Below are positions 1 to 64,000 of a stretch of DNA of 64,000 bases, piece after piece. The notes beneath the pieces were generated by a model, which did no database searches, was not told the origin of the DNA, and was given only the letters and a program-made list of their open reading frames with translations. The DNA is from Phellopilus nigrolimitatus (lineage: Eukaryota; Basidiomycota; Agaricomycetes; Hymenochaetales; Hymenochaetaceae). Position numbers and translations under genes: made by a program. The stretch covers positions 1,302,001 through 1,366,000 of the forward strand of contig JAJOHG010000004.1 of assembly GCA_021029095.1 (NCBI GenBank), given 5' to 3'. Each line of letters starts with the position of its first letter. Positions within the stretch are counted from its first letter, which is position 1.

Positions 1-622
1 TACACAACATGCTATGGCGTCAACGAAGGGGCAACTTCAGATTGTGCATAGGGACTAACCTCGGACGGATGACCACCTTTCATGTCGCACACAATTATCG
101 ACATGAGCCTTGAACGTCTGGTTGAAAGAAAACGAAGGGGACGCACTCGCGATTGAGCAGACGAAGGTCTGTGTTCCTCGCCTGGTCAGAAATTGTGGCG
201 ATTTTTTAAGAAATCAGGGTAGATGTCAATATCCAAATCCCAGACTGTACGAAATGCGGTGTATGTGCGGTTATGTGTTCGACGTCGAACGCGATGGCAG
301 TGGTTGAGAAGAAAAGACGAAGGAGGCTTTATGGCGAGACAGCGCGGTGCAGTTGACTTAGAAATTTTACGGACCAATTACGGACCCATCGATGGCGCCG
401 CATCCACGTGACCCGGTGTTTGCCGCAGCCTTCGTCATTGCGGCGCGTCCCCCCGCGTGCCTTGAATTCAACGGAAGTGCGTTTAGAAAAAGCGTGAAGA
501 TCGCTATCTCACAGCTTGCAATCGTACAAACCAGAAGTATTCGAGAGAAATTATATAGAATAACAAGTATAGCACCATAGTTTCCCTGCGCCTCAGAACA
601 AGTTCAGCACGAACGCTGGATT
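1..622. other. Left-edge stretch without a recognised gene
   Basis: No open frame here reads like a known protein, and the short overlapping frames on both strands have no consistent coding character. It lies downstream of the PTPA gene, which ends at 623 on the minus strand. It could hold that gene's 3' UTR and part of a gene outside the window. Confidence 0.4.
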
Positions 623-2137
623 TTAGCGCAAAGTTGATTCTGAGTAAGGATGGTTATCTATTGTATCACGAGCATCCGCCCTTGGAGTAGATGATTGCGG
701 TAAAGATGGGGACGTAGGGAGCGGTACCAGAGTCCTTGACGTGGGAGCCTGAAGTAACGGAAGTCTCGTTCTGTTCGCCGATACGCCCACCCACGGAGCT
801 CCAGTACCCATTGGAGGAGACGGGAAGGTTGATGTTATAGGCGCTGGGCCAGAGACCCAAGGCGCGCGAGTGCCTGCCTCTGGCATGCCTGGGCTTCTGA
901 ATGAAGTCGAAGCCGCGGCCGCGGCCGCCGCCGCCGACGACGACGACGACGATATGGATGATCCATTCGCATTCCATTCTAAGAGACCACCGACTGGGAT
1001 GTGTTGCACCACAACTCTTTTACCAAGAACCTCCGCCTGTCCATTGATTATGAGATACGAAGATATTATGGTCCTTCATGAACGCACCTCATACATCTTT
1101 AACAGACCGGAATGCACCTTTTCCCAATTCGGCACACCCGTGGCGATTGCATACAGCTGCGAAGAATGCTCGTGAAAGGGTCCATGTTTCACTTCATGAA
1201 TTCTTGAAATTGAAAGAAAGTACAAGTTCGTCGGTGGTAGAGGCGGGTGTAGCACCGAAGACACAGAGATATCCGTCTGGCCTTCCTCGAACATCAGGGA
1301 CGCCTTCTAAGCGTAAAGAATTAACGGACCTTTGAGCTGCCCGCTGCCGAAAATATAACCAAGGAAGCTGGAGTCGTCAAGCCCCCACACACCATGGCTT
1401 CCCGCGGGCTCTAACCGGTACACGTCCTGCAGGCGCCAACACAGCCGCAAGTAGCGCGCAAAAATCACGAGGACGAGAGACCGCTCCTCTTCGGGCGCGG
1501 GCTCGAAAAAACGGATGAACGATAGGCAGAGCAGAAACAGTCCAAACGCTGCTTCATGGCCCGTGCCGTAGTCCATCCGTGTGAATGAGCCAAAAGAAAT
1601 AAGCAGATATGGCGTCAAGAGATGCGTGCATTTGTGCAGGTGGGTAGGGAGTAGAGTTAGCATAAGATCTTTAGCATTCTGATAGTACATGAGCATGCAA
1701 TGTCGTCTAATAGGGTGAGAGGCGTACGTCTTCTAATTTCTTTCCCCAAGTACGGAATGCCAAGTTTCCGAAACGTTGAGGCGTCGGGAGCGGGGGAATT
1801 TCATCTATCCAGTTGTCCAGTCTTTCTAGTAGAACCAGCATCGATGTAACCGCCTGAGGAGCAAGATTTGGCTTGAATCAAGTGGTAACCTCAAGTCGTC
1901 CGTATTTCATACCGAGCTCTTATTCCCACAATCCTGCTCGCTCTGAGGCAAGCTACGGCCGACAACAGACTCGCTGAGACGACGAAGAAAGAGCATATAG
2001 TTTTGGTAGCCTTTTGTTGATTTCCAGGTAGTCACGTCTTCCTCGGTCCTGATCTTGAGTGATGGCGCTTCCAGTCTGTCTGTATTCGGAATAGAAACCT
2101 TTGGAAGAGGCGGTAGATTGTCTTCTGCCATGATCAT
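623..2137 (-). CDS. RRD1/RRD2-like: Serine/threonine phosphatase 2A activator, PTPA/RRD family
   Basis: Peptidyl-prolyl isomerase-type activator that helps PP2A catalytic subunits into their active form. Five exons can be joined in phase: 1913-2137, 1728-1853, 1330-1678, 1088-1281 and 623-1036, giving about 435 residues. Exon 2 encodes the WIDEIPPLP and RFGNLAFRTW region, exon 3 the hallmark RMDYGTGHEAAF and LEPAGSHGVWGLDD blocks, exon 4 VPNWEKVHSGLLKMYE, and exon 5 begins AEVLGKRVVVQHIPVGG. Intron 3 is only 48 bp; the acceptor before 1281 is chosen because it alone keeps frame. After the conserved core the C-terminus turns into Ser and Ala runs followed by APWV-type motifs, so the exact stop is less sure than the core. 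The gene is divergent from KU70 across about 210 bp. Whether it is the RRD1 or RRD2 orthologue cannot be told by eye. Confidence 0.92.
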
Positions 2138-2348
2138 TGAAATGAGGATGAAGACAGAGTAGAATCAGGCCGTAAGCACTGCCATCAGCGCGTGAGAAAA
2201 ACGCGTCGCCACCGACGCGCTCCCATTGACACACTTCGAAGTCCGCTCTCTTGTGCATTGACGTGAGCCACCTGTCCGACTCAGCCACACCGACAACTTG
2301 TCTACGCAATCTTCCAAGGCACTTCAACACCGCACGCAACTCTCAAAA
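2138..2348. promoter_or_regulatory. Divergent promoter region PTPA / KU70
   Basis: This 211-bp gap separates two outward-facing start codons and must hold both 5' leaders and core promoters. No clear TATA box is visible. Confidence 0.5.
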
Positions 2349-5300
2349 ATGGCACCATATGATGACTGGAACAAGGTTGACGATGACGAGGAGGACGAGC
2401 TGCAGGACACGTCCGTGAGTTGGTTCACTGCGGAAGCGTATTTTGGTGTTCGCCGAGTGACTATTTTTGCCGCTAGTTTTTCGAAGGCAAACGTGACGTC
2501 GTCCTTTTCGCCATTGATTGTTCCGCGTCGATGCAGGCGCTGCACGACGACCCAAAGAATGAAGGAAAGCAGACGTCGCACCTCCTCGCCGCGCTCGAAG
2601 CGGCCATGCAGATACAGAAACGGAAAGTTATTGTCGGACCGAACGACGCTGCAGGGATACTTCTCTTCAACACAGTGCGTAGATATTAAGCAAGTTAATA
2701 CTCAAATGAGAAATGTTTACGAGCGCTATGAATGCAGACGAGAAAGAGTGAGAACGTTGCGCGCGGAGCGACCGAGTACAAGAACGGGACGTTTGTGTAC
2801 GAGCCCGTAGGACAGATTGATGCACCAAAAATCCAAACACTTATCCAACTGCTACACGGTGCGCACAGACTCGTACATATGTTTCCCTACGTCTGTGGAC
2901 TGAAACACGGCAAACGTTGGGATGTCAATAGAAGCGAAGGAGAATCATGAGTGGCTTCGCTACGAGTTTCCGCCGTCAGAGAATCATGTTCCTCTGGGGG
3001 ACGTATTTACGAGTTGTAATTGGGCTCTACGAGATGGGTTAGTCTGCTCTCATTCGATGTAGCTACCAGCATGGCTTATTACATTTTCTCTCAGGGCGCC
3101 GAAGTCTGGCGTCAAGCGCGTCTTTCTTATTACCGACGAAGATGACCCACATCCGGGCGTAAAAAGTGTCCAGCTCATCACATCAGCGAAGACAACGCTT
3201 GTGGTATGGCTAGTTATTTTGTAGAAGCTCGGGCTTGAGGCGAATAAATATCAATACCTAGGATTTAACTCAAGTTGGCGTTTCCGTCGAGCCCTTCTTC
3301 ATCAGCACAGATGAAAAACCTTTTGACCCCACCAAATTTTACTCAGTGCGTCTTCTATCTTTTTTTTCTCTCTTTTTTCTTTGAAACAACTTCGAAATAA
3401 GCACACGTTCATTTACATGAATCTCATTGGCAGGTCATTCTTGGTCCATCTGTCGAAGAGGATGATGAAGAAAGCGAAGGCCTACTTTCTGATTCCATTT
3501 CCGTCTCCCGCATCGACGATCTCCTTGCTCAGATGCGCTTCCGTGAAATGCCAAAGCGCGCACTAATGAGCGTGCCATTTGAGCTCGCAGACGGTTTCGT
3601 CATCGGGGTTAAAGGGTAATGAATAACTCGATAAAACTTTCAATTAAGTTGCTGATCTCCTTTTTTGTCTGGATTTTCATTTGATAGTTACGGCCTTGTG
3701 ACAGAGCAAACGAAGGGTGCGTATAAGTACTTTATGGACCTGGGCGACCGGCTTGAAATAGTTGAGCCGAAGACGCTCTACGTCGATGAGGTGAGCCCTC
3801 TTGGACTATTAATGTCAGAGTTCAAGGATCTAAAATATAAGTGCTTGACTCATGAAGCATGAACAACGCGAGGTCGAAAGAACAAAGATTGTTTATGGCA
3901 TGCAGCTCGGTCCTCCAGCGGAGGACAACGAAGATGAAGAATATGGCGTCCGTGCTGTACCTACGCGGAGTAAAGTAGGCAGCCATGCTAACGGTACATT
4001 CAATCAGTGTTTGTTGAGCCTTGTTTGTATCATGTAGGTCTTCTTCACTCCTGAGGAAGTCAAGTCGTTTAGGACGCTGGGCCTCCAATCGGGAATCAAG
4101 CTGCTCGGATTCAAGGATACGACGGAGCTCGCCATCGAGGACAACATTAAGCACTCGACGTTCATTTATCCTGATGAGCAGGTCTGTTTTCTTTACCAGG
4201 TTTAGCGAGTTTCTGTGCTGACTTGTAGAATCATCCTCGTCTAGACGTACTCGGGTAGCAAGCGCACGTTCACGGCTCTACTTAAGACGCTCGTTCGTAA
4301 AAAGAAGATCGGCCTCGTTCGCGCGCTCTTGCGGTCAAACTCATCACCAATCTTCTGCGCGCTGCTGCCGCAGGTCCGTTTTCGCATCACTTCAGTTATA
4401 GACAAACTGAAACTGAAGAAGATTAACTTAAACTCTGCAGGAAGAAAGAGTCGATGAAGACGGCTTTACCGAGCCGGCAGGTTTCCACCTTATTCCGTAT
4501 CCTTTCGCAGACTGATTTACGCTCGGCGCCAATTGAAATTGGGATAAGAGGTACGTTATGATTCGCTACTTTGGAAGCAGAAGTATTGATGTATGCTATG
4601 CTCGTCACTGTCTTGTCAAATAGCCAAACCGGAAGCCGTCGACGCTGCGAAGCTATGGATCTCGAAATTACAGATCAAGAGCGGCGGATATCCGTTCGAT
4701 GCGAACCCCAATCCCGGTCAGTATGGTTTTCCTGTTCTCTCACTGAAGACGTGTTGTGACTCACTTTTATACAGCGCTCGCATACCACTACGCGCAGCTC
4801 GAGGCAAGCGCTTTCCGCGATGAATTCGACCCATCGACGTTCGACGACCCAACACGGCCGAAACTGGATATGATTCACAAGGTTTGTTTTCTCTGATATA
4901 TTTGAAAGTAAAAGACAGAGCTGAATCTTCTCCAGAGAGCTGGACAATTGATTAAGGAGTGGAAGCAAATTGTCGACGCGGATGAACACGCGGATGCGGT
5001 GTTCATACAGAATTCAAACGCGGGGACCAAGCGCAAGGCGGTGAGTGCGAGCGCCCGAACGAAAGGCGCAGGCCAAACTAAATGGCCGCTTAAACCAAAT
5101 ACACAGGACGTGTCCGTCGCGGAGATAGAGATCCGCAGCAAATTCGAGAGCGGCCAGCTTGCAAAGCTCCGCGTTGATCAGCTGAAGGTGCGCCTTTTCG
5201 ACAACATTCTGCCCCGCTTACTCGTCCACGTTTGTTTTATTCCACGCCGCACTTTATGTGGCACTCCAAATCTTATCCGATATGTGCCAGCGTTCTCTTC

Positions 5301-5511
5301 GTTTCTTTTTCTGTGGCACACACTCCCACCCATTATGTTCTCGGATATATTTTTGGCCTTCCGTGCAGGCCCTCTTATCTGATAACGCTCTTCTGCCGAT
5401 TGTGCTGACTCGTTGTATCTATAGGAGTTCTTAAAGAGTAAAAGCCAGTCGGTCTCTGGGAAGAAAGGCGAACTCGTCGAGCGGGTGGCCGAGTACTTGG
5501 AAAAACACTGA
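2349..5511 (+). CDS. KU70: Ku70 subunit of the DNA-end-binding Ku heterodimer
   Basis: Ku70 pairs with Ku80 to bind DNA double-strand ends and start non-homologous end joining; it also acts at telomeres. About 17 exons join to roughly 640 residues. Exon 1 (2349-2414) encodes an acidic leader, and exon 2 (2477-2674) opens the vWA-like domain with RDVVLFAIDCSASM. The central beta-barrel follows (SGSKRTFTALLKTLVRKKK, then FHLIPYPFADD), then the Ku C-terminal arm. The last exons encode a SAP DNA-binding domain (KLRVDQLKEFLKSKSQSVSG, then KGELVERVAEYLEKH). The SAP domain separates Ku70 from Ku80. Introns are short with GT-AG ends. The ATG at 2349 is chosen over an upstream in-frame ATG at 2298 because the acidic MAPYDDW start fits the usual Ku70 leader. 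A downstream stop gives TGA at 5509-5511. Confidence 0.96.
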
Positions 5512-5940
5512 TTTTCATTTCGACTTGTATATGGCTCGTTTACTTCCTTTATTCTACTTGGATTTCAACACAGGATTCTCGGCTAATAAATCTTTATGTC
5601 TAACTTGTCGTATGTATTTATGAGACCAGTGAACAATTCGCCGACTTTTTTGAAGTAGTGTACACACGGCTAGATCCGATTGCGCCATTGCATCTTATCA
5701 ATCTATACGGCCGCCAATCCCGAGTCGTCCCCGAGCAGTTTATAAGGCGGCACTCATCTTCCTCTGCCCTCCCCCCGAGCCATATATCTATATCGTTTCT
5801 CGGAATCTGCGCTTAAGACACCTGCTTCGAACTCGCACTTACTCTTTAGGCGCATACAGCCTGTCCCCGACCGCCCGATCCCCGAGCTTCCAGATCATAT
5901 ACTCCGTCCAAGCGCTTCGACCGCATCCCGACCACCAAGC

Positions 5941-6839
5941 ATGGCCACGCCCGCAGACCCCCCGGAGAACCTGCAGGCGGTCACCTCGCCCACGCACTTC
6001 CAGACGCTCCTCTCCGCGGACCTCGCGCGCGTCTCGCTGCTCAACTTCTGGGCGCCCTGGGCGGAGCCCTGCGCGCAGATGAACGCCGTCGTCGCGGAGC
6101 TCGCGCGCAAGTACCCCGCCGTGCTCGTGCTGAACGTGGAGGCGGAGGAGCAGGCAGACATCGCGGAGAGCTTCGAGGTCGCGAGCGTCCCGACGTTCGT
6201 GCTCCTGCGGGTGAGCGGCGCCTTCTACTTTTTTTTTTTTTTTTTCTGTTTCCCTTGCGTTGGAGAGGGCTGATCGCGGTTCGTAGGGCCACACACTCCT
6301 GTCACGCATCGAGGGCGCCGACGCCGCGCGCCTGACCGCAGACCTCGCCACGCACGCACGCACGCCGCCACAGGCGCTCTCGCACACGGACCGCGCGCCC
6401 GCCGCGCCCACACCCGCATTCTCCGACGAGCCGGAGGAGACGCCAGAGCAGCTCGAGGCGCGTCTAAAAAAGCTGATGGCGCAGACGCGCGTCGTGCTGT
6501 TCATGAAGGGCGCGCCGGACGCGCCGCGCTGCGGCTTCTCGCGCCAGACGGTCGCGCTCCTGCGCGAGCGCGGCGTCGAGTTCAGCCACTTTGATATATT
6601 GACGGACGAGAGCGTGCGGAGCGGTGAGCAAAATTTGGATTTTGGCGAGAATAAAAAGAGAACTCTCGAGATGGGTTCGAGTGACTGAAAAACAAAAACG
6701 CTTTCTAGGTCTTAAAGTATTGAACGACTGGCCGACGTTTCCGCAGCTGATCGTAAACGGCGAGTTCGTCGGCGGACTGGACGTCGTTCGCGAGATGGTG
6801 GCGAGCGGGGAGTTCGACGAGGTCGTGAAGGCGTCATAG
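5941..6839 (+). CDS. GRX4: Monothiol thioredoxin-glutaredoxin (Grx3/Grx4, PICOT type)
   Basis: Cytosolic or nuclear multidomain monothiol glutaredoxin that binds a [2Fe-2S] cluster with glutathione and takes part in iron sensing and Fe-S delivery. Exons 5941-6210, 6287-6623 and 6709-6839 join in phase to 245 residues. Residues 1-100 form a thioredoxin-like domain with the degenerate WAPWAEPC site. After a Pro/Ala-rich linker, the glutaredoxin domain carries [13 protein letters not shown], with the single CGFS cysteine, then [18 protein letters not shown] and GLDVVREM. One glutaredoxin domain matches yeast Grx3/4 rather than animal PICOT, which has two. Third codon positions are very G/C rich. 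Intron 1 holds a run of about 19 T on the coding strand. Confidence 0.96.
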
Positions 6840-7138
6840 AGTCGATTTTGGGTTCCGGGATTCGAGAAGCACCGTGCACCTCCTCGCCTTGCTCTGCCTG
6901 TTGTACGTTTTTGGTTGTTTTCGCTACCCATTATTCTTCAGATATGAACCTTCTCTCGTATCAGATACATGATCTTTTTCGTATACACGTACGTGGGTAA
7001 GAACATGTAGTGTCCGTTATTTAGTCGTTCTTCGCACAAATCATTCAAGGATATGTATGTTACTTAATAAACTTGTCTTAAGTGGACTTCCGTGCGGTCC
7101 TTCAATGTTTCACATCCTCGCTAACACATGGGCCGCAC
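6840..7138. other. Intergenic stretch after GRX4
   Basis: GRX4 3' flank, leading into sequence around 7020-7140 that resembles the UBP8-like 3' UTR near 14030-14100 (AATAAA-type AT-rich stretch, then CCTCGC and AAACG blocks). No gene is seen. Confidence 0.35.
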
Positions 7139-7200
7139 GTCACGAAACGTTCAAATCATCGCCAAGAGCGCGTCCTCCTCCGGCTCCTGTGGGATGGGTA
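7139..7200 (-). pseudogene. UBP8 3'-end remnant, array unit 1
   Basis: Reading the minus strand, the last codons before a TGA give EEDALLAMI, against EVEDALLAVI at the end of intact UBP8. The downstream bases also match the 3' flank of the copy near 14100. The sequence further upstream (to about 7675) is an open frame of 174 codons with no recognisable domain; I do not regard it as a confirmed gene. It is the outermost trace of the repeated unit on the left arm. Confidence 0.5.
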
Positions 7201-7729
7201 TCTGCGACCAGAAAGCACCCGCCGTGCAGGGCGAGGCCTCCCTCGAGATCTCTATAATTCCACACATGTACATGGGCCGGGCTTTGCCTATGATGGCGCA
7301 CTGAGGATATTCCGTCATCATGCAAAAGCGGTTCGTGCGGCACGGCAAACAGCCCCTACCGCCTGCTATGCTCGCCCGCGCACAACGCCGACAGCTTGAA
7401 GCGACAGACGGAGCATGCAGCAGCGGCCGCCCGCACAGGAGGCCCATGGCGTGCCTCAGGCGAGCGGGCCAGTCGACTCCCGGGTTCCCTATCCACCTCC
7501 CGCTCCAGCGCGCATACAGAATATTAATGTTTCGTATGCAGGCGTATATGCCATTGACGATCCAGCACGCGCCTTTTGCGAGGCAGTAGGCACTACGCAC
7601 CGTCCCGCACCGGACAGTTCTGGACAACGATCGAGCTGTTTGTGTAAAATTGGCGGAGGGGCAGGGAAGGCGCACGCGTGACCGCCTCGAATATCGAGGA
7701 ACACAAATTAGAGGCGAGGCGAGGCGAGG

Positions 7730-7970
7730 CCCGGGCCCTCTGTAGAAGACGGAGATAGCGGGCGGGGAAGGCGAGCAGTTGGAAAAGACAAAGACTCAAT
7801 GGGGAGAGAAAAATGAAGGATGTCGACGCGTGACGTGCGCCGCGTTCGTTCTCGTCGTTAAAATCGACGACATCGGCATATTGGAATAATGTGTATGCGT
7901 GAGGAGCCTGGAGCAAAAATGTGGCTCGTCGAGGCGCGGCAAACTCTGACCGTATGCGCCAACGCCAAAA
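7730..7970 (+). repeat. Copy of the region upstream of the isochorismatase-like gene
   Basis: This segment aligns by eye in the same orientation with about 17236-17450. Shared landmarks in order are GGGCCCT, GGAGATAG, a GGGAGAGA block, AAGGATG, CGACGACAT, GGAGCCTGGAGC and GCGCGGC. It directly abuts the 3' end of FB1. It is diverged and shows no coding sequence of its own. Confidence 0.55.
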
Positions 7971-7971
7971 T

Positions 7972-9804
7972 TCAAGGTGAAAAGCAATCAGTTCCAATAT
8001 TTCTAAGGAAACGAATGCATATTAGTCGACATCTCTGGCACGTTTGATGCGACCGTCTGCCACTTACCGGGCAGTCGAAAAGTAGACTATTGCGAAAGCT
8101 GGGAATCTCCGGCCTTTCGTACCAACTTACTCTGTCGCGCAAAAACGACTGCTCCAAATCTCTGAAGCCAGAGTTCCGCAGGATTTCGATGGACCCAGCA
8201 GACCTCGTCGCAAACACAGACGCAAAATCCTCCAAAGCCGCTGTATCCATGTGTGGGCAATCTGTGAGGCGAAGTGTCCGGAGTTGCGGAAGTCTGAGGT
8301 TTTTTCTGCGGTCGTCACCTCATTCGAGCCGGCCAGAGGCAAGGTCCCTCGAGCATAAGGTGCTCCAATTTGTCATAACGAAGAAGGATGGCAGTTGACG
8401 CGGTATAAATGGGCTGCTTGGTATCCACGGCAAGACTGAGCGTCTTCAAGGAATTTGATTTGAGGTCATACATAAGAAGCATGTGCAAGTCCTGTTCAGC
8501 GTCGAAATTATATCTCGCAAGTGAGAGATCAAGATGCAAAGTAAACTGTTCCACGTTAGGCGCTGTCAGTGCTCGACATATTTTCCGCGCAATCGGTGCC
8601 GAGTGGGAAGTGAGGCTGAGTGATTGGAGGTTAGGGAGATTGGCTTTGAACAGGTTTCCCTCGAAGTTGAACTCCCTCTCATCAAAGTCCCGAAGAGACA
8701 CTGAGAGATCCTGCAGGTTAGGCTGTGTATTGAGAAATCGTAGCAACATATTTAGTTCACCTTCCGTCCCCTCCGAAGTAAACTGGACGGTCGTTATAGT
8801 AGGTTTCCAACGCAGGTCAGAAGTGAGCTGAGTCCAAAGAGCGGTCTCCGGGACATGGCCTCTTAGATACACTGATGAAAGGCTTGGAAGCATCCATGTA
8901 CGGTAGAAATCAATCGTGCGACTGTCACCTTCTGCTAGACTGTATTCGTCTGCCGGAAGGTAGTCATCGATGATCGTCAAGGTAGTAAGAGAAAGGACTT
9001 CGAGACCGGTGGTCGCAGATCCAAGATTAATCAAGAAACCCTTGCGTTCCTCAAGAAATCCACTCAGACCCAAATCCACCAAGAACTTAAATTCCCCCCA
9101 TCGTACTTTGTGCTCAAGGACGATCTCAAGGAAGCTTCTCCGGAGTTCCTCAAAATCATCGCCTTTGTACGCAGAAAGTTCCACGGTCAGCCAACGATTC
9201 CCACTTCGAGCCAGGCGTAACCTCAGTTCCGCGGGGTTGTGAAGGTTTGATACGCGTGTCCATAGTTTTGGGAGGTTGAGAGCGATGGTGTGGAAGCGGC
9301 GGCACACGCGCGAGACGACGTTACAGAACTCTTCCTTTCCATGCTCGAGTTCTGCATCGCCACAGAGTTCGAAAATAGATCCCAGGATTTCGTCTGGCAG
9401 CTGCGACAAGCCGCGATGCTGAATAGCAGGTAAGGCTTCAGAGCGGAAAGCCTCGAGTTTGTGCTCGACATCGAGAAGCAAGGCGCTAAGAGTGTCGCGC
9501 GTATCCTTCAGGCAGGTTAGTGAAGACTGCGATGCTTCGACTGCTCGGTCAAGCTGCTGGTATTCGAGGCTGCATAAACCAATAAATAAATAAAAAAATA
9601 AAAAAATAAAAAAAAAAAAAAAAAAAAGAAAAAAAAAACTAAGCTCAGGCTCGAGAGAAGGGAATGGCTGGCTCACGTCGAGTCCCGTCCAGTTACCCAA
9701 CACTTCATTCCGTGTAGAGCACCTCTTTGAGACCTTAAGCGCGATAAAGCATTGGTTAGGTCGTCGAGTGACTTCACCGACACTGTATCCGAGTTTTCAG
9801 GCAT
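7972..9804 (-). pseudogene. F-box protein FB1, frame broken near its 3' end
   Basis: Array member closest to FB6. Exon 1 (9677-9804, 128 nt) starts MPENSDTVSVKSLDDLT; exon 2 starts at 9569 with EYQQLDRAVEASQSS, a heptad-like helical segment, then the F-box SQLPDEILGSIFELC and a long LRR-like region. The reading frame stops early at 8315 after EGPCLWP. The missing end is in another frame: DTAALEDFASVFATRS, SIEILRNSGFRDLEQSF and LRDRVSWYERP, down to 7972. Compared with FB6, bases are lost near 8325-8340. The intron 9570-9676 contains a 60-bp A-rich run on the plus strand. F-box proteins normally recruit substrates to SCF ubiquitin ligases; no target can be inferred. It may be a pseudogene or encode a truncated protein. 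Confidence 0.72.
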
Positions 9805-10178
9805 TGAGGAAATCCAAGAGTTTAGTAATAGCGGAAGCTAGGAAAGACAGGTATCCTAATGTGGAAATCCTCTTGAGACACAGCCACATCAAAAATAGTC
9901 ACGCTTGCTCGCGTTGACGAAGTTTCCCAAGCCACATCTGACTAAATCCTTACAAACCCATCATCACTGATTTCTACTCTAGAAATAATCTTCCTCGCTG
10001 TGGTCACCTTCCTTCCTTATCTTTGCTAATATGCTATGCCTCGACAGAACTTTACTATAAAACATCAAATACATGTATGTACAACCTTCATTCATTGATT
10101 CGTTAACAAATTCACTTCAAGCACACTCCCATACAATCCTTCAAATCCAGACAACTCCTATAGCTCTACATCCACATA
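9805..10178. other. FB1 upstream spacer
   Basis: No gene. It holds the FB1 5' flank and sequence shared with the spacer downstream of FB5 on the right arm (for example the CCACATC and GTGTCTCAA blocks near 9880 and 31740) and with 14160-14480 in unit 3. Confidence 0.45.
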
Positions 10179-10714
10179 CAGTCGAACCTCCCTTATTGCA
10201 TCTCTCTCATAGTGCATAACCTCCCATTATGCATAGATCCGGGTTTCCACCGGGTCGGTAGACAGAAAATCCCTATATGATAATGCATAAAATTATATAT
10301 GCATAACGCATAGCCAATTTGAGTAAATTAAATACGGATATGCAATATGCGAGGTCGGCTGCCATCGGGTTGTGACATTTTCACTGATTACTTTCTCCCT
10401 TTCTTCCGCATTTTTCCACCTATCAACGCTAGGACAAGGACTCGGCACACTCTCAATGCTCCTTCCGCAGGCCTACCTGTCCTTCTGGAGAACCCTGCAC
10501 TATCCACCAACTCAGAATGAATCATGCAAGTAGCTCACATAGAGAGCATTGTACAGCCGAATATCACACAGTTTTTTTTTTTCAGCTTAGGGATGTTATA
10601 GCAACCACATAATTACCATTACCTGATAAGTCAAGTTTCTCGTATGCATAAACCTCTGAATAAGCATAGACAGGACCTTCCACCGACCTCTATGCAATAT
10701 GGGAGGTTCGACTG
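10179..10714. mobile_element. MITE with TA target duplication (Tc1/mariner or pogo type)
   Basis: A 536-bp non-coding element bounded by inverted ends. The left end reads CAGTCGAACCTCCCTTATTG, and the right end is its near-perfect reverse complement (CAATATGGGAGGTTCGACTG). TA lies on both sides (10177-10178 and 10715-10716). Several GCATA motifs recur inside. No transposase frame is seen, so it would depend on an enzyme encoded elsewhere. Confidence 0.8.
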
Positions 10715-10719
10715 TATAC

Positions 10720-11036
10720 ATCCGCATCCACACATAGCATAAAACATGTAAAGAAATCGCCCCTAACGGCCCAAGAAAGCGTGTCGCATCCTTCTCGTGC
10801 TCCTTCTCGCAAAATCTTACAGACTCGTGCTTACCCATGAACTTGAATCTGGACGGCTTGCAGTCTCGATGACGCTCCATATTCACATAGTACCGCATGT
10901 ACGTGATGCACGCGCGCACCGTGTCCAGTGCCGAATGGGTCGCTTGGCAGTACGAATGGACGGGAAGGTCGTGTAACTGACTTGTCATCGTCAAAGCGAT
11001 ACCAACGACAAATCGTAAGTCAGCAATTACCTCCAA
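10720..11036 (-). pseudogene. UBP8 C-terminal remnant, array unit 2
   Basis: On the minus strand an open frame includes ATHSALDTVRACITYM, RYYVNMERHRDCKPSRF, KHESVRFCEKEHEKDA. These align with VTHAALATVLQSTAYM, CFYVKRQLDYKPQVV and AREHEAVREREKEREKEA of intact UBP8 (22250-22420). The frame runs on into the MITE at 10714, which supplies its last residues. There is no catalytic domain, so this is a gene fragment rather than a working protease. Confidence 0.72.
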
Positions 11037-11114
11037 TACATTTAATTTGAGTCAGCAACGGGGAAAACTAGGAAACGAATGCATATCAGTGACACGCTTC
11101 GTCTGACATGTCTG

Positions 11115-12846
11115 TCACATACTTGGTTTAGGAAAAAGTGTTTGATTCTTTATAAAAAACTTGGTACGTCCGGGCCTCTCGTACCAATCGACCTTGTCGC
11201 GCAAAAACGATTGTTCCAGATCTCTGCGTAAGCCAGGCTTTTCCACGATCTCGACCGACGCAGCCTCCCCGACCTCAGACCTCGTGCCAAACGCAGTGGC
11301 AAGCTTCTCCACGAAGAGCCCGTTCATTCGCGGGCAATCCGTCAGGCGAAGTGTCCGTAGATGCGGAAGTCTGTCACGTTTCTTTAAGTCGACCTGACCA
11401 CCGGGCGGCCAGAGATACGCTCCCTCAAGCGCAAGGTGTTCCAATTTGCCATAACTGTGAAGAATGGCATCCGAGGCAGTAAAAGGGGGCTGCTTGATAT
11501 CCCCCGTGACCGCAAGACTGAGCATTTTTAGGGAAGCTAATTTAAGCTCGAAGATAAGAAGCATGTACAAGTCGTTTTCAACATCATCATTATCTTCCGA
11601 GGCTGAAAGATCAAGATGCAAACAAAATCGTTCCACATTAGGTGCCATTAACGCACGACCTATTTTCCGCACCATCAGAGTCGAGTGCGAAGTGAAGCTG
11701 AGCGATCGGAGGTTTGGGAGATTAGCTATGGGGAAACCATCCTCGAAATTAGGTACGTCCTCGTTACCTCCCATAAGAGACACCGATAGATCCTGCAGGT
11801 TAGGCTGCGTGTTGAGAAATCGCAGTAACGTATCCAGCTCGTCTTCCATTCCACGCGAACGAAAGTGGACGGACGTTAGAAGAGGTTTCCAGCGTAGGTC
11901 GGAAGGAAGTTCAGTCCATAGCGCAGATCTGGGGACATGATAGCGCAAATGCACAGATGATAGGCTTGGAAGTTTCCATGACCAGAAGAATTCTGGAGTG
12001 AAGCCAGGTACTGAACGGAGGTCAGCTGGATAAACGCGATCATCGTTGATCGTCAAATCGGTGAGAGAAGGAAATTCGAGAAATTGGGTCGTAGACGTAA
12101 GATTGGAGAAGACCTCTCTACGTTTATCAGTCGACATATCTTCCCAGATCAAGAACTTGAACGCCCTCCACCGTTCTTTGTGCTCGAGGACGAGTTCGAA
12201 AAACTTTCCCCGGTGCTTTACGAAATCAGAGTGATTGCGCACGATTAGCTCCACGGTCAGCCAACAATTCTCGCTACGAGCCAGGCGTCGCTCCAATTCA
12301 GCGGGGCTGTGAAGATTTGATACCCGCGCCCATAGTTTTGGGAGCTTGAGAGCGATGGCGCGGAAGCGGTGACACACGCGCGAAATGATGTTGCAAAACC
12401 CTGCTGATTTATACTTGATTTCCCCGTCGTCACAAAGTTCGAAGATGGATCCCAGGATATCATCCGGCAGTTGCGCGAAGCCGTGATGTTGAATGGCAGG
12501 TAGAGCTTCAGCGCAATAAGCCTCGAGTTTGTGCTCGACATCGCGAAGCAGGACGCTAAGAGTGTCGCGCGTATTCTTCAGGCGGAATAGCGAAGACTTG
12601 GATGCTTCGACCGCTCTGTCAAGCTGCTTGTATTCGACACTGTATAGATATCGAGTAAAAACAAGTTTGAGCGATTGGGAGCTCGAGAAAAGGGGATGGC
12701 TGGCAGCCGCTGGCTCACGCTGAGTCCCATCCATTTATCCAACATTCCTTTCCGCGCAGAGCGCCTCCTTGGGCCTTCAAGCGCGACAATGCATCCGTTA
12801 GGTCGTCGAGTGCCTTCAGCGATACTGTATCCGGGTTTTCAGGCAT
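11115..12846 (-). CDS. F-box protein FB2 (array member)
   Basis: Intact two-exon gene: exon 1 12719-12846 and exon 2 11115-12639, joined in phase to 550 residues. Exon 1 encodes MPENPDTVSLKALDDL, then DALSRLKAQGGALRG and ECWINGWDS. Exon 2 begins with a helical, probably coiled-coil stretch (QLDRAVEASKSSLFRLK, then TLSVLLRDVEHKLEA), then the F-box AQLPDDILGSIFELC and SRVCHRFRAIALKLPKLW. The rest is about 380 residues of irregular leucine-rich repeats ending DKVDWYERPG. The start is fixed by the exon-1 layout shared by all six members. Its closest relative is FB5 on the opposite arm. Likely an SCF substrate adaptor by family; the substrate is unknown. A GTATGT donor-like site overlaps the stop region. 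Confidence 0.85.
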
Positions 12847-14096
12847 TGAGAGCTCGGGGATAGCGAGAGATTGATAAGAGGCAGGCTGCCACGAGGAAAA
12901 AAATTTCATGAAGGCATGTTAGGTAACGGCGATCGTGAGTTTAGACTCCGCCACGCATTCGTAAAAGGCTTTCGAGCCACATCTGGGGAGCGATGGCGTA
13001 GCTTTTCTCTGAACATACCGTCGTACTTCTCTGTCCGTCTGAAATGACGAATGCCGTAGTTAAAGCATGGTTTTGTTTTGGTTGCCTATTCATTCATTTG
13101 TCCATCGGCTTGCCTTTTGCCATCGCCGCTATGCAGATTCAACGACTTCGCTATGTAACAACGCGATTCTCAAGCTTTTTTGATTTTGCCCATTCTGGTG
13201 GCCGGGATGATACAAATATGCTAGTCATCGCGTTTCAGTGCGCTGGCTCGCCTATTGTGGTACAGAAATCTAGTTCTCTCGCACATGTTTCTTCCTCACA
13301 CATATCTGAATTGTTTGAATGGGCTTCACTCTTACTCTTATTCTTACATGGCTCGTCCAGCTGTTCGCTTGAGAAGGCTCCGGAGCTCGCGTACTCTTTT
13401 TATTCACTTCTGTCTTCGACTAAATCAGCCAGCATGTCGAACACGTTCATCTGGATTCCGACCGAGATGCGTGAAACACTGCTTCGAAAACTTCACAAAA
13501 AGCAAATTCACTCAGCAGACAAGCAAGATTGAGACATATTCAGAGCCTCAGCAGTGGAAAGCAATATAGAAAACAGCAAATGTGTCGTACAAATTCATTC
13601 GTAGCTTAGTATTGTATATGTATATCAAATAAAAGGATGTTGGGCGAGAAATTGATAGTTACCTAGATATAGCAGGTGCACTTTTATAGCTGCTGTACAC
13701 GCTGCATACTCATTCTAGGCATTTTTGTGTCGAATGACAAGGCGTAGAAGGCCTGAGCCGGCACATCCGACGTGCATCGAGACCTCGCTACGTCCGAGTC
13801 ACACCGTCAACCTAACTCGTCTCAATCTGACCGGCGACTGTCATTGTCCATGCAAAGACCTGGGTGTAATTCTGCAGACTACTGTAATTATGTTCAAAGA
13901 CATGTATATCGTTTCCCTCGGGCCGGTCATATTTTCTTCCGGAATCCTTTTCCGTGCACCGAAGCGTTTGAGTTTTCCAAAGACTTCTAAGGAGCTGTAG
14001 CGTCCGTTACTTACCCGCTCTTCACTTTCCGAGACATGTTAATAAATTCTCATAAGTTCATACACTTTCCGTTCGACCCCACATCCTCGCGCGCAA
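12847..14096. repeat. Array spacer (left arm), mirrored near 27850-28586
   Basis: No gene is supported. Bases 12950-13030 match, in reverse complement, the FB5 upstream region (28440-28530). Bases 13300-13720 match 27850-28420 in reverse complement, including the GCTTCGAAAACTTCACAAAA and CAGCAGACAAGCAA blocks. Bases 13070-13490 also resemble 16740-17110, so the spacer recurs once per unit. Position 13707-13708 is the empty site matching the transposon at 26173-27849. Confidence 0.6.
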
Positions 14097-14780
14097 CAAA
14101 ACGAAACGAAAGCGCTCAAATCACCGCGAGCAGCGCGTCCTCGACCTCCCTGATGCGTGCGAGAGTGAGAGCTTGGAAAGACAGGCATTCCCGGTTCAGG
14201 GAAAATCATGGTGGAAATCCTTACAGCATCAAGAAGTTGTCTTATTTAAACTCACTTTGACGAAGTTTTCCAAGCCACATCTGACTAGCGATTCCACATC
14301 ACTGATTTCTATTACAGAAAGGAGCTGCCTGTAATCACCTCCTTTTTCTCTTCCTTTCTTATGTCTGCTATATGTAACAGAGCACATCATATATGTACAA
14401 CCTTCATTCGTGAATCATCTGAAGATCCGTCAATAAACTCACTTTAAGTACCCTCACATACGATCCTTCAAATACAGGCAATCCCCATAGCTTAACGCGT
14501 CTACATGTTAAGAAATCGCCGCCAACGGCTCAACAAACGTGTCGCATCCTTCTCGTGCTCCTTCTCGCAAAATCTGACACTTGTGCTCGCGCACCAGCTT
14601 GAACGTGGGTAGCATGCAGTCTCAGTGGAATTCCGTAGAACTGCATGTATTTGGCGGACACGCGCACCCGGTTGAGTACTGAATGGCTCGGCATGACATG
14701 TGGACGGGAGGGTCGTGTAACTGACTTGTCATCTCAAAGCGATATCAACGACAAATCGCGCAGCAATCAACTCCAATACA
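14097..14780 (-). pseudogene. UBP8 3'-end remnant, array unit 3
   Basis: The minus strand carries two pieces. Near 14120-14165 the codons read RIREVEDALLAVI and stop, nearly the exact C-terminus of UBP8. Near 14560-14760 are decayed counterparts of the preceding exons (the ATCGCTTTGA block of WYRFD, then CACGAGAAGGATGC). About 390 bp lie between them; the sequence next to the tail resembles the promoter-proximal DNA of FB1 and FB6. Scattered stops show it is not functional. Confidence 0.7.
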
Positions 14781-14877
14781 TAAAATTTTAGAAACCTGAG
14801 CAAACGATTGCATATCAGTGATACGCTTGGTTCGATATGTCTGCCACATACCTGATCGTTGAGAACGTGTTTGATTG

Positions 14878-16563
14878 TTAAAACCGGGTACGTCCGGGCC
14901 TCTCGTACCAATCAACCTTGTCGCGCAAGCATGATTGTTCCAGATCTCTGCGTAAGCCAGACTTTCGGATGATCTCGACGGACCCAGCCTCCGCGATCTC
15001 AGACCTCGAGGCAAAAGCAGCGGCGAGCTCCTCTACGAACAGCGCCTCCATTCGCGGGCAATCCGTGAGGCGGAGTGTCCGTAATCGGGGGAGTCTGACG
15101 TGTTTTTCGGAGTCAACTCGATCATCGGGCGGCCAGAGATAGGGTCCCTCAAGTGCGAGGTGTTCCAATTTGTCATAATAGTGCAGGATGGCTTCCGAGG
15201 CAGTATAGTAGGGCCGCTTGGTATCCACGGTAAGGCTGAGTGTCTTCAGGGAAGCTGATTTGTGCTCATTCAGGAGCATGCTCAAGTCCTTCTCAGTATC
15301 ATTTTTATCTTCCTGGGGTGAAAGATCGAAATGCAGATAAAGCCGTTCCACGTTCGGCGTCACTAATGCATGACATAACCTCTGCGCCATCAGGGACGAG
15401 TAGGAAGTGAGGCTGAGCGATCGGAGGTTTGGGAGATTGGTTACGAACAAGTTTTCATCTAACTCTTCCTCGTTAACGTCCTCGGTTCCCCAAAGAGTCA
15501 CCGAGAGATCCCGCAGGTTAGGCTGTGTGCTGAGAAATCGCAGTAGCATATCCAGCTCTTCTTCAATTCCAAACGAACGAAAGTGGACGGACGTTAAGGT
15601 GGGTTTCCAGCGAAGGTCGGAAGGAATTTCAGTCCATAGCGCAGGTCTGGGGACATGATGGCCCAAATGCACAGATGACAGATTTGGAACTTTCCATGTC
15701 AAGTGGAATTCTGGAATGTTTCCATCTCCTGTGCGGTGGCCAGCTGCTGAAGCGCTTTGATCATCGTTGATCGTCAAGGTGGTGAGAGAAGGAAGTTCGA
15801 GACCAAGGGTAATAAGCATAAGATTAACCCAGACTTCGCTACGTTGCTTCAACGTCATCACGTCCCAGATAAAGAACTTGAACACCCTCCACCGTTCTTT
15901 GTGCTCGAGGACGAGTTCGAAAAACTTTACCCCGTGCTTTACGAAATCAGAGTGATTGTGCACGATTAACTCCACGGTTAGCCAACGATTTCCACTTCGA
16001 GCCAGGCGCAGCCTCAGATCCGCGGGGCTGTGTATATTTGACACGCGTGTCCACAATCTTGGGGATTTGAGGGCGATGGCGCGGAAGCGGCGACACACGC
16101 GCGAGACGACGTTACAGGACTCTTCCTTTCCACACTCGAGTTCTCCGTCGTCGCAGAGTTCGAAGATAGACCCCAGGATCTCATCTGGTAAATGAGCGAA
16201 GCCGTGATGCTGAATTACAGGTAAGGCTTTGGAGCGGAAAGCCTCGAGTTTGTGCTCGACATCGAGAAGCAAGGCGCTAAGAGTGTCGCGCGTATTCTTC
16301 AGGCGGATTAACGAAGACTGCGATGCTTCGACTGCTTGGTCAAGCTCCTGATACTCGACACTGTATATATATAGAGAGAGAGTAAAAGTAAGTTTGAGCG
16401 ATTGGGAGCTCGGGGGAACGGCATGGCTGGCTCACGCCGCGTCCTGTCCAGTTATCCAACACTCATTTCCGCACAGAGCGCCTCCCTGGGCCTTCAAGCG
16501 CGACAAAGCATCAGTGAGGTCGTCGAGTGCCTTCACCAGCACCGTGTCTGCTTTTCTGAGCAT
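14878..16563 (-). CDS. F-box protein FB3 (array member)
   Basis: Exon 1 16436-16563 (starting MLRKADTVLVKALDDL) and exon 2 14878-16360 join in phase to 536 residues. It has the shared layout: an N-terminal helical cap, a predicted coiled coil (ELDQAVEASQSSLIRLK), the F-box AHLPDEILGSIFELC at about residues 97-111, then leucine-rich repeats ending DKVDWYERPGRTRF. From about SVHLGHHVPRPALW onward it is nearly identical to FB4, while the preceding part differs clearly, which suggests gene conversion between the arms. The family suggests a Skp1-binding substrate receptor; the target is unknown. Confidence 0.84.
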
Positions 16564-17875
16564 CAAGAATACGCCGAGAGATCAGGGAAAGCGGGAGCTT
16601 GATGAGAGTTGAAGGATGCTTTGAGTTAGGCGCCCCCGAATGGAACGTCAATCTTTATTTCAGCCTCCGCGCCGCATTCGCGTAACTCCCGAGCCACATT
16701 TGACTACCGATGGCGCAACTTCCCATGGAGCATAGTGTAAGTCATGGTGAGGGAAGGATTTTGTTTTCTCCACATCTACCTGTGCCATATACCAACACGG
16801 TCCTCGGGATTTTTTTTTTTCATTCGCTCATTCTTATGTCGATATTATACATATCTGCTAGCAATTGCGTTCCAGCGCAGACTTTTCACATACGCCTTTT
16901 CCTCCCTCACTTCACAAAGCACCCTTGTTGAAAAATAAAACACCATTTTCCCTCTCCCTCACCCACATAAAACACTCAAGGTTTGCTTGACAAGGCTCCA
17001 GAGCTTACTCTTTTCCTTTCCCGTCTGTCTGCGACTAACAATAAAAAAAACACCAGCACATGGAGTAAGTTCGCCTGGATCCCATGACTGGAGAACGCCA
17101 TTCCAGACACCGGCAAATCGCAACTGCTACGCAAGAGGAAAATTCGATAGATCCCGTTATTGGTTATTGTGCAAAGACATGTACACTGTTTTCCTCCTCG
17201 AACGTCAAGAAACAAACTCTCATTGTCAATCTGGGCCCTGCCCCCCTCCGGAGGACGCGGAGATAGGGCCCGCGGGTGGGAAAACAAGGTCAGAATGGGA
17301 AGAGAGAAATAAAGGATGCGGGGAACGCTCGTTCCCGTCGATTGTAACGACGACATTGGTGCGTGCTGTTGCTTTTTATGGGAGCCTGGAGCGAGAACGT
17401 GGGCTTATCGAAGCGCGGCGAACTCGAAAATTGGCGTTAGACTTGTTGGCGATGCTCTCCTGAGAATGGGGAGTGTATTGCTGACTTAGAGGCGTGGCCG
17501 GGGTACGCTGCTTATCTCATGCCGCACGTCCTTCGGTGCACCATCCCGACATCTCGACCGTCGAGATCCCTGTGTCCGAGCCATCGCCGTCACCATCGTC
17601 GCTGCCAGCATCCCGCGCTTCCATTTCCCCCGTATGTACGCCTGTTGCAGCGCGCAGGCGCGCTCCGCGCCCACGGGCGGCTGATGCAGCGAGCCCGCAG
17701 GTCGGCGGCGAAGCGCAACGGCGCTCCACGGACCCTGTACGCGGGCTCTCAGCATGTCCTCCCCGCGCCGGATCTTGCAGCGCGTGGTATATTTACCGCC
17801 TGCCCTCCCCGTTCCTCATCGTCCCGACCGAACTCGCTCCCGCGCCTCCCCGTCCCCTCGTCTCCGCCACACCAC
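16564..17875. other. Spacer between FB3 and the isochorismatase-like gene
   Basis: No recognisable gene. Bases 16740-17110 resemble the spacer at 13070-13490, and 17236-17450 is copied at 7730-7970. An open frame continues upstream from the isochorismatase start to 17519, but its composition (Arg, Pro, Ser and His rich, no domain) does not support coding. This is the inner edge of the left arm. Confidence 0.45.
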
Positions 17876-18523
17876 ATGGCCGACCCCGCCCCCATCCCCA
17901 ACGGCCACGCTCCCGCTCCCGCCCCCGCCCCCACCGCGCAGCAGCCCCCGCGCGCCGTCCTCCTCCTCATCGACGTGCAGGTCAACATGCTCGCCCCGGG
18001 CTCCGGCGTGCCCAACGCCGGGCCCGTGCGCGCAACCATCGAGCGCGCGCTGCACGCCGCCCGCAGCGCGCCGCGCCCCCCGCTCGTCGTGCACGTCCGC
18101 AACTGCGGGGCGCCCGGCGAGCCCGACGCGCGCGGCGCGCGCGGCTGGCAGCTCGCATGCGCCGCCGCGCGCGGCGAGCCCGTGCTCGACAAGACGCGCA
18201 ACAACGCGTTCGCGGGCACGCCGCTCCCCGCGCTCGTCCCGCCCGGCGCCGCCACCGCGCTCGTCGTCGCCGGCATGCAGAGCGACTTCTGCATCCGCGC
18301 GACGTGCAGCGCCGCCCTCGCGCGGGGCAACTCCGTCTTCCTCGTCGCGGGCGCCCACGCGACGTACGACCGCCCCGAGGCGTACGCCGTCGCGGGCGTG
18401 CCGCTCGTCACCCCCGCGCGCGCCGTCGAGCAGGCCGTCGAGAACGAGCTCGAGGAGGCCGGTGTGTGCATCGTCGCTGTCGAGGACCTCCCCCACGTCT
18501 TTGCCGCGGGCGAGGGCTCGTGA
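17876..18523 (+). CDS. Isochorismatase-like cysteine hydrolase
   Basis: Single-exon protein of 215 residues in the isochorismatase superfamily, whose members hydrolyse isochorismate, nicotinamide or related amides. Visible signs are AVLLLIDVQVNML with the catalytic Asp, a conserved Lys in DKTRNNAF, and the nucleophile region VVAGMQSDFCIRATC with the catalytic Cys. The start at 17876 (CACATGGCC) gives the usual length; an in-frame ATG at 17519 would add 119 low-complexity residues. After TGA at 18521-18523 the same frame stays open for 31 further G/C-rich codons to TAG at 18617-18619, ending YYGPPTAWKGGWQ. This may be a readthrough tail or a mutated codon. The substrate cannot be named from sequence. 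Confidence 0.85.
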   Translation: MADPAPIPNGHAPAPAPAPTAQQPPRAVLLLIDVQVNMLAPGSGVPNAGPVRATIERALHAARSAPRPPLVVHVRNCGAPGEPDARGARGWQLACAAARGEPVLDKTRNNAFAGTPLPALVPPGAATALVVAGMQSDFCIRATCSAALARGNSVFLVAGAHATYDRPEAYAVAGVPLVTPARAVEQAVENELEEAGVCIVAVEDLPHVFAAGEGS

Positions 18524-18752
18524 CAATCATGGCTGGCGGAGCGCGAGCCGTTGCCGCCGCCGGAGCGGGAGAACGGGTACTACGGGCCTCCCACGGCGTG
18601 GAAGGGCGGCTGGCAATAGCCAGGCGCGCCGTGTCTTTTTTTCTTCATGGGGTCTCTCTTTTCTTTTCTCTTGGGAGTGTGAATACACGTCGGAATTATA
18701 CCAGGCGGGGGAGGAGGGAAGGGCAGCCGCTACATATCACAAGCCCCGACCA

Positions 18753-19892
18753 CTAGTCTACGCCGCTGAGGCGCGCGGGGATGTAGAACGTGAGCACGCC
18801 CCCCGCGTCCGCCACGTCCCCGATGTACACGTACAGGATCATGCAGTGGTCCTCGCATATACCTACAGGGCCGTCAGTCGAAACGAACGTGATATATGAG
18901 AGAGCGCGACGCACAGGCAATCGTCGTCGTCGACACGACGTGGCTCGACAGGAACTTGAGGAACGCGCGCACCGAGAGGTGCACGCCGAACATCTGCCCC
19001 GGCTCCGGCTCAGACTCCGGTTCCTCGCGCGCCTCCTCCTCCCCCGCCTGGCTCGGCTCCTGGGTGGCCATGTTCGGGATCGTGCAGCGCGTCCACTGCG
19101 TCTCGACGCGCACCGCGTCCGCCGCGACCGAGAGCCGCAGCGCGCCGCGCCGGCTCGCGTGCACGCCGAGCACGTCCGCCATCGTGCGCAGGTGCTCCGC
19201 GACCGTGCGCAGCTTCTGCAGCGGCGGGAGCAGGATGTGGATCTGGCGCGGGCGCGGCGTCAGTTCAGTTCAGTCAGGCACTGCGGGGGCGCGCGCTCAC
19301 GTCGGGCTCCGGGCAGAGCGGCTCCTTGAGGCGCGCGATGTCCGCCGGGCGGAGGACGTCGACAAGCACGTCGTGCGCGACCAGCGCGCCGCGTCGCCCG
19401 CCGCCGCTGCCGCCGAACGCGCTGGGGCCGCGCGCGAGGGCGATCTCGAACGCGAGGACGGCGTGCCCGTGCTTCTTCGCGAGCTTGAGGACGACCTCGG
19501 GCGCGCCGGCGGCAGAACGCAGCGCGGCGAGGAGGGCCTCGGGCGCGAGAAGCAGCGCGATGGCGTTGCCCGCGTTGGACTGGATGCGGTAGTCGGTGAA
19601 GAGCGCGTCGGCTTTGATTTGGCTGGTGGATGTTTTTGTTTTTGTTTTTGTTTTTGCTTTTGTTTGAGAAGGGTGATGGGCGACTCACGACCAGACTTGC
19701 ACGCCGTCCTCGGTCTCCTCGTTGCAGATGATGTGCATGTCGGTCTCGGTGAAGCGCACGATGCAGCGCTTCTGGAGTTTCTCGATCGCCTGGATGATGC
19801 CTGTTCGACGCGTGAGACGCGACGCGCGGTTGGGAGAGAGTAAACGCACGCTGGAAGGTCTGTACGTGCTCGATGTTGGCGCGGAAACGCAT
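18753..19892 (-). CDS. HUS1: Hus1 subunit of the 9-1-1 DNA damage checkpoint clamp
   Basis: Hus1 joins Rad9 and Rad1 in a PCNA-like ring loaded at damaged DNA to activate the ATR-type kinase. The start MRFRANIEHVQTF and IEKLQKRCIVRFTETDMHII are typical. Next come QVWSQIKADALFTDYRIQSN and EALLAALRSAAGAPEVVLKL, then ARLKEPLCPEPDV. The C-terminal half has VRAFLKFLSSHVVSTTTIAC, then CMILYVYIGDV and AGGVLTFYIPA. Four or five short introns split the gene; the one near 19619-19690 is T-rich with repeated TTTTTG. An acidic Glu/Pro insert lies before MFGVHLSV. It diverges from UBP8 across 175 bp. Confidence 0.93.
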
Positions 19893-20067
19893 GGCGATGT
19901 AGAGTCGTGTAGAGTACAATGTACAGCGTACAGAGATATAGCAGATAGAGATAGAGAGTTGAGATGACTGTCGACGCGAAAAGCGTGAAATAAAATAAAA
20001 TAAAATAAGATCACGTGATCGTCGTCTAACGTCCTGCATTTACGTACACACCTTGCTCAAGACGACC
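19893..20067. promoter_or_regulatory. Divergent promoter HUS1 / UBP8
   Basis: This 175-bp gap lies between opposed start codons. It contains TAAAATAAAATAAAATAAG near 19988-20008 followed by a CACGTGATC block, an E-box-like core. One or both leaders must be short. Confidence 0.5.
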
Positions 20068-22457
20068 ATGGCCGCCTCCACGTCCTCCGCCCTCCCGACG
20101 TCGCTCCCCGGGCCCGCGGACGACGATGGCGCCGACGCCGGGACCGGGAGTGACCCCACCGAAGAGCCGCGCACGGACGGCCGCTGCCCACACATCGCCG
20201 CGGCGTGCGCGGTCGAGGCCGCGCGCCTCTCCATGCTGCGCAAGTACAAGGCCGCTGCCGCCTGGGCCGCGTCCGCCGGCCCACGCAGCGGGCGCCCCGC
20301 CGCGAAGCGTCGCAAGGTATGTCTTCCCTTCTTCTCGTTGTGCGCCGTGTGTGCATACGATGCTGACGCGGCGCGTGCGGGGAGAAGTTGCAGGCCCCGG
20401 CGTGCGGCGCGTGCGGGCTCGCGCTGCACCGCCCGTTCGTGTGCCTCCACTGCGCGTTCGGCGGGTGCTGGAAGGACGGCCACGTGCTCGCGCACATGCG
20501 CAACCTCGGCCACCAGTTTTGTGCGTCCGTCTCTGTCTCCCGCTCCCGCTCCCCCGGCGTGCGGCCGTTCTGACGCAGTGCCGGTTTGCAGGCGCGGACG
20601 TCAAGACGGGCACGGTCTTCTGCCTCGCGTGCGACGACGTCATCGCGGACCCCGCGTTCGAAGCGCTCTTTCGCGCGACGACGCGCCACGAGGAGGAGAA
20701 GGAGACCAAGTTCATCAGTGCGTGTGCCGTCTTTTCTTTCGGTTTGTGTGCGCGCTCAGCGCTATGCTGTAGCGGCGCGGAAGCACCGCGAGCCGTACAG
20801 GCCGTGGATCCCCGACGCGCGGGACAGCGCCGCCCTAACGAGCGCGGTCCCCGTGTCGTGCAACGGTGAGGCGCGGCGGCCCCCCCTCCCCGTCCTCAGC
20901 GACCCTTGTCTGACGCCCGCTTGCCAGGCCGCATCGGCCTGCTCAACCTCGGCCAGACGTGCTTCCTGAACGTCATCCTGCAGTCGCTGCTGCACAACCC
21001 GATGCTGCGCAACTACTTCCTGAGCGACCTGCACAACAGCAAGCTGTGCAAGCTGCGCGAGTGCATGTCCTGCGAGCTCGACAAGCTCTTCGCCGAGGTG
21101 CGCAGGCGCGCGCGCTCTTCTCTCTCTTTTTTGTGCGGCTCACCCCGCCCGCGCCGCAGGTCTACTCCGGCACGGCGCGCGCGTTCGGGCCCGCGAGCCT
21201 GCTCGCGACGACGTGGAAGGCGTCCGCGGAGCTCGCGGGGTACGCGCAGCAGGACGCGCACGAGTTCTTCATCTCCGCGCTGAACCAGCTGCACAAGAGC
21301 GCGTACGGCAACACGAGCATCTCGTGCAACTGCGTCGTGCACGAGGTCTTCGGCGGGCAGCTGCAGAGCGACCACGCGTGCGCGCGCTGCGGCGCCGTGT
21401 CGAGCAAGGTCGACCCGATCCTCGACGTCAGCCTCCAGCTGCGCGGCAAGGGCGCGGAGGACAACACGCTCGCGGGCTGTCTGCGCCGGTGAGGCCCTCG
21501 GCTTTTTTCTTCTTGTGCGCGCCGCGCGTGCTTACGGTCGTAGGTTCACGCAGCCTGAGAATATGAAGTATAGTTGTGGGAAGTGCGGCCCACAGGTGCG
21601 GTTTCTTGCAGCATGTAGCCCTCTGTCATAAATCCTCTCATCTCCTCCTCCAGCAAGCAACAAAACGCCTGTCGATCCGGAAGCTCCCGCCCGTCCTGAG
21701 CTTCCAGTTCAAGGTACGCCCGGCTTTCTACCTCACCGCGCGCACCAGCTCACATATATCTACGCCCGCAGCGCTTCGAGCACGACGGCCAGAACGGGAA
21801 GTCGACGCCGAAGAAGATCGACACGCACATTCTCATCCCGGCGATGCTGAACATGACGCCGTACACGACGCTCGGCATCAAGAGCCAGGAGAGCGAGAAG
21901 CACGTCCCGTAAGCCGCTGACGCCTCTTGTTGGGTGCCCTTTCTCGACCTGACCTCGACCTCCTGACTGCTTGGAAGCTTGGGCCCGGAGGCGATGTACG
22001 AGTACGATTTGTTTGCGGTCATCAACCACGACGGGCAGATCGACACGGGCCACTACACAAACTTTGCGCGCTCGCAGGACGAGGCAAGTCGCGTTCGTGA
22101 TAAGTTACAAAAGACACAGCTAAGACATCATTCCTACTTTTCGTTAGTGGTATCGTTTTGACGACGAAAAGTGAGTCACACCCTCTCTCCCTCTCCCTCC
22201 CTCTCTCGCTGTCCTCCCAAAAGCTCACCGTCTCCTCGCACGCACCCAGGGTGACGCACGCCGCACTCGCGACGGTGCTGCAGTCGACCGCGTACATGTG
22301 CTTCTACGTGAAGCGCCAGCTGGACTACAAGCCGCAGGTGGTGCCGACGTACAAGCTCGCGCGCGAGCACGAGGCGGTGCGCGAGCGCGAGAAGGAGCGC
22401 GAGAAGGAGGCGCTGCGCATCAAGGAAGTCGAGGACGCGCTGCTCGCGGTGATCTGA
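20068..22457 (+). CDS. UBP8: Ubiquitin carboxyl-terminal hydrolase Ubp8 (SAGA DUB module)
   Basis: Cysteine protease of the USP family that removes ubiquitin from histone H2B within the SAGA co-activator. About 12 short exons give roughly 550 residues. An N-terminal ZnF-UBP finger is visible (RCPHIAAACAVE, then CGACGLALHRPFVC, CWKDGHVLAHMRNLGHQF). The USP domain has the Cys box GLLNLGQTCFLNVILQSLL with the nucleophile, QQDAHEFFISALNQLH, two zinc-binding CxxC pairs (CARC and CGKC) and the His box HDGQIDTGHYTNF. The C-terminus WYRFDDEK-VTHAALATVLQS-AYMCFYVKRQLDY is followed by a charged helix ending EVEDALLAVI. Pieces of this 3' end are scattered through both F-box arms. This copy is the only complete one and looks intact. 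Confidence 0.95.
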
Positions 22458-23335
22458 CTGTTCTGTTTTGGGCGTGCGTGGACGTGTAGGACTGTGCATG
22501 TGAAGCTTTGACGGATCGAACGGAAGTGTACATGTACTTGTAAGAAATCTATTGACATAATCCTCGCTCTTCCAACGAAATGAAGATTTCTTTTTTCTAA
22601 TCCGATTTTTCCTCGCCTTGACGCTTGTACGTACATGTATAGTCTCAGAAAAAAGAAGAGCATTCTGCGAAGCCTTCTCGAGCAAAAGAAAATTGACAAC
22701 AGATGTGTGAGAGGGAGAAGAAGTTATACAAGTAGGATGTAGGTGTCAGATGGTATAGGGGAAGCAAGTGAGCGCAAAAAGCAAGTGAAAAAGGGGTTTC
22801 TAAAAGCCTCTTGACTATCGACTTTGTCGTTTTGTTCGGCGTGTAATTTCGATATCATCTGTGAAGATTGAAGATGGCCGTGAGCCTTCTGGAACTGCGG
22901 CCCCGAACGACAGACAAAGCTGCTCTGTTTACTCTATGCCGATATGCGGACCGCTCGCAGGGAAGCTTGTGGTCTGGCCCATGAGACTCGGGGTTGTAGA
23001 TTTTCTGAATGCCGAAATTACTGCCTGCTGAGGCGTTTTAAGTTACGCCAGAGAAGGTCTCATGTAAACTAAGAAAGCAGAATGAATTTGTCAAACACCA
23101 AATTTTGTGCAAGCGAGATTGCCTCGCATACTGCAATCGGGTATGCATTGTCTTATAGGTATTTCTGTGTGTTATGCAGCTTGAGGAGTATACATCGGCA
23201 AAAATTGGAGCTGTATTTAGAATACAAGATGCTACGCTGTTGAACTCACGCGGAGCGCGCAGGGCCTCTTTCAGACATTTCTCCGACTCTCACCAAGCTC
23301 TCGATCCCTGAGGCCTGAGCTCCCGGGTCTCCTTG
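22458..23335. other. UBP8 3' flank and FB4 upstream region
   Basis: Bases 22480-22560 are the probable UBP8 3' UTR; a GATCGAACGGAA block recurs in the remnants (near 14070 and 25830). The remainder is unique sequence without a coding signal. This is the inner edge of the right arm. Confidence 0.4.
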
Positions 23336-25005
23336 ATGCGCACAAACGTGGATACAGTGTCGCTGAAGGCACTCGACGACCTAACCGGTGCCTTGTCGCG
23401 CTTGAAGGCCCAAGGAGGTGCTCTGCGCGGAAAGGAGTGTTGGATAAATGGATGGGACTCAGCGTGAGCCAGCTATTCCCTTCCCTCGAGTCTGAGATTA
23501 ATTTTCTTTGGTTTATGCAGCCTCGAATACCAGCAGCTTGAAAGAGTAGTCGAAGCATCGCAGTCTTCGCTAACCCGCCTGAAGGATACGCGCGACACTC
23601 TGAGCGTCCTGCTTCGCGATGTCGAGCACAAACTCGAGCTTTCCGCTCTGAAGCTCTACCTGCCATTCAGCACCATGGCTTCGCGCACCTGTCAGATGAG
23701 ATCCTGGGATCTATTTTCGAATTCTGTGACGACGGGGAAGAAGACGGGTATAAATCAGCACGATTCTGCAACGTCGTCTCGCGCGTGTGTCACCGCTTCC
23801 GCGCCATCGCTCTGAATCTCCCGAAACTGTGGGCGCGAGTATCAATCATTCACAGCCCCGCTGAACTGAAGCTGCGCCTGGCTCGTAGTCAGAATCGTTG
23901 GCTGACCGTGGAGTTAATTATAGACTATCACTCTGAATTCATAAAGTGCCGGAAAACGTTTTTCGAGCTCGTTCTCGAGCACAAAGAAAGATGGAAGGCG
24001 TTTAAGTTCATTGTCTGGGAAGGGATGACGGTGGAGCATCGTACCGAGGTCTTCACTAATCTTGCGTCTACGACCCAATTTCTTGAACTTCCTTCTCTCA
24101 CCGATTTGACGATCAACGATGATTACCGCGTTTCAGCATCTACCAACCGTACAGAAGGTGGCTTCATTCCAGAATTTTACCTGTCATGGAAACTTCCAAG
24201 CCTGTCATCTGTGCATTTGGGCCATCATGTCCCCAGACCTGCGCTATGGACTGAAATTCCTTCCGACCTACGCTGGAAACCCACCTTAACGTCCGTCCAC
24301 TTTCGTTCGTTTGGAATTGAAGAAGAGCTGGATATGCTACTGCGATTTCTCAGCACACAGCCTAACCTGCGGGATCTCTCGGTGACTCTTTTGGGAACCG
24401 AGGACGTCAACGAGGAAGAGTTAGATGAAAACTTGTTCGTAACCAATCTCCCAAACCTCCGATCGCTCAGCCTCACTTCCTACTCGTCCCTGATGGCGCA
24501 GAGGCTATGTCATGCATTAGTGATGCCGAACGTGGAACGACTTTATCTACACTTCGATCTTTCACCCCCGGAAGATAAAAATGATACTGAGAAGGACTTG
24601 AGCATGCTCCTGTTTGAGCACAAATCAGCTTCCCTGAAGACACTCAGCCTTACCGTGGATACCAAGCGGCCCTACTATACTGCCTCGGAAGCCATCCTGC
24701 ACTATTATGACAAATTGGAACACCTCGCACTTGAGGGACCCTATCTCTGGCCGCCCGATGATCGAGTTGACTCCGAAAAACACGTCAGACTCCCCCGACT
24801 ACGGACACTCCGCCTCACGGATTGCCCGCGAATGGAGGCGCTGTTCGTAGAGGAGCTCGCCGCTGCTTTTGCCTCGAGGTCTGAGATCGCGGAGGCTGGG
24901 TCCGTCGAGATCATCCGAAAGTCTGGCTTACGCAGAGATCTGGAACAATCATGCTTGCGCGACAAGGTTGATTGGTACGAGAGGCCCGCGCGTACCCGGT
25001 TTTAA
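23336..25005 (+). pseudogene. F-box protein FB4, one-base deletion before the F-box
   Basis: Exon 1 (23336-23463) starts MRTNVDTVSLKALDDL; exon 2 runs 23521-25005. The total of 1613 nt is one short of a multiple of three. The loss is visible at about 23637: GAGCTTTCC here against GAGGCTTTCC in FB3 and FB6. Upstream the frame reads LEYQQLERVVEASQSS and LLRDVEHKLE; downstream, in the shifted frame, it reads AHLSDEILGSIFEFC and the whole leucine-rich region to DKVDWYERPARTRF. The 3' two thirds are nearly identical to FB3, while the part just after the F-box resembles FB2 and FB5. It is either a recent pseudogene or a sequence error, because the rest of the frame is clean. Confidence 0.75.
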
Positions 25006-25870
25006 CAATCAAACACGTTCTCAACGATCAGGTATGTGGCAGACATATCGAACCAAGCGTATCACTGATATGCAATCGTTTGCTCAGGTTTCTAAAATTT
25101 TATGTATTGGAGTTGATTGCTGAATCGCGATTTGTCGTTGATATCGCTTTGAGATGACGAGTCAGTTACACGACCCTCCCGTCCACATGTCATGCCAAGC
25201 GACCATTCAGTACTCAATTGGGTGCGCGTGTCCGCCACGTACATGCGGTTCTGCGGAATGTCACTGAGACTGCAAACTACCCACATTCAAGTTCGTGGGT
25301 GAGCACGAATGTCAGATTTTGCGAGAAGGAGCACGAGAAGGATGCGGCACTTTGTTGAGCCGTTGGCGGCGATTTCTTCACATGTAGATGCGTTAAGCTA
25401 TGTGGGTTGCCTGTATTTGAAGGATCGTATGTGAGAGTACTTAAAGTGAATTTATTGACGGATCTTCAGATGATTCATGAATGAAGGTTGTACATGTACA
25501 TGTATGATGTGGCATAGGCATAATAGCAGACATAAGAAAGGAAGAGAAAAAGGAGGTGATTACAGGCAGATTCTTTCTGTAATAGAAATCAGTGATGTGG
25601 AATCGCTAGTCAGCTGTGGCTTGGAAAACTTCGTCAAAGTGAGTTTAAATAAGACAACTTCTTGATGTGGCTGCGGGGATTTCCACTATGATTTTCCTCA
25701 ACCGGAAATGCCTGTCTTTCCAAGCTCTCGTTATTGCTAAACTCTTGCGCGCATCAAGGAGGTCGAGGACGCGCTGATCTGAGCTTTTTCGTTTCGTTTT
25801 GTTGCGCGCGAGGATGTGGGGCGTTGGCGGGTCGAACGGAAAGTGAATGAATTTATTAACATGTCTCGGA
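25006..25870 (+). pseudogene. UBP8 3'-end remnant, array unit 4
   Basis: Mirror copy of the unit-3 remnant. Bases 25128-25370 hold decayed forms of the exon encoding WYRFD, the following intron (GTCAGTTACACG) and the charged helix (GAGAAGGAGCACGAGAAGGA). About 360 bp later, 25745-25781 read LARIKEVEDALI and stop. The intervening DNA ends GCTAAACTCTTG, the same bases that precede the FB1 and FB6 start regions. The FB4 3' intron-like stretch (GTATGTGGCAGACAT to TTTGCTCAG) leads into it. Confidence 0.7.
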
Positions 25871-26380
25871 AAGTGAAGAGCGGGTAAGTAACGGACGCTA
25901 CAGCTCCTTGGAATCCTTTGGAAATCTCAAACGCTTCGGCGCACGGAAAAGGAGCTCGGAAGAAAATATGACCGACCTGAGGGAAACAATGTACATGTCT
26001 TTGAACATAATTACAGCTGTCTGCAGAATTGCACACAGCTCTTTGCATAGATAATGACACTCGCCGGTCAGATTGAGACGGATTGGGTTGACGTCGTGGA
26101 CGTAGCGAGGTCTCGACGCACGTCGGATGTACCGGCTCAAAGCGTCTACGCCTTGCTATTCGACGATGAGTACAGTTGATTATCTCATAATGCATACGCT
26201 CGTTCCAAGAATTCCTATGCATTAATAGATATTATGCAATAGTAAGTACGTTTAAATAATTTTTAAATAATTTAAATAATATATTTCTTGTTTATACAGA
26301 GTGACTAAGCTTGATACCAGCCGAATATGGCATATTATGTCATGACAGAACCATAGAAAATCCGAAACTTACACCTTTTA

Positions 26381-26800
26381 GGGCCTGCTCGGCCCCAGGA
26401 GTTGCGCAGTCAACGCTTGGGTTGGCCAAGTGACGAGCCCTAGTCACAATTCTTTTATATAAGCATTTTGATGCGCTAGCTTTATTTGGATACGGATCAG
26501 CAGGGTATTTCCCTTCACAGTTGAGGAAAAATGATCGTGGAAGTGCCGCACTTCGGCGAACAAATCACGCTGTGATTGCCTTATGGAGGTAGAATGACTG
26601 CCCAACTTGAAGCTGTAACGGCGTGATTTGTTCGCCGATTATGCCGTATGACACAGCTTCCTATATAGAAATTTTAGACGCGGCAAGTGACATAAGATAC
26701 TACAACTGGCCAAACCATCAGATCGGGATTTGTGACTAGAGTCCGTCACTCCGAGCCAACCCAAGCGTTGACTGCGCAACTCCTGGAGCCGAGCAGGCCC
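26381..26800. mobile_element. Nested MITE with TTA target duplication (PIF/Harbinger type)
   Basis: A 420-bp element with inverted repeats of about 65-70 bp, starting GGGCCTGCTCGGCCCCAGGA and ending in the near reverse complement. TTA sits on both sides (26378-26380, 26801-26803), the usual PIF/Harbinger target, and GGGCCTG-type ends also fit. An exact 18-bp inverted repeat lies inside (26553-26570 against 26621-26638). It has no coding capacity. Confidence 0.8.
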
Positions 26801-26810
26801 TTAAAGCGTA

Positions 26811-27606
26811 CAGTCATTCACCGGTCAATGGGACATGAAATCGCCATCGCGAACTCAGCCAGATTTTGCCCCTTTTTCACAAAATAAAAACGGATGACAG
26901 GTAAACAGACTACTGTAGAACATCCTCGCAGAATTTCGTATAAAAATAAGGAGAAATGAAAGAGGTATGGTAAAAACAAAAAGCTGTGACGTTTTTGTTC
27001 CTCACCGCTCAATGGGACAGTAGTTTTCCCACGACCCTGACCACAGTAGTAGAGTAACTACGAGTGATACCGACCACCAGATGATATGGTAAGTGCATGT
27101 ACTGGTAGCTACAGATGTACTCTTCGTTAATATGCTTTTAACCATGTATTTGTATTGTGCCAAGTAATTAAATTGTCTTCGAAGTCATCTAGGACACCTA
27201 TGGGACTTCTGTAACACCTGTGACCTGTTGATAGGATAGTGCATATATACTGTCATTCTCAAGATAGGTTCAAATTCTCCTTCACATAATATCATTTTAT
27301 GTTTAGAAGATATTCTCCTCTCATTATATGAAAAAATAAGTGCTGGTTCAAAGGGAGAAAATGTGTGCGGAAGGCAGAATGTATTATGTCACACCAAGTT
27401 GCAGTTACCATTTTAGTACACTTTGACAGTATTTTGAGCATTTCTCAAGTAATACTGAGCCTGGCTGGCTCACACTTGGTAGACAGTACTTTAGTATGTA
27501 TTGAAGCTCGAAATCGCAAAAACTGAATTAAAAAACGGTCGAGAAATGGGTGTTTAAGGCGGGTGTCCCATTGACCGGTGGTGTCCCATTGACCGGTGAA
27601 TGACTG
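26811..27606. mobile_element. Nested MITE with TA target duplication
   Basis: A 796-bp element whose ends are exact inverted repeats CAGTCATTCACCGGTCAATG plus GGA, with TA at 26809-26810 and 27607-27608. The GTCCCATTGACCGGTG unit is doubled at the right end (about 27573-27599), and a variant recurs at 27004-27018. No transposase is seen. It lies 10 bp from the Harbinger-type element, inside the larger transposon. Confidence 0.8.
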
Positions 27607-27849
27607 TAATCCTGGAACTCTGTCCCCGAAGTAACAGTTTTATAGCAGTGTGGGATGTATTTTCAAAAACTTGGAGCTCAAACTTTTTAGAATTGCCTAT
27701 ATATCTATGCATAAATCTCAAATTTCTTATGCAATATTAAATAGTAGATTTTTTGCATATTTTGGCTGGGACGAGGTCGGTTTCTGGATTTTTGATGTAT
27801 TATTAGATATTATGCATTAGTAGCTTATGCATTATGAGATAATCAACTG

Positions 27850-28586
27850 TATGCAGCATATACATCAGCGAAAAAAGAGTGCTCCTGTTATATCCAGGTA
27901 ACTATTAATTTCTTGCCCAACATCCTTTTATTGGATGTACAATACTAAGCTACGAATGGATTTGTGCGGCACAATTGCTGTTTCTAAATTGATTGCATAC
28001 CGCTGATGCTCTGAATATGTCTCAATATTGCTTGTCTGCTGAGTGAATTTGCTTTTTGTGAAGTTTTCGAAGCAGTGTTTCCCGCATCTCGTCAGGTCCC
28101 AATTACAATGCCAACTTACTTTATCTCAACTTGCCCCGCGACTGTGCAAACAGTTGTGGTATCTGACTTTGAAATATTTTGCCCTCGCACAACGGCCGGA
28201 ACTTGCAAGTGTCTGCGGAATGGCGTTCTCCGATCGGGATCCAGATGAACATGCTCGAGGTGCTGGCGTTGTTCTAGTCGAAGACAAAAGAAGGGAGTGA
28301 AAAGAGTACGCAAGCTCCGGAGCCTTCTCAAGTGAACAGCTGGACGAGGTATGTAAGAATAAGCGCAAGAGTGAAGCCCATTCAAACAATTCAGATGTGT
28401 GTAATGCACAGAGAAGTACGACGGTATACTCAGAGAAAAGCTACGCCATCGGTGGCCAGATGTGGCTCGAGTGCCTTTTGCGAACGCGTGGCGGAGTCTA
28501 AACTCACGCCATTACATAACATGCATCCATGAAGATTTTTTCCTGTCTGATTTCTCCAGCTCTTATCAAGCTCTCGGGTCTCTTCA
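27850..28586. repeat. Array spacer (right arm), mirror of 12850-13710
   Basis: Reverse complement of the left-arm spacer: shared blocks include CTTGCCCAACATCC, GCTACGAATG, GCTTGTCTGCTGAGTGAATT and GTTTTCGAAGCAGTGTTT. The part next to FB5 (28440-28530) matches the FB2 upstream region. Only short broken frames are present. Confidence 0.6.
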
Positions 28587-30305
28587 ATGCCTGGAAACCC
28601 GGATACAGTGTCGCTGAAGGCACTCGACGACCTAACGGATGCATTGTCGCGCTTGAAGGCCCAAGGAGGCGCTCTGCGCGGAAAGGAGTGTTGGATAAAT
28701 GGATGGGACTCAGCGTGAGCCAGCCATCCCCTTTGCTCGAGCTCCCAATCGCTCAAACTTGATTTTACTCGATATCTATACAGTGTCGAATACCAGCAGA
28801 TTGACAGAGCGGTCGAAGCATCCAAGTCTTCGCTAACCCGCCTGAAGAATACGCGCGACACTCTGAGCGTCCTGCTTCGCGATGTCGAGCACAAACTCGA
28901 GGCTTATCGCGCTGAAGCTCTACCTGCCATTCAACATCACGGCTTCGCGCAACTGCCGGATGATATCCTGGGATCCATCTTCGAACTTTGTGACGAGGAA
29001 ATCAGGTATAAATCAGCAGGGTTCTGCAACGTCATCTCGCGCGTGTGTCGCCGCTTCCGCGCCACCGCTCTCAAGTTCCCAAAACTATGGGCGCAGGTAT
29101 CAAATCTTCACAGCCTCGCCGAATTGGAGCGACGCCTGGCTCGTAGCGAGAATTGTTGGTTGACCGTGGAGTTAATCGTGCACAATCTCTCTGATTTCGT
29201 AAAGCACCGGGGAAAGTTTTTGGAACTCGTCCTCGAGCACAAAGATCGGTGGAGGGCGTTCAAGTTCTCTATCTGGGAAAATATGATAATTGTTACACGT
29301 AGAGAGGTCCTGGCTAATCTTACGTCTACGACCCAATTTCTCGAATTTCCTTCTCTCACCAATTTGACGATCGACGATGATCGCATTTCAGTAATTAGCT
29401 TCCGTCCAATACCTGGCTGCACTCCAGAATTCTTCTGGTCATGGAAACTTCCAAGCCTATCATCTGTGCATTTGGTCAATCATATCCCCAGACCTGCGCT
29501 ATGGACTGAACTTCCTTCCGACCTACGCTGGAAACCTCTTCTAACGTCCGTCCACTTTCATTCGCGTGGAATCGAAGGCGAACTGGATATCTTGCTACGG
29601 TTTCTCAACACGCAGCCTAATCTACAGGATCTGTCGGTGTCTCTCTTGGGACGTAACGAGGATGTACTTAACTTCGAGGATGATTTCTCCATAGCTAATC
29701 TCCCAAACCTCCGATCGCTCAGCTTCACTTCGCACTCGACCCTGATGGTGCGGAAAATAGGTCGTGCGTTAATGGCGCCTAATGTGGAACGATTTTGTTT
29801 GCATCTTGATCTTTCAGCCTCGGAAGATAATGATGATGTTGAAAACGACTTGTACATGCTTCTTATCTTCGAGCTTAAATTAACTTCCCTAAAAATGCTC
29901 AATCTTGCGGTCACGGGGGATATCAAGCCGCCCCCTTTTACTGCCTCGGATGCCATTCTTCACAGTTATGGCAAATTGGAACATCTTGCGCTTGAGGGAG
30001 CGTATCTCTGGCCGCCCGGTGGTCAGGTCGACTTAAAAAAACGTGACAGACTTCCTCATCTACGGACACTTCGCCTGACGGATTGCCCGCGAATGAACGC
30101 GCTCTTCGTGGAGAAGCTTGCCACTGCGTTTGGCACGAGGTCTGAGGTCGGGGAGGCTGCGTCGGTCGAGATCGTGGAAACGCCTGGCTTATGCAGAGAT
30201 CTGGAACGATCTTTTTTGCGCGACAAGGTCGATTGGTACGAGAGGCCCGGACGTACCAAGTTTTTTATAGAGAATCAAACACTTTTCCGAAAACCAAGTA
30301 TGTGA
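28587..30305 (+). CDS. F-box protein FB5 (array member)
   Basis: Exon 1 28587-28714 (MPGNPDTVSLKALDDL, ECWINGWDS) and exon 2 28784-30305 join in phase to 549 residues. Exon 2 begins with the coiled-coil-like QIDRAVEASKSSLTRLK, then the F-box AQLPDDILGSIFELC, then SRVCRRFRATALKFPKLW. Leucine-rich repeats follow with PNLRSLSFTS and LEHLALEGAYLWPP and the shared end DKVDWYERPG. FB2 is the closest relative and lies at the mirror position on the other arm. The intact frame suggests a functional gene; the substrate is unknown. Confidence 0.85.
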
Positions 30306-30389
30306 CAGACATGTCGAACGAAGCGTATCACTGATATGCAGTCGTTTGCCTAGTTTTCCCCGTTGCTGACTCAAATTAAATGTATTGGA

Positions 30390-30660
30390 GGTAATTGCTG
30401 ACTCACGATTTGTCGTTGGTATCGCTTTGACGAAGACAAGTCAGTTACACGACCTTCCCGTCCATTCGCTGTGCCAAGCGACCCATTCAGCACTGGACAC
30501 GGTGCGTGGGCGCATCACGTACATGCAATACTATGTGAATATGGAGCGTCACTGAGACTGCAAGCCGCTCACATTCAAGTTCGTGGGTGAACACGAGTCT
30601 GTCAGATTTTGCGAGAAGGAGGACGAGAAGGATGCGTCACGCTTCCTTGGGCTGTTGGCG
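30390..30660 (+). pseudogene. UBP8 3'-end remnant, array unit 5
   Basis: The bases GGTATCGCTTTGACGAAGA correspond to WYRFDED, followed by intron-like GTCAGTTACACG and then an exon trace (CACATTCAAGTTCGTGGGTG, then GAGAAGGAGGACGAGAAGGA). These follow UBP8 22146-22420 in order. A TGA interrupts the frame and no catalytic part is present. The terminal EVEDALL piece is missing here. Confidence 0.68.
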
Positions 30661-30711
30661 GCGATTTCTTTGCATGTAGACGCGTAGAGCTATAAAGGTT
30701 ATCTGGATTTA

Positions 30712-31210
30712 CAGCTGTTTGCAAAAATAATGGCAGTCACGGGTCAGATCGAAATGGAGGTAATCGGACTTAGCCAAAATTCGATGAGCGTCGACAACGC
30801 ACGTTTGCTCGCATACACTGACCGGCATGTTATGCTACGGTCTTTTCATAACATCTGAGCTTGTCCTCTGTCAGTGCAAACCTGCAAGCTAATATATGAG
30901 GAAAATAATCAACGATATAGACAGCAGGTGTAGCTTATACGTTTGTAGTGCAGTTGTGATTCGATTTACTTAGGGATAGGGCCGACACGATTCATTTTAT
31001 CTCTTGAACACTCTGCGAGCATATCTTAGTACAATATATATATATATATATATCATTTTGTCAGTCAATAACCCGCTGAAAGTCGATCTAAAACGCTGTT
31101 GCGAGCAAACGATTCAGCGGTACACTGACGACACGTCAAATTTTGGCTAAGTCCGATTACCTCTTCATTTCGATCTGATCCGCAACTGCCATTGTTTCTG
31201 CAAACAGCTG
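30712..31210. mobile_element. MITE with TA target duplication and long imperfect inverted ends
   Basis: A 499-bp element. The ends are CAGCTGTTTGCAAAAATAAT and its imperfect reverse complement, with similarity continuing about 110 bp inward. TA flanks it at 30710-30711 and 31211-31212. The sister unit near 25410-25425 lacks it, reading TGTATTTGAAGGATCGTATG where this copy has the insertion. A (TA)n run sits near 31033-31053. No coding capacity. Confidence 0.75.
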
Positions 31211-31236
31211 TAAAGGATTGTGTGGGAGTGTATTTA

Positions 31237-31550
31237 CAGCCGTTTTCATAACTATGCGGAATCGCAAAAAATCTCGCGCCGCCTCGCCACCGGCTGCGTG
31301 ACAAATATACTCGCACGATCCTATCATCTAAGCATTTGCCGGTGTGCCGAGTTCCCGGATCAGGCTGTATCTGGTTGCCGAACGTTTGGATCAGATTGCA
31401 TCAAGCTTTCTGCCTTCTTCGAAGAAAACAAACGCATGCCGAAGCTCGGATCATCTCACTTCATCTTTGTAACACGGTCGTGGGACCGAGTGTGTCATCT
31501 TTTAGGTGGCGTGGGTGGCGCACGGATTTTCGTAGTTATGAAAAGCGCTG
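31237..31550. mobile_element. Second short MITE with TA target duplication
   Basis: A 314-bp element with inverted ends CAGCCGTTTTCATAACTA and its near reverse complement, with TA at 31235-31236 and 31551-31552. The empty site is visible in the sister unit at about 25440 (GAGAGTACTTAAAGTGAATT). It starts only 26 bp after the preceding MITE ends. Confidence 0.72.
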
Positions 31551-31779
31551 TAAAGTGAATTTATTGTCGGATCTTTGAATGACTCATGAAGAAGGTCGTA
31601 CATATGTATATGACGTTTTGGAGTAAAACTCTGTTACGGCCATAATAGCAAACATGAACGTTAGACCATCGCTAGCCAGATGTGGCTTCGGATACCTCGT
31701 CAACGAGTACAGACCAAGCGTGACCAAAACATCGATGTGGCTGTGTCTCAAAGGGGATTTCTATGATTTCGCGAATGCC

Positions 31780-31855
31780 TACGATACGGGTACGTGACCG
31801 TACCGTACCGTACCGTATTTCGTATATACGGGTACGTTGCGGAGCCCTACTTCCT
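31780..31855. repeat. Short tandem repeat with ACCGT units
   Basis: ACCGT units are repeated about four times near 31797-31817 and flanked by inverted GGGTACGT copies. It lies just upstream of FB6 and is absent from the FB1 upstream region. Confidence 0.55.
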
Positions 31856-31890
31856 AGCTCCCGCAATTGCTGAACTTTTGGATTTCCTTA

Positions 31891-33597
31891 ATGCCTGAAA
31901 ACTCGGATACAGTGTCGGTGAAGGCACTCGACGACCTAACCAATGCTTTGTCGCGCTTGAAGGCTCAAGGAGGCGCTCTGCGCGGAAATGAGTATTGGAT
32001 AAATGGACGGGACTCCGCGTGAGCCTTCCCTCGAGCATCCAGTAGTCTGAGCTTACCTTTCTTTGATTTATGCAGCCTCGAGCATCAGCAGCCTGACAGA
32101 GCAGTCGAAGAATCCCAGTCTTCGTTAATCCGTCTGAAGAAAACGCGCGACACTCTTAGCGTCCTGCTTCGCGATGTCGAGCACAAACTCGAGGCTTTCC
32201 GCTCGAAAGCCTTACCTGCTATTCAGCATCGCGGCTTATCAGAGCTGCCAGACGAAATTCTGGGATATATTTTCGAACTCTGTGGCGATGCAGAACTCGG
32301 GCATGGAAAGGAAGAGTTCTGTAACGTCGTCTCGCGCGTGTGCCGCCGCTTCCGCACCATCGCTCTCAACCTCCCAAAACTATGGACACGCGTATCAAAC
32401 CTCCACAACTCCGCGGAACTGAGGTTGCGCCTGGCTCGAAGTGGGAATCGTTGGCTGACCGTGGAGCTTTCTGCGTACAAAGGCGATGATTTTGAGGAAC
32501 GCTGGAGAAGCTTCCTTGAGATCGTCCTTGAGCACAAAGTACGATGGAGGGGGTTTAAGCTCTTGATGGATTTGGGTCTGAGTGAATTTCTTGAGGAACG
32601 CAAGGATTTTTTGGTTAATCTTGGATCTGCGACCACCGGTCTCGAAGTCCTTTCTCTTACTACCTTGACGATCATCGATGGCTACATTCCGGCAGACGAA
32701 TACAGTCTAGAAGAAGATGACAGTCGCACTATCGATTTCTACTGGACATGGAAGCTTCCAAGTCTTTCGTCACTGTATCTAGGAGGCCATGTCCCGGAGA
32801 TCGCTCTTTGGACTGAGTTCACTCCTGACCTGCGTTGGAGACCTACGATAACGACCGTCCAGTTTACTTCGGAGGGGACGGAAGGCGAGCTAAATATGTT
32901 GCTGCAATTTCTCAACACACAGCCTAACCTGCGGGATCTTTCGGTGTCTCTTTCGAGAGACTGGGAAGCTGATGCGGAAGAGCATAACTTCGAGGATGAT
33001 TTGTTCATAGCCAATCTCCCAAACCTCCGATCACTCAGCCTCACTTCCCACTGGGTACGGGTTGCGCGGGAAATATGTTGTGCTCTGAAAGCGCCTAACG
33101 TGGAACAATTTACTTTGCATCTTGATCTTTTCCTCTCGGAACATAATTTCGACGCTGAACGGGAGTTGTACATGCTTCTTATGTATGACCTCAAATCAGT
33201 TTCCTTGAAGACGCTCAGTCTTGCCGTGGATACAAAGCAGCCCTCCATCACCGCGTCAACCGCAATCCTGCTTCGTTATGACAAACTGGAACATCTTGTG
33301 CTCGAGGGACCCTGTCTCTGGCCGCCTCAGATTGGGCTACGAGGTGGCGACCGCAGAAAAACCATCAGACTTCCGCAACTCCGGACACTTCGCCTCACAG
33401 ATTGCCCACACATGGATACGGCGGCTTTAGAGAATTTTGCGTCTGTGTTTGCGACGAGGTCTGCTGGGTCCATCGAAATCCTGCGGAACTCTGGCTTCAG
33501 AGATTTGGAGCAGTCGTTTTTGCGCGACAGAGTAAGTTGGTACGAAAAGCCGGACATACGCAGCTTTAATGGCAATTTACGTTTCGACAACCCGTAA
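31891..33597 (+). CDS. F-box protein FB6 (array member)
   Basis: Exon 1 31891-32018 (MPENSDTVSVKALDDL) and exon 2 32076-33597 join in phase to 549 residues. It has the shared helical N-terminus (EESQSSLIRLKKTRDTLS), the F-box SELPDEILGYIFELC and SRVCRRFRTIALNLPKLW. The leucine-rich region has TGLEVLSLTTLTIID, PNLRSLSLTSHWV and DCPHMDTAALENFAS, ending DRVSWYEKP. FB1 is its mirror partner but has lost frame, so FB6 is the intact version of this subtype. The stop is followed by a GTAAGT donor-like site and a TTACTTAG acceptor-like site, so an additional exon is possible. Confidence 0.85.
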
Positions 33598-33702
33598 GTG
33601 GCAGACGTTCGCGCTAAACGTGCCAGAAAAGTCAACTAATATGCACCCGTTTACTTAGAAATATTGGAGCCGATTGTTGGATGTGGGCATAGTGAATGCC
33701 AC

Positions 33703-33772
33703 GATCTGGTAGCTCAGTGATAGAGCACGGACCCGAAGGTTTGGGGGTCATGGGTTCAAGCCCATCCAGATC
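33703..33772 (+). tRNA. tRNA-like gene, possibly degenerate
   Basis: The 70 nt fold as a cloverleaf. A 7-bp acceptor stem pairs GATCTGG with CCAGATC, a D arm has GCTC with GAGC, and a T stem pairs ATGGG with CCCAT. A-box-like TAGCTCAGTGA and B-box GGTTCAAGCCC are present, and a TTTT run follows. The anticodon and T loops are each about one base short, so the identity (GAA is one reading) is unsure and it may be a pseudogene. It sits just past the outer end of the right arm. Confidence 0.55.
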
Positions 33773-34007
33773 ATGTTTTCATTACCGATTGCTCTCATCA
33801 CCTTGAACAATATGTCGACAAATCTATATCATTCTTGTCATTGGTGACATGTCCGTATCTCTAGTGCTCCTGTAAATGTTGCTGAAATGAATTGGAACGA
33901 AGTCTATACATACTTTAGAATGAGGATAATGGTGAAATGCGGCACGTCGATCCTTCACGCACGTCTCAGGAATTCTCTTGAATATATATAACTCTCACTT
34001 TCCTCCC

Positions 34008-35243
34008 ATGGCTCCCAAGCACCAAGCTGTGAAGCCCAACGCTCTCAAAGTACCCGGACTCGTCAAGCTCAGCGGGAAGCGCGTCGTCCTCGCATCCGCG
34101 AGTCCGCGCAGAAAGGAGATCCTCAAAACATTCGTGCGTTCTGCAATATAATACTACTCGGACACGCGAGTTTATTCGACTCTCGACTGCTCTCTGCCAC
34201 GTATGGGCGATGTGAACATATTGGATACTGCAATGTCTGCCTGCGATGAAGGGGCTCGAGCCGGAGATAGTGCCGTCGACGTTCGAGGAGACGCTCCCGC
34301 AGAACTCGTTCGAGGACGTGCACGAGTACGCGGTCGCGACGGCTACGCAGAAGGCGGTGGAGGTATATGAACGGCTGGTCGTACGTCTATACTCCTGAGC
34401 TCTACTGAATACAACTGACGAAGCGCTCGCAAAGTCAGAGAACCCAGACGACGCACCCGACCTCGTCATCGGAGGTACGCCGAATTCCCTCCTCACTCAC
34501 ACCAGAATCCACAATTCTCTGTGAACGCAGCCGACACCGTCGTCTTAACGCACACCCTGCCGGCCCACTCGGGCATCGACAGCTCGCTCCTGCCGCAAGA
34601 GCGTCCCGAAATCCTGGAGAAGCCGACCTCGAAGGCAGACAATCTGCGGATGCTCCTGGACTTGAACGGCTGTGTGTGCGAGGTCGTCACCGGCGTGTCC
34701 CTCGGTCAGTGCTTGAGCCGCATTTCAAAGGATATCGAGTGGATTGGGCTGAGCTCCTGCGTATAGTGTATCCGATCCTCGTTGCTCCAGGTTACCAGAT
34801 CAAGTGCGTTTAGTTTTTTTGAGGATGCGCAAGACACGCTGATCGTGAAATAACAACGAAAGATCAATCGACGAGCGCACACTCGTGCACTTCGCTGATA
34901 GCCCCACGCATCTCCTTGAGGCCTACGCAGACAGCGGAGAGGGCATCGACCGGGCAGGCGGGTTCGCTGCACAGGTAAGTTTGCAGTTCCACAGTCTCTT
35001 TCCCCTCCGGAGAAAAGAAAGCGTGCCATACCTTTATTTTCTACTATGTTGCCAGAGCAATCACTAATGGCCCTGCGATGCAATGTTTTGTTTCTCACTT
35101 GCTTCAATTTTCAGGGACTTGGCGGCTTGCTCATTCGCAAAGTGGACGGCGACTACAACAATGTGGTCGGCTTCCCGGCAGCGTCGTTCTTCAAGTTCTT
35201 GGATTTGCTCGTCGAGGAAGAGGACGACTTTTTGGACATTTGA
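34008..35243 (+). CDS. Maf/Ham1-like nucleoside triphosphate pyrophosphatase
   Basis: Maf-family house-cleaning enzyme that hydrolyses non-canonical or excess nucleoside triphosphates to monophosphates. Six or seven exons. Exon 1 (34008-34133) ends with the nucleotide-binding motif VVLASASPRRKEIL. Exon 2 has SFEDVHEYAVATATQKA. Later parts are VIGADTVV with the catalytic Asp, NLRMLLDLNGCVCEVVTGV, VYPILVAPGYQIKSIDERT, EAYADSGEGIDRAGGFAAQ and the C-terminal GLGGLLIRKVDGDYNNVVGF. All junctions tested close in frame. Length is about 240-250 residues, usual for the family. Confidence 0.93.
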
Positions 35244-35483
35244 TTCATCTTGGATTCCGATGCTGGGGGTACAGAGGAATGGACTTGTGCAGATTCGCAT
35301 TTAGAGCAATGGACATCTGTATTTTACGCATTACTAAATCGAAAGCAGAGCTTGGATTTGTGTGTTGACTTCATTATCTTTCCCCTACTTACTGTCTCGT
35401 ACGAAGCGTATAAATAGACGACTTGAAGACCAAAAGAACAATGTGAAGAAATATGACATGCGGTCATTTATACAAAACACTAG

Positions 35484-37439
35484 CTAGTCCACCTTTTTCT
35501 CGTCTCTACCCGATATCTTTCGCTGTGGCGGGCCAAGCGGAGACTGGGGTAAAGGCGAGTTCAGCCCATAAGCTGACGGAGAGAGGGGATTATGATTCTG
35601 GAAATACGAGCCCGCGTTTGGCGACCCGGGAAACGCGCTGTACGGGCTCGCAGGATTTGGCGTCGGCGGGAGGGGTCCGCCGTTCCGGTGTTGCTGCTGC
35701 TGCTGAGCCGCAGCGAACGACGGGCCCGCCCCAATGCCCAGTCCGTACCCGTTCGCGCCACCTGCGGCGCCGGGCTGCGCGAATCCCGGTGCAGAGGACG
35801 GCACGGGCGAGTGCGGGAACGGGCTGCCAAAGCCAGCGCTCACGGGTGTGCCCGCGTACGACCCGTACGGCGAGCCGCCCTCGACGACCCAGCCGCTGCC
35901 CTGGCGCGCGACGCGCGAGCGCACGGCGCTACCGCCCCATTTCCTCTTCGCGGCGCCGGAGGCCTCTGCGGCGACGATGCCTGGCGAGCGGTCCGCACCG
36001 GAGACGACGTCGATCGCTTTCGCGGAGATGCGGAAGGCCCAGCCCGCGCAGCACCAGACGCCCCCAACGACGCCGACGACCCTGAGTACAAGAAATGGTA
36101 AGCACGGGTTTGTGTTGATGCTTTGTCTGACATAAAAATAAGCAAGAATACAAACCGAATCAGAAACTGGATGAATGTCGTCGTGCGCTGATGTATTGTC
36201 ATATTGAGCGGTTCCAAATCAAATTTGAAGAAAATGCCAGGGGTGCCTTGCTCGTGCTCAAGGACACGCGTGTAGTGCGTTACACTGTACTGGTTAGTGT
36301 GTACAGCCTTAGCATTTGGGGCAATGTATGTTGTCGGCACTACCGAGAGGAAGTACTGGTAAGCAATGAAAGCTGACATACATAAGTTCAGTGCTCCGTA
36401 GTAAGGTGTAATAATATTGAGGCATACGGTGATGAGTGACCTCGAGGGTGTTCTTGAGGGGCTGGGTCATGTCGGGGAAGTAAGGGCCGAAGGAGAAGTC
36501 GGTTATGACATGAGAAAGGTTCATCACTGTCCGGTCTTTAAGCAATTTGTAAGAGAAAAAGGTCTAGACGCACTTACGTCCGTGGTCGACATGCTGGATG
36601 CTACGATAGCCATGTCCGGCAGTCGTAATGTGCAAGTTCGCTAGATACACATAGTATAGATCAATATAGTAATCAGAAAGCGCAGCATATGAACGCACCC
36701 GTAACTTTCTTCACTTCCATGCTCCCGTATACGCGACAAGCACCTCCGTCCGGCTTGTAGTTGTAGGTCGGGCGGAAGCCATCTTTGCTCCGTCTGAAGA
36801 TGGTGTCGAAAAATCCACGAGACTTGCGTGATTGCGCCACGGCCTGCCGGGCGTCGAGAGAATGCGTGTGCGTCCTACCGAATTGTCAGTGGCGCTCCTC
36901 ATGTTGGAGCTGACAATGAAAATTACTGTAATATCTGCGCCTGTCCAATGTCGAAGAGCGTCTTCAAAACTCTGTCAGTATGGAGCGGGCAGTAAAAGCT
37001 CGAGTCACCGTGCTCACCCCATCCCGTCTAAAGCCGTCGCTCAAGTACAGTCGGTCCCCCACGGCATCCCGAATGTCCACGCTCAGAACTTTCCCTCCTT
37101 CAGCTTCACGCATCCAAAAACGCGTTAATCACGACACTCACATCGACACGGCATATTAACAATAAGATCGACGTTGACGTCCATGAAGCTCTTCTTGGTG
37201 TGGTCGATGCCGAAGCCATATGCCGGCCAGCCCCAGATGTACTCGCCGATGTCGTTCGCGATGAGGAGCAAGGAAATTACAGCGACGAGGACGGTGAGAA
37301 AGCCGCGTTCGCCAGAGCGCGCCTTGTATGACAAAGGTAGCTTCGGGAAGGCATCGAACTGGTTGAGCGCGGCAGGGGCGACCTTGTCGAGCCTGTCTAG
37401 GAGGGACTCCTCTGTCGGTGACGGAGACGGCGCGGACAT
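35484..37439 (-). CDS. ERV41: ER-Golgi vesicle protein of the Erv41 family
   Basis: Membrane protein of COPII vesicles that with Erv46 forms a cargo receptor cycling between ER and Golgi. The start at 37439 gives MSAPSPSPTEESLL, then DAFPKLPLSYKARS and a first transmembrane segment GFLTVLVAVISLLLIANDI. Luminal blocks are SVDIRDAVGDRLYLSDGF, YNYKPDGGACRVYGSMEVKK, NLSHVITDFSFGPYFPDM, YQYFLSVVPTTYIAP, HTNQYSVTHYTRVLEH and GTPGIFFKFDLEPLNMTI. Then comes a second transmembrane segment (QFLIRFVGVVGGVWCCAGWA). The C-terminal tail is Pro/Ser/Gln-rich with a short poly-Gln and is longer than in yeast. Several short introns. Confidence 0.93.
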
Positions 37440-37752
37440 CGCGAAAGATGGGACCGGCGCGGACGTGGACGGTGGTGAAGGTGAAACGAGCGACGAGGAC
37501 AGGTTTCTCGGAGTAGTTACTTGAATCTGAGCTGCAGTGCTGTCAATCACGAGAATACATACGTGTCGAGGACCTCCGACATCCCTGTATAAGCAGCTAC
37601 TTCGTTTATTTGTTATCTTATTATATGGCAATGATAAAACTTCAGGATATGCACAATATATATTATACGACTAAAATATGAGATCAATCCGTATTGTTTT
37701 AGAGAGATCCTGAGTTTTATTAGATTTCTGGAGTCAGGACGCGGTAATAAAT
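37440..37752. promoter_or_regulatory. Divergent promoter ERV41 / RING protein
   Basis: A 313-bp gap between two outward-facing starts. It is AT-rich in the half next to the RING gene (37610-37740). Confidence 0.45.
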
Positions 37753-39146
37753 ATGGACTGGCAGGAGTCCCTCCTTCCCAGTACGGCCACGCGTCTTCCG
37801 AAGTCTAACCGACGGCCGTCGTCACCGCTCGTCTCCCCGCCTCGACGTCGACGGCGGTTTAACATGTCGACGGCCTCCCAATTATCCTCGCCAATCCCTT
37901 TCGACATCGACGGCATCGATATCTCGATAGCGTCTTCGAGCACGCGCTCTCCGCCTTGGCAACGCGCCTCGGGCTCTGGGACCGTGTCGATGACCAGCGG
38001 TCCCGGAGACACAAACGATCCGCTCCCTGCGCCGACGACGCTCGCAACGCACACGAGCGGGCCGCGTCTCCTCAAGAGCCATGGCTCGCGCTCTGGTTCT
38101 CGCTCGTCTCGCGGCTCACGATCCAGCTCGAGCACGGGCTCGCGTGCAGCAGATTCAGCGCATTCATCCCGGCAGTCGAGTCAGACGCGCTATTTCCAGA
38201 CACAGACGCGCGACGCTGAGAGTGTTCTCGCGGGTACGGAACCGCCCTCTACTACAAATAGCACTGATGCAGCTGTCGATGAAAGGGACGCGGAGGAGAT
38301 GTGGGATGACCAGGAGATGGTGCTTGGGTACCCTGAGCCAGAGCCGATCGTAAATGCTCAAATACTCGAAAGCAACGGCGACGAGCCGTATATGTCAGGC
38401 ATTCACGGCTTGTATTCTGGCCGTGGAGAGGCGTTTGCCAGACTTTCTAACGCGAGTGCGCCTCCTAGAGAGGTGGAGGTGGAGGAATCACAGAGGCAAC
38501 CTCCCCGCCCAACGAAGAGACAGCGACGTGCATACATCCAGACGGACACGGAACCTGGCCCGTCGCGGCCACGCACGCAGCGCAATTCTGCCGAGGACAT
38601 CGAGATCATCCTCTTGCCCGATGAAATTCAAGCCCAGGCCCAAGCAAGCTCCTCGAGAATAACAACTTCGCCCGCCTCTTCCGTCTCCTCGTCGCCTGTC
38701 ATCCTTGTTGCTCCCGCTCCCGTACGCGCTCCGCTGCCGCCTCTCACTGCGCCGAAGTCGGAGCCCCTCGCGTCCTACGCGTGCCCGATCTGTTTCTCGC
38801 CGCCGACGAACGCGACACTTACGCCGTGCGGGCACATCTGCTGCGGGGAGTGCCTCTTCACTGCGGTGCGTACCGCGCTTGAGCGCGGGGCAACGATGAT
38901 GACGCGCGAGCCGATCGTCGCGAGGTATGTCTTGCTCATTTGCCAACTGTTTCTCGGACTGTGTTTGACTAAACCAATTCTTTTTTCCCCATTAATCTAA
39001 AAACATAATTGCATGCATGCAATGTTTGGATTTCCGACTTCCGAATGTGCCGTAGATGCCCTGTGTGCCGCGCTACACTGAAAGGTTGGGACGGGCGCGG
39101 GGGCGGCGTCATTGGGCTCAAGCCACGGACTATCATCTCTCTCTAA
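37753..39146 (+). CDS. RING-finger protein, probable ubiquitin E3 ligase (Slx8/RNF4-like layout)
   Basis: Two exons, 37753-38924 and 39056-39146, join in phase to 420 residues. The first 340 residues are low complexity, Ser/Arg- and Pro-rich with acidic patches, and no fold is evident. The C-terminus carries a C3HC4 RING: YACPICFSPPTNATLTPCGH, then ICCGECLFTAV, and CPVCRATLKGWDG across the splice junction. A long disordered N-terminus with short hydrophobic-acidic stretches (such as EDIEIILLP, SUMO-interaction-like) and a terminal RING resemble SUMO-targeted ligases such as Slx8. This assignment is inference; the RING itself is certain. Confidence 0.85.
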
Positions 39147-39256
39147 TTCCATGTTCTCCGAGGAAGCATATATCTACACGCACACAGCATACAGTCGCAT
39201 TCTTTGTACATTTCCCATAAATAAGCATCCCACAATTTGTATGACGAATGTCACGA

Positions 39257-40478
39257 TTAGTCCTCGTTCAATATAGCCGGCCGCTGCGCCCAGAAGGCGT
39301 CGCCGATGAGGTCCTCGTGCAGCACGCGCACGATGAGCTTGCGCCGCTTCTTCGTGGTTGTAGCACGAGCTTTTGTCCCCTTCGTTTTCATCCCTTCTGA
39401 TACCGCGCCAGGCGGCTCTTGCAATGGCTCTTTCAATGGTACAGGAGGCGCCGCATCCTCTGAGGACTCTGTACATTTCGTTACATCCCCCGCAGGCGTC
39501 AAAAGTTCTGAGGCGTCTAGGTCGAGGATGTCTGGTCCGGGATCAATCTAGAAAGTCGATTGTCAGCGATATCAAGAACTTTTTCTACAAAGAAATGATA
39601 CTAACCTCGCGCACAAGAATGCTTCCTTTGCGATATCGGGCGGGGATGCCGTTGTAGTTGACTCCGAAGCGGGAGAACAAAATCTCATGCTTCTGGTTTG
39701 AGACAGTACCCTGTCCATGGCAACAAATCAATGAGAAGTTGTGATATCATGTGTTGAGCTTACCCTTAGTGTCGCGTGTGCCTCGGTTGTCGTTTGTCCG
39801 TCCTGTTGGACGAGCGCCCAAAATACGGTGTTGTAGAGGTTGTTTATATGCGCTTTTGAAACTCATGCATAAATCTGTTTGTTTTTTTCTTTTTTGGAGC
39901 TGTGGCCACTCACTGTCCGCTTGCCTCCATGCAAAATAGTCGCGGACGTCCTTCTGGCCTGGGTACAGCACGAGCCGCCCGTCAAACGTCGGGGGGTAGC
40001 GCAGAGAGGTTTCGGGGAAATACGCGCCCCAGTGGAAGATGTAGGATGCGGTGAAAAGCGAGACCAGCGTGGTGAGGATCTTGGCTTCACGTCGGTTGTA
40101 GAGCGAAGTCGAGCGACGCAGGAGAAAGCTTGGAAATCATTTTTGAGTTGAAATCGAGCGGATGAAGTAGAGAATGCACCTGTACTCGTCCGACTCGCCG
40201 AACGCGAGGACGATGTCCTTGTACTCGTCCATGACGGCACGGGCGGCGGCGTCCATGAGCCGCAGCCCGCGCTCGTCGTTGGGCTTCGCGAACCCGTGGA
40301 CATCGGTGAACCTTTTTATCTTGGCGCCGTCAGCCGATATGGCGCGGTGCGCATACAGCCAGCGATGAGCTCACCGGTGGAAGGCGTGCCCGTCGATGCG
40401 GACGACGATGAATGTGTTCGGGAGCAGCGGGTCCGGGAGCTCGAAGTCCTTGACGTACGCGTACTTTGTCCCCGCCAT
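39257..40478 (-). CDS. THG1: tRNA(His) guanylyltransferase
   Basis: Thg1 adds the extra 5' G to tRNA(His) by 3'-5' polymerisation. The start at 40478 gives [14 protein letters not shown], then [14 protein letters not shown] with a metal-binding Asp, [14 protein letters not shown], and [16 protein letters not shown] with the second acidic site. Then follow [67 protein letters not shown] and [10 protein letters not shown]. The C-terminus adds a basic [19 protein letters not shown] segment. About five short introns; checked junctions close in frame. It is convergent with the RING gene (110 bp apart). Confidence 0.95.
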
Positions 40479-40712
40479 GGCTGTCGAGAGCGTCGGCGGT
40501 CGCTAGGCGGGGCCGCGCTCTAAGTGGAGAAGAGACCTAATTCACGTAGCACGTGGCAGACTTGCTTGACTCGCACTTCACATACTTACACCATCACCGT
40601 GACATCCTCCGCCGTGGACCCTCTTCTTTCTTCACCACCATCGACATCGTCAGAAGCTTCGCTCACATCCCGACGACGTCCAACACCGTTGATTAGATAA
40701 CTACTCTACACG
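40479..40712. promoter_or_regulatory. Divergent promoter THG1 / unknown acidic gene
   Basis: A 234-bp pyrimidine-rich gap between two opposed starts, including a CACGTAGCACGTGG stretch at 40542-40556. Confidence 0.45.
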
Positions 40713-41614
40713 ATGAGCTACACACCCTCGACGTACAGGCGCCGCCTCGGCCGCGCTCCGTCCCCGCCGACGTGGCTCTGGTACGAGCAGATCCCGTTCG
40801 ACGACGACTCGAGCGACTCGGACGGCGAGCACTCCGGCGGCGAGTTCGACTCGTGCTCGGAGGACGACGAGGACTATGCTCGTGTGGAGCGTGCGCGCGA
40901 CGTCGCCGACCGCGACCGCGACAGCGAGTCCAGCTCGGTCTCCGACGACCAACACCCGGCCCAGCAACCGCATCAGCAGCGTGCGGATGGCGAAGGCGCA
41001 GACAGCGAGAAGACTGAGAACGAGAAGATGGAAATCGACGGCGGAGAGGACGGCAGTGTCGATGCGCACGCCGCGGGTGGCGACGGCGCGAAGAAGGACG
41101 TCAAGGGAAAGCAGCGCGCTGTCGAACCCCAGGTCGACGAAGGTCCTAAGCGCCGTGAGCACAGGAAGAGACACCGCGAGCCTGTCATCACGCTTCGTCC
41201 GATCCTTACCATCCAGAAGAGCCAGGGCTTCGTCTGGAACCAGGTGCGCTTTCCTGCGTCTCACTTAGTTGTACACTGACACTGACGAATTCATTTGTTT
41301 ATTCTGCTGCAGGATTTGTTCGTCCCGCCTTACATCAAGGACCGCTGTTCGTGTCTCCTTTGCTTTCCTCGATTGAAATAGACTCTTGGCGTTCTAATCA
41401 TTAACCTTTCTTTGCTTTGTCCGACCGATTAATCTCCCTGTGCTCGCATGACGTCGTCGATTGCCCGCCCGCAGATGTCGCCTCTACCTCTCCGCCGAAC
41501 GGATCTGGTTTCCTCTCCACGCCTGCCTCCTCGTTCAATTCAATTAACGACTATGAGGTCGATGTTGTCGAGATCCGCGTGAAGGAGGGCGAATATGCTG
41601 ACATTATCCCCTAA
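40713..41614 (+). CDS. Acidic, serine-rich protein of unknown function
   Basis: Three exons (40713-41243, 41313-41346, 41475-41614) join in phase to 234 residues. I do not recognise the protein. The N-terminus reads TWLWYEQIPFDDDSSDSDGE, and a long acidic and charged stretch follows with many Asp, Glu, Ser and Arg residues. A basic patch PKRREHRKRHREP could be a nuclear signal. A more ordered-looking C-terminus begins TLRPILTIQKSQGFVWNQ, then DLFVPPYIKDRYVAS, and ends DYEVDVVEIRVKEGEYADII. The in-phase 34-nt middle exon supports a real gene. Confidence 0.72.
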
Positions 41615-42309
41615 CTGATCGCCACCGGCTACTCTTCTTACCTCCACCATACATTCACCCACATAACGGACAGATCCCGAATTCATAGAGGGATACCTTT
41701 CCACCTTTTTTCTTGCTTCCGTGTTCGCGATTCCCTCTTCCCTCCCTCTTCCCTCCGTTTTGATACATTCGTTCACCAAACACACCCCGTCCTCTATCGA
41801 TCCCGCCCTATCGACATTTGCGTTTTCTTCGTGATACCTCTATTGTTGGTACACTTGTGTTATTAGCCCGTTTTCGCCTTTAATCGCTTGTTGCTTGTAA
41901 GTACGTATGTCTAATACGGAATTTCCCTTTTACTTGATCTCAACTCAATCCGAGTTCTGTTTCCTAAATGTACATGCCAACTAAACACAAACTCAGACAC
42001 AATGTTGACAGTAAATAACCCAAAGTCGAGAAGCATCCGACTCAGTATCGAGCGGCTGCCAAAGCCTATATAGGAAACAACGTCTTTCTGTTGCACCTTT
42101 TCCTTTTCCTTCCGCCGATCGAGTGACTCCGGGAGGAGCAACCTTGAGCTTTTGAGGTGTTTAAAGCAGTCTTCGATGCATGCGCTTAGAAGAGAAATTT
42201 TGGGTTATCATAAAATACGGAATATAGAAACTGCGAAAAGGCAAAATTAAATGGGAGTGTAGAGGAGCTGAGCTATGGTACTGTGCGGTTAATAGATACA
42301 TGACCTCCT
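41615..42309. other. Convergent 3' intergenic region
   Basis: Lies between the ends of the unknown acidic gene (+) and MCD4 (-). The first half is pyrimidine rich (TTCCCTCTTCCCTCCCTCTT near 41730) and probably 3' UTR. No coding sequence is seen. Confidence 0.4.
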
Positions 42310-45300
42310 TTATCTAGTTTTGACTGGACACATGAGCCACTCCCCCAGAGCACAAATTCCTGCAGACCAGACAAGGAGCAGAGACGATATGACAAAGAAG
42401 CTGATAGATTGGCCAATTTCAAGCCATGAGCCAGTGTCAACGACGCGCACGAAGAAGGTTATCGTCATGCCTAGAGTGCAGTTCTAGCAATCAGTACGGG
42501 GAACAAGCCTTGTCAGACGCAAAGCGGCGCGCACCGTCTGTGAGGCTGAGCGCGATGAGGAAGAGCGCAAAGGGCGGCACGTGCAGCGCCGTGCTGAGCG
42601 TCGCAAACGCCGCAGAGAGCATCACGTATGGCGCGATGATCTTGAATATCTGTCGTAAGGAAGGGCGAAAACATTAGAAAGGCCTGAGACTCGGACCTGA
42701 AAAACGTACGAGTAGCGCCCCCATGATGAACGGGCTGAAGATCGGTACCAGACGGTATACCGGTTCGAGATAGAAGGACCTATGATCATTGAGCAAATGT
42801 TACAGTGGAGTGTTTGTCCTCAAAGATAAAAAGACTCACGATACTGAAGCCACACTTGAACAAGCAAGACACGTCAGGACAATTCCCCTGACGGAGGAGG
42901 TCTAGTGACACTCACTTTCCTGTGCCGAAGAATGCAACCTGCACGAAGAACAAAAAGAACAGCGCAATGCGCACGTCGTCCGCGCGCGGGGTGTACTCCA
43001 TCGCTGTGCTCTTTTTACTATGCTCCTCCCTTTCCTGGGTGCTATTGAGTTTACCTTTAGCCGCTTTCTCCTTGTAAGTCAGGGGTCTTTCTTGGTCCAC
43101 TGCCCTCCGCACGGCCGCCTCCGCGTCCACCCAGACTACCAATGTCGCGCAATAGGAAAGGTAGAACAGGCCCTCCGCACAGATCGCGAGCAGGACAAAA
43201 GTCGACGCAAACGCGAGAAAGAGCGTAAGCAGCTTGGCGGAACGCGGTAGTGCGCGGAAAGGGAACAGAGTGGGGAGAATGGTAGACGATACTTAAAAAC
43301 TCCGTGTTAGTGGTGATTTTATATAAACGAGTCAAACTGGAGCATGGATATATACGCAAGATGACCCAGCCGAGCACCTGGTTAAAGACGGGAAGACCCT
43401 CCTTGGCAGATAGGCGACGAACAGAATCTGCAGTGACCAGGATAGACAAAGCCGTAAGGCCCAGCTTTTTGAACGCATTAGCGAATTTCGAGGTCAAATA
43501 TCAAGAGACGTCGCTTTGCGTACCTGCATGATGTTCTTTCTTCGCGAGGTTCGATGTTTAGTGACCTTCAATGAGTACCAGCCAGCTAAACCTAATGCCA
43601 TGCCTCCTGCAGCGCTACAATTGTGTGCCTCAGCACGCTCCGTGCGTTTGTGTTAATCAATAAGATGAGAAAAGGTGCTAACATAACGCGCAAGTCCTCG
43701 CTCTGCTCTACATTCCGCAGTGGAAACACTCCGCAAACGAGGCATGCTGTAGCCCACTTCAGCCGCAGTGCGGGCTGGCTTTTCTGTACACTCTTTGGCC
43801 ATGACAAGAGCGGCCAGAACACGCCGATCACGACGAAGCCGACGCTCCAAAGGGAGCGATGCCGGTAGGCATGCTGTTTCTTGTAGATTAACGATTTCCT
43901 CTAGAGAATTCGCTCGTCGAAGAAAGACGCACCACCATTGCCTGAAGCGAGAAAACAGCCATAGCTACAACTCGCACTGGCTTCGAGAGGAAGAGGTGGA
44001 AGCTCGTAGTTAGTTTCTTCTGTGGATTGCCATCCACAAACGTGGAATCATGAGCGAATGGCATTCGAAGTCGCCATTCGAAGATCCTTAATTCCGACAG
44101 CCGCGAGACAATTGACCACCAGAAGTAGCATGGGAACGTGACGTAAAGATAATACGTCCATGGCTCGCGCTGTACTGCAAATAGTGCATAGAGTGCGAGA
44201 AGGATAATGAGGGCAGATGTGTTGATAGCGGTGCCTCTCCAGGTACCCGAAGGCGGAGATGAGGACTTGAGAAGAAGAGCTGTCGTGCTGAACGCAGACC
44301 ATCCGACTATAGCCAAATGTGACAACAATGCGGAGCAGGACCCGATCATATCTGTTAATTAAGTCAATCAGTACTATATCCGCAAGAGATGACGGGAAGG
44401 AGAAAAGAGTACGTTTCCAAGTATCGTAGGCCTTCGAGAGAAAGCTTTATCAGTTCTCCGGCTTCACTGCATACCGCTTCCCACATTTGACTGTACACTA
44501 GCTGGTCAATCTTGAGAAGATGCCCTGAGCCAGGCAAGCCTGCAACACTTTGCGTCGCAAGGCCTGGGAAAGGCTTGTAAAACACTTTATGACTAGATTT
44601 GAGGCCTGCAAAAAAAGTGAGATTCAATTAAATTGGAAATAGAGTCCTCAACTAAACACAACGTACGATGTTTGACTCTATAATGTTCTAAAATCGACTA
44701 GAGCAGTAAGGTAAATAGCAACTCGAAGAAAGCCGTACAAAAAGATTCACCTTCGCATTTGCCACAGCTGCTCTTGCCTTACCCCTTTCTCCATCTCTTA
44801 AGGCCAGGTATCCCGCGCGTCCAACATCTACGTCTGGCAGAACGCCGACAGAGTTCGCGGGGAAGTTGAGTCCCAGAAGCGTGCTCATCAGCGGCGCGAT
44901 GTCGGCCTGCTCGACGTCTCGCCGCAACAAGTGTGAGAGGCCCCATGATGAGGAGTATACGTCGTGAGTGGAGGGCGTTGTGTCCGGCAACGGACCGCGG
45001 ACCCCTGCTCCCCACGCTACGAGAGGAGTGCGGGTGCTGTCCGGATCTGTTTCATCATACAATGAGAATTTAGCCTGTGCGAGGGAACGTAAGGATCCTG
45101 ATCTCACTCCCGTCGCCATGATTCCCTATATTCGACATCCCATGGTCGGCAGTGAAGATGAAACTAGTCTCGTTATCGCCAAAAAAGTCGTCGAAGAGAC
45201 GCTCAGTATGCGCCACGATACTATCGACAACTTGGATGTTCCTCATATATTCCTGTTTTTTTAATTATTAATGAGTTACTCATCAGAGCACCGAATGAGG

Positions 45301-46269
45301 AAGGATATAATCTACCTTGGAATGAGGTCGATAGGAGTGACCGGTTGTATCCAAGCCAAGCAGATGAAGGAAGAAAACCACTTTGTCTCCACGCAAGTTG
45401 ATCGTTAAGTACCGCATCTGATGAAGCATTCTTGAAAACATGTTTTAGCTGGTTCAAGACCCAGACATCCAATTCCGTGGCATCTTCCATGATTCGTACA
45501 AAAATCAAATTATATTTCCCGTAAAGCCGTAAATACACCTGCTCATACCTCTAGTAAAATCCTCATCCTCTTCATCATACATCCACGTCTTCACCCTTCC
45601 TGGTACAGCTCCGCGAGAAAACATTGGCAATATATCAGGCGAACCGAACGAGAAAGTATAGCGAGATTGGTTGAATACTGAGTCAAAGTTAACCTTTGAG
45701 AAAGTTAGCCCGCAACCCAAAGACAAGAGATATCAAATGTCGCTTACAGGATTAGTTTTCCAGCCCTTTACTCAAGAACGATGTCAGTCAGCTGGCGGAT
45801 GCTTTTTATCAGATGACTTCCCACGTACTCTAGTCACAGCAGACACATCCTCATACATGCCACCAATCAAGGCGACGTGACCTGGCCTGCTCTCCGTCGG
45901 CACTCGTGTATGAGAGACGCCATACGCGCCTTGTGTCTGAACTATGTCACGCAAATAAGGGGCAATGATTTCGGGAGAGTTTGGAACAGCTGGAAATGGA
46001 TTCAAATTGTATAGTAAATCTGCACGCAGACCATCCGCTAACGAAGCCTGAATTAGATAACAATATATGAAGAAATAAGACCGGTATCACTCACCTACGA
46101 ACAAAACAAGGCGCTTGGCCTCAGCGTCACCGATACTGAAATGCTGCATGCCATGTACAACCGGGCTGGTGAAATAGCAATCAAATACGGCCAATATATA
46201 TACCAAATGTATCACAAGCCCTAAGAGCAGTGTCGATGTCATCGACGTGCCCATACGACTGAAAACCAT
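42310..46269 (-). CDS. MCD4: GPI ethanolamine phosphate transferase 1 (Mcd4/PIG-N)
   Basis: ER multi-spanning enzyme that adds ethanolamine phosphate to the first mannose of the GPI anchor. Many short exons spread over about 4 kb. The start gives a signal-anchor ([20 protein letters not shown]), then [30 protein letters not shown] and [20 protein letters not shown]. The alkaline-phosphatase-like domain continues with [39 protein letters not shown] with metal ligands, [13 protein letters not shown] and [19 protein letters not shown], then NSVGVLP. The C-terminal half is a series of hydrophobic helices ending [13 protein letters not shown]. The stop is at 42310-42312. An ATG at 46254 is an alternative start. 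Confidence 0.93.
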
Positions 46270-47116
46270 CGGCGACTATCCAAACCACAACACAGTGACC
46301 AGTGCCAAATAAACGCAGCGCGTGCTATGCGAAGGATGAGAATCAGAAGTCGAAAGAGTCTAGTTAAGCAGACGAGGAAGAGAGACTTGTTATGAGTCAG
46401 AAAATCTTGTATCAGAGGGCTCGGCAAACGAGTTCATAAAGTTAGTTTTGACAAGGTAGACTGCTCACTTCCCGTTCTAGATTATTTCTACTTCTATTAA
46501 TTTGCGTTACCTACATGATCACATAACTGTATTATTACTCCATTCGAGCATGTTGGTTGTCGGCTACTTCGGCATCATCCCTCATGACAAAAATTCATAC
46601 TTTTACTAAACGCCAAGAATATCTCACGGTCACATACAGCCTCTGCTTTAGTCTGAAATAAGTCTACGGGAAGTCATTTACTATGTACAGGTAATAATAC
46701 AAGTAGGTGTAGAAATTGATAAACCAAAAAAAGAGGATAAAAGGTCTTTCTTCTTTATTTGGCAGTGGAGGTTGCTTACGTCGGTCACCATTTCTGTATA
46801 TAGAAGTTGACTTTGTTACAAACTTGTATCTTTACGAACAAAGTCAATTTTGCTTGACACTCGTAGTACTCCGCTCCTGTCGAACAAAGTCGACTTTGTT
46901 TCTGCTCTGGTGGTATATTATTTTCCACGACCGTAGAGCCAGTTCATTCTCTCTCGCTTCTACCGGTTGATTGCTTGCTTTACTGACCACGCCCAAGCAC
47001 ACACGCTCGTTACTGATTGTGAGTTATGCCCTTACTAGTATCCCAGGAGAGGCATATAATGACGAGTTTAATACGGTAGATAATTCCCTCCTTTGTTTAT
47101 TTCGCCTTAGTCGCGC
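46270..47116. other. Intergenic region with AACAAAGTC inverted motifs
   Basis: No gene. It contains GTTGACTTTGTT (46806-46817), AACAAAGTCAATT (46837-46849) and an exact 18-bp palindrome AACAAAGTCGACTTTGTT (46883-46900). MCD4 and the next F-box gene both start outward from here, so it includes both promoters. Confidence 0.5.
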
Positions 47117-48493
47117 ATGAAAACGTCCGTTCACAAGCTTCCAGCTGAACTTCTAAGCAGTATCTTCGAATATTGTCTCCCACAAAGTTTTGTGCCTGAC
47201 TTTGCTCCACTCTTTCTCACTCATGTCTGTCAGCAGTGGCGACAGGTTACTTTGGAATCCCATGGACTCTGGACAAAATTACATGTAGACAATCAAGCTG
47301 TTCGCCGTCGAAACTTCCTGGCCTTATTGGATATCTGGCTCGAGCGATCTGGGTCGCGGTCGATTGACGTGAACATCGACATCAGCATATTTGGGGGGAA
47401 AATGAAACCCTTCACTCGGCAAGAATACCATGTCTACAGGACGCTCTTATCAACTTTATATCAACACTCACATCGTATCAGGTCTTTCCAGGCGATCCTG
47501 TCTCCATCTGTTGCTTCGGAGTGTCCGTTTCATAAGATGAATTTGTTGGAGGTCTTGATTCTGGCCGGGGAATCCGAGCCCTCTTCATCTTGGCTGGCTA
47601 GAGATCTAACGTTTTTGACACAAATTCCGACACTTCGACGCCTTTCTCTACATAATGTTGGAGTCGATCTACGATCCCTTTATAGTCAGACCCAGCTCAC
47701 TCTACTCGAACTTTCGACGTGTAATCCGTCAAGATTAAGACCTCATACAGCCATTGACCTCCTGTGTGCACTACCGAACTTACAAGTAGTCTACCTTGTC
47801 CTCAACTGCTCATATGACTCTGAGCACCTCCCCACGCTCGGTCGGCTGCATCTACCTGCTCTACGTTACCTCTACATTAGCTGGGATGACACCGTCAGCG
47901 CACGTCAACTCCTCGACGCGTTCTCCGCACCGCACCTTGAGCGCCTTGCACTCCTTGGTAACCTGGAAGAGGTGACGGACACTTGGGATGCGCTTCTCCT
48001 CTTTATCCGCGCGAGTGACTCTTCGTCACTCGCGCATCTCACGATTGGCGACACAGGTGCAACGGACATCTGCCTCCTCGATGTGCTACGCGCCACGCCT
48101 TCGCTGACGCGCCTCACAGTCAATCATGGACTCGTCAATTCGCATCTACTACGGGCACTCGTGTGGGACGCGCACAACCCGGATGCGCAAGCTGTGCCCC
48201 GTCTGACCTCAATGCGCTTCAATGGTTGCGATGACTTCGAGGCCTCCGACATACTCCCTGTGCTGCAGAGCCGCTCTGGCGCGAATGTGGCTTCGTCTGA
48301 AGGTGTCAGTTGCCTCGAGGAGGTTTGCCTGCGCCGGTGTGATGGGCTCAGACGGGAAGATGAGCAGTGCATAATCGAAACGGGTATCCGTAAAATTACT
48401 TTAGATTCGGACGAGACGCTTGTCTCACCCTTCGGAGGACTTCGCAAGTTCTTGAGAATTGAGGAGTCACATCACGATTTCTTCGCGGATTAG
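47117..48493 (+). CDS. F-box protein, distinct from the array family
   Basis: Single-exon protein of 458 residues. The F-box is at the very N-terminus (HKLPAELLSSIFEYCLP), then THVCQQWRQVTLESHGLW, the usual mushroom F-box start. It continues with irregular leucine-rich repeats such as LRRLSLHNVGVDLRS, LPALRYLYISWDD, PHLERLALLGN and LEEVCLRRCDGLRRED. It lacks the array family's spliced N-terminal exon and coiled coil and shares only general F-box/LRR layout with it. Likely an SCF adaptor; the substrate is unknown. Confidence 0.88.
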   Translation: MKTSVHKLPAELLSSIFEYCLPQSFVPDFAPLFLTHVCQQWRQVTLESHGLWTKLHVDNQAVRRRNFLALLDIWLERSGSRSIDVNIDISIFGGKMKPFTRQEYHVYRTLLSTLYQHSHRIRSFQAILSPSVASECPFHKMNLLEVLILAGESEPSSSWLARDLTFLTQIPTLRRLSLHNVGVDLRSLYSQTQLTLLELSTCNPSRLRPHTAIDLLCALPNLQVVYLVLNCSYDSEHLPTLGRLHLPALRYLYISWDDTVSARQLLDAFSAPHLERLALLGNLEEVTDTWDALLLFIRASDSSSLAHLTIGDTGATDICLLDVLRATPSLTRLTVNHGLVNSHLLRALVWDAHNPDAQAVPRLTSMRFNGCDDFEASDILPVLQSRSGANVASSEGVSCLEEVCLRRCDGLRREDEQCIIETGIRKITLDSDETLVSPFGGLRKFLRIEESHHDFFAD

Positions 48494-48785
48494 GAAATTT
48501 CTACTCCAATTTCTCCCGGCGCTCACGACCTTCATTGAACGAGATAACGAGCGTTCGAAGTCGCCAATGTAAATGCTACTTGAAGGCTGCAAATCGTAAT
48601 TCCACCCTATTATACTCATTTCAGTTTTGCATGTAAAACCGAAATAGGGTACCATATAATAGCCGAGCTTATTTCGTAGAGAAAAAGCAGGCGTCATGAA
48701 CTTCATGTACGCATTTGTGAGCTTGCAAAGTGTAGATACATACAAATGAAGTGATTAAGGAATACCACAGAGAGCAGCACCGAAA

Positions 48786-50961
48786 CTAAGCAGGCTTCTG
48801 GAGGAAATCGTTGATCGTCTCCTCCTGTCTTGCCATCCATAGTCCGAACGCTGGGCTCCTCAGCCACCGCTCGTAGAACTCCTTCTGCTTCGCAGTACTT
48901 CGGAAGGGGAGCGGGGAGCCGTGAGCCTTCAGCGACGCGAAGAAGTGGTCTCGGTTGAAGGGCTTTAGCACGCGTAGACTATACAAAGCAGAGGGCGATG
49001 ATAAGCTGGTCGTGCTGGTCGAAGAGGGCGACGGGATGAGCGTGTTGAGGTAGCGATTGAGGGGCACAAGGAATTGGACTGAGCGCGTAGTAAAATGGCG
49101 CCGTAAGAGGAGAGACGAGTGTCCATCTGCGTCTAAGCCTCCTTCAGGCAGTGAACAACTGACATAGACCTGAAACTCACCTATGGTTCCGCCTTTTTTG
49201 ATCGACAGCTCAAGGCGCCTTAGTAACTCCCTATCTTTCGAAATGTACCGATTATGATTCTTCGTTTGCCAACCGGGCGGTATTCCAGCTATCACAGGGC
49301 TCTTTACTAAGCCTGTCCGACTTCAACAAAGGTTCGATCAGTATCTGTACAAATTCGTTTTCTTAAGTCAAACCTACTTCGGGTGTTCCGCTTCCCGTCC
49401 AAGGCTAAGCTTGTGAGGCCAATGTTTGCACATGTTCTCGAATAATGGATTGGTCACACCAAGCAGGAGGCCAGCTTTCGGGTAATTCTTGTTAACCAAC
49501 ATATGATAGTCCTTATCGTGAATAGTGAAATATGGACGGAAGTCCCCGGCGAAAGGGATCTTGACAGAATGATATGAGCATCCCGGATAATTCACATTGG
49601 GGCTTGCTTTATACATACTGGCCTCAATATGTCAAGCAACCACCAGACTGCTTGGCTAGTCATCGCAGGGGATTGTCCGAATATGAGAAGAGGCTCGCAA
49701 AGAAGGATGGCTTCCCATATCGACCATATATGAGATATAGATGCAGCGAATAGATTTAACGGCGAAGGCGACAAGGGTGCAACAGAAGCCAGTATCTGAA
49801 TGTAGCTGAGTCCAGAATAATGGAGGCGACGATAGATAGGTCACGTACGTGAAGCTTGGGATCGAATTTGCCTCGAAAAGACGGTGTCTCGGTGGTTTGT
49901 TGCTGATCAACATTTCCCGGGAGTTCCACACTTAGAACAGAGCCAAGAAATCCTAGTTCAAGAGTTTCCACAGGGTCCGGTGGAGGCCTATTCTTTCCAA
50001 GGCATAGTGTTGAGAACATTGCTAGTAAGTTTGACGATACAACCTACCAGCTAGCGATATTATGACAAGCCGACTCTAGCATAGGACCACCATGAGCTAA
50101 AAACATAGGTCCGAGGCGATTGACCAGTTCGGTATAAAGAGCAGGCCATGGATGACGTGTAAGTACAACTACTGAACGCTGGAATCTGAGATTTAACCAA
50201 CGTTTCCCGTAGAGCAAGATGATTTATTTACCTGGTCGTATCCACGCAGCGAAGATTTATTCTTCCGTCGCGAAAAGTACGAGAATCCGTATAGGAACCC
50301 ATCTTGAGAAGAAAAACTTTGTCGCAAGCCGTAATCGAATTTATCTTCGTCCTTCTCTGGAAGTGACTCTCGGATACGAAATGCATGTGCCTCGCAGCCT
50401 TCATCGTATCGGAACGAGTCGGGGAAAGACGAGAAGCATCTTCATTAAGTTACTTCAGCACAAGAGTGATGCAAACAGTCAATAAACTGACATATTTTCT
50501 TTCTCAGAGGCTGACAGCGGAAAGGAGGGAAAGACGCCATCGACAACGGGTCCCAAATCAAGGTCAAAGTTCACTGTCATAATCTTCACCATCGACGATT
50601 TAATAAGGAAGAAGGCATTCGTACCAATGAGTATACAAAGTATCCATCTCCTCAACCTGTTTACAACGTCTGGCTCGAGGGGCGATGTATCGAGAGAACT
50701 AGATGCTGTCTCCCCTATAGGACTCTTGTGGTAAGATCGGGGGAGCGAATGGGATCTTGATAGATGGTGAAGGGATAGCCGAGCCGGCTTGCTTCGCGAT
50801 TGTCTCTCTGTTAGATCTGGAGAAGACGGCGACGAGAACGACAGAGAAGGTATTCCAGCACGTCGATCAAGAGATTCGGATGCGCTTAAGAACACAGCAG
50901 AGTCGTCGTTCGTATTGATCAGTCCGAGGTCCACGGTCTCCTCGCCAACGATGTCGGCCAT
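48786..50961 (-). CDS. DENN-domain protein, DENND6 (FAM116) family
   Basis: DENND6 proteins are nucleotide exchange factors for Rab GTPases in endosome recycling. The start at 50961 (GCCATGGCC) gives MADIVGEETVDLG and a Ser-rich leader, then LRRWILCI and VNFDLDLGPVVDGVFP, the opening of the upstream DENN part. It goes on FRYDEGCEAHAFRIRE and DGFLYGFSYFSRRKN. The middle has LLLGVTNPLFENMCKHWPHK. The C-terminus has RSVQFLVPLNRYLNTLIP, LKPFNRDHFFASLKAHG and FYERWLRSPAFGLWM. About eight short introns. The family fits all three blocks; the partner Rab is not visible. Confidence 0.88.
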
Positions 50962-51206
50962 GGCATATGAGAGCACGAGAGAAGGTCCGCAGGCTAATTT
51001 GCAGCATTTATTTATGTCGCGGCTGTGATGAGGCTGGAGGCGAGCCGCCAAGCCATGTGGAAACAGACGCGTGCGGCAGTCGCGGCAGCTCTGATCATAA
51101 CTTGTCCTCCTTCCACTCGTTACCTCGTCCCTTGTCTTTCTGTGAATAAGTCAGTGCTCTCTCAACCCCGCAACCACTGTGAAGGGCCCGTTTTGAAACG
51201 CTGATT
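50962..51206. promoter_or_regulatory. Divergent promoter DENND6 / CK2 beta
   Basis: A 245-bp gap between two opposed starts. No clear element was recognised. Confidence 0.4.
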
Positions 51207-52331
51207 ATGCGTCGAGCAGTGGAAGAAATCTCAACAGGATCAGACTCGGATTATTCCAAGTGGGTCTTGGTGGTCTTTCGCCCATGTAACTGATCGTGAT
51301 TCGCATTGTCCTATCCTCTTAGCTCTGTAATAACGCGTCTTATGATATGCGAATACAATCGCTGATTTATAGCTTGTCAATGAAAAGTGGATCTCTTGGT
51401 TTCTTTCGTCAAAAGGCAATGAGTACTTCTGCGAGGTTGAGGAAGACTACATTCTCGATCGCTTCAACCTCACGGGTCTGAACACGGAGGTTCAAAACTA
51501 CTCTCAGGCGCTTGATCTCATCACTGATAACCTTGGTGTGCAACTTTGTGTCGAGACTCTGCCAAGGGCTGACGGACTTGCCTGCAGACGACGAGATTGC
51601 AGACGAGTTTAGAGGCTCGTTAGATGTGCAGGCACGTCTTCTGTATGGCCTCATTCACGCGAGATGGATAATTACATCCCGGGGCCTCGCGAAAATGGTG
51701 TGTGTTTTACCGATCTAAGTTATTTCGTGGCTTGACTGTTCTAGCTCGAGAAATACAAGAAGGCAGATTTTGGCCGCTGCCCTCGCGTCCTCTGCCAATC
51801 TCAGCCCCTCCTCCCCGTGGGACTTAGCGATATCCCATATGAGAAGTCCGTTAAACTCTACTGCGGCCGGTGCGAAGACATATACTCGCCCAAATCCTCG
51901 CGGCATGGCTCCATCGACGGGGCGTACTTCGGCACAGTCCTTTCCGCATATGCTCTTCCTCGTGTACCCCGCCATGATTCCTCAGAAGAGCGGCCCACCG
52001 GACATGACGCTTTTGCTGTCAGGAAGTGTGCGGGGAAGTGATGCTGGAGACAGCGCGCGACGCAGGCGTGCACGCGAGGACCCAGAAGCTCTCGCGGAGG
52101 GTGTGGGCGAAGGCGTGAGCACGGCAGGATCAGCGCTAAAAGCAGAGAGATACCGGCCAAAGATATTTGGTTTCCAAGTGAATGAAATTTCGAAGCTACA
52201 GCGATGGCAGGAGGCAGTCAGGGACAGGTGTGTTGTCATTTTATCGATTAACATATATTCCATTCCTAATTCATATCTCATCCGACAGACAGGTAGCTCG
52301 ACTCGAAGACTTAGAGGAGCAAGGACTTTAG
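51207..52331 (+). CDS. CKB1: Casein kinase II regulatory (beta) subunit, with an apparent one-base insertion
   Basis: The beta subunit dimerises through a zinc finger and stabilises the CK2 tetramer. The leader [18 protein letters not shown] is followed by [55 protein letters not shown] and [15 protein letters not shown], then [20 protein letters not shown], giving the four zinc cysteines, and [14 protein letters not shown]. The next block [13 protein letters not shown] is in another frame: GGCACAGTCC at about 51931-51940 has one base too many. Downstream are a long Ser/Arg/Glu insert, [14 protein letters not shown] and [11 protein letters not shown], ending EDLEEQGL. No acceptable intron explains the shift, so it is a sequence error or a real lesion. 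CK2 beta is normally important for growth, which favours error. Confidence 0.9.
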
Positions 52332-52451
52332 ATGTTTGTATCAAGCATGTTTCTCGTGTATCAGTTCTGACTTTTAAATGATGAGTACTTTGGGCATTTG
52401 TTTGTTACGCATAATGCACTTGATTTCTCTTTCTTAACAACCTCCCTCCCT

Positions 52452-54602
52452 TCACACGTGGAAACCGGGTGGCAATAGAGACTCCGGAAATCTGTACTGA
52501 GGACAAGCAACTGCTGGAAGTAGTTTGTGGGACTGGCGTGAAGCAAATTTTAATTTCAAATCCCCTTCGAGGCGAATTGCAACACTCACCTTCAGCGCCG
52601 CTTATTTGTCCCGCATGCTCGATAAGAATATTTCCTCGGTCAATATACAGGTTTGATGGAGGGTCCGCACGGAGGTAGTAGAAGCTCTCGCCATCATCAT
52701 GCTCGACGTACTGGCAGCACTCGTCGTCATGACCGAAGAGCGACCAGAAGAAATCTCCGCGTCGGACGTGTTCGTAATTGCGGAGAGGAATGTCGTCAGG
52801 TCGTCCCCGCCGTTCTAAAATCACGAGGGAGTGTATTAATATCAAGACGAAGTGCAAGCGTGAAGAAGTGCAAGCACCAGTCCGGTCCTTGATTATACAA
52901 GTAATTGTTAATACTGAAATACAGACATCGTTTTAGAATAGAGGCATACCAGTCAAATTCGCCAGCGAGGTAATTTCTTCCTGCCTGATTTACAAGGTCC
53001 ACGTCGCTGATTAGCTTGGTGATATTCGGGGGATCTAGTACAAATTGCTCTAAATTTCCTTGAATGGAATGAGTATACTACAGAACACTGACAAAAGTGA
53101 TCGCTACTATGTACATAGGATTTATGAGCAAAAACACCCCTCTTGAATGTGGATCTATCAACTTACAAGATATCGACATTCTCATTTGCAAGCTGGCCTG
53201 TTTCGGGGAATATTCCGTACGAGCCGTCCACTACACACATTTCAGCATAATTTCTATCAGAGTTTCGGAATGAACGAACTGAAAAGTTGTTTAGGAGCTA
53301 AACCCTTAACAAGTTCGCCGATTTCCTTCGTCCAGGAAGCAGGTGCAGGACCAGTCACCGAATAATGCTCCTGATAGTTCATTACCCGACTCCCAGCCTT
53401 CGTTTGGTTTTTGAGTTCAGTTCATTCAGCGAGTAATCATGGCAAGGAATGGTCATACCTAAAATTGTCGGATCATCTTTCAAAGCGATTCCGGTGTACT
53501 GGTTAACATGCTACAAGCAAGACATGCTCAACGGAGAGCAGACACTACAGAACCAAGCTTAACTCACGTTCAAATGTTGCGTGATATATCGCTTGAAGCT
53601 ATCGACTATGGTCGTCGTGTTATAGAAAAATGCTCCGACATCAGGGGGAGTAATATCGTCCCCAGTTCCATTGAATGCTATGCCATTCCAACCAATGAAC
53701 TGGTACTTTCCTCCATGATAATAGTTGTACTGTCGATACGTATAACTTCGTCATCCGCCAACGATCAACGATCAATGTGAGTACGTACATTGTCGACAAG
53801 GGGAATAAGCAGCTGGAGCAACGCGATAAGCTTCAGATAAAAGCTATCGAATTCTACAGTCACGCACGAACCTTGATTCCGTATAAAGCGCGCGGCGAGG
53901 ATAGCGAAATCAATGGAATCGTAAGCGTCTTCGTTAAACACGTCCAAAGATGGTTCCACACTAAGTGGATTCCCCACTGAGATCCCAAGTGTATGACCTC
54001 GGACGGCCGTACCACGCATCACCTTCAGAACATCGGCACCCTTAAGTATGCTCCGCGACCAATAATAATTCGGGAAGAACTCACAGAAACATCTGCAAAT
54101 GCCTCAAGGACACGAGTTCTACTCGGATACGACGGATCTGGGCTAGAGACTCATTTGAAATTTGCAAGGAAATTAGGACCTTTAATTCGTATTCACATGA
54201 CGTTTTCATCCAAGCCAAGCCAGTATATATTCGAGCCGACAATTCGAAAATCCTCCCCTAAAAGCTGAAGCTTTGTTCCTTCTCTAGCAACCCATCGGCA
54301 TGAGAAGATTCGGAAAAATACATGTAGCCAGAAATTTCTGCGTACCGAGTGACGAAAGCATTTCGTTTGAGCAAATCATTCGTGGTGGGGACAGTGGGTC
54401 CTGGAAAGACTCCGCCTGCAGTATCATTTGAGGAGCAATTTGTCGCCCGCGCTTCCAAGGAGAAAGAAGGAGCATCAATGTACAGAAGCTGTTTTAGCTG
54501 GCTATCCGAAAGCCCAGTAAGCTCAGAAAGATCTGAGGGAAGGACAAGAGCATTCACGATAGATGCGAGTGCGAGCGACAACAAGCCCGGAAAAAGCATC
54601 AT
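52452..54602 (-). CDS. GH5-like glycoside hydrolase (mannanase-like), secreted, one apparent frame break
   Basis: The start at 54602 gives a signal peptide (MMLFPGLLSLALASIVNALV), then a Ser/Thr-rich region and FRIVGSNIYWLGLDENV. The (beta/alpha)8 barrel continues GADVLKVMRGTAVRGHTLGI, VEPSLDVFNEDAYDSIDFAI, KLIIPLVDNYNYYHGG, YQFIGWNGIAFNGTGDDITP, HVNQYTGIALKDDPTI and WESGNEL with the probable acid/base Glu. Then come APASWTKEIGELVKGLAPK, VVDGSYGIFPETG, FWSLFGHDDECCQYVEHDDG and LIEHAG. GNEL (53375-53386) and PAPASW are in different frames with no intron between, so one base is gained or lost at about 53345-53375. It resembles fungal GH5 endo-mannanase-type proteins; the real substrate is unknown. 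Many short introns. Confidence 0.82.
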
Positions 54603-55849
54603 TCCGACGAGCCCCAATGACCTTTCGTCAAGTGCAGCAGATGGCCGGTATGCATTGCGCTGTCCTTCGAGATTTTATAGACGGTAGTCATACACTAGAG
54701 AGCAAGTCTGAGGGCGTGACCGATCTTCTGGACAGCTCACTAGAAGCGCGGCGCATCGTCGGCGAAGAAGTTCAGCCTTGTTGTACATCTTGTGTGCGGT
54801 GTCCAGTCATGTGGCTAACAGCCGGCCTCTGGCAATATCATGATTTATGTCCGCGTATAAGGTCATGTGTCCTACATGTACAAGTAAATTGTGTCGATGG
54901 CAAGCGTATCCCGTGCGTACTGCGACGCTCTCTGTTAAAATGTAAGTGGAGACAATAACTTCCAGCCTGAGACCTAGTGTTGCTTGTTTGCCTCCATTTA
55001 CAAGAATTTCTTCACTGCGGCGATAGACAACTCGTCGACATTGTCATCGGTGTAATAAATGCGACAATGACTATCGTGCTTTGACAAATTATCGCAATGT
55101 CTGGAAAGTAGATCCACCTATAGGTCAGACTTTGGAACCGATGGAGAATGACAATGAAGGGTAATGCGAATCCTTGGTATCCTCTTGATCGACGTTTATG
55201 TCCCATATGATGCCTCAACTATATATGAACTCTCGCACGGTCGGTCCGCAGTCGTGCAGGAAGTGATGGACATCGTAACTATTCCTGATCACCAGGCGTC
55301 GATACAGAGCTCGTTGAGCATAGACAAGACACGTGCTCTGTAGGGTTTTCCCGCCCCGAAGTACATGTTGGATTTCATGAAGTCCAGTCCGAAAAGCTCT
55401 AAGCCAGTCCATGAAAAGATACAAGTCCGTCGTTGAGTCGGCTACGGCAGAATCGCGCTAACTTTCGACCGCTGGACACGCATAATTTCCGTGCGTTTTG
55501 ATACATGCTTGTCAAGGAGGGAGTTTGTTCTTGAAATGGCTGTTCTCTAGCCAGAGTACGGAAGTCGGTTGAGAACTAACGGCGGACAGCGAACTCTTCC
55601 ACTATACAAAGACGCACAATAACGGACTGACCTACATGTATTTTTGAACGATATGGTACCATTGAACTTCATGAAATAGTGAGACAGAGCGTACTTGTTC
55701 TTGTTGGCTGTTTGATGCGCGTACAGAGTCTATCAGGACATGAGTGCAAGAGGCGAAAGGTCAGCGGCTGTATAAATCGGTCAAGTTGCTTTCTTCCCGA
55801 CGCTTTCGATTATCCCTCGCGTACCATAGGCCGCCCACGGTTAAAGACG
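54603..55849. other. Intergenic stretch between GH5-like gene and POP5
   Basis: 1.25 kb between divergent genes. A minus-strand open frame of 69 codons at 55215-55424 has no recognisable motif. I find no supported gene, though a decayed gene on the minus strand around 55000-55440 cannot be excluded. Confidence 0.4.
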
Positions 55850-56555
55850 ATGGTTCGCTTCAAGGTGCGTCTTATGAATCAATAGGCTCTTGTCATAAGT
55901 ACTTCAACTGAAATATCAAGCTAGAACAGGTGGCTTCTTGTTGAGTTCATTCCATGCACCGTGGATGGCGCCGCGGCGTATCTACCCTCGGAGGGCCTCA
56001 ACGGAAAGCACATATGGTCCGCTCTCAAAGACAGCGTACTGGCGAACTTCGGAGACACAGGCTGGGGCGCGGTCGGGACGTCGCTGACAGGTGAGCAGAT
56101 TGGATGTGCTGGCGGGAGGGAAACGTGTTTGCTGAGTCTTTATTTCGCAGTTAAATATTTCTCTCCGACGACAAATCTATGTATCATCAGGGTAGGACGA
56201 GATCACCATCGCATTGCGTGGGGAGCCGTCACTCTGTTGAAGAAGCTGCAAGGAAAGGTGTATATCCCGAATGTTATACACGTCTCCGGTACAATTTGAT
56301 TTGGTTGTTCTCATGAAATGTATTGCCTGACAAACCGGGCAGGTACGATAAAACACGCACAACTCGCAGCAATTACGCACAACAGAGAATCAGTCGCTCG
56401 TCTACGAGCCCAATCCAAGTTACCAGGTATAATGCAACGTCTCAAATTCGGGGGCATTTTGCTGACTATTATCCAATTGGCAAGTCATGTACCAGAGTAA
56501 ATACGACGACTATCTCGAGACGAGCACGAACGAGATCGGGGCTCTTCAAGACTAG
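55850..56555 (+). CDS. POP5: RNase P/MRP protein subunit Pop5
   Basis: Pop5 belongs to the core of RNase P, which trims tRNA 5' ends, and of RNase MRP. Five exons: MVRFK, then WLLVEFIPCTVDGAAAYL, LNGKHIWSALKDSVLANFGD and TGWGAVGTSLT. Next are VKYFSPTTNLCIIRVGRDHH with RIAWGAVTLLKKLQGK, then IPNVIHVSGTIKHAQLAAIT and HNRESVARLRAQ. A final short exon encodes YDDYLETSTNEIGALQD and the stop at 56553-56555. The start at 55850 gives the family's usual MVRFK beginning. It is convergent with the KAPA-synthase-like gene (36 bp apart). Confidence 0.93.
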
Positions 56556-56590
56556 CATTACGACAGTGGTAACTCACAAGAGCTCACAGG

Positions 56591-58046
56591 TCAAAGCTTC
56601 GCCTCTATGAATGCCTCTTCGTCTGTCCTACACATCGCCCCACTCCTTCTCAGTCGCTCTTTCACCTCTTCGCATGTCCAAGACACAACACCGTCCACCA
56701 GACGGTCTATGTCCTCTTTTCTGTTCCCAGCATGAAGACACACTCGTACACGGTCCTTGCCTTCGGCACGGTCGGCCACGATATGGGCCGTGCGTTGAGG
56801 CCGAGCTCGCGCAGGTACGCGGAGAGCAGTCGAGGGGTCGGAGACATAATGGGAATTATCGGAGAGAAGAGAGACGATGGGGATGTGCCTATGAGATGGG
56901 GTGGGAGGGAAGCAATGTCTGGCGGCAATGATGCAAGGCGACGCTGCAGCAAGCTCAGAGCGTATCGGGCCAGTTTCTGAAGATCGTCTGCAAGCTTCCA
57001 GAGATACGACCGTCAATACGAAGAAGTGTGTACGAAGTAGTGAGGCCCACATTTGTTGCTGTACCATCCTCTAGTATGTCGAAGGAGCAATTAGCTGCTA
57101 CGACGGTTGCGCAGCTCAGCGCTGTGGTGTAGATCAATGGCCGTGCATAGTTGAGAAGGTAGTCCTTCACGAGTTGGCTCGTCAACACGACCGCTGAAAA
57201 CAGATATGTCATTGTATGCGCCTTGATCTGAATGTATGCACACGTACCTCCGCTGCTTGCCAGCGCTTTCCCAAATGTATGCAGTCGCGCAAACACCCTT
57301 CGTTCAAGACCCCAATGGGCGACAAGCCCACGACCTGCGGGACCGTACAGCCCAGTCGAGTGCGCCTCGTCGACAATTAAGCGTCCATTGCCCCGCGGGA
57401 GCAGCTCCTCAAGCACATCAACGATCTCCGGGAGCGGCGCAAGCGTCCCATCCATACTGTACAGCGCCTCGACGGCGACAAATACGCTGCTTGACCCACT
57501 CTCGAGCGCCGGCCCGCGCACAGGATCCTCCAGGAGCGAGAGCAGAAGCGCGCGTAGAGCTGTCGTAGAATTGTGCTGGAAGGAGAAGAGCGCCTTTTGG
57601 TGCTTTCCGGAGAACTCAGAGGGGCGGGCAAGACGTGAGACTCGGAGCCCGTCGTGCACGCTCGCATGGATGTATTCATCGTACACGGCGACGTCTCCTT
57701 CCTGCGGTACGGATGCGAAGAAACTCGCGTTCGCGTCGAACCCGCTGTTGAAGAGCAGCGCCGAGGGAGCGTCAAAGAACGTGCATAGACGCTCTTCGAG
57801 CGCCTGGTGTCCTGCCGGGTTGACAAGCAGCCGCGATCCGCCCGACCCGAGTATGGCAGGTTCGGCTTGCAGTGCGGCGAGGACGCGCTTGCGCAGCGGA
57901 GCATAGGAGGTCAAAGACAAATAGTCGTTCGAAACGAAGTCGACAAGCGACACCGAGTCCGAGCGAGTTGGCGACGGAAGGCGTCGCAGAATGTTACGAC
58001 GGCGTCGAGACTCGAGCGCAGCTTCCAGTTTTTCGTTGAGAGACAT
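56591..58046 (-). CDS. 8-amino-7-oxononanoate synthase-like enzyme (PLP, alpha-oxoamine synthase family)
   Basis: Alpha-oxoamine synthase that joins an acyl-CoA with an amino acid; the biotin-pathway member (BioF) makes KAPA from pimeloyl-CoA and alanine. The ATG at 58046 gives MSLNEKLEAALESRR; an upstream non-ATG extension is not needed. It has VSNDYLSLTSYAPLRKR, LGSGGSRLLVNPAGHQALEE, LLFNSGFDANASFFAS, VYDEYIHASVHDG, FVAVEALYSMDGTLAPL, LIVDEAHSTGLYGPAGRG with the PLP-binding Asp and His, and HTFGKALASSG with the Schiff-base Lys. Two introns follow, with YARPLIYTTALS between them. The last exon ends VRVCLHAGNRKEDIDRLVDG and EAFIEAKL. The biotin role is inferred; the substrate is not proven by sequence. 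Confidence 0.87.
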
Positions 58047-58257
58047 AAGGAGTCTAGACGGCGCAAGCAAAAAAGCACTTAAAAATGAAGCAGATACCGG
58101 TCTAACTACACACAGCAGGGTATAGACATCATAAGAGAGGAAAACAGCGGAATAAATTACCGAAAAATGCGCACGGCTCGATCGCGATATGTCCGAAGGA
58201 AAATAGAGGCAAACATTTTCGAACCCTGCTCAGCCAGCGAGCGGACAAAGAGCGCGC

Positions 58258-60634
58258 TTAACATCTTCGGTAGATACCGTTGCGCATCTCTTCCTCTCTA
58301 TAAAAAGCGTGCAATTCAGCTAATCGTTGCAGAAGAAAAAGACAAAAAAAAGCGAACCTGTATTCGAACATAACTTGGACAGCAATAAAAATACACGCGC
58401 TGGCGAGCAAGAGAAACCGAAGCCCTAAAATAGACAGAGTCAGTCGGGGTCATATCGTCAAATTTCCGAGCTCCCGACCTTGCATACTGCCGAAGAGCTG
58501 CTGGATCATATACTTTGTGCCGTCGACCCCGAAGACGAATCCGACTAGGTTGGCTATCATCATCATCAACATATTCACGACGGCCCCAAGCGCGCAAGCG
58601 TGTCGATACCAAGTACGACTGCCGTACTGAGGAGGGGAAACAACAGAGGATGAATAACCCGAATATTACGCTTTTACTCCACGGACTGGCTCACCTTCGC
58701 AGGAGGCAGTAAATACTGTGCTGCAATTTCTGGAACTATGAATAGGCTGATAAGCCACCCCCAAGCGAGTAGGCGGAACGTCAGGTCGTGCCAGAGCGCA
58801 ACGAAGGAGAAAATGAGCGCCGTGGAGACGAGTTGCCTCTTGGTCCCACCGAGGGGGATGTATATGTAGCTGGGAAACGATGTTAACTCTTATTGACACT
58901 AGAGGGGAAATAATTTCACCGGACGATCCATAGATTGTAGCTCCTGTGCCATGCTCTCCAGAAACCAAGAGCCGAATAATTATTAACCATGCATCTGATC
59001 ATGTTTTCAGGTGGGTCTATTCCATCTATAAGAGCCCATAAGCGGAAGAAACGCCAAGGCAGAAGTAACTATAAATCAATATCATAACATAAGCATCCAG
59101 CTGTGAATTGAAATAATAATAATGAACGATTCACCTTGAGCCAAACGACAATCAAGTTCCACCACCCAATCATACTGAGCTCAAAGGACGTGTCCCCTGT
59201 CCATGCTGCAGAATCTTTGATGGCAACTACGTACATGTAGTGCAGGACAAACTCCATGACCAGCAGACACGCGAGAAACCTAACGAGATACTTTATAACC
59301 ATTGGCCACGATGGTATAGACGTCGATTTGACATGCTAGAAATCAATCAGTTTTCTGCCATTGGGATGCAAGTAACTCTGAGTTGAATTGTCTTACTTGC
59401 CACATGAAGTCGTTAAACGTCATAATGGGACCCGCGATATATAAGGGCGGGTATAGCACGTAAGCCACAAAGTTCACGAAGGAATATACTTCAAAATTAT
59501 GAGACGTCGCGGTCCGTTGCTTGTGATTCATCTCGTTCTCTGGCTGTGCATAACATAGACCGCAAATTAGAACATGAAACCCCGATTTTTATGAGAAGCT
59601 GTTTACGCACCCGAGCTGGAGGGAGACTAGCTGCACGGCAGGACCAGAAGTAATCCATATTAAACGACACGAGTCGCAACATTGTGATGTTGAACGGAAT
59701 ATACCACCGCGGATAAACTCCTTGCACGCTATCCTGGCAGATATACATCAGCCTCAGTTCCGCAATGTAAAACGATACACACCAGATAAGTCAAGGAAGG
59801 GGATAAGCTGGCGAAACGATAACCAGAGTTTCGATCGATAGCGAAAAGGACGCTTATATTGAATATCCACGTCAGGACGGGCGCCATTCTAGATTTATGA
59901 AGTGATTTTGCAATAACGTAGTTCAGGCTAAGTATGAATAGAATTTTAAGGATGTTCGCTCCGTGAAGACCCAACAAAAATAACACGGAAAAGATGAATT
60001 GGAGCGGTATACGATTGAGAAGTGTGCCTTGCGTTGCCGAGCTTGTGCGCTGGAAGACTTGGAGGTACACATATTTTAGGAGAAGGAAAAAGCCCGCGAC
60101 AGGGACGAGAACGGGTAGGTTGTCTCTAAACGAGCGATACTGAGCGTCACTGTCATCCTGTGGGGATAAGTTTAACAAAGGAGATACGGAAGAGCATAAA
60201 CACGCTTAAAAACTAACGATTTTTCTACCAAATATCCACCCATCCGACAGCCGTTCCTGGTATAAATAATAATTTGGGTGTGTATCTTCAAATCGGTAGA
60301 AAAATTCAGCGCGTCCAAACTTCATCACGGAGCAAAGCGTACCTCGGCTCAGCACCATAGGCTTCCAAATCATCAAAGGCAAAACCGCAGCAAATACCAC
60401 GCCATAAAATAGGAACTCTGGCGTCCTCCATCGGGGCGGTGGTCGCGCTTGCACTGGCCTCTGGAATGAGCTGGCTACCGGTGTCTCAACAGTTAGGCAA
60501 AGAACACCCCGCCTCTTTGGTGTCACATCTATTGGCAGGACTGGTCGAGGGTTCAAGAAGGGCTGCGAAGATGATGCCTCGCGCTCGGCTCGCAGGTTGG
60601 AAGGCATTTGGAGCTCTAAGTCGCCGTTGCTCAT
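58258..60634 (-). CDS. GUP1: MBOAT O-acyltransferase Gup1
   Basis: Multi-spanning ER acyltransferase of the MBOAT family; in yeast Gup1 remodels the lipid of GPI anchors. The start at 60634 gives [14 protein letters not shown] and a cytosolic leader, then [19 protein letters not shown], followed by many hydrophobic helices. Key blocks are [85 protein letters not shown] and [32 protein letters not shown] carries the putative catalytic His. The last 40-nt exon gives [12 protein letters not shown] after MFEYR, matching the family end, so the stop is at 58258-58260. About nine short introns. Confidence 0.93.
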
Positions 60635-61001
60635 GAGGTTTGAAGACCAGCGTTGTTCAGCTCGATTGTCAGATGGCGTAAGATAGAAACAACCCGAGCG
60701 GAGACAATTCAAAACCTCATCGCATAGTTAATGAACTGGAAGAGAAGTGACGCGACGGAAGGACTTGAGAATCGACGCGTCTGATTCACACGCACCGATA
60801 CTTAGTTACCGCCCGAAGTACAGCAATTTCTGCGAATTTTCATCACTACTAACGAATGACATAGTACAGTATACATAAATGAAGCTAGGATAGCTTAGCT
60901 AGCTTGCATCTACAAGAATAAAATACGAACAAAGGGAAGAAAAATATAAACGTGTCGGGGCAGAGTCAAGAGCGTGCCGATATGAAACCACAAGCAATAT
61001 G

Positions 61002-62479
61002 TCAACCGCCCTGCTCCATCCTGAAGCGCTTTCTTGGGCCATCAGGACCGAATTGGCCGCCGTTTTGGTTTTGCATAAAGGCAGGATTGAAGTGACCGCC
61101 GCCCATTTGCCCGCCGTTGAAGCCTCCACGCCCGCCCATTGGACCTGTGGGCACCATACCCATACCTGATCATTCCCATAGTAGTCAGTCATTTACATCA
61201 TCGAGGATATACGGAGGGGAAGCTCACCCATGCCAGCACCCATCATCCCTCCGCCTCGTCCGAAGTTATTTCCCATCATCCCGCCCCTTGGGCCCTGCGG
61301 AACCATTCCTCCTCTATTAAACGGCATGTTCCCACCAAATTGGCTTGCCATCATGTTCATCATGTTCATACCGGGCATGCCCATGCCTCCTGCGCCCATT
61401 CCGCCACCACGCACCATCCCTCCGCCCATCATGCCACCACGCATAGGATTCACAGGAGCTGCAGCTATATTGTTCTGATGACCACCTCGGAATCCGCCAC
61501 CTCCTCGACCGAAGTTTCCACCGCCCTGGCTGCTCTGGTTACTGCTATGATGATTTGTACGGCCCTCGCGTGGAGGCGGCTCTGCGAAGCATATGAGATG
61601 CTGCAAATGGCTGTGAAGAGTGGGACAGAACAGACCTTTCGGTAAAGTGCGGAATGGGTTTCCTTGTGAAGCAGTTGCAAGATTCGTGCTTGCACGCCGA
61701 TTTTGGAATTCACTGACAGTGTTATCAGTATCCCATTTTTTTTTTTTTTTGAAGTAGCTAGAAAATTTACTTGTTGTCAAACCAGGTCTTCAGCGCTGTC
61801 GCATTTTCGACATTATGACATTCAATATACGCAATTCTGTAATGTAAGCGTTAGCAAGGTGCGTAGACAATTACGAACGTGAAGTAGCGGTACCCCTTGC
61901 TCTTTCCATTGACTTTGTGCTCTGAGAACGTTATGTCTTTAAGCTCAATATTGACGCCAATATTTAACGCGATTTGTCGCAGATCCTCATCCGTCGTCCA
62001 CTTAAGAACAGATGCCAGTACAACATTTCAGAATACAGGTGTAACGAATGAGATAATAAAACAAACAGACCCATTGCAGATCGCCAATATACAAAGCGTC
62101 CATGTTGGACGGTATGCCTGCTAAGCCTACACTCGTGTTACTGTTAACGGTCCCGTTAGCCAGACTCGAGCTGTTCTGAGTAGACAAGCCCGTGTCATTT
62201 TTCGCCAAATTCGACGTATCAGCCGTGATCTCTTGACGTTGGACGTTCTCTGATTCATCATCTTCGCGTGGTCGCTTGTCTCCAACTGTTGGTTCAGTGG
62301 TGGCAGGTGTCTCTGGCTCGTCTAAATTTTGCAGTCCGTAATCATTCGCGCCCTTCAAAACAATCATCCAAGAGTCAAGGTTAAGTCTACTGCAATCCAT
62401 TTTTAATCCTCACCTCGGGGCCCATCGAAACGTTATACCCATCGTCTTCACCGTAGATGTCAAAATCGTCCTCAGGCAT
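61002..62479 (-). CDS. RRM RNA-binding protein, CPSF6-like
   Basis: The start at 62479 gives [20 protein letters not shown], then a charged region including [19 protein letters not shown]. One RRM follows, split by introns: [11 protein letters not shown] as RNP2, then [26 protein letters not shown] and [20 protein letters not shown]. The C-terminus is very rich in Gly, Met and Arg, with [31 protein letters not shown] and [17 protein letters not shown], ending [11 protein letters not shown]. The WWTTDEDL-type motif and acidic leader resemble CFIm68/CPSF6, a pre-mRNA 3'-end processing factor. That role is inferred from layout, while RNA binding is well supported. The intron near 61735 holds an 18-nt A tract on the minus strand. 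Confidence 0.85.
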
Positions 62480-63061
62480 GACTGGCGCAACTCAAGAACA
62501 GGCAAAGAACAGTAGCACAAACTTCGTTGAGAGCAGCTAAAGAGAACAGACAAGTCTTCGGCGTAAACTGAGTACAGCGAAAGACCGTACAACAAGAAGA
62601 GACAACGTCAGAAAAGAACGGTACATGCGTGACGTGTTTCAAGCATTCGACAACATTGCTAGACACGCACATGAAAGCTTTTTCAACAAAAAAAATAGAT
62701 ACTATCAGCCTCTGAGCGATCCCTAAACCTGCAGCGATTCCGTCGTCGTTGTCGTCGCGAAACGAGTTCGTTGGAGGAGTTCGAGGAGAACAACAGAGAT
62801 GAGAGTGGAGGTCAAGTAAGAGGTAGGCAGTTTGTTCCCACGCCATCCAGTCGTCACGTGCCACTAGCGCTCGTCGGCGACCCGGACTTCCGACGACCTG
62901 TGAACGAGTATAGACATCAGTGCCGCTGCAGAATCATCTCAAAGCCACAATCAGAGGTATAATCATACGCACAAATACTGGATTGCGTCTGAAATCTCTG
63001 CCTCAGGTCTTTTCACTCCGAAAAATTGATGTCACCGAACATAAATCAAGCGTTGTAAGCC

Positions 63062-64000
63062 ATGGCAGGAGCGAATTATATGGGTGGCAGAAGGTAAGAA
63101 CAATTCGCAATCCACCCTGAGCTGATTTTGTAATGTTTTCAACGTAGAAACGCTGCCCGGGCACGAACAAAGGATGTCACCGGACGAGTGCAGAAAGGCC
63201 ATTTCATGAAGCAGCGACACCAGATCCTTGTTCGTGGTCTTCAAGAGGACTTTCGCGATGACACGGATAAACATTCAACTCAGCCTGGACACAAAGAAGA
63301 AATTAGCCTTGCGCATGCGAAAAAAGATCTTCAAGTCGGAGTTGATGCAAAAACGAGGAATACGAACCCTAGTACATCTCACAGGACGTTGAACAGTTTC
63401 CTTCAATCGAGTTCTAGCCCAGGTCAATACAGCCGAGCGAGGAGGTCCAAAATACTTGAAACTTTGGACATCAACGAACGTGAGTGAAGAAAATTTTATG
63501 CTCACTTACCTTTTCACATACCATCCTCCGGATTAGCAACTGCGCTCAGAGCAACTATGAATCGATTGTTGCGCTTGCCCGATCTCGCTGGGCTATCTCA
63601 GATTAATGCTCAATCTACCCCTTTGAAACGCAACCATTATTTGAAGCCTATCGTTGTAACTCCCAGGAAGAAAATGGTGAGCCGTTGAAGGTAACAAGTG
63701 GTGTAGCAGATCTTTTATTTACTAACTAAATTGTCGTAGAAGACCTCTTGGAGAGACTCAGACATCAATTCTCCGGTATCCAATGCTAATGAAAGTCGTT
63801 TGAATCTATACTCAAACAAGCAGCACGACCAACTGCCTCGTCCATCTGACTCATCTGACTCCTCTAGCCCTCTCAGTAAATCCCTTGTGCACAATCCATA
63901 CATTGTTAGCCACGATTTAAATGCAAGGAATAACCACTCTGACTCATCTGTGGATCGGTTTTCGACAATACAAGAACCTGGTACCGATTACTACGATTCA
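63062..64000 (+). CDS. Unrecognised basic protein, cut by the window edge
   Basis: Exon 1 63062-63093 (MAGANYMGGRR) and exon 2 63148-63480 join in phase: NAARARTKDVTGRVQKGHFM, KQRHQILVRGLQEDFRDD, later NSFLQSSSSPGQYSRARRS. A third exon has RLLRLPDLAGLSQINAQSTP and PIVVTPRKKM; a fourth has TSWRDSDINSPVSNANESR and runs to the end of the window. The protein is basic, Ser-rich and probably disordered, with a conserved-looking N-terminal block. I do not recognise the family. It is divergent from the RRM gene, with a leader of about 580 bp. Confidence 0.65.

Follow-up and report, generated by a model that had tools for sequence, protein, structure and literature searches.

How does a gene array come to lie in mirror image on both sides of other genes, and how much of its symmetry was made afterwards? 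This question is raised by a locus of the wood-rotting fungus Phellopilus nigrolimitatus (GCA_021029095.1, contig JAJOHG010000004.1, positions 1,302,001-1,366,000 of the forward strand), which we analyzed in a window of 64,000 nt; all coordinates refer to this whole stretch. The window represents haplotype 1 (suffix w), and contigs C494 and C404 of the same assembly represent haplotype 2 (suffix h). The initial annotation had proposed a tandem array that was later duplicated in inverted orientation. Colinear spacers and the whole-gene tree favor that proposal; however, the tree changes along the genes, and later conversion probably has to be added to it.

The mirrored arms and their core

Six F-box genes form a real mirror around three other genes. 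FB1, FB2 and FB3 lie on the minus strand in the left arm (7985-16609) and FB4, FB5 and FB6 on the plus strand in the right arm (23286-33676), with antidiagonal matches in self-BLAST, in agreement with the mirror-image array initially described. The inverted gene blocks pair 13729-16609 with 26164-23286 (87.3% over 2927 columns), 10744-13034 with 30677-28408 (92.0%) and 7985-9844 with 33676-31851 (86.0%). The spacers also match colinearly in reverse complement, as had been claimed (13463-13709 with 28091-27849, 86.4%; 13298-13464 with 28402-28231, 86.6%). Long F-box matches outside the mirror reach 71-80%, below the 86-92% of the mirrored ones. The two inverted arms flank a unique spacer, as in gene-converting inverted repeats, and at 86-92% per block they are not near-identical throughout. 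Weak DNA matches, such as 7649-7946 with 17159-17425 (60%), were set aside, as a control search with the reversed sequence also yields 15.

In the whole-gene tree, FB2/FB5 and FB3/FB4 each group with support of 100, and FB1 and FB6 stand apart from the rest, also at 100. The relatedness proposed earlier (FB1 with FB6, FB2 with FB5, FB3 with FB4) is thus recovered for whole genes; neither a clustering of FB1-3 apart from FB4-6 in the tree nor an absence of antidiagonals in self-BLAST, which had been named as refuting results, was observed.

The core measures about 6.7 kb between the arms, somewhat more than the 5-6 kb first given. It contains an isochorismatase-like hydrolase (17519-18523, plus strand; Pfam PF00857, E 1.6e-19, with PDB sequence matches), the HUS1 exons (18907-19810, minus strand; PF04005 above its cut-off) and a UBP8-type ubiquitin protease, whose 3' part from the UCH exon to the stop was predicted as a partial exon model (20959-22457, plus strand). 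HUS1 and UBP8 had been recognized before, and the hydrolase, the third core gene, had been overlooked. So had a nested insertion of 1.7 kb with inverted ends in the right arm (26171-27851), present in haplotype 1 only according to self-BLAST and the haplotype comparison.

The F-box genes

All six genes of the window have two exons and a GTGAGC donor, and point away from the core, as annotated. FB2 (11115-12846, minus strand, 550 aa), FB3 (14878-16563, minus strand, 536 aa, 537 in haplotype 2), FB5 (28587-30305, plus strand, 549 aa) and FB6 (31891-33597, plus strand, 549 aa, 554 in haplotype 2) are open in both haplotypes, making four intact genes; the FB6 alleles are only 90.4% identical. Frameshifts, which had escaped the initial annotation, affect FB4 as well as the two alleles of FB1: FB1 (8315-9804, minus strand), an F-box-like protein, has a 3' frameshift (460 aa), its haplotype-2 allele stops after 65 aa with a 14-bp gap, and FB4 (23336-25005, plus strand) has a 1-bp frameshift with 140 aa before the first stop. 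The public gene model of FB4 contains a splice that skips the region of this frameshift.

FB1, FB3 and FB6 belong to the F-box-like family PF12937 by a domain above the curated cut-off of 24.3 bits, and FB2 (24.0 and 23.8), FB5 (22.1) and the annotated FB4 (21.4) fall just under it. In a low-confidence structural model (pLDDT 59.5), strands and helices alternate, and the PDB matches are mostly LRR proteins, including MAX2 and TIR1, with LRR proteins at the top of the match list; Pfam LRR_4 appears only below its cut-off. The intact proteins are putative substrate receptors of SCF ubiquitin ligases. A protein search for relatives, limited to scoring the 7997 candidates with the most words in common, gave five proteins, all named as from P. 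nigrolimitatus.

At codons 181-270, amino-acid changes were in excess relative to the rest of the gene in FB2w/FB5w (P 0.008) and FB3w/FB2w (P printed as 0.000), these P values being optimistic because the codons were picked after viewing the tree results. No such excess was seen in the allelic pairs of FB3 (0.467) and FB6 (0.094). Positive selection was rejected, since pN was not significantly above pS at these codons in any of the four pairs tested (0.172, 0.138, 0.701, 0.894), and the claim is limited to uneven constraint.

The second haplotype and the absence of FB4

In haplotype 2, too, each arm is joined to its own unique flank (contigs C494 and C404). Alleles of the core and flanks differ by about 4%, and the arms differ from each other by 8-14%. 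The gene number is six in haplotype 1 and five in haplotype 2, where FB4 is missing, a fact overlooked before.

The haplotype-2 junction sits in the true 3' end of UBP8 (22416-22457, plus strand), a sequence that recurs within both arms, with tail fragments between FB3 and FB2 (14116-14157, minus strand; 92.9% over 42 bp) and, by sequence match, between FB4 and FB5 (25749-25782, plus strand). After the UBP8 stop, the junction segment is 91.9% identical (91/99) to the right tail fragment, versus 61.5% (59/96) to the haplotype-1 UBP8 3' UTR; on the coding side the identity is 95.6% (324/339). FB4 was probably deleted from haplotype 2, that is, lost rather than gained; the alternative, in which haplotype 1 gained FB4 and a UBP8 3' UTR diverged, is less parsimonious.

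There are also degenerate remnants of C-terminal UBP8 coding sequence with moderate support, behind FB2 (10779-11018, minus strand; tblastn 39%, composition-corrected E 5e-4) and behind FB5 (30409-30642, plus strand; tblastn 41%, composition-corrected E 0.007), both weak after that correction. The presence of UBP8-end fragments in both arms suggests that the array grew next to UBP8 and that an inverted copy was then placed across the core.

A mosaic of FB3 and FB4, and other patches

The array is a mosaic. Identity between FB3w and FB4w is 78.6% in the 5' half versus 98.5% in the 3' half, and between FB3h and FB4w 78.6% versus 96.4%; the largest such rise among the other 53 of the 55 pairs is that of FB6w-FB6h, from 86.4 to 94.2. 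The tree of the 5' half places FB4 with FB2/FB5 (support 99), and that of the 3' half places it with FB3w, inside the FB3 alleles (support 98). This switch of affinity between gene halves argues that part of the mirror arose through later conversion. From sequence comparison, the strength of the FB3-FB4 pairing would be owed to gene conversion besides inverted duplication. The 5' half of FB4 is itself mixed, since a tree restricted to the first 400 columns leaves FB4 outside FB2/FB3/FB5 (support 82) and not with FB2/FB5.

The candidate conversion tract in FB3 (14767-15667, minus strand), delimited by block identity and permutation score, is 93-100% identical to FB4 per 100-column block. The FB3w-FB4w tract was reached in 0 of 500 column shuffles; the allelic pairs FB6w-FB6h and FB5w-FB5h gave the same 0/500, so that permutation alone cannot separate conversion from uneven rates. 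From 15660 to 15085, FB4 agrees with FB3w at 27 sites and with FB3h at 8. In the flank (14322-14670, minus strand), the sequence beside FB4 agrees with the FB3h flank at 34 sites and with that of FB3w at 0. This tract, read 14670-14322, could instead reflect an alteration of the FB3 flank of haplotype 1; no close donor for it was found in the assembly, the best other match to 14310-14690 being its own allele or mirror (89-90%).

Other patches tie FB1 to FB6, and FB2 of one haplotype to FB5 of the other. A 13-bp gap is common to FB1w and FB6w and absent from FB1h and FB6h. Patches such as the FB3-FB4 tract are more alike between the arms than the rest of the arms, as in gene-converting inverted repeats, and conversion is presumably the mechanism. 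It would be patchy, given that the four-sequence site counts favor plain arm-wise orthology (FB1/FB6, 126 sites versus 1 and 0; FB2/FB5, 88 versus 0 and 0).

Origin of the array

We consider it probable that a tandem array beside UBP8, inverted copying across the core, patchy conversion and deletion of FB4 in haplotype 2 account for the locus. A small tandem F-box/LRR array would have arisen beside UBP8, with parts of the UBP8 3' end in its units; an array block would then have been copied inverted across the isochorismatase-HUS1-UBP8 core, presumably from right to left. Afterwards, non-crossover gene conversion, acting inside a haplotype as well as from one haplotype to the other, may have exchanged patches between the arms: FB3 would have overwritten the 3' half of FB4, FB6 and FB1 would have come to share stretches, and FB2 and FB5 flanks would have become common across haplotypes. 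FB4 was most likely removed from haplotype 2 when the true UBP8 3' end recombined with the fragment close to it, an event that left the end of UBP8 whole.

The whole-gene tree, the colinear spacers and the mostly arm-wise site counts could also follow from the model first proposed, in which a complete array of three genes was duplicated once in inverted orientation and then changed by point divergence only. This is quite unlikely, as it is already contradicted for FB3/FB4 by the mid-gene jump in identity and the differing half-gene trees, and the gap common to FB1w and FB6w also speaks against it. FB4 might instead be a breakpoint chimera, if the inverted copy started inside FB3 and fused to the 5' half of an F-box gene already present in the right arm; later conversion would then be unneeded for FB4, and its main affinity change is indeed one mid-gene step. 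Nevertheless, we find this rather unlikely, because the FB3-like part of FB4, high in every block and 98.5% identical overall against 92% and 86% in the other mirrored gene blocks, looks younger than the arms and lies within the FB3 alleles.

An assembly artefact, with two haplotypes folded head to head, can hardly be entertained. Such a fold may be present elsewhere, in contig C157, with inverted stretches of 96-97%, about the allelic level, and one 747-column stretch of 83%; here, in contrast, arm divergence exceeds that of alleles, and we rejected the fold since haplotype 2 independently holds both arms beside their unique flanks. The suggestion that recombination between the arms flips the core was not supported, as its orientation relative to the unique flanks is identical in two of two haplotypes; a flipped core, sought between the two haplotypes of this one assembly, was not found, and the two orientations of an inversion polymorphism are thus not seen. 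Kilobase-sized inverted repeats around the core and the observed patch exchange would suit a switch altering expression of HUS1/UBP8 or the array, yet with one shared orientation this is very improbable. As for flips in other individuals, the sample comprises two haplotypes. We would also give little credit to the arms being a cassette store, in which conversion between arms and haplotypes would keep generating new specificities by swapping LRR-bearing F-box halves, much like gene families of recognition or conflict.

Comparison with known systems

Among the papers listed by the literature search, none seemed to treat this locus, which is a well-resolved example of known processes. With both haplotypes available, the building, patching and pruning of an inverted array beside HUS1 and UBP8 become visible. 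A dotplot mirror or a whole-gene tree may partly reflect conversion, and half-gene trees and the other haplotype can tell these apart; at such loci, gene number, intactness and public gene models should be checked per haplotype.

In the predicted model, the proteins may resemble TIR1, MAX2 and other F-box/LRR proteins, with a putative LRR-like solenoid behind the F-box-like domain, although identity in this low-confidence model is 12-16% to the three recognizable F-box entries among the matches listed. Primate Y-chromosome palindromes undergo arm-to-arm gene conversion, according to two papers (PMC3388347, PMC3308322), and share with this locus gene-bearing inverted arms, a unique spacer and patches copied between arms. 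Unlike in those palindromes, the arms here are not near-identical, exchange also crosses haplotypes, and some copies are broken or lost. The human 'Flowers', multigene families in adjacent tandem and inverted repeats, are treated in PMC3388347 for repeats over 50 kb; the present locus, in contrast, has fungal F-box genes and arms of about 9-10 kb, and it shares with the 'Flowers' a mixture of repeat types, gene conversion inside the cluster and pseudogenes next to intact copies.

Results

Mirrored array and genomic setting

The mirrored arrangement of the F-box genes (FB1-FB3 on the minus strand in the left arm, FB4-FB6 on the plus strand in the right arm) was confirmed by self-BLAST of the window, which gave three long antidiagonal gene blocks of 87.3, 92.0 and 86.0% identity and mirrored spacers matching at 86-87%, while long F-box matches outside the mirror pairing reached 71-80%. 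The core of about 6.7 kb between the arms contains an isochorismatase-like gene, HUS1 (minus strand) and a UBP8-type protease gene. The contig is 1.53 Mb long, in an assembly of 56.4 Mb in 635 contigs; PMC10410303 lists Phellopilus nigrolimitatus as a saprophytic member of the Hymenochaetales with a genome of 56.7 Mb in 696 contigs.

In searches of its own genome, the close F-box family was confined to this locus, its second haplotype and one fragment on contig C168. Among the candidates scored (78 of 161), the next near-full-length relatives showed 30-32% amino-acid identity, and short partial matches up to 41%. The C168 fragment (C168:12001-22000, positions 4602-5456) spans 855 bp of FB6 exon 2, has sharp ends and matches the window copy at 97.3% identity; it lies within a 345-aa open frame of another locus and resembles a captured gene fragment. 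In another F-box cluster, on C157 at about 300-410 kb, the inverted stretches match each other at 96-97%, close to the identity of alleles; this cluster is either a large palindrome of recent origin or an assembly fold-back of two haplotypes.

Second haplotype and absence of FB4

Haplotype 2 is represented by C494 (14738 bp, covering window 6805-22097) and C404 (18406 bp, covering 22098-44820), separate contigs whose shared phase is assumed; the end of the former and the start of the latter meet to the base on the window (22097/22098). Over 10744-22097 the haplotypes are 96.1% identical, and in the right flank 96.6%; identity is lower near FB1 (92.0%), FB5 (94.3%), FB6 (89.1%) and in the first 452 bases of C404 (88.3%). 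In haplotype 2 each arm meets its own unique flank on one side and the expected edge of the core on the other, and the core therefore has the same orientation, relative to these flanks, in both haplotypes. The inverted copy proposed in the initial annotation was supported, but the flipping of the core by recombination between the arms was not.

In C404 the UBP8 3' end runs directly into the spacer preceding FB5, and FB4 is absent, as are two insertions present only in haplotype 1. One of these (26171-27851) is nested, with 30-bp inverted ends, and includes an 800-bp element with matches at more than 30 sites across the assembly, of which some may be allelic; the other (10170-10743) and an insertion in the opposite arm found in both haplotypes (30708-31214) are short, also with inverted ends.

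The UBP8 3' end (22416-22457) is repeated at 14116-14157 (inverted) and at 25749-25782. On the UBP8 coding side the haplotypes are 95.6% alike; past the stop codon, the haplotype-2 sequence is 61.5% like the haplotype-1 UBP8 3' UTR and 91.9% like the sequence following the right-arm UBP8 fragment. These identities are those expected from recombination between the two direct UBP8-end copies, by which a haplotype-1-like ancestor would have lost FB4. Had haplotype 1 instead gained FB4, the diverged UBP8 3' UTR would have had to come along with it, which is a less simple explanation; loss from haplotype 2 is the reading we prefer.

Patchwork of the arms

The arms are a patchwork. Among the 55 pairwise half-gene comparisons of 11 F-box sequences (w, haplotype 1; h, haplotype 2), identity between FB4 and the FB3 alleles jumps from one gene half to the other, from 78.6 to 98.5% in one pair and from 78.6 to 96.4% in the second; after these two, FB6w-FB6h rises most (86.4 to 94.2%). 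In IQ-TREE analyses FB4 groups with FB2/FB5 over columns 163-1100 (support 99) and joins FB3w, inside the FB3 alleles, over columns 1117-2069 (support 98). When the tree is restricted to the first 400 columns, FB4 lies outside FB2/FB3/FB5 (support 82), so its front end is also mixed. At 15660-15085, 27 sites link FB4 to FB3w and 8 to FB3h, and at 14670-14322 the counts are 0 and 34.

Furthermore, in blocks starting from 9508 to 9108, FB6w is 91-97% like FB1w and only 77-91% like its own allele FB6h, and a 13-bp gap common to FB1w and FB6w is lacking in FB1h and FB6h. At 11110-10744 the FB2h and FB5w flanks are 98-100% alike, FB2w and FB2h 85-97%. These patches should not be given too much weight, since four-sequence site counts were overwhelmingly arm-wise (126/1/0 and 88/0/0). 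It should be noted that the permutation test also flagged allelic pairs and therefore cannot, by itself, tell conversion from uneven rates.

Discussion

In the assembly sequence FB2, FB3, FB5 and FB6 are open in both haplotypes. The haplotype-1 allele of FB1 has a late frameshift (460 aa) and its haplotype-2 allele ends after 65 aa, and the haplotype-1 FB4 is frameshifted (140 aa). The public models differ from this plain reading: that of FB4 omits the frameshift region and that of FB1 continues into a UBP8-tail-like end, EEDALLAMI. This end (7080-7190), outside the left arm, is possibly a further UBP8-tail remnant, to judge from a weak DNA match. For the seven pairs of open genes tested, whether allelic or mirrored, dN/dS was 0.37-0.75, so these genes appear to be constrained. 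The F-box-like domain, together with matches of a low-confidence structural model to LRR-type folds, suggests that the proteins may act as SCF substrate receptors.

UBP8-tail fragments in both arms have the same direction as the F-box genes, and the real UBP8 end lies on the right. In the simplest order, a tandem array would have arisen on the right, next to UBP8, and its inverted duplicate would then have been placed on the left. UBP8 coding remnants behind FB2 and FB5 agree with this origin, but become weak when corrected for composition, with E values of 5e-4 and 0.007, respectively, and no match from the reversed sequence; uncorrected, the values were 4e-10 each, and the best reversed-sequence match 0.023.

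Fragments of HUS1, some of them containing stop codons, and of UBP8 are also present at several loci elsewhere in the assembly. A non-core flank is common to three of the HUS1-bearing copies (C445, C71 and C112) and appears again on additional contigs, as though part of HUS1 had been picked up by a mobile repeat. The locus as a whole illustrates known processes instructively and is not a new kind of system.
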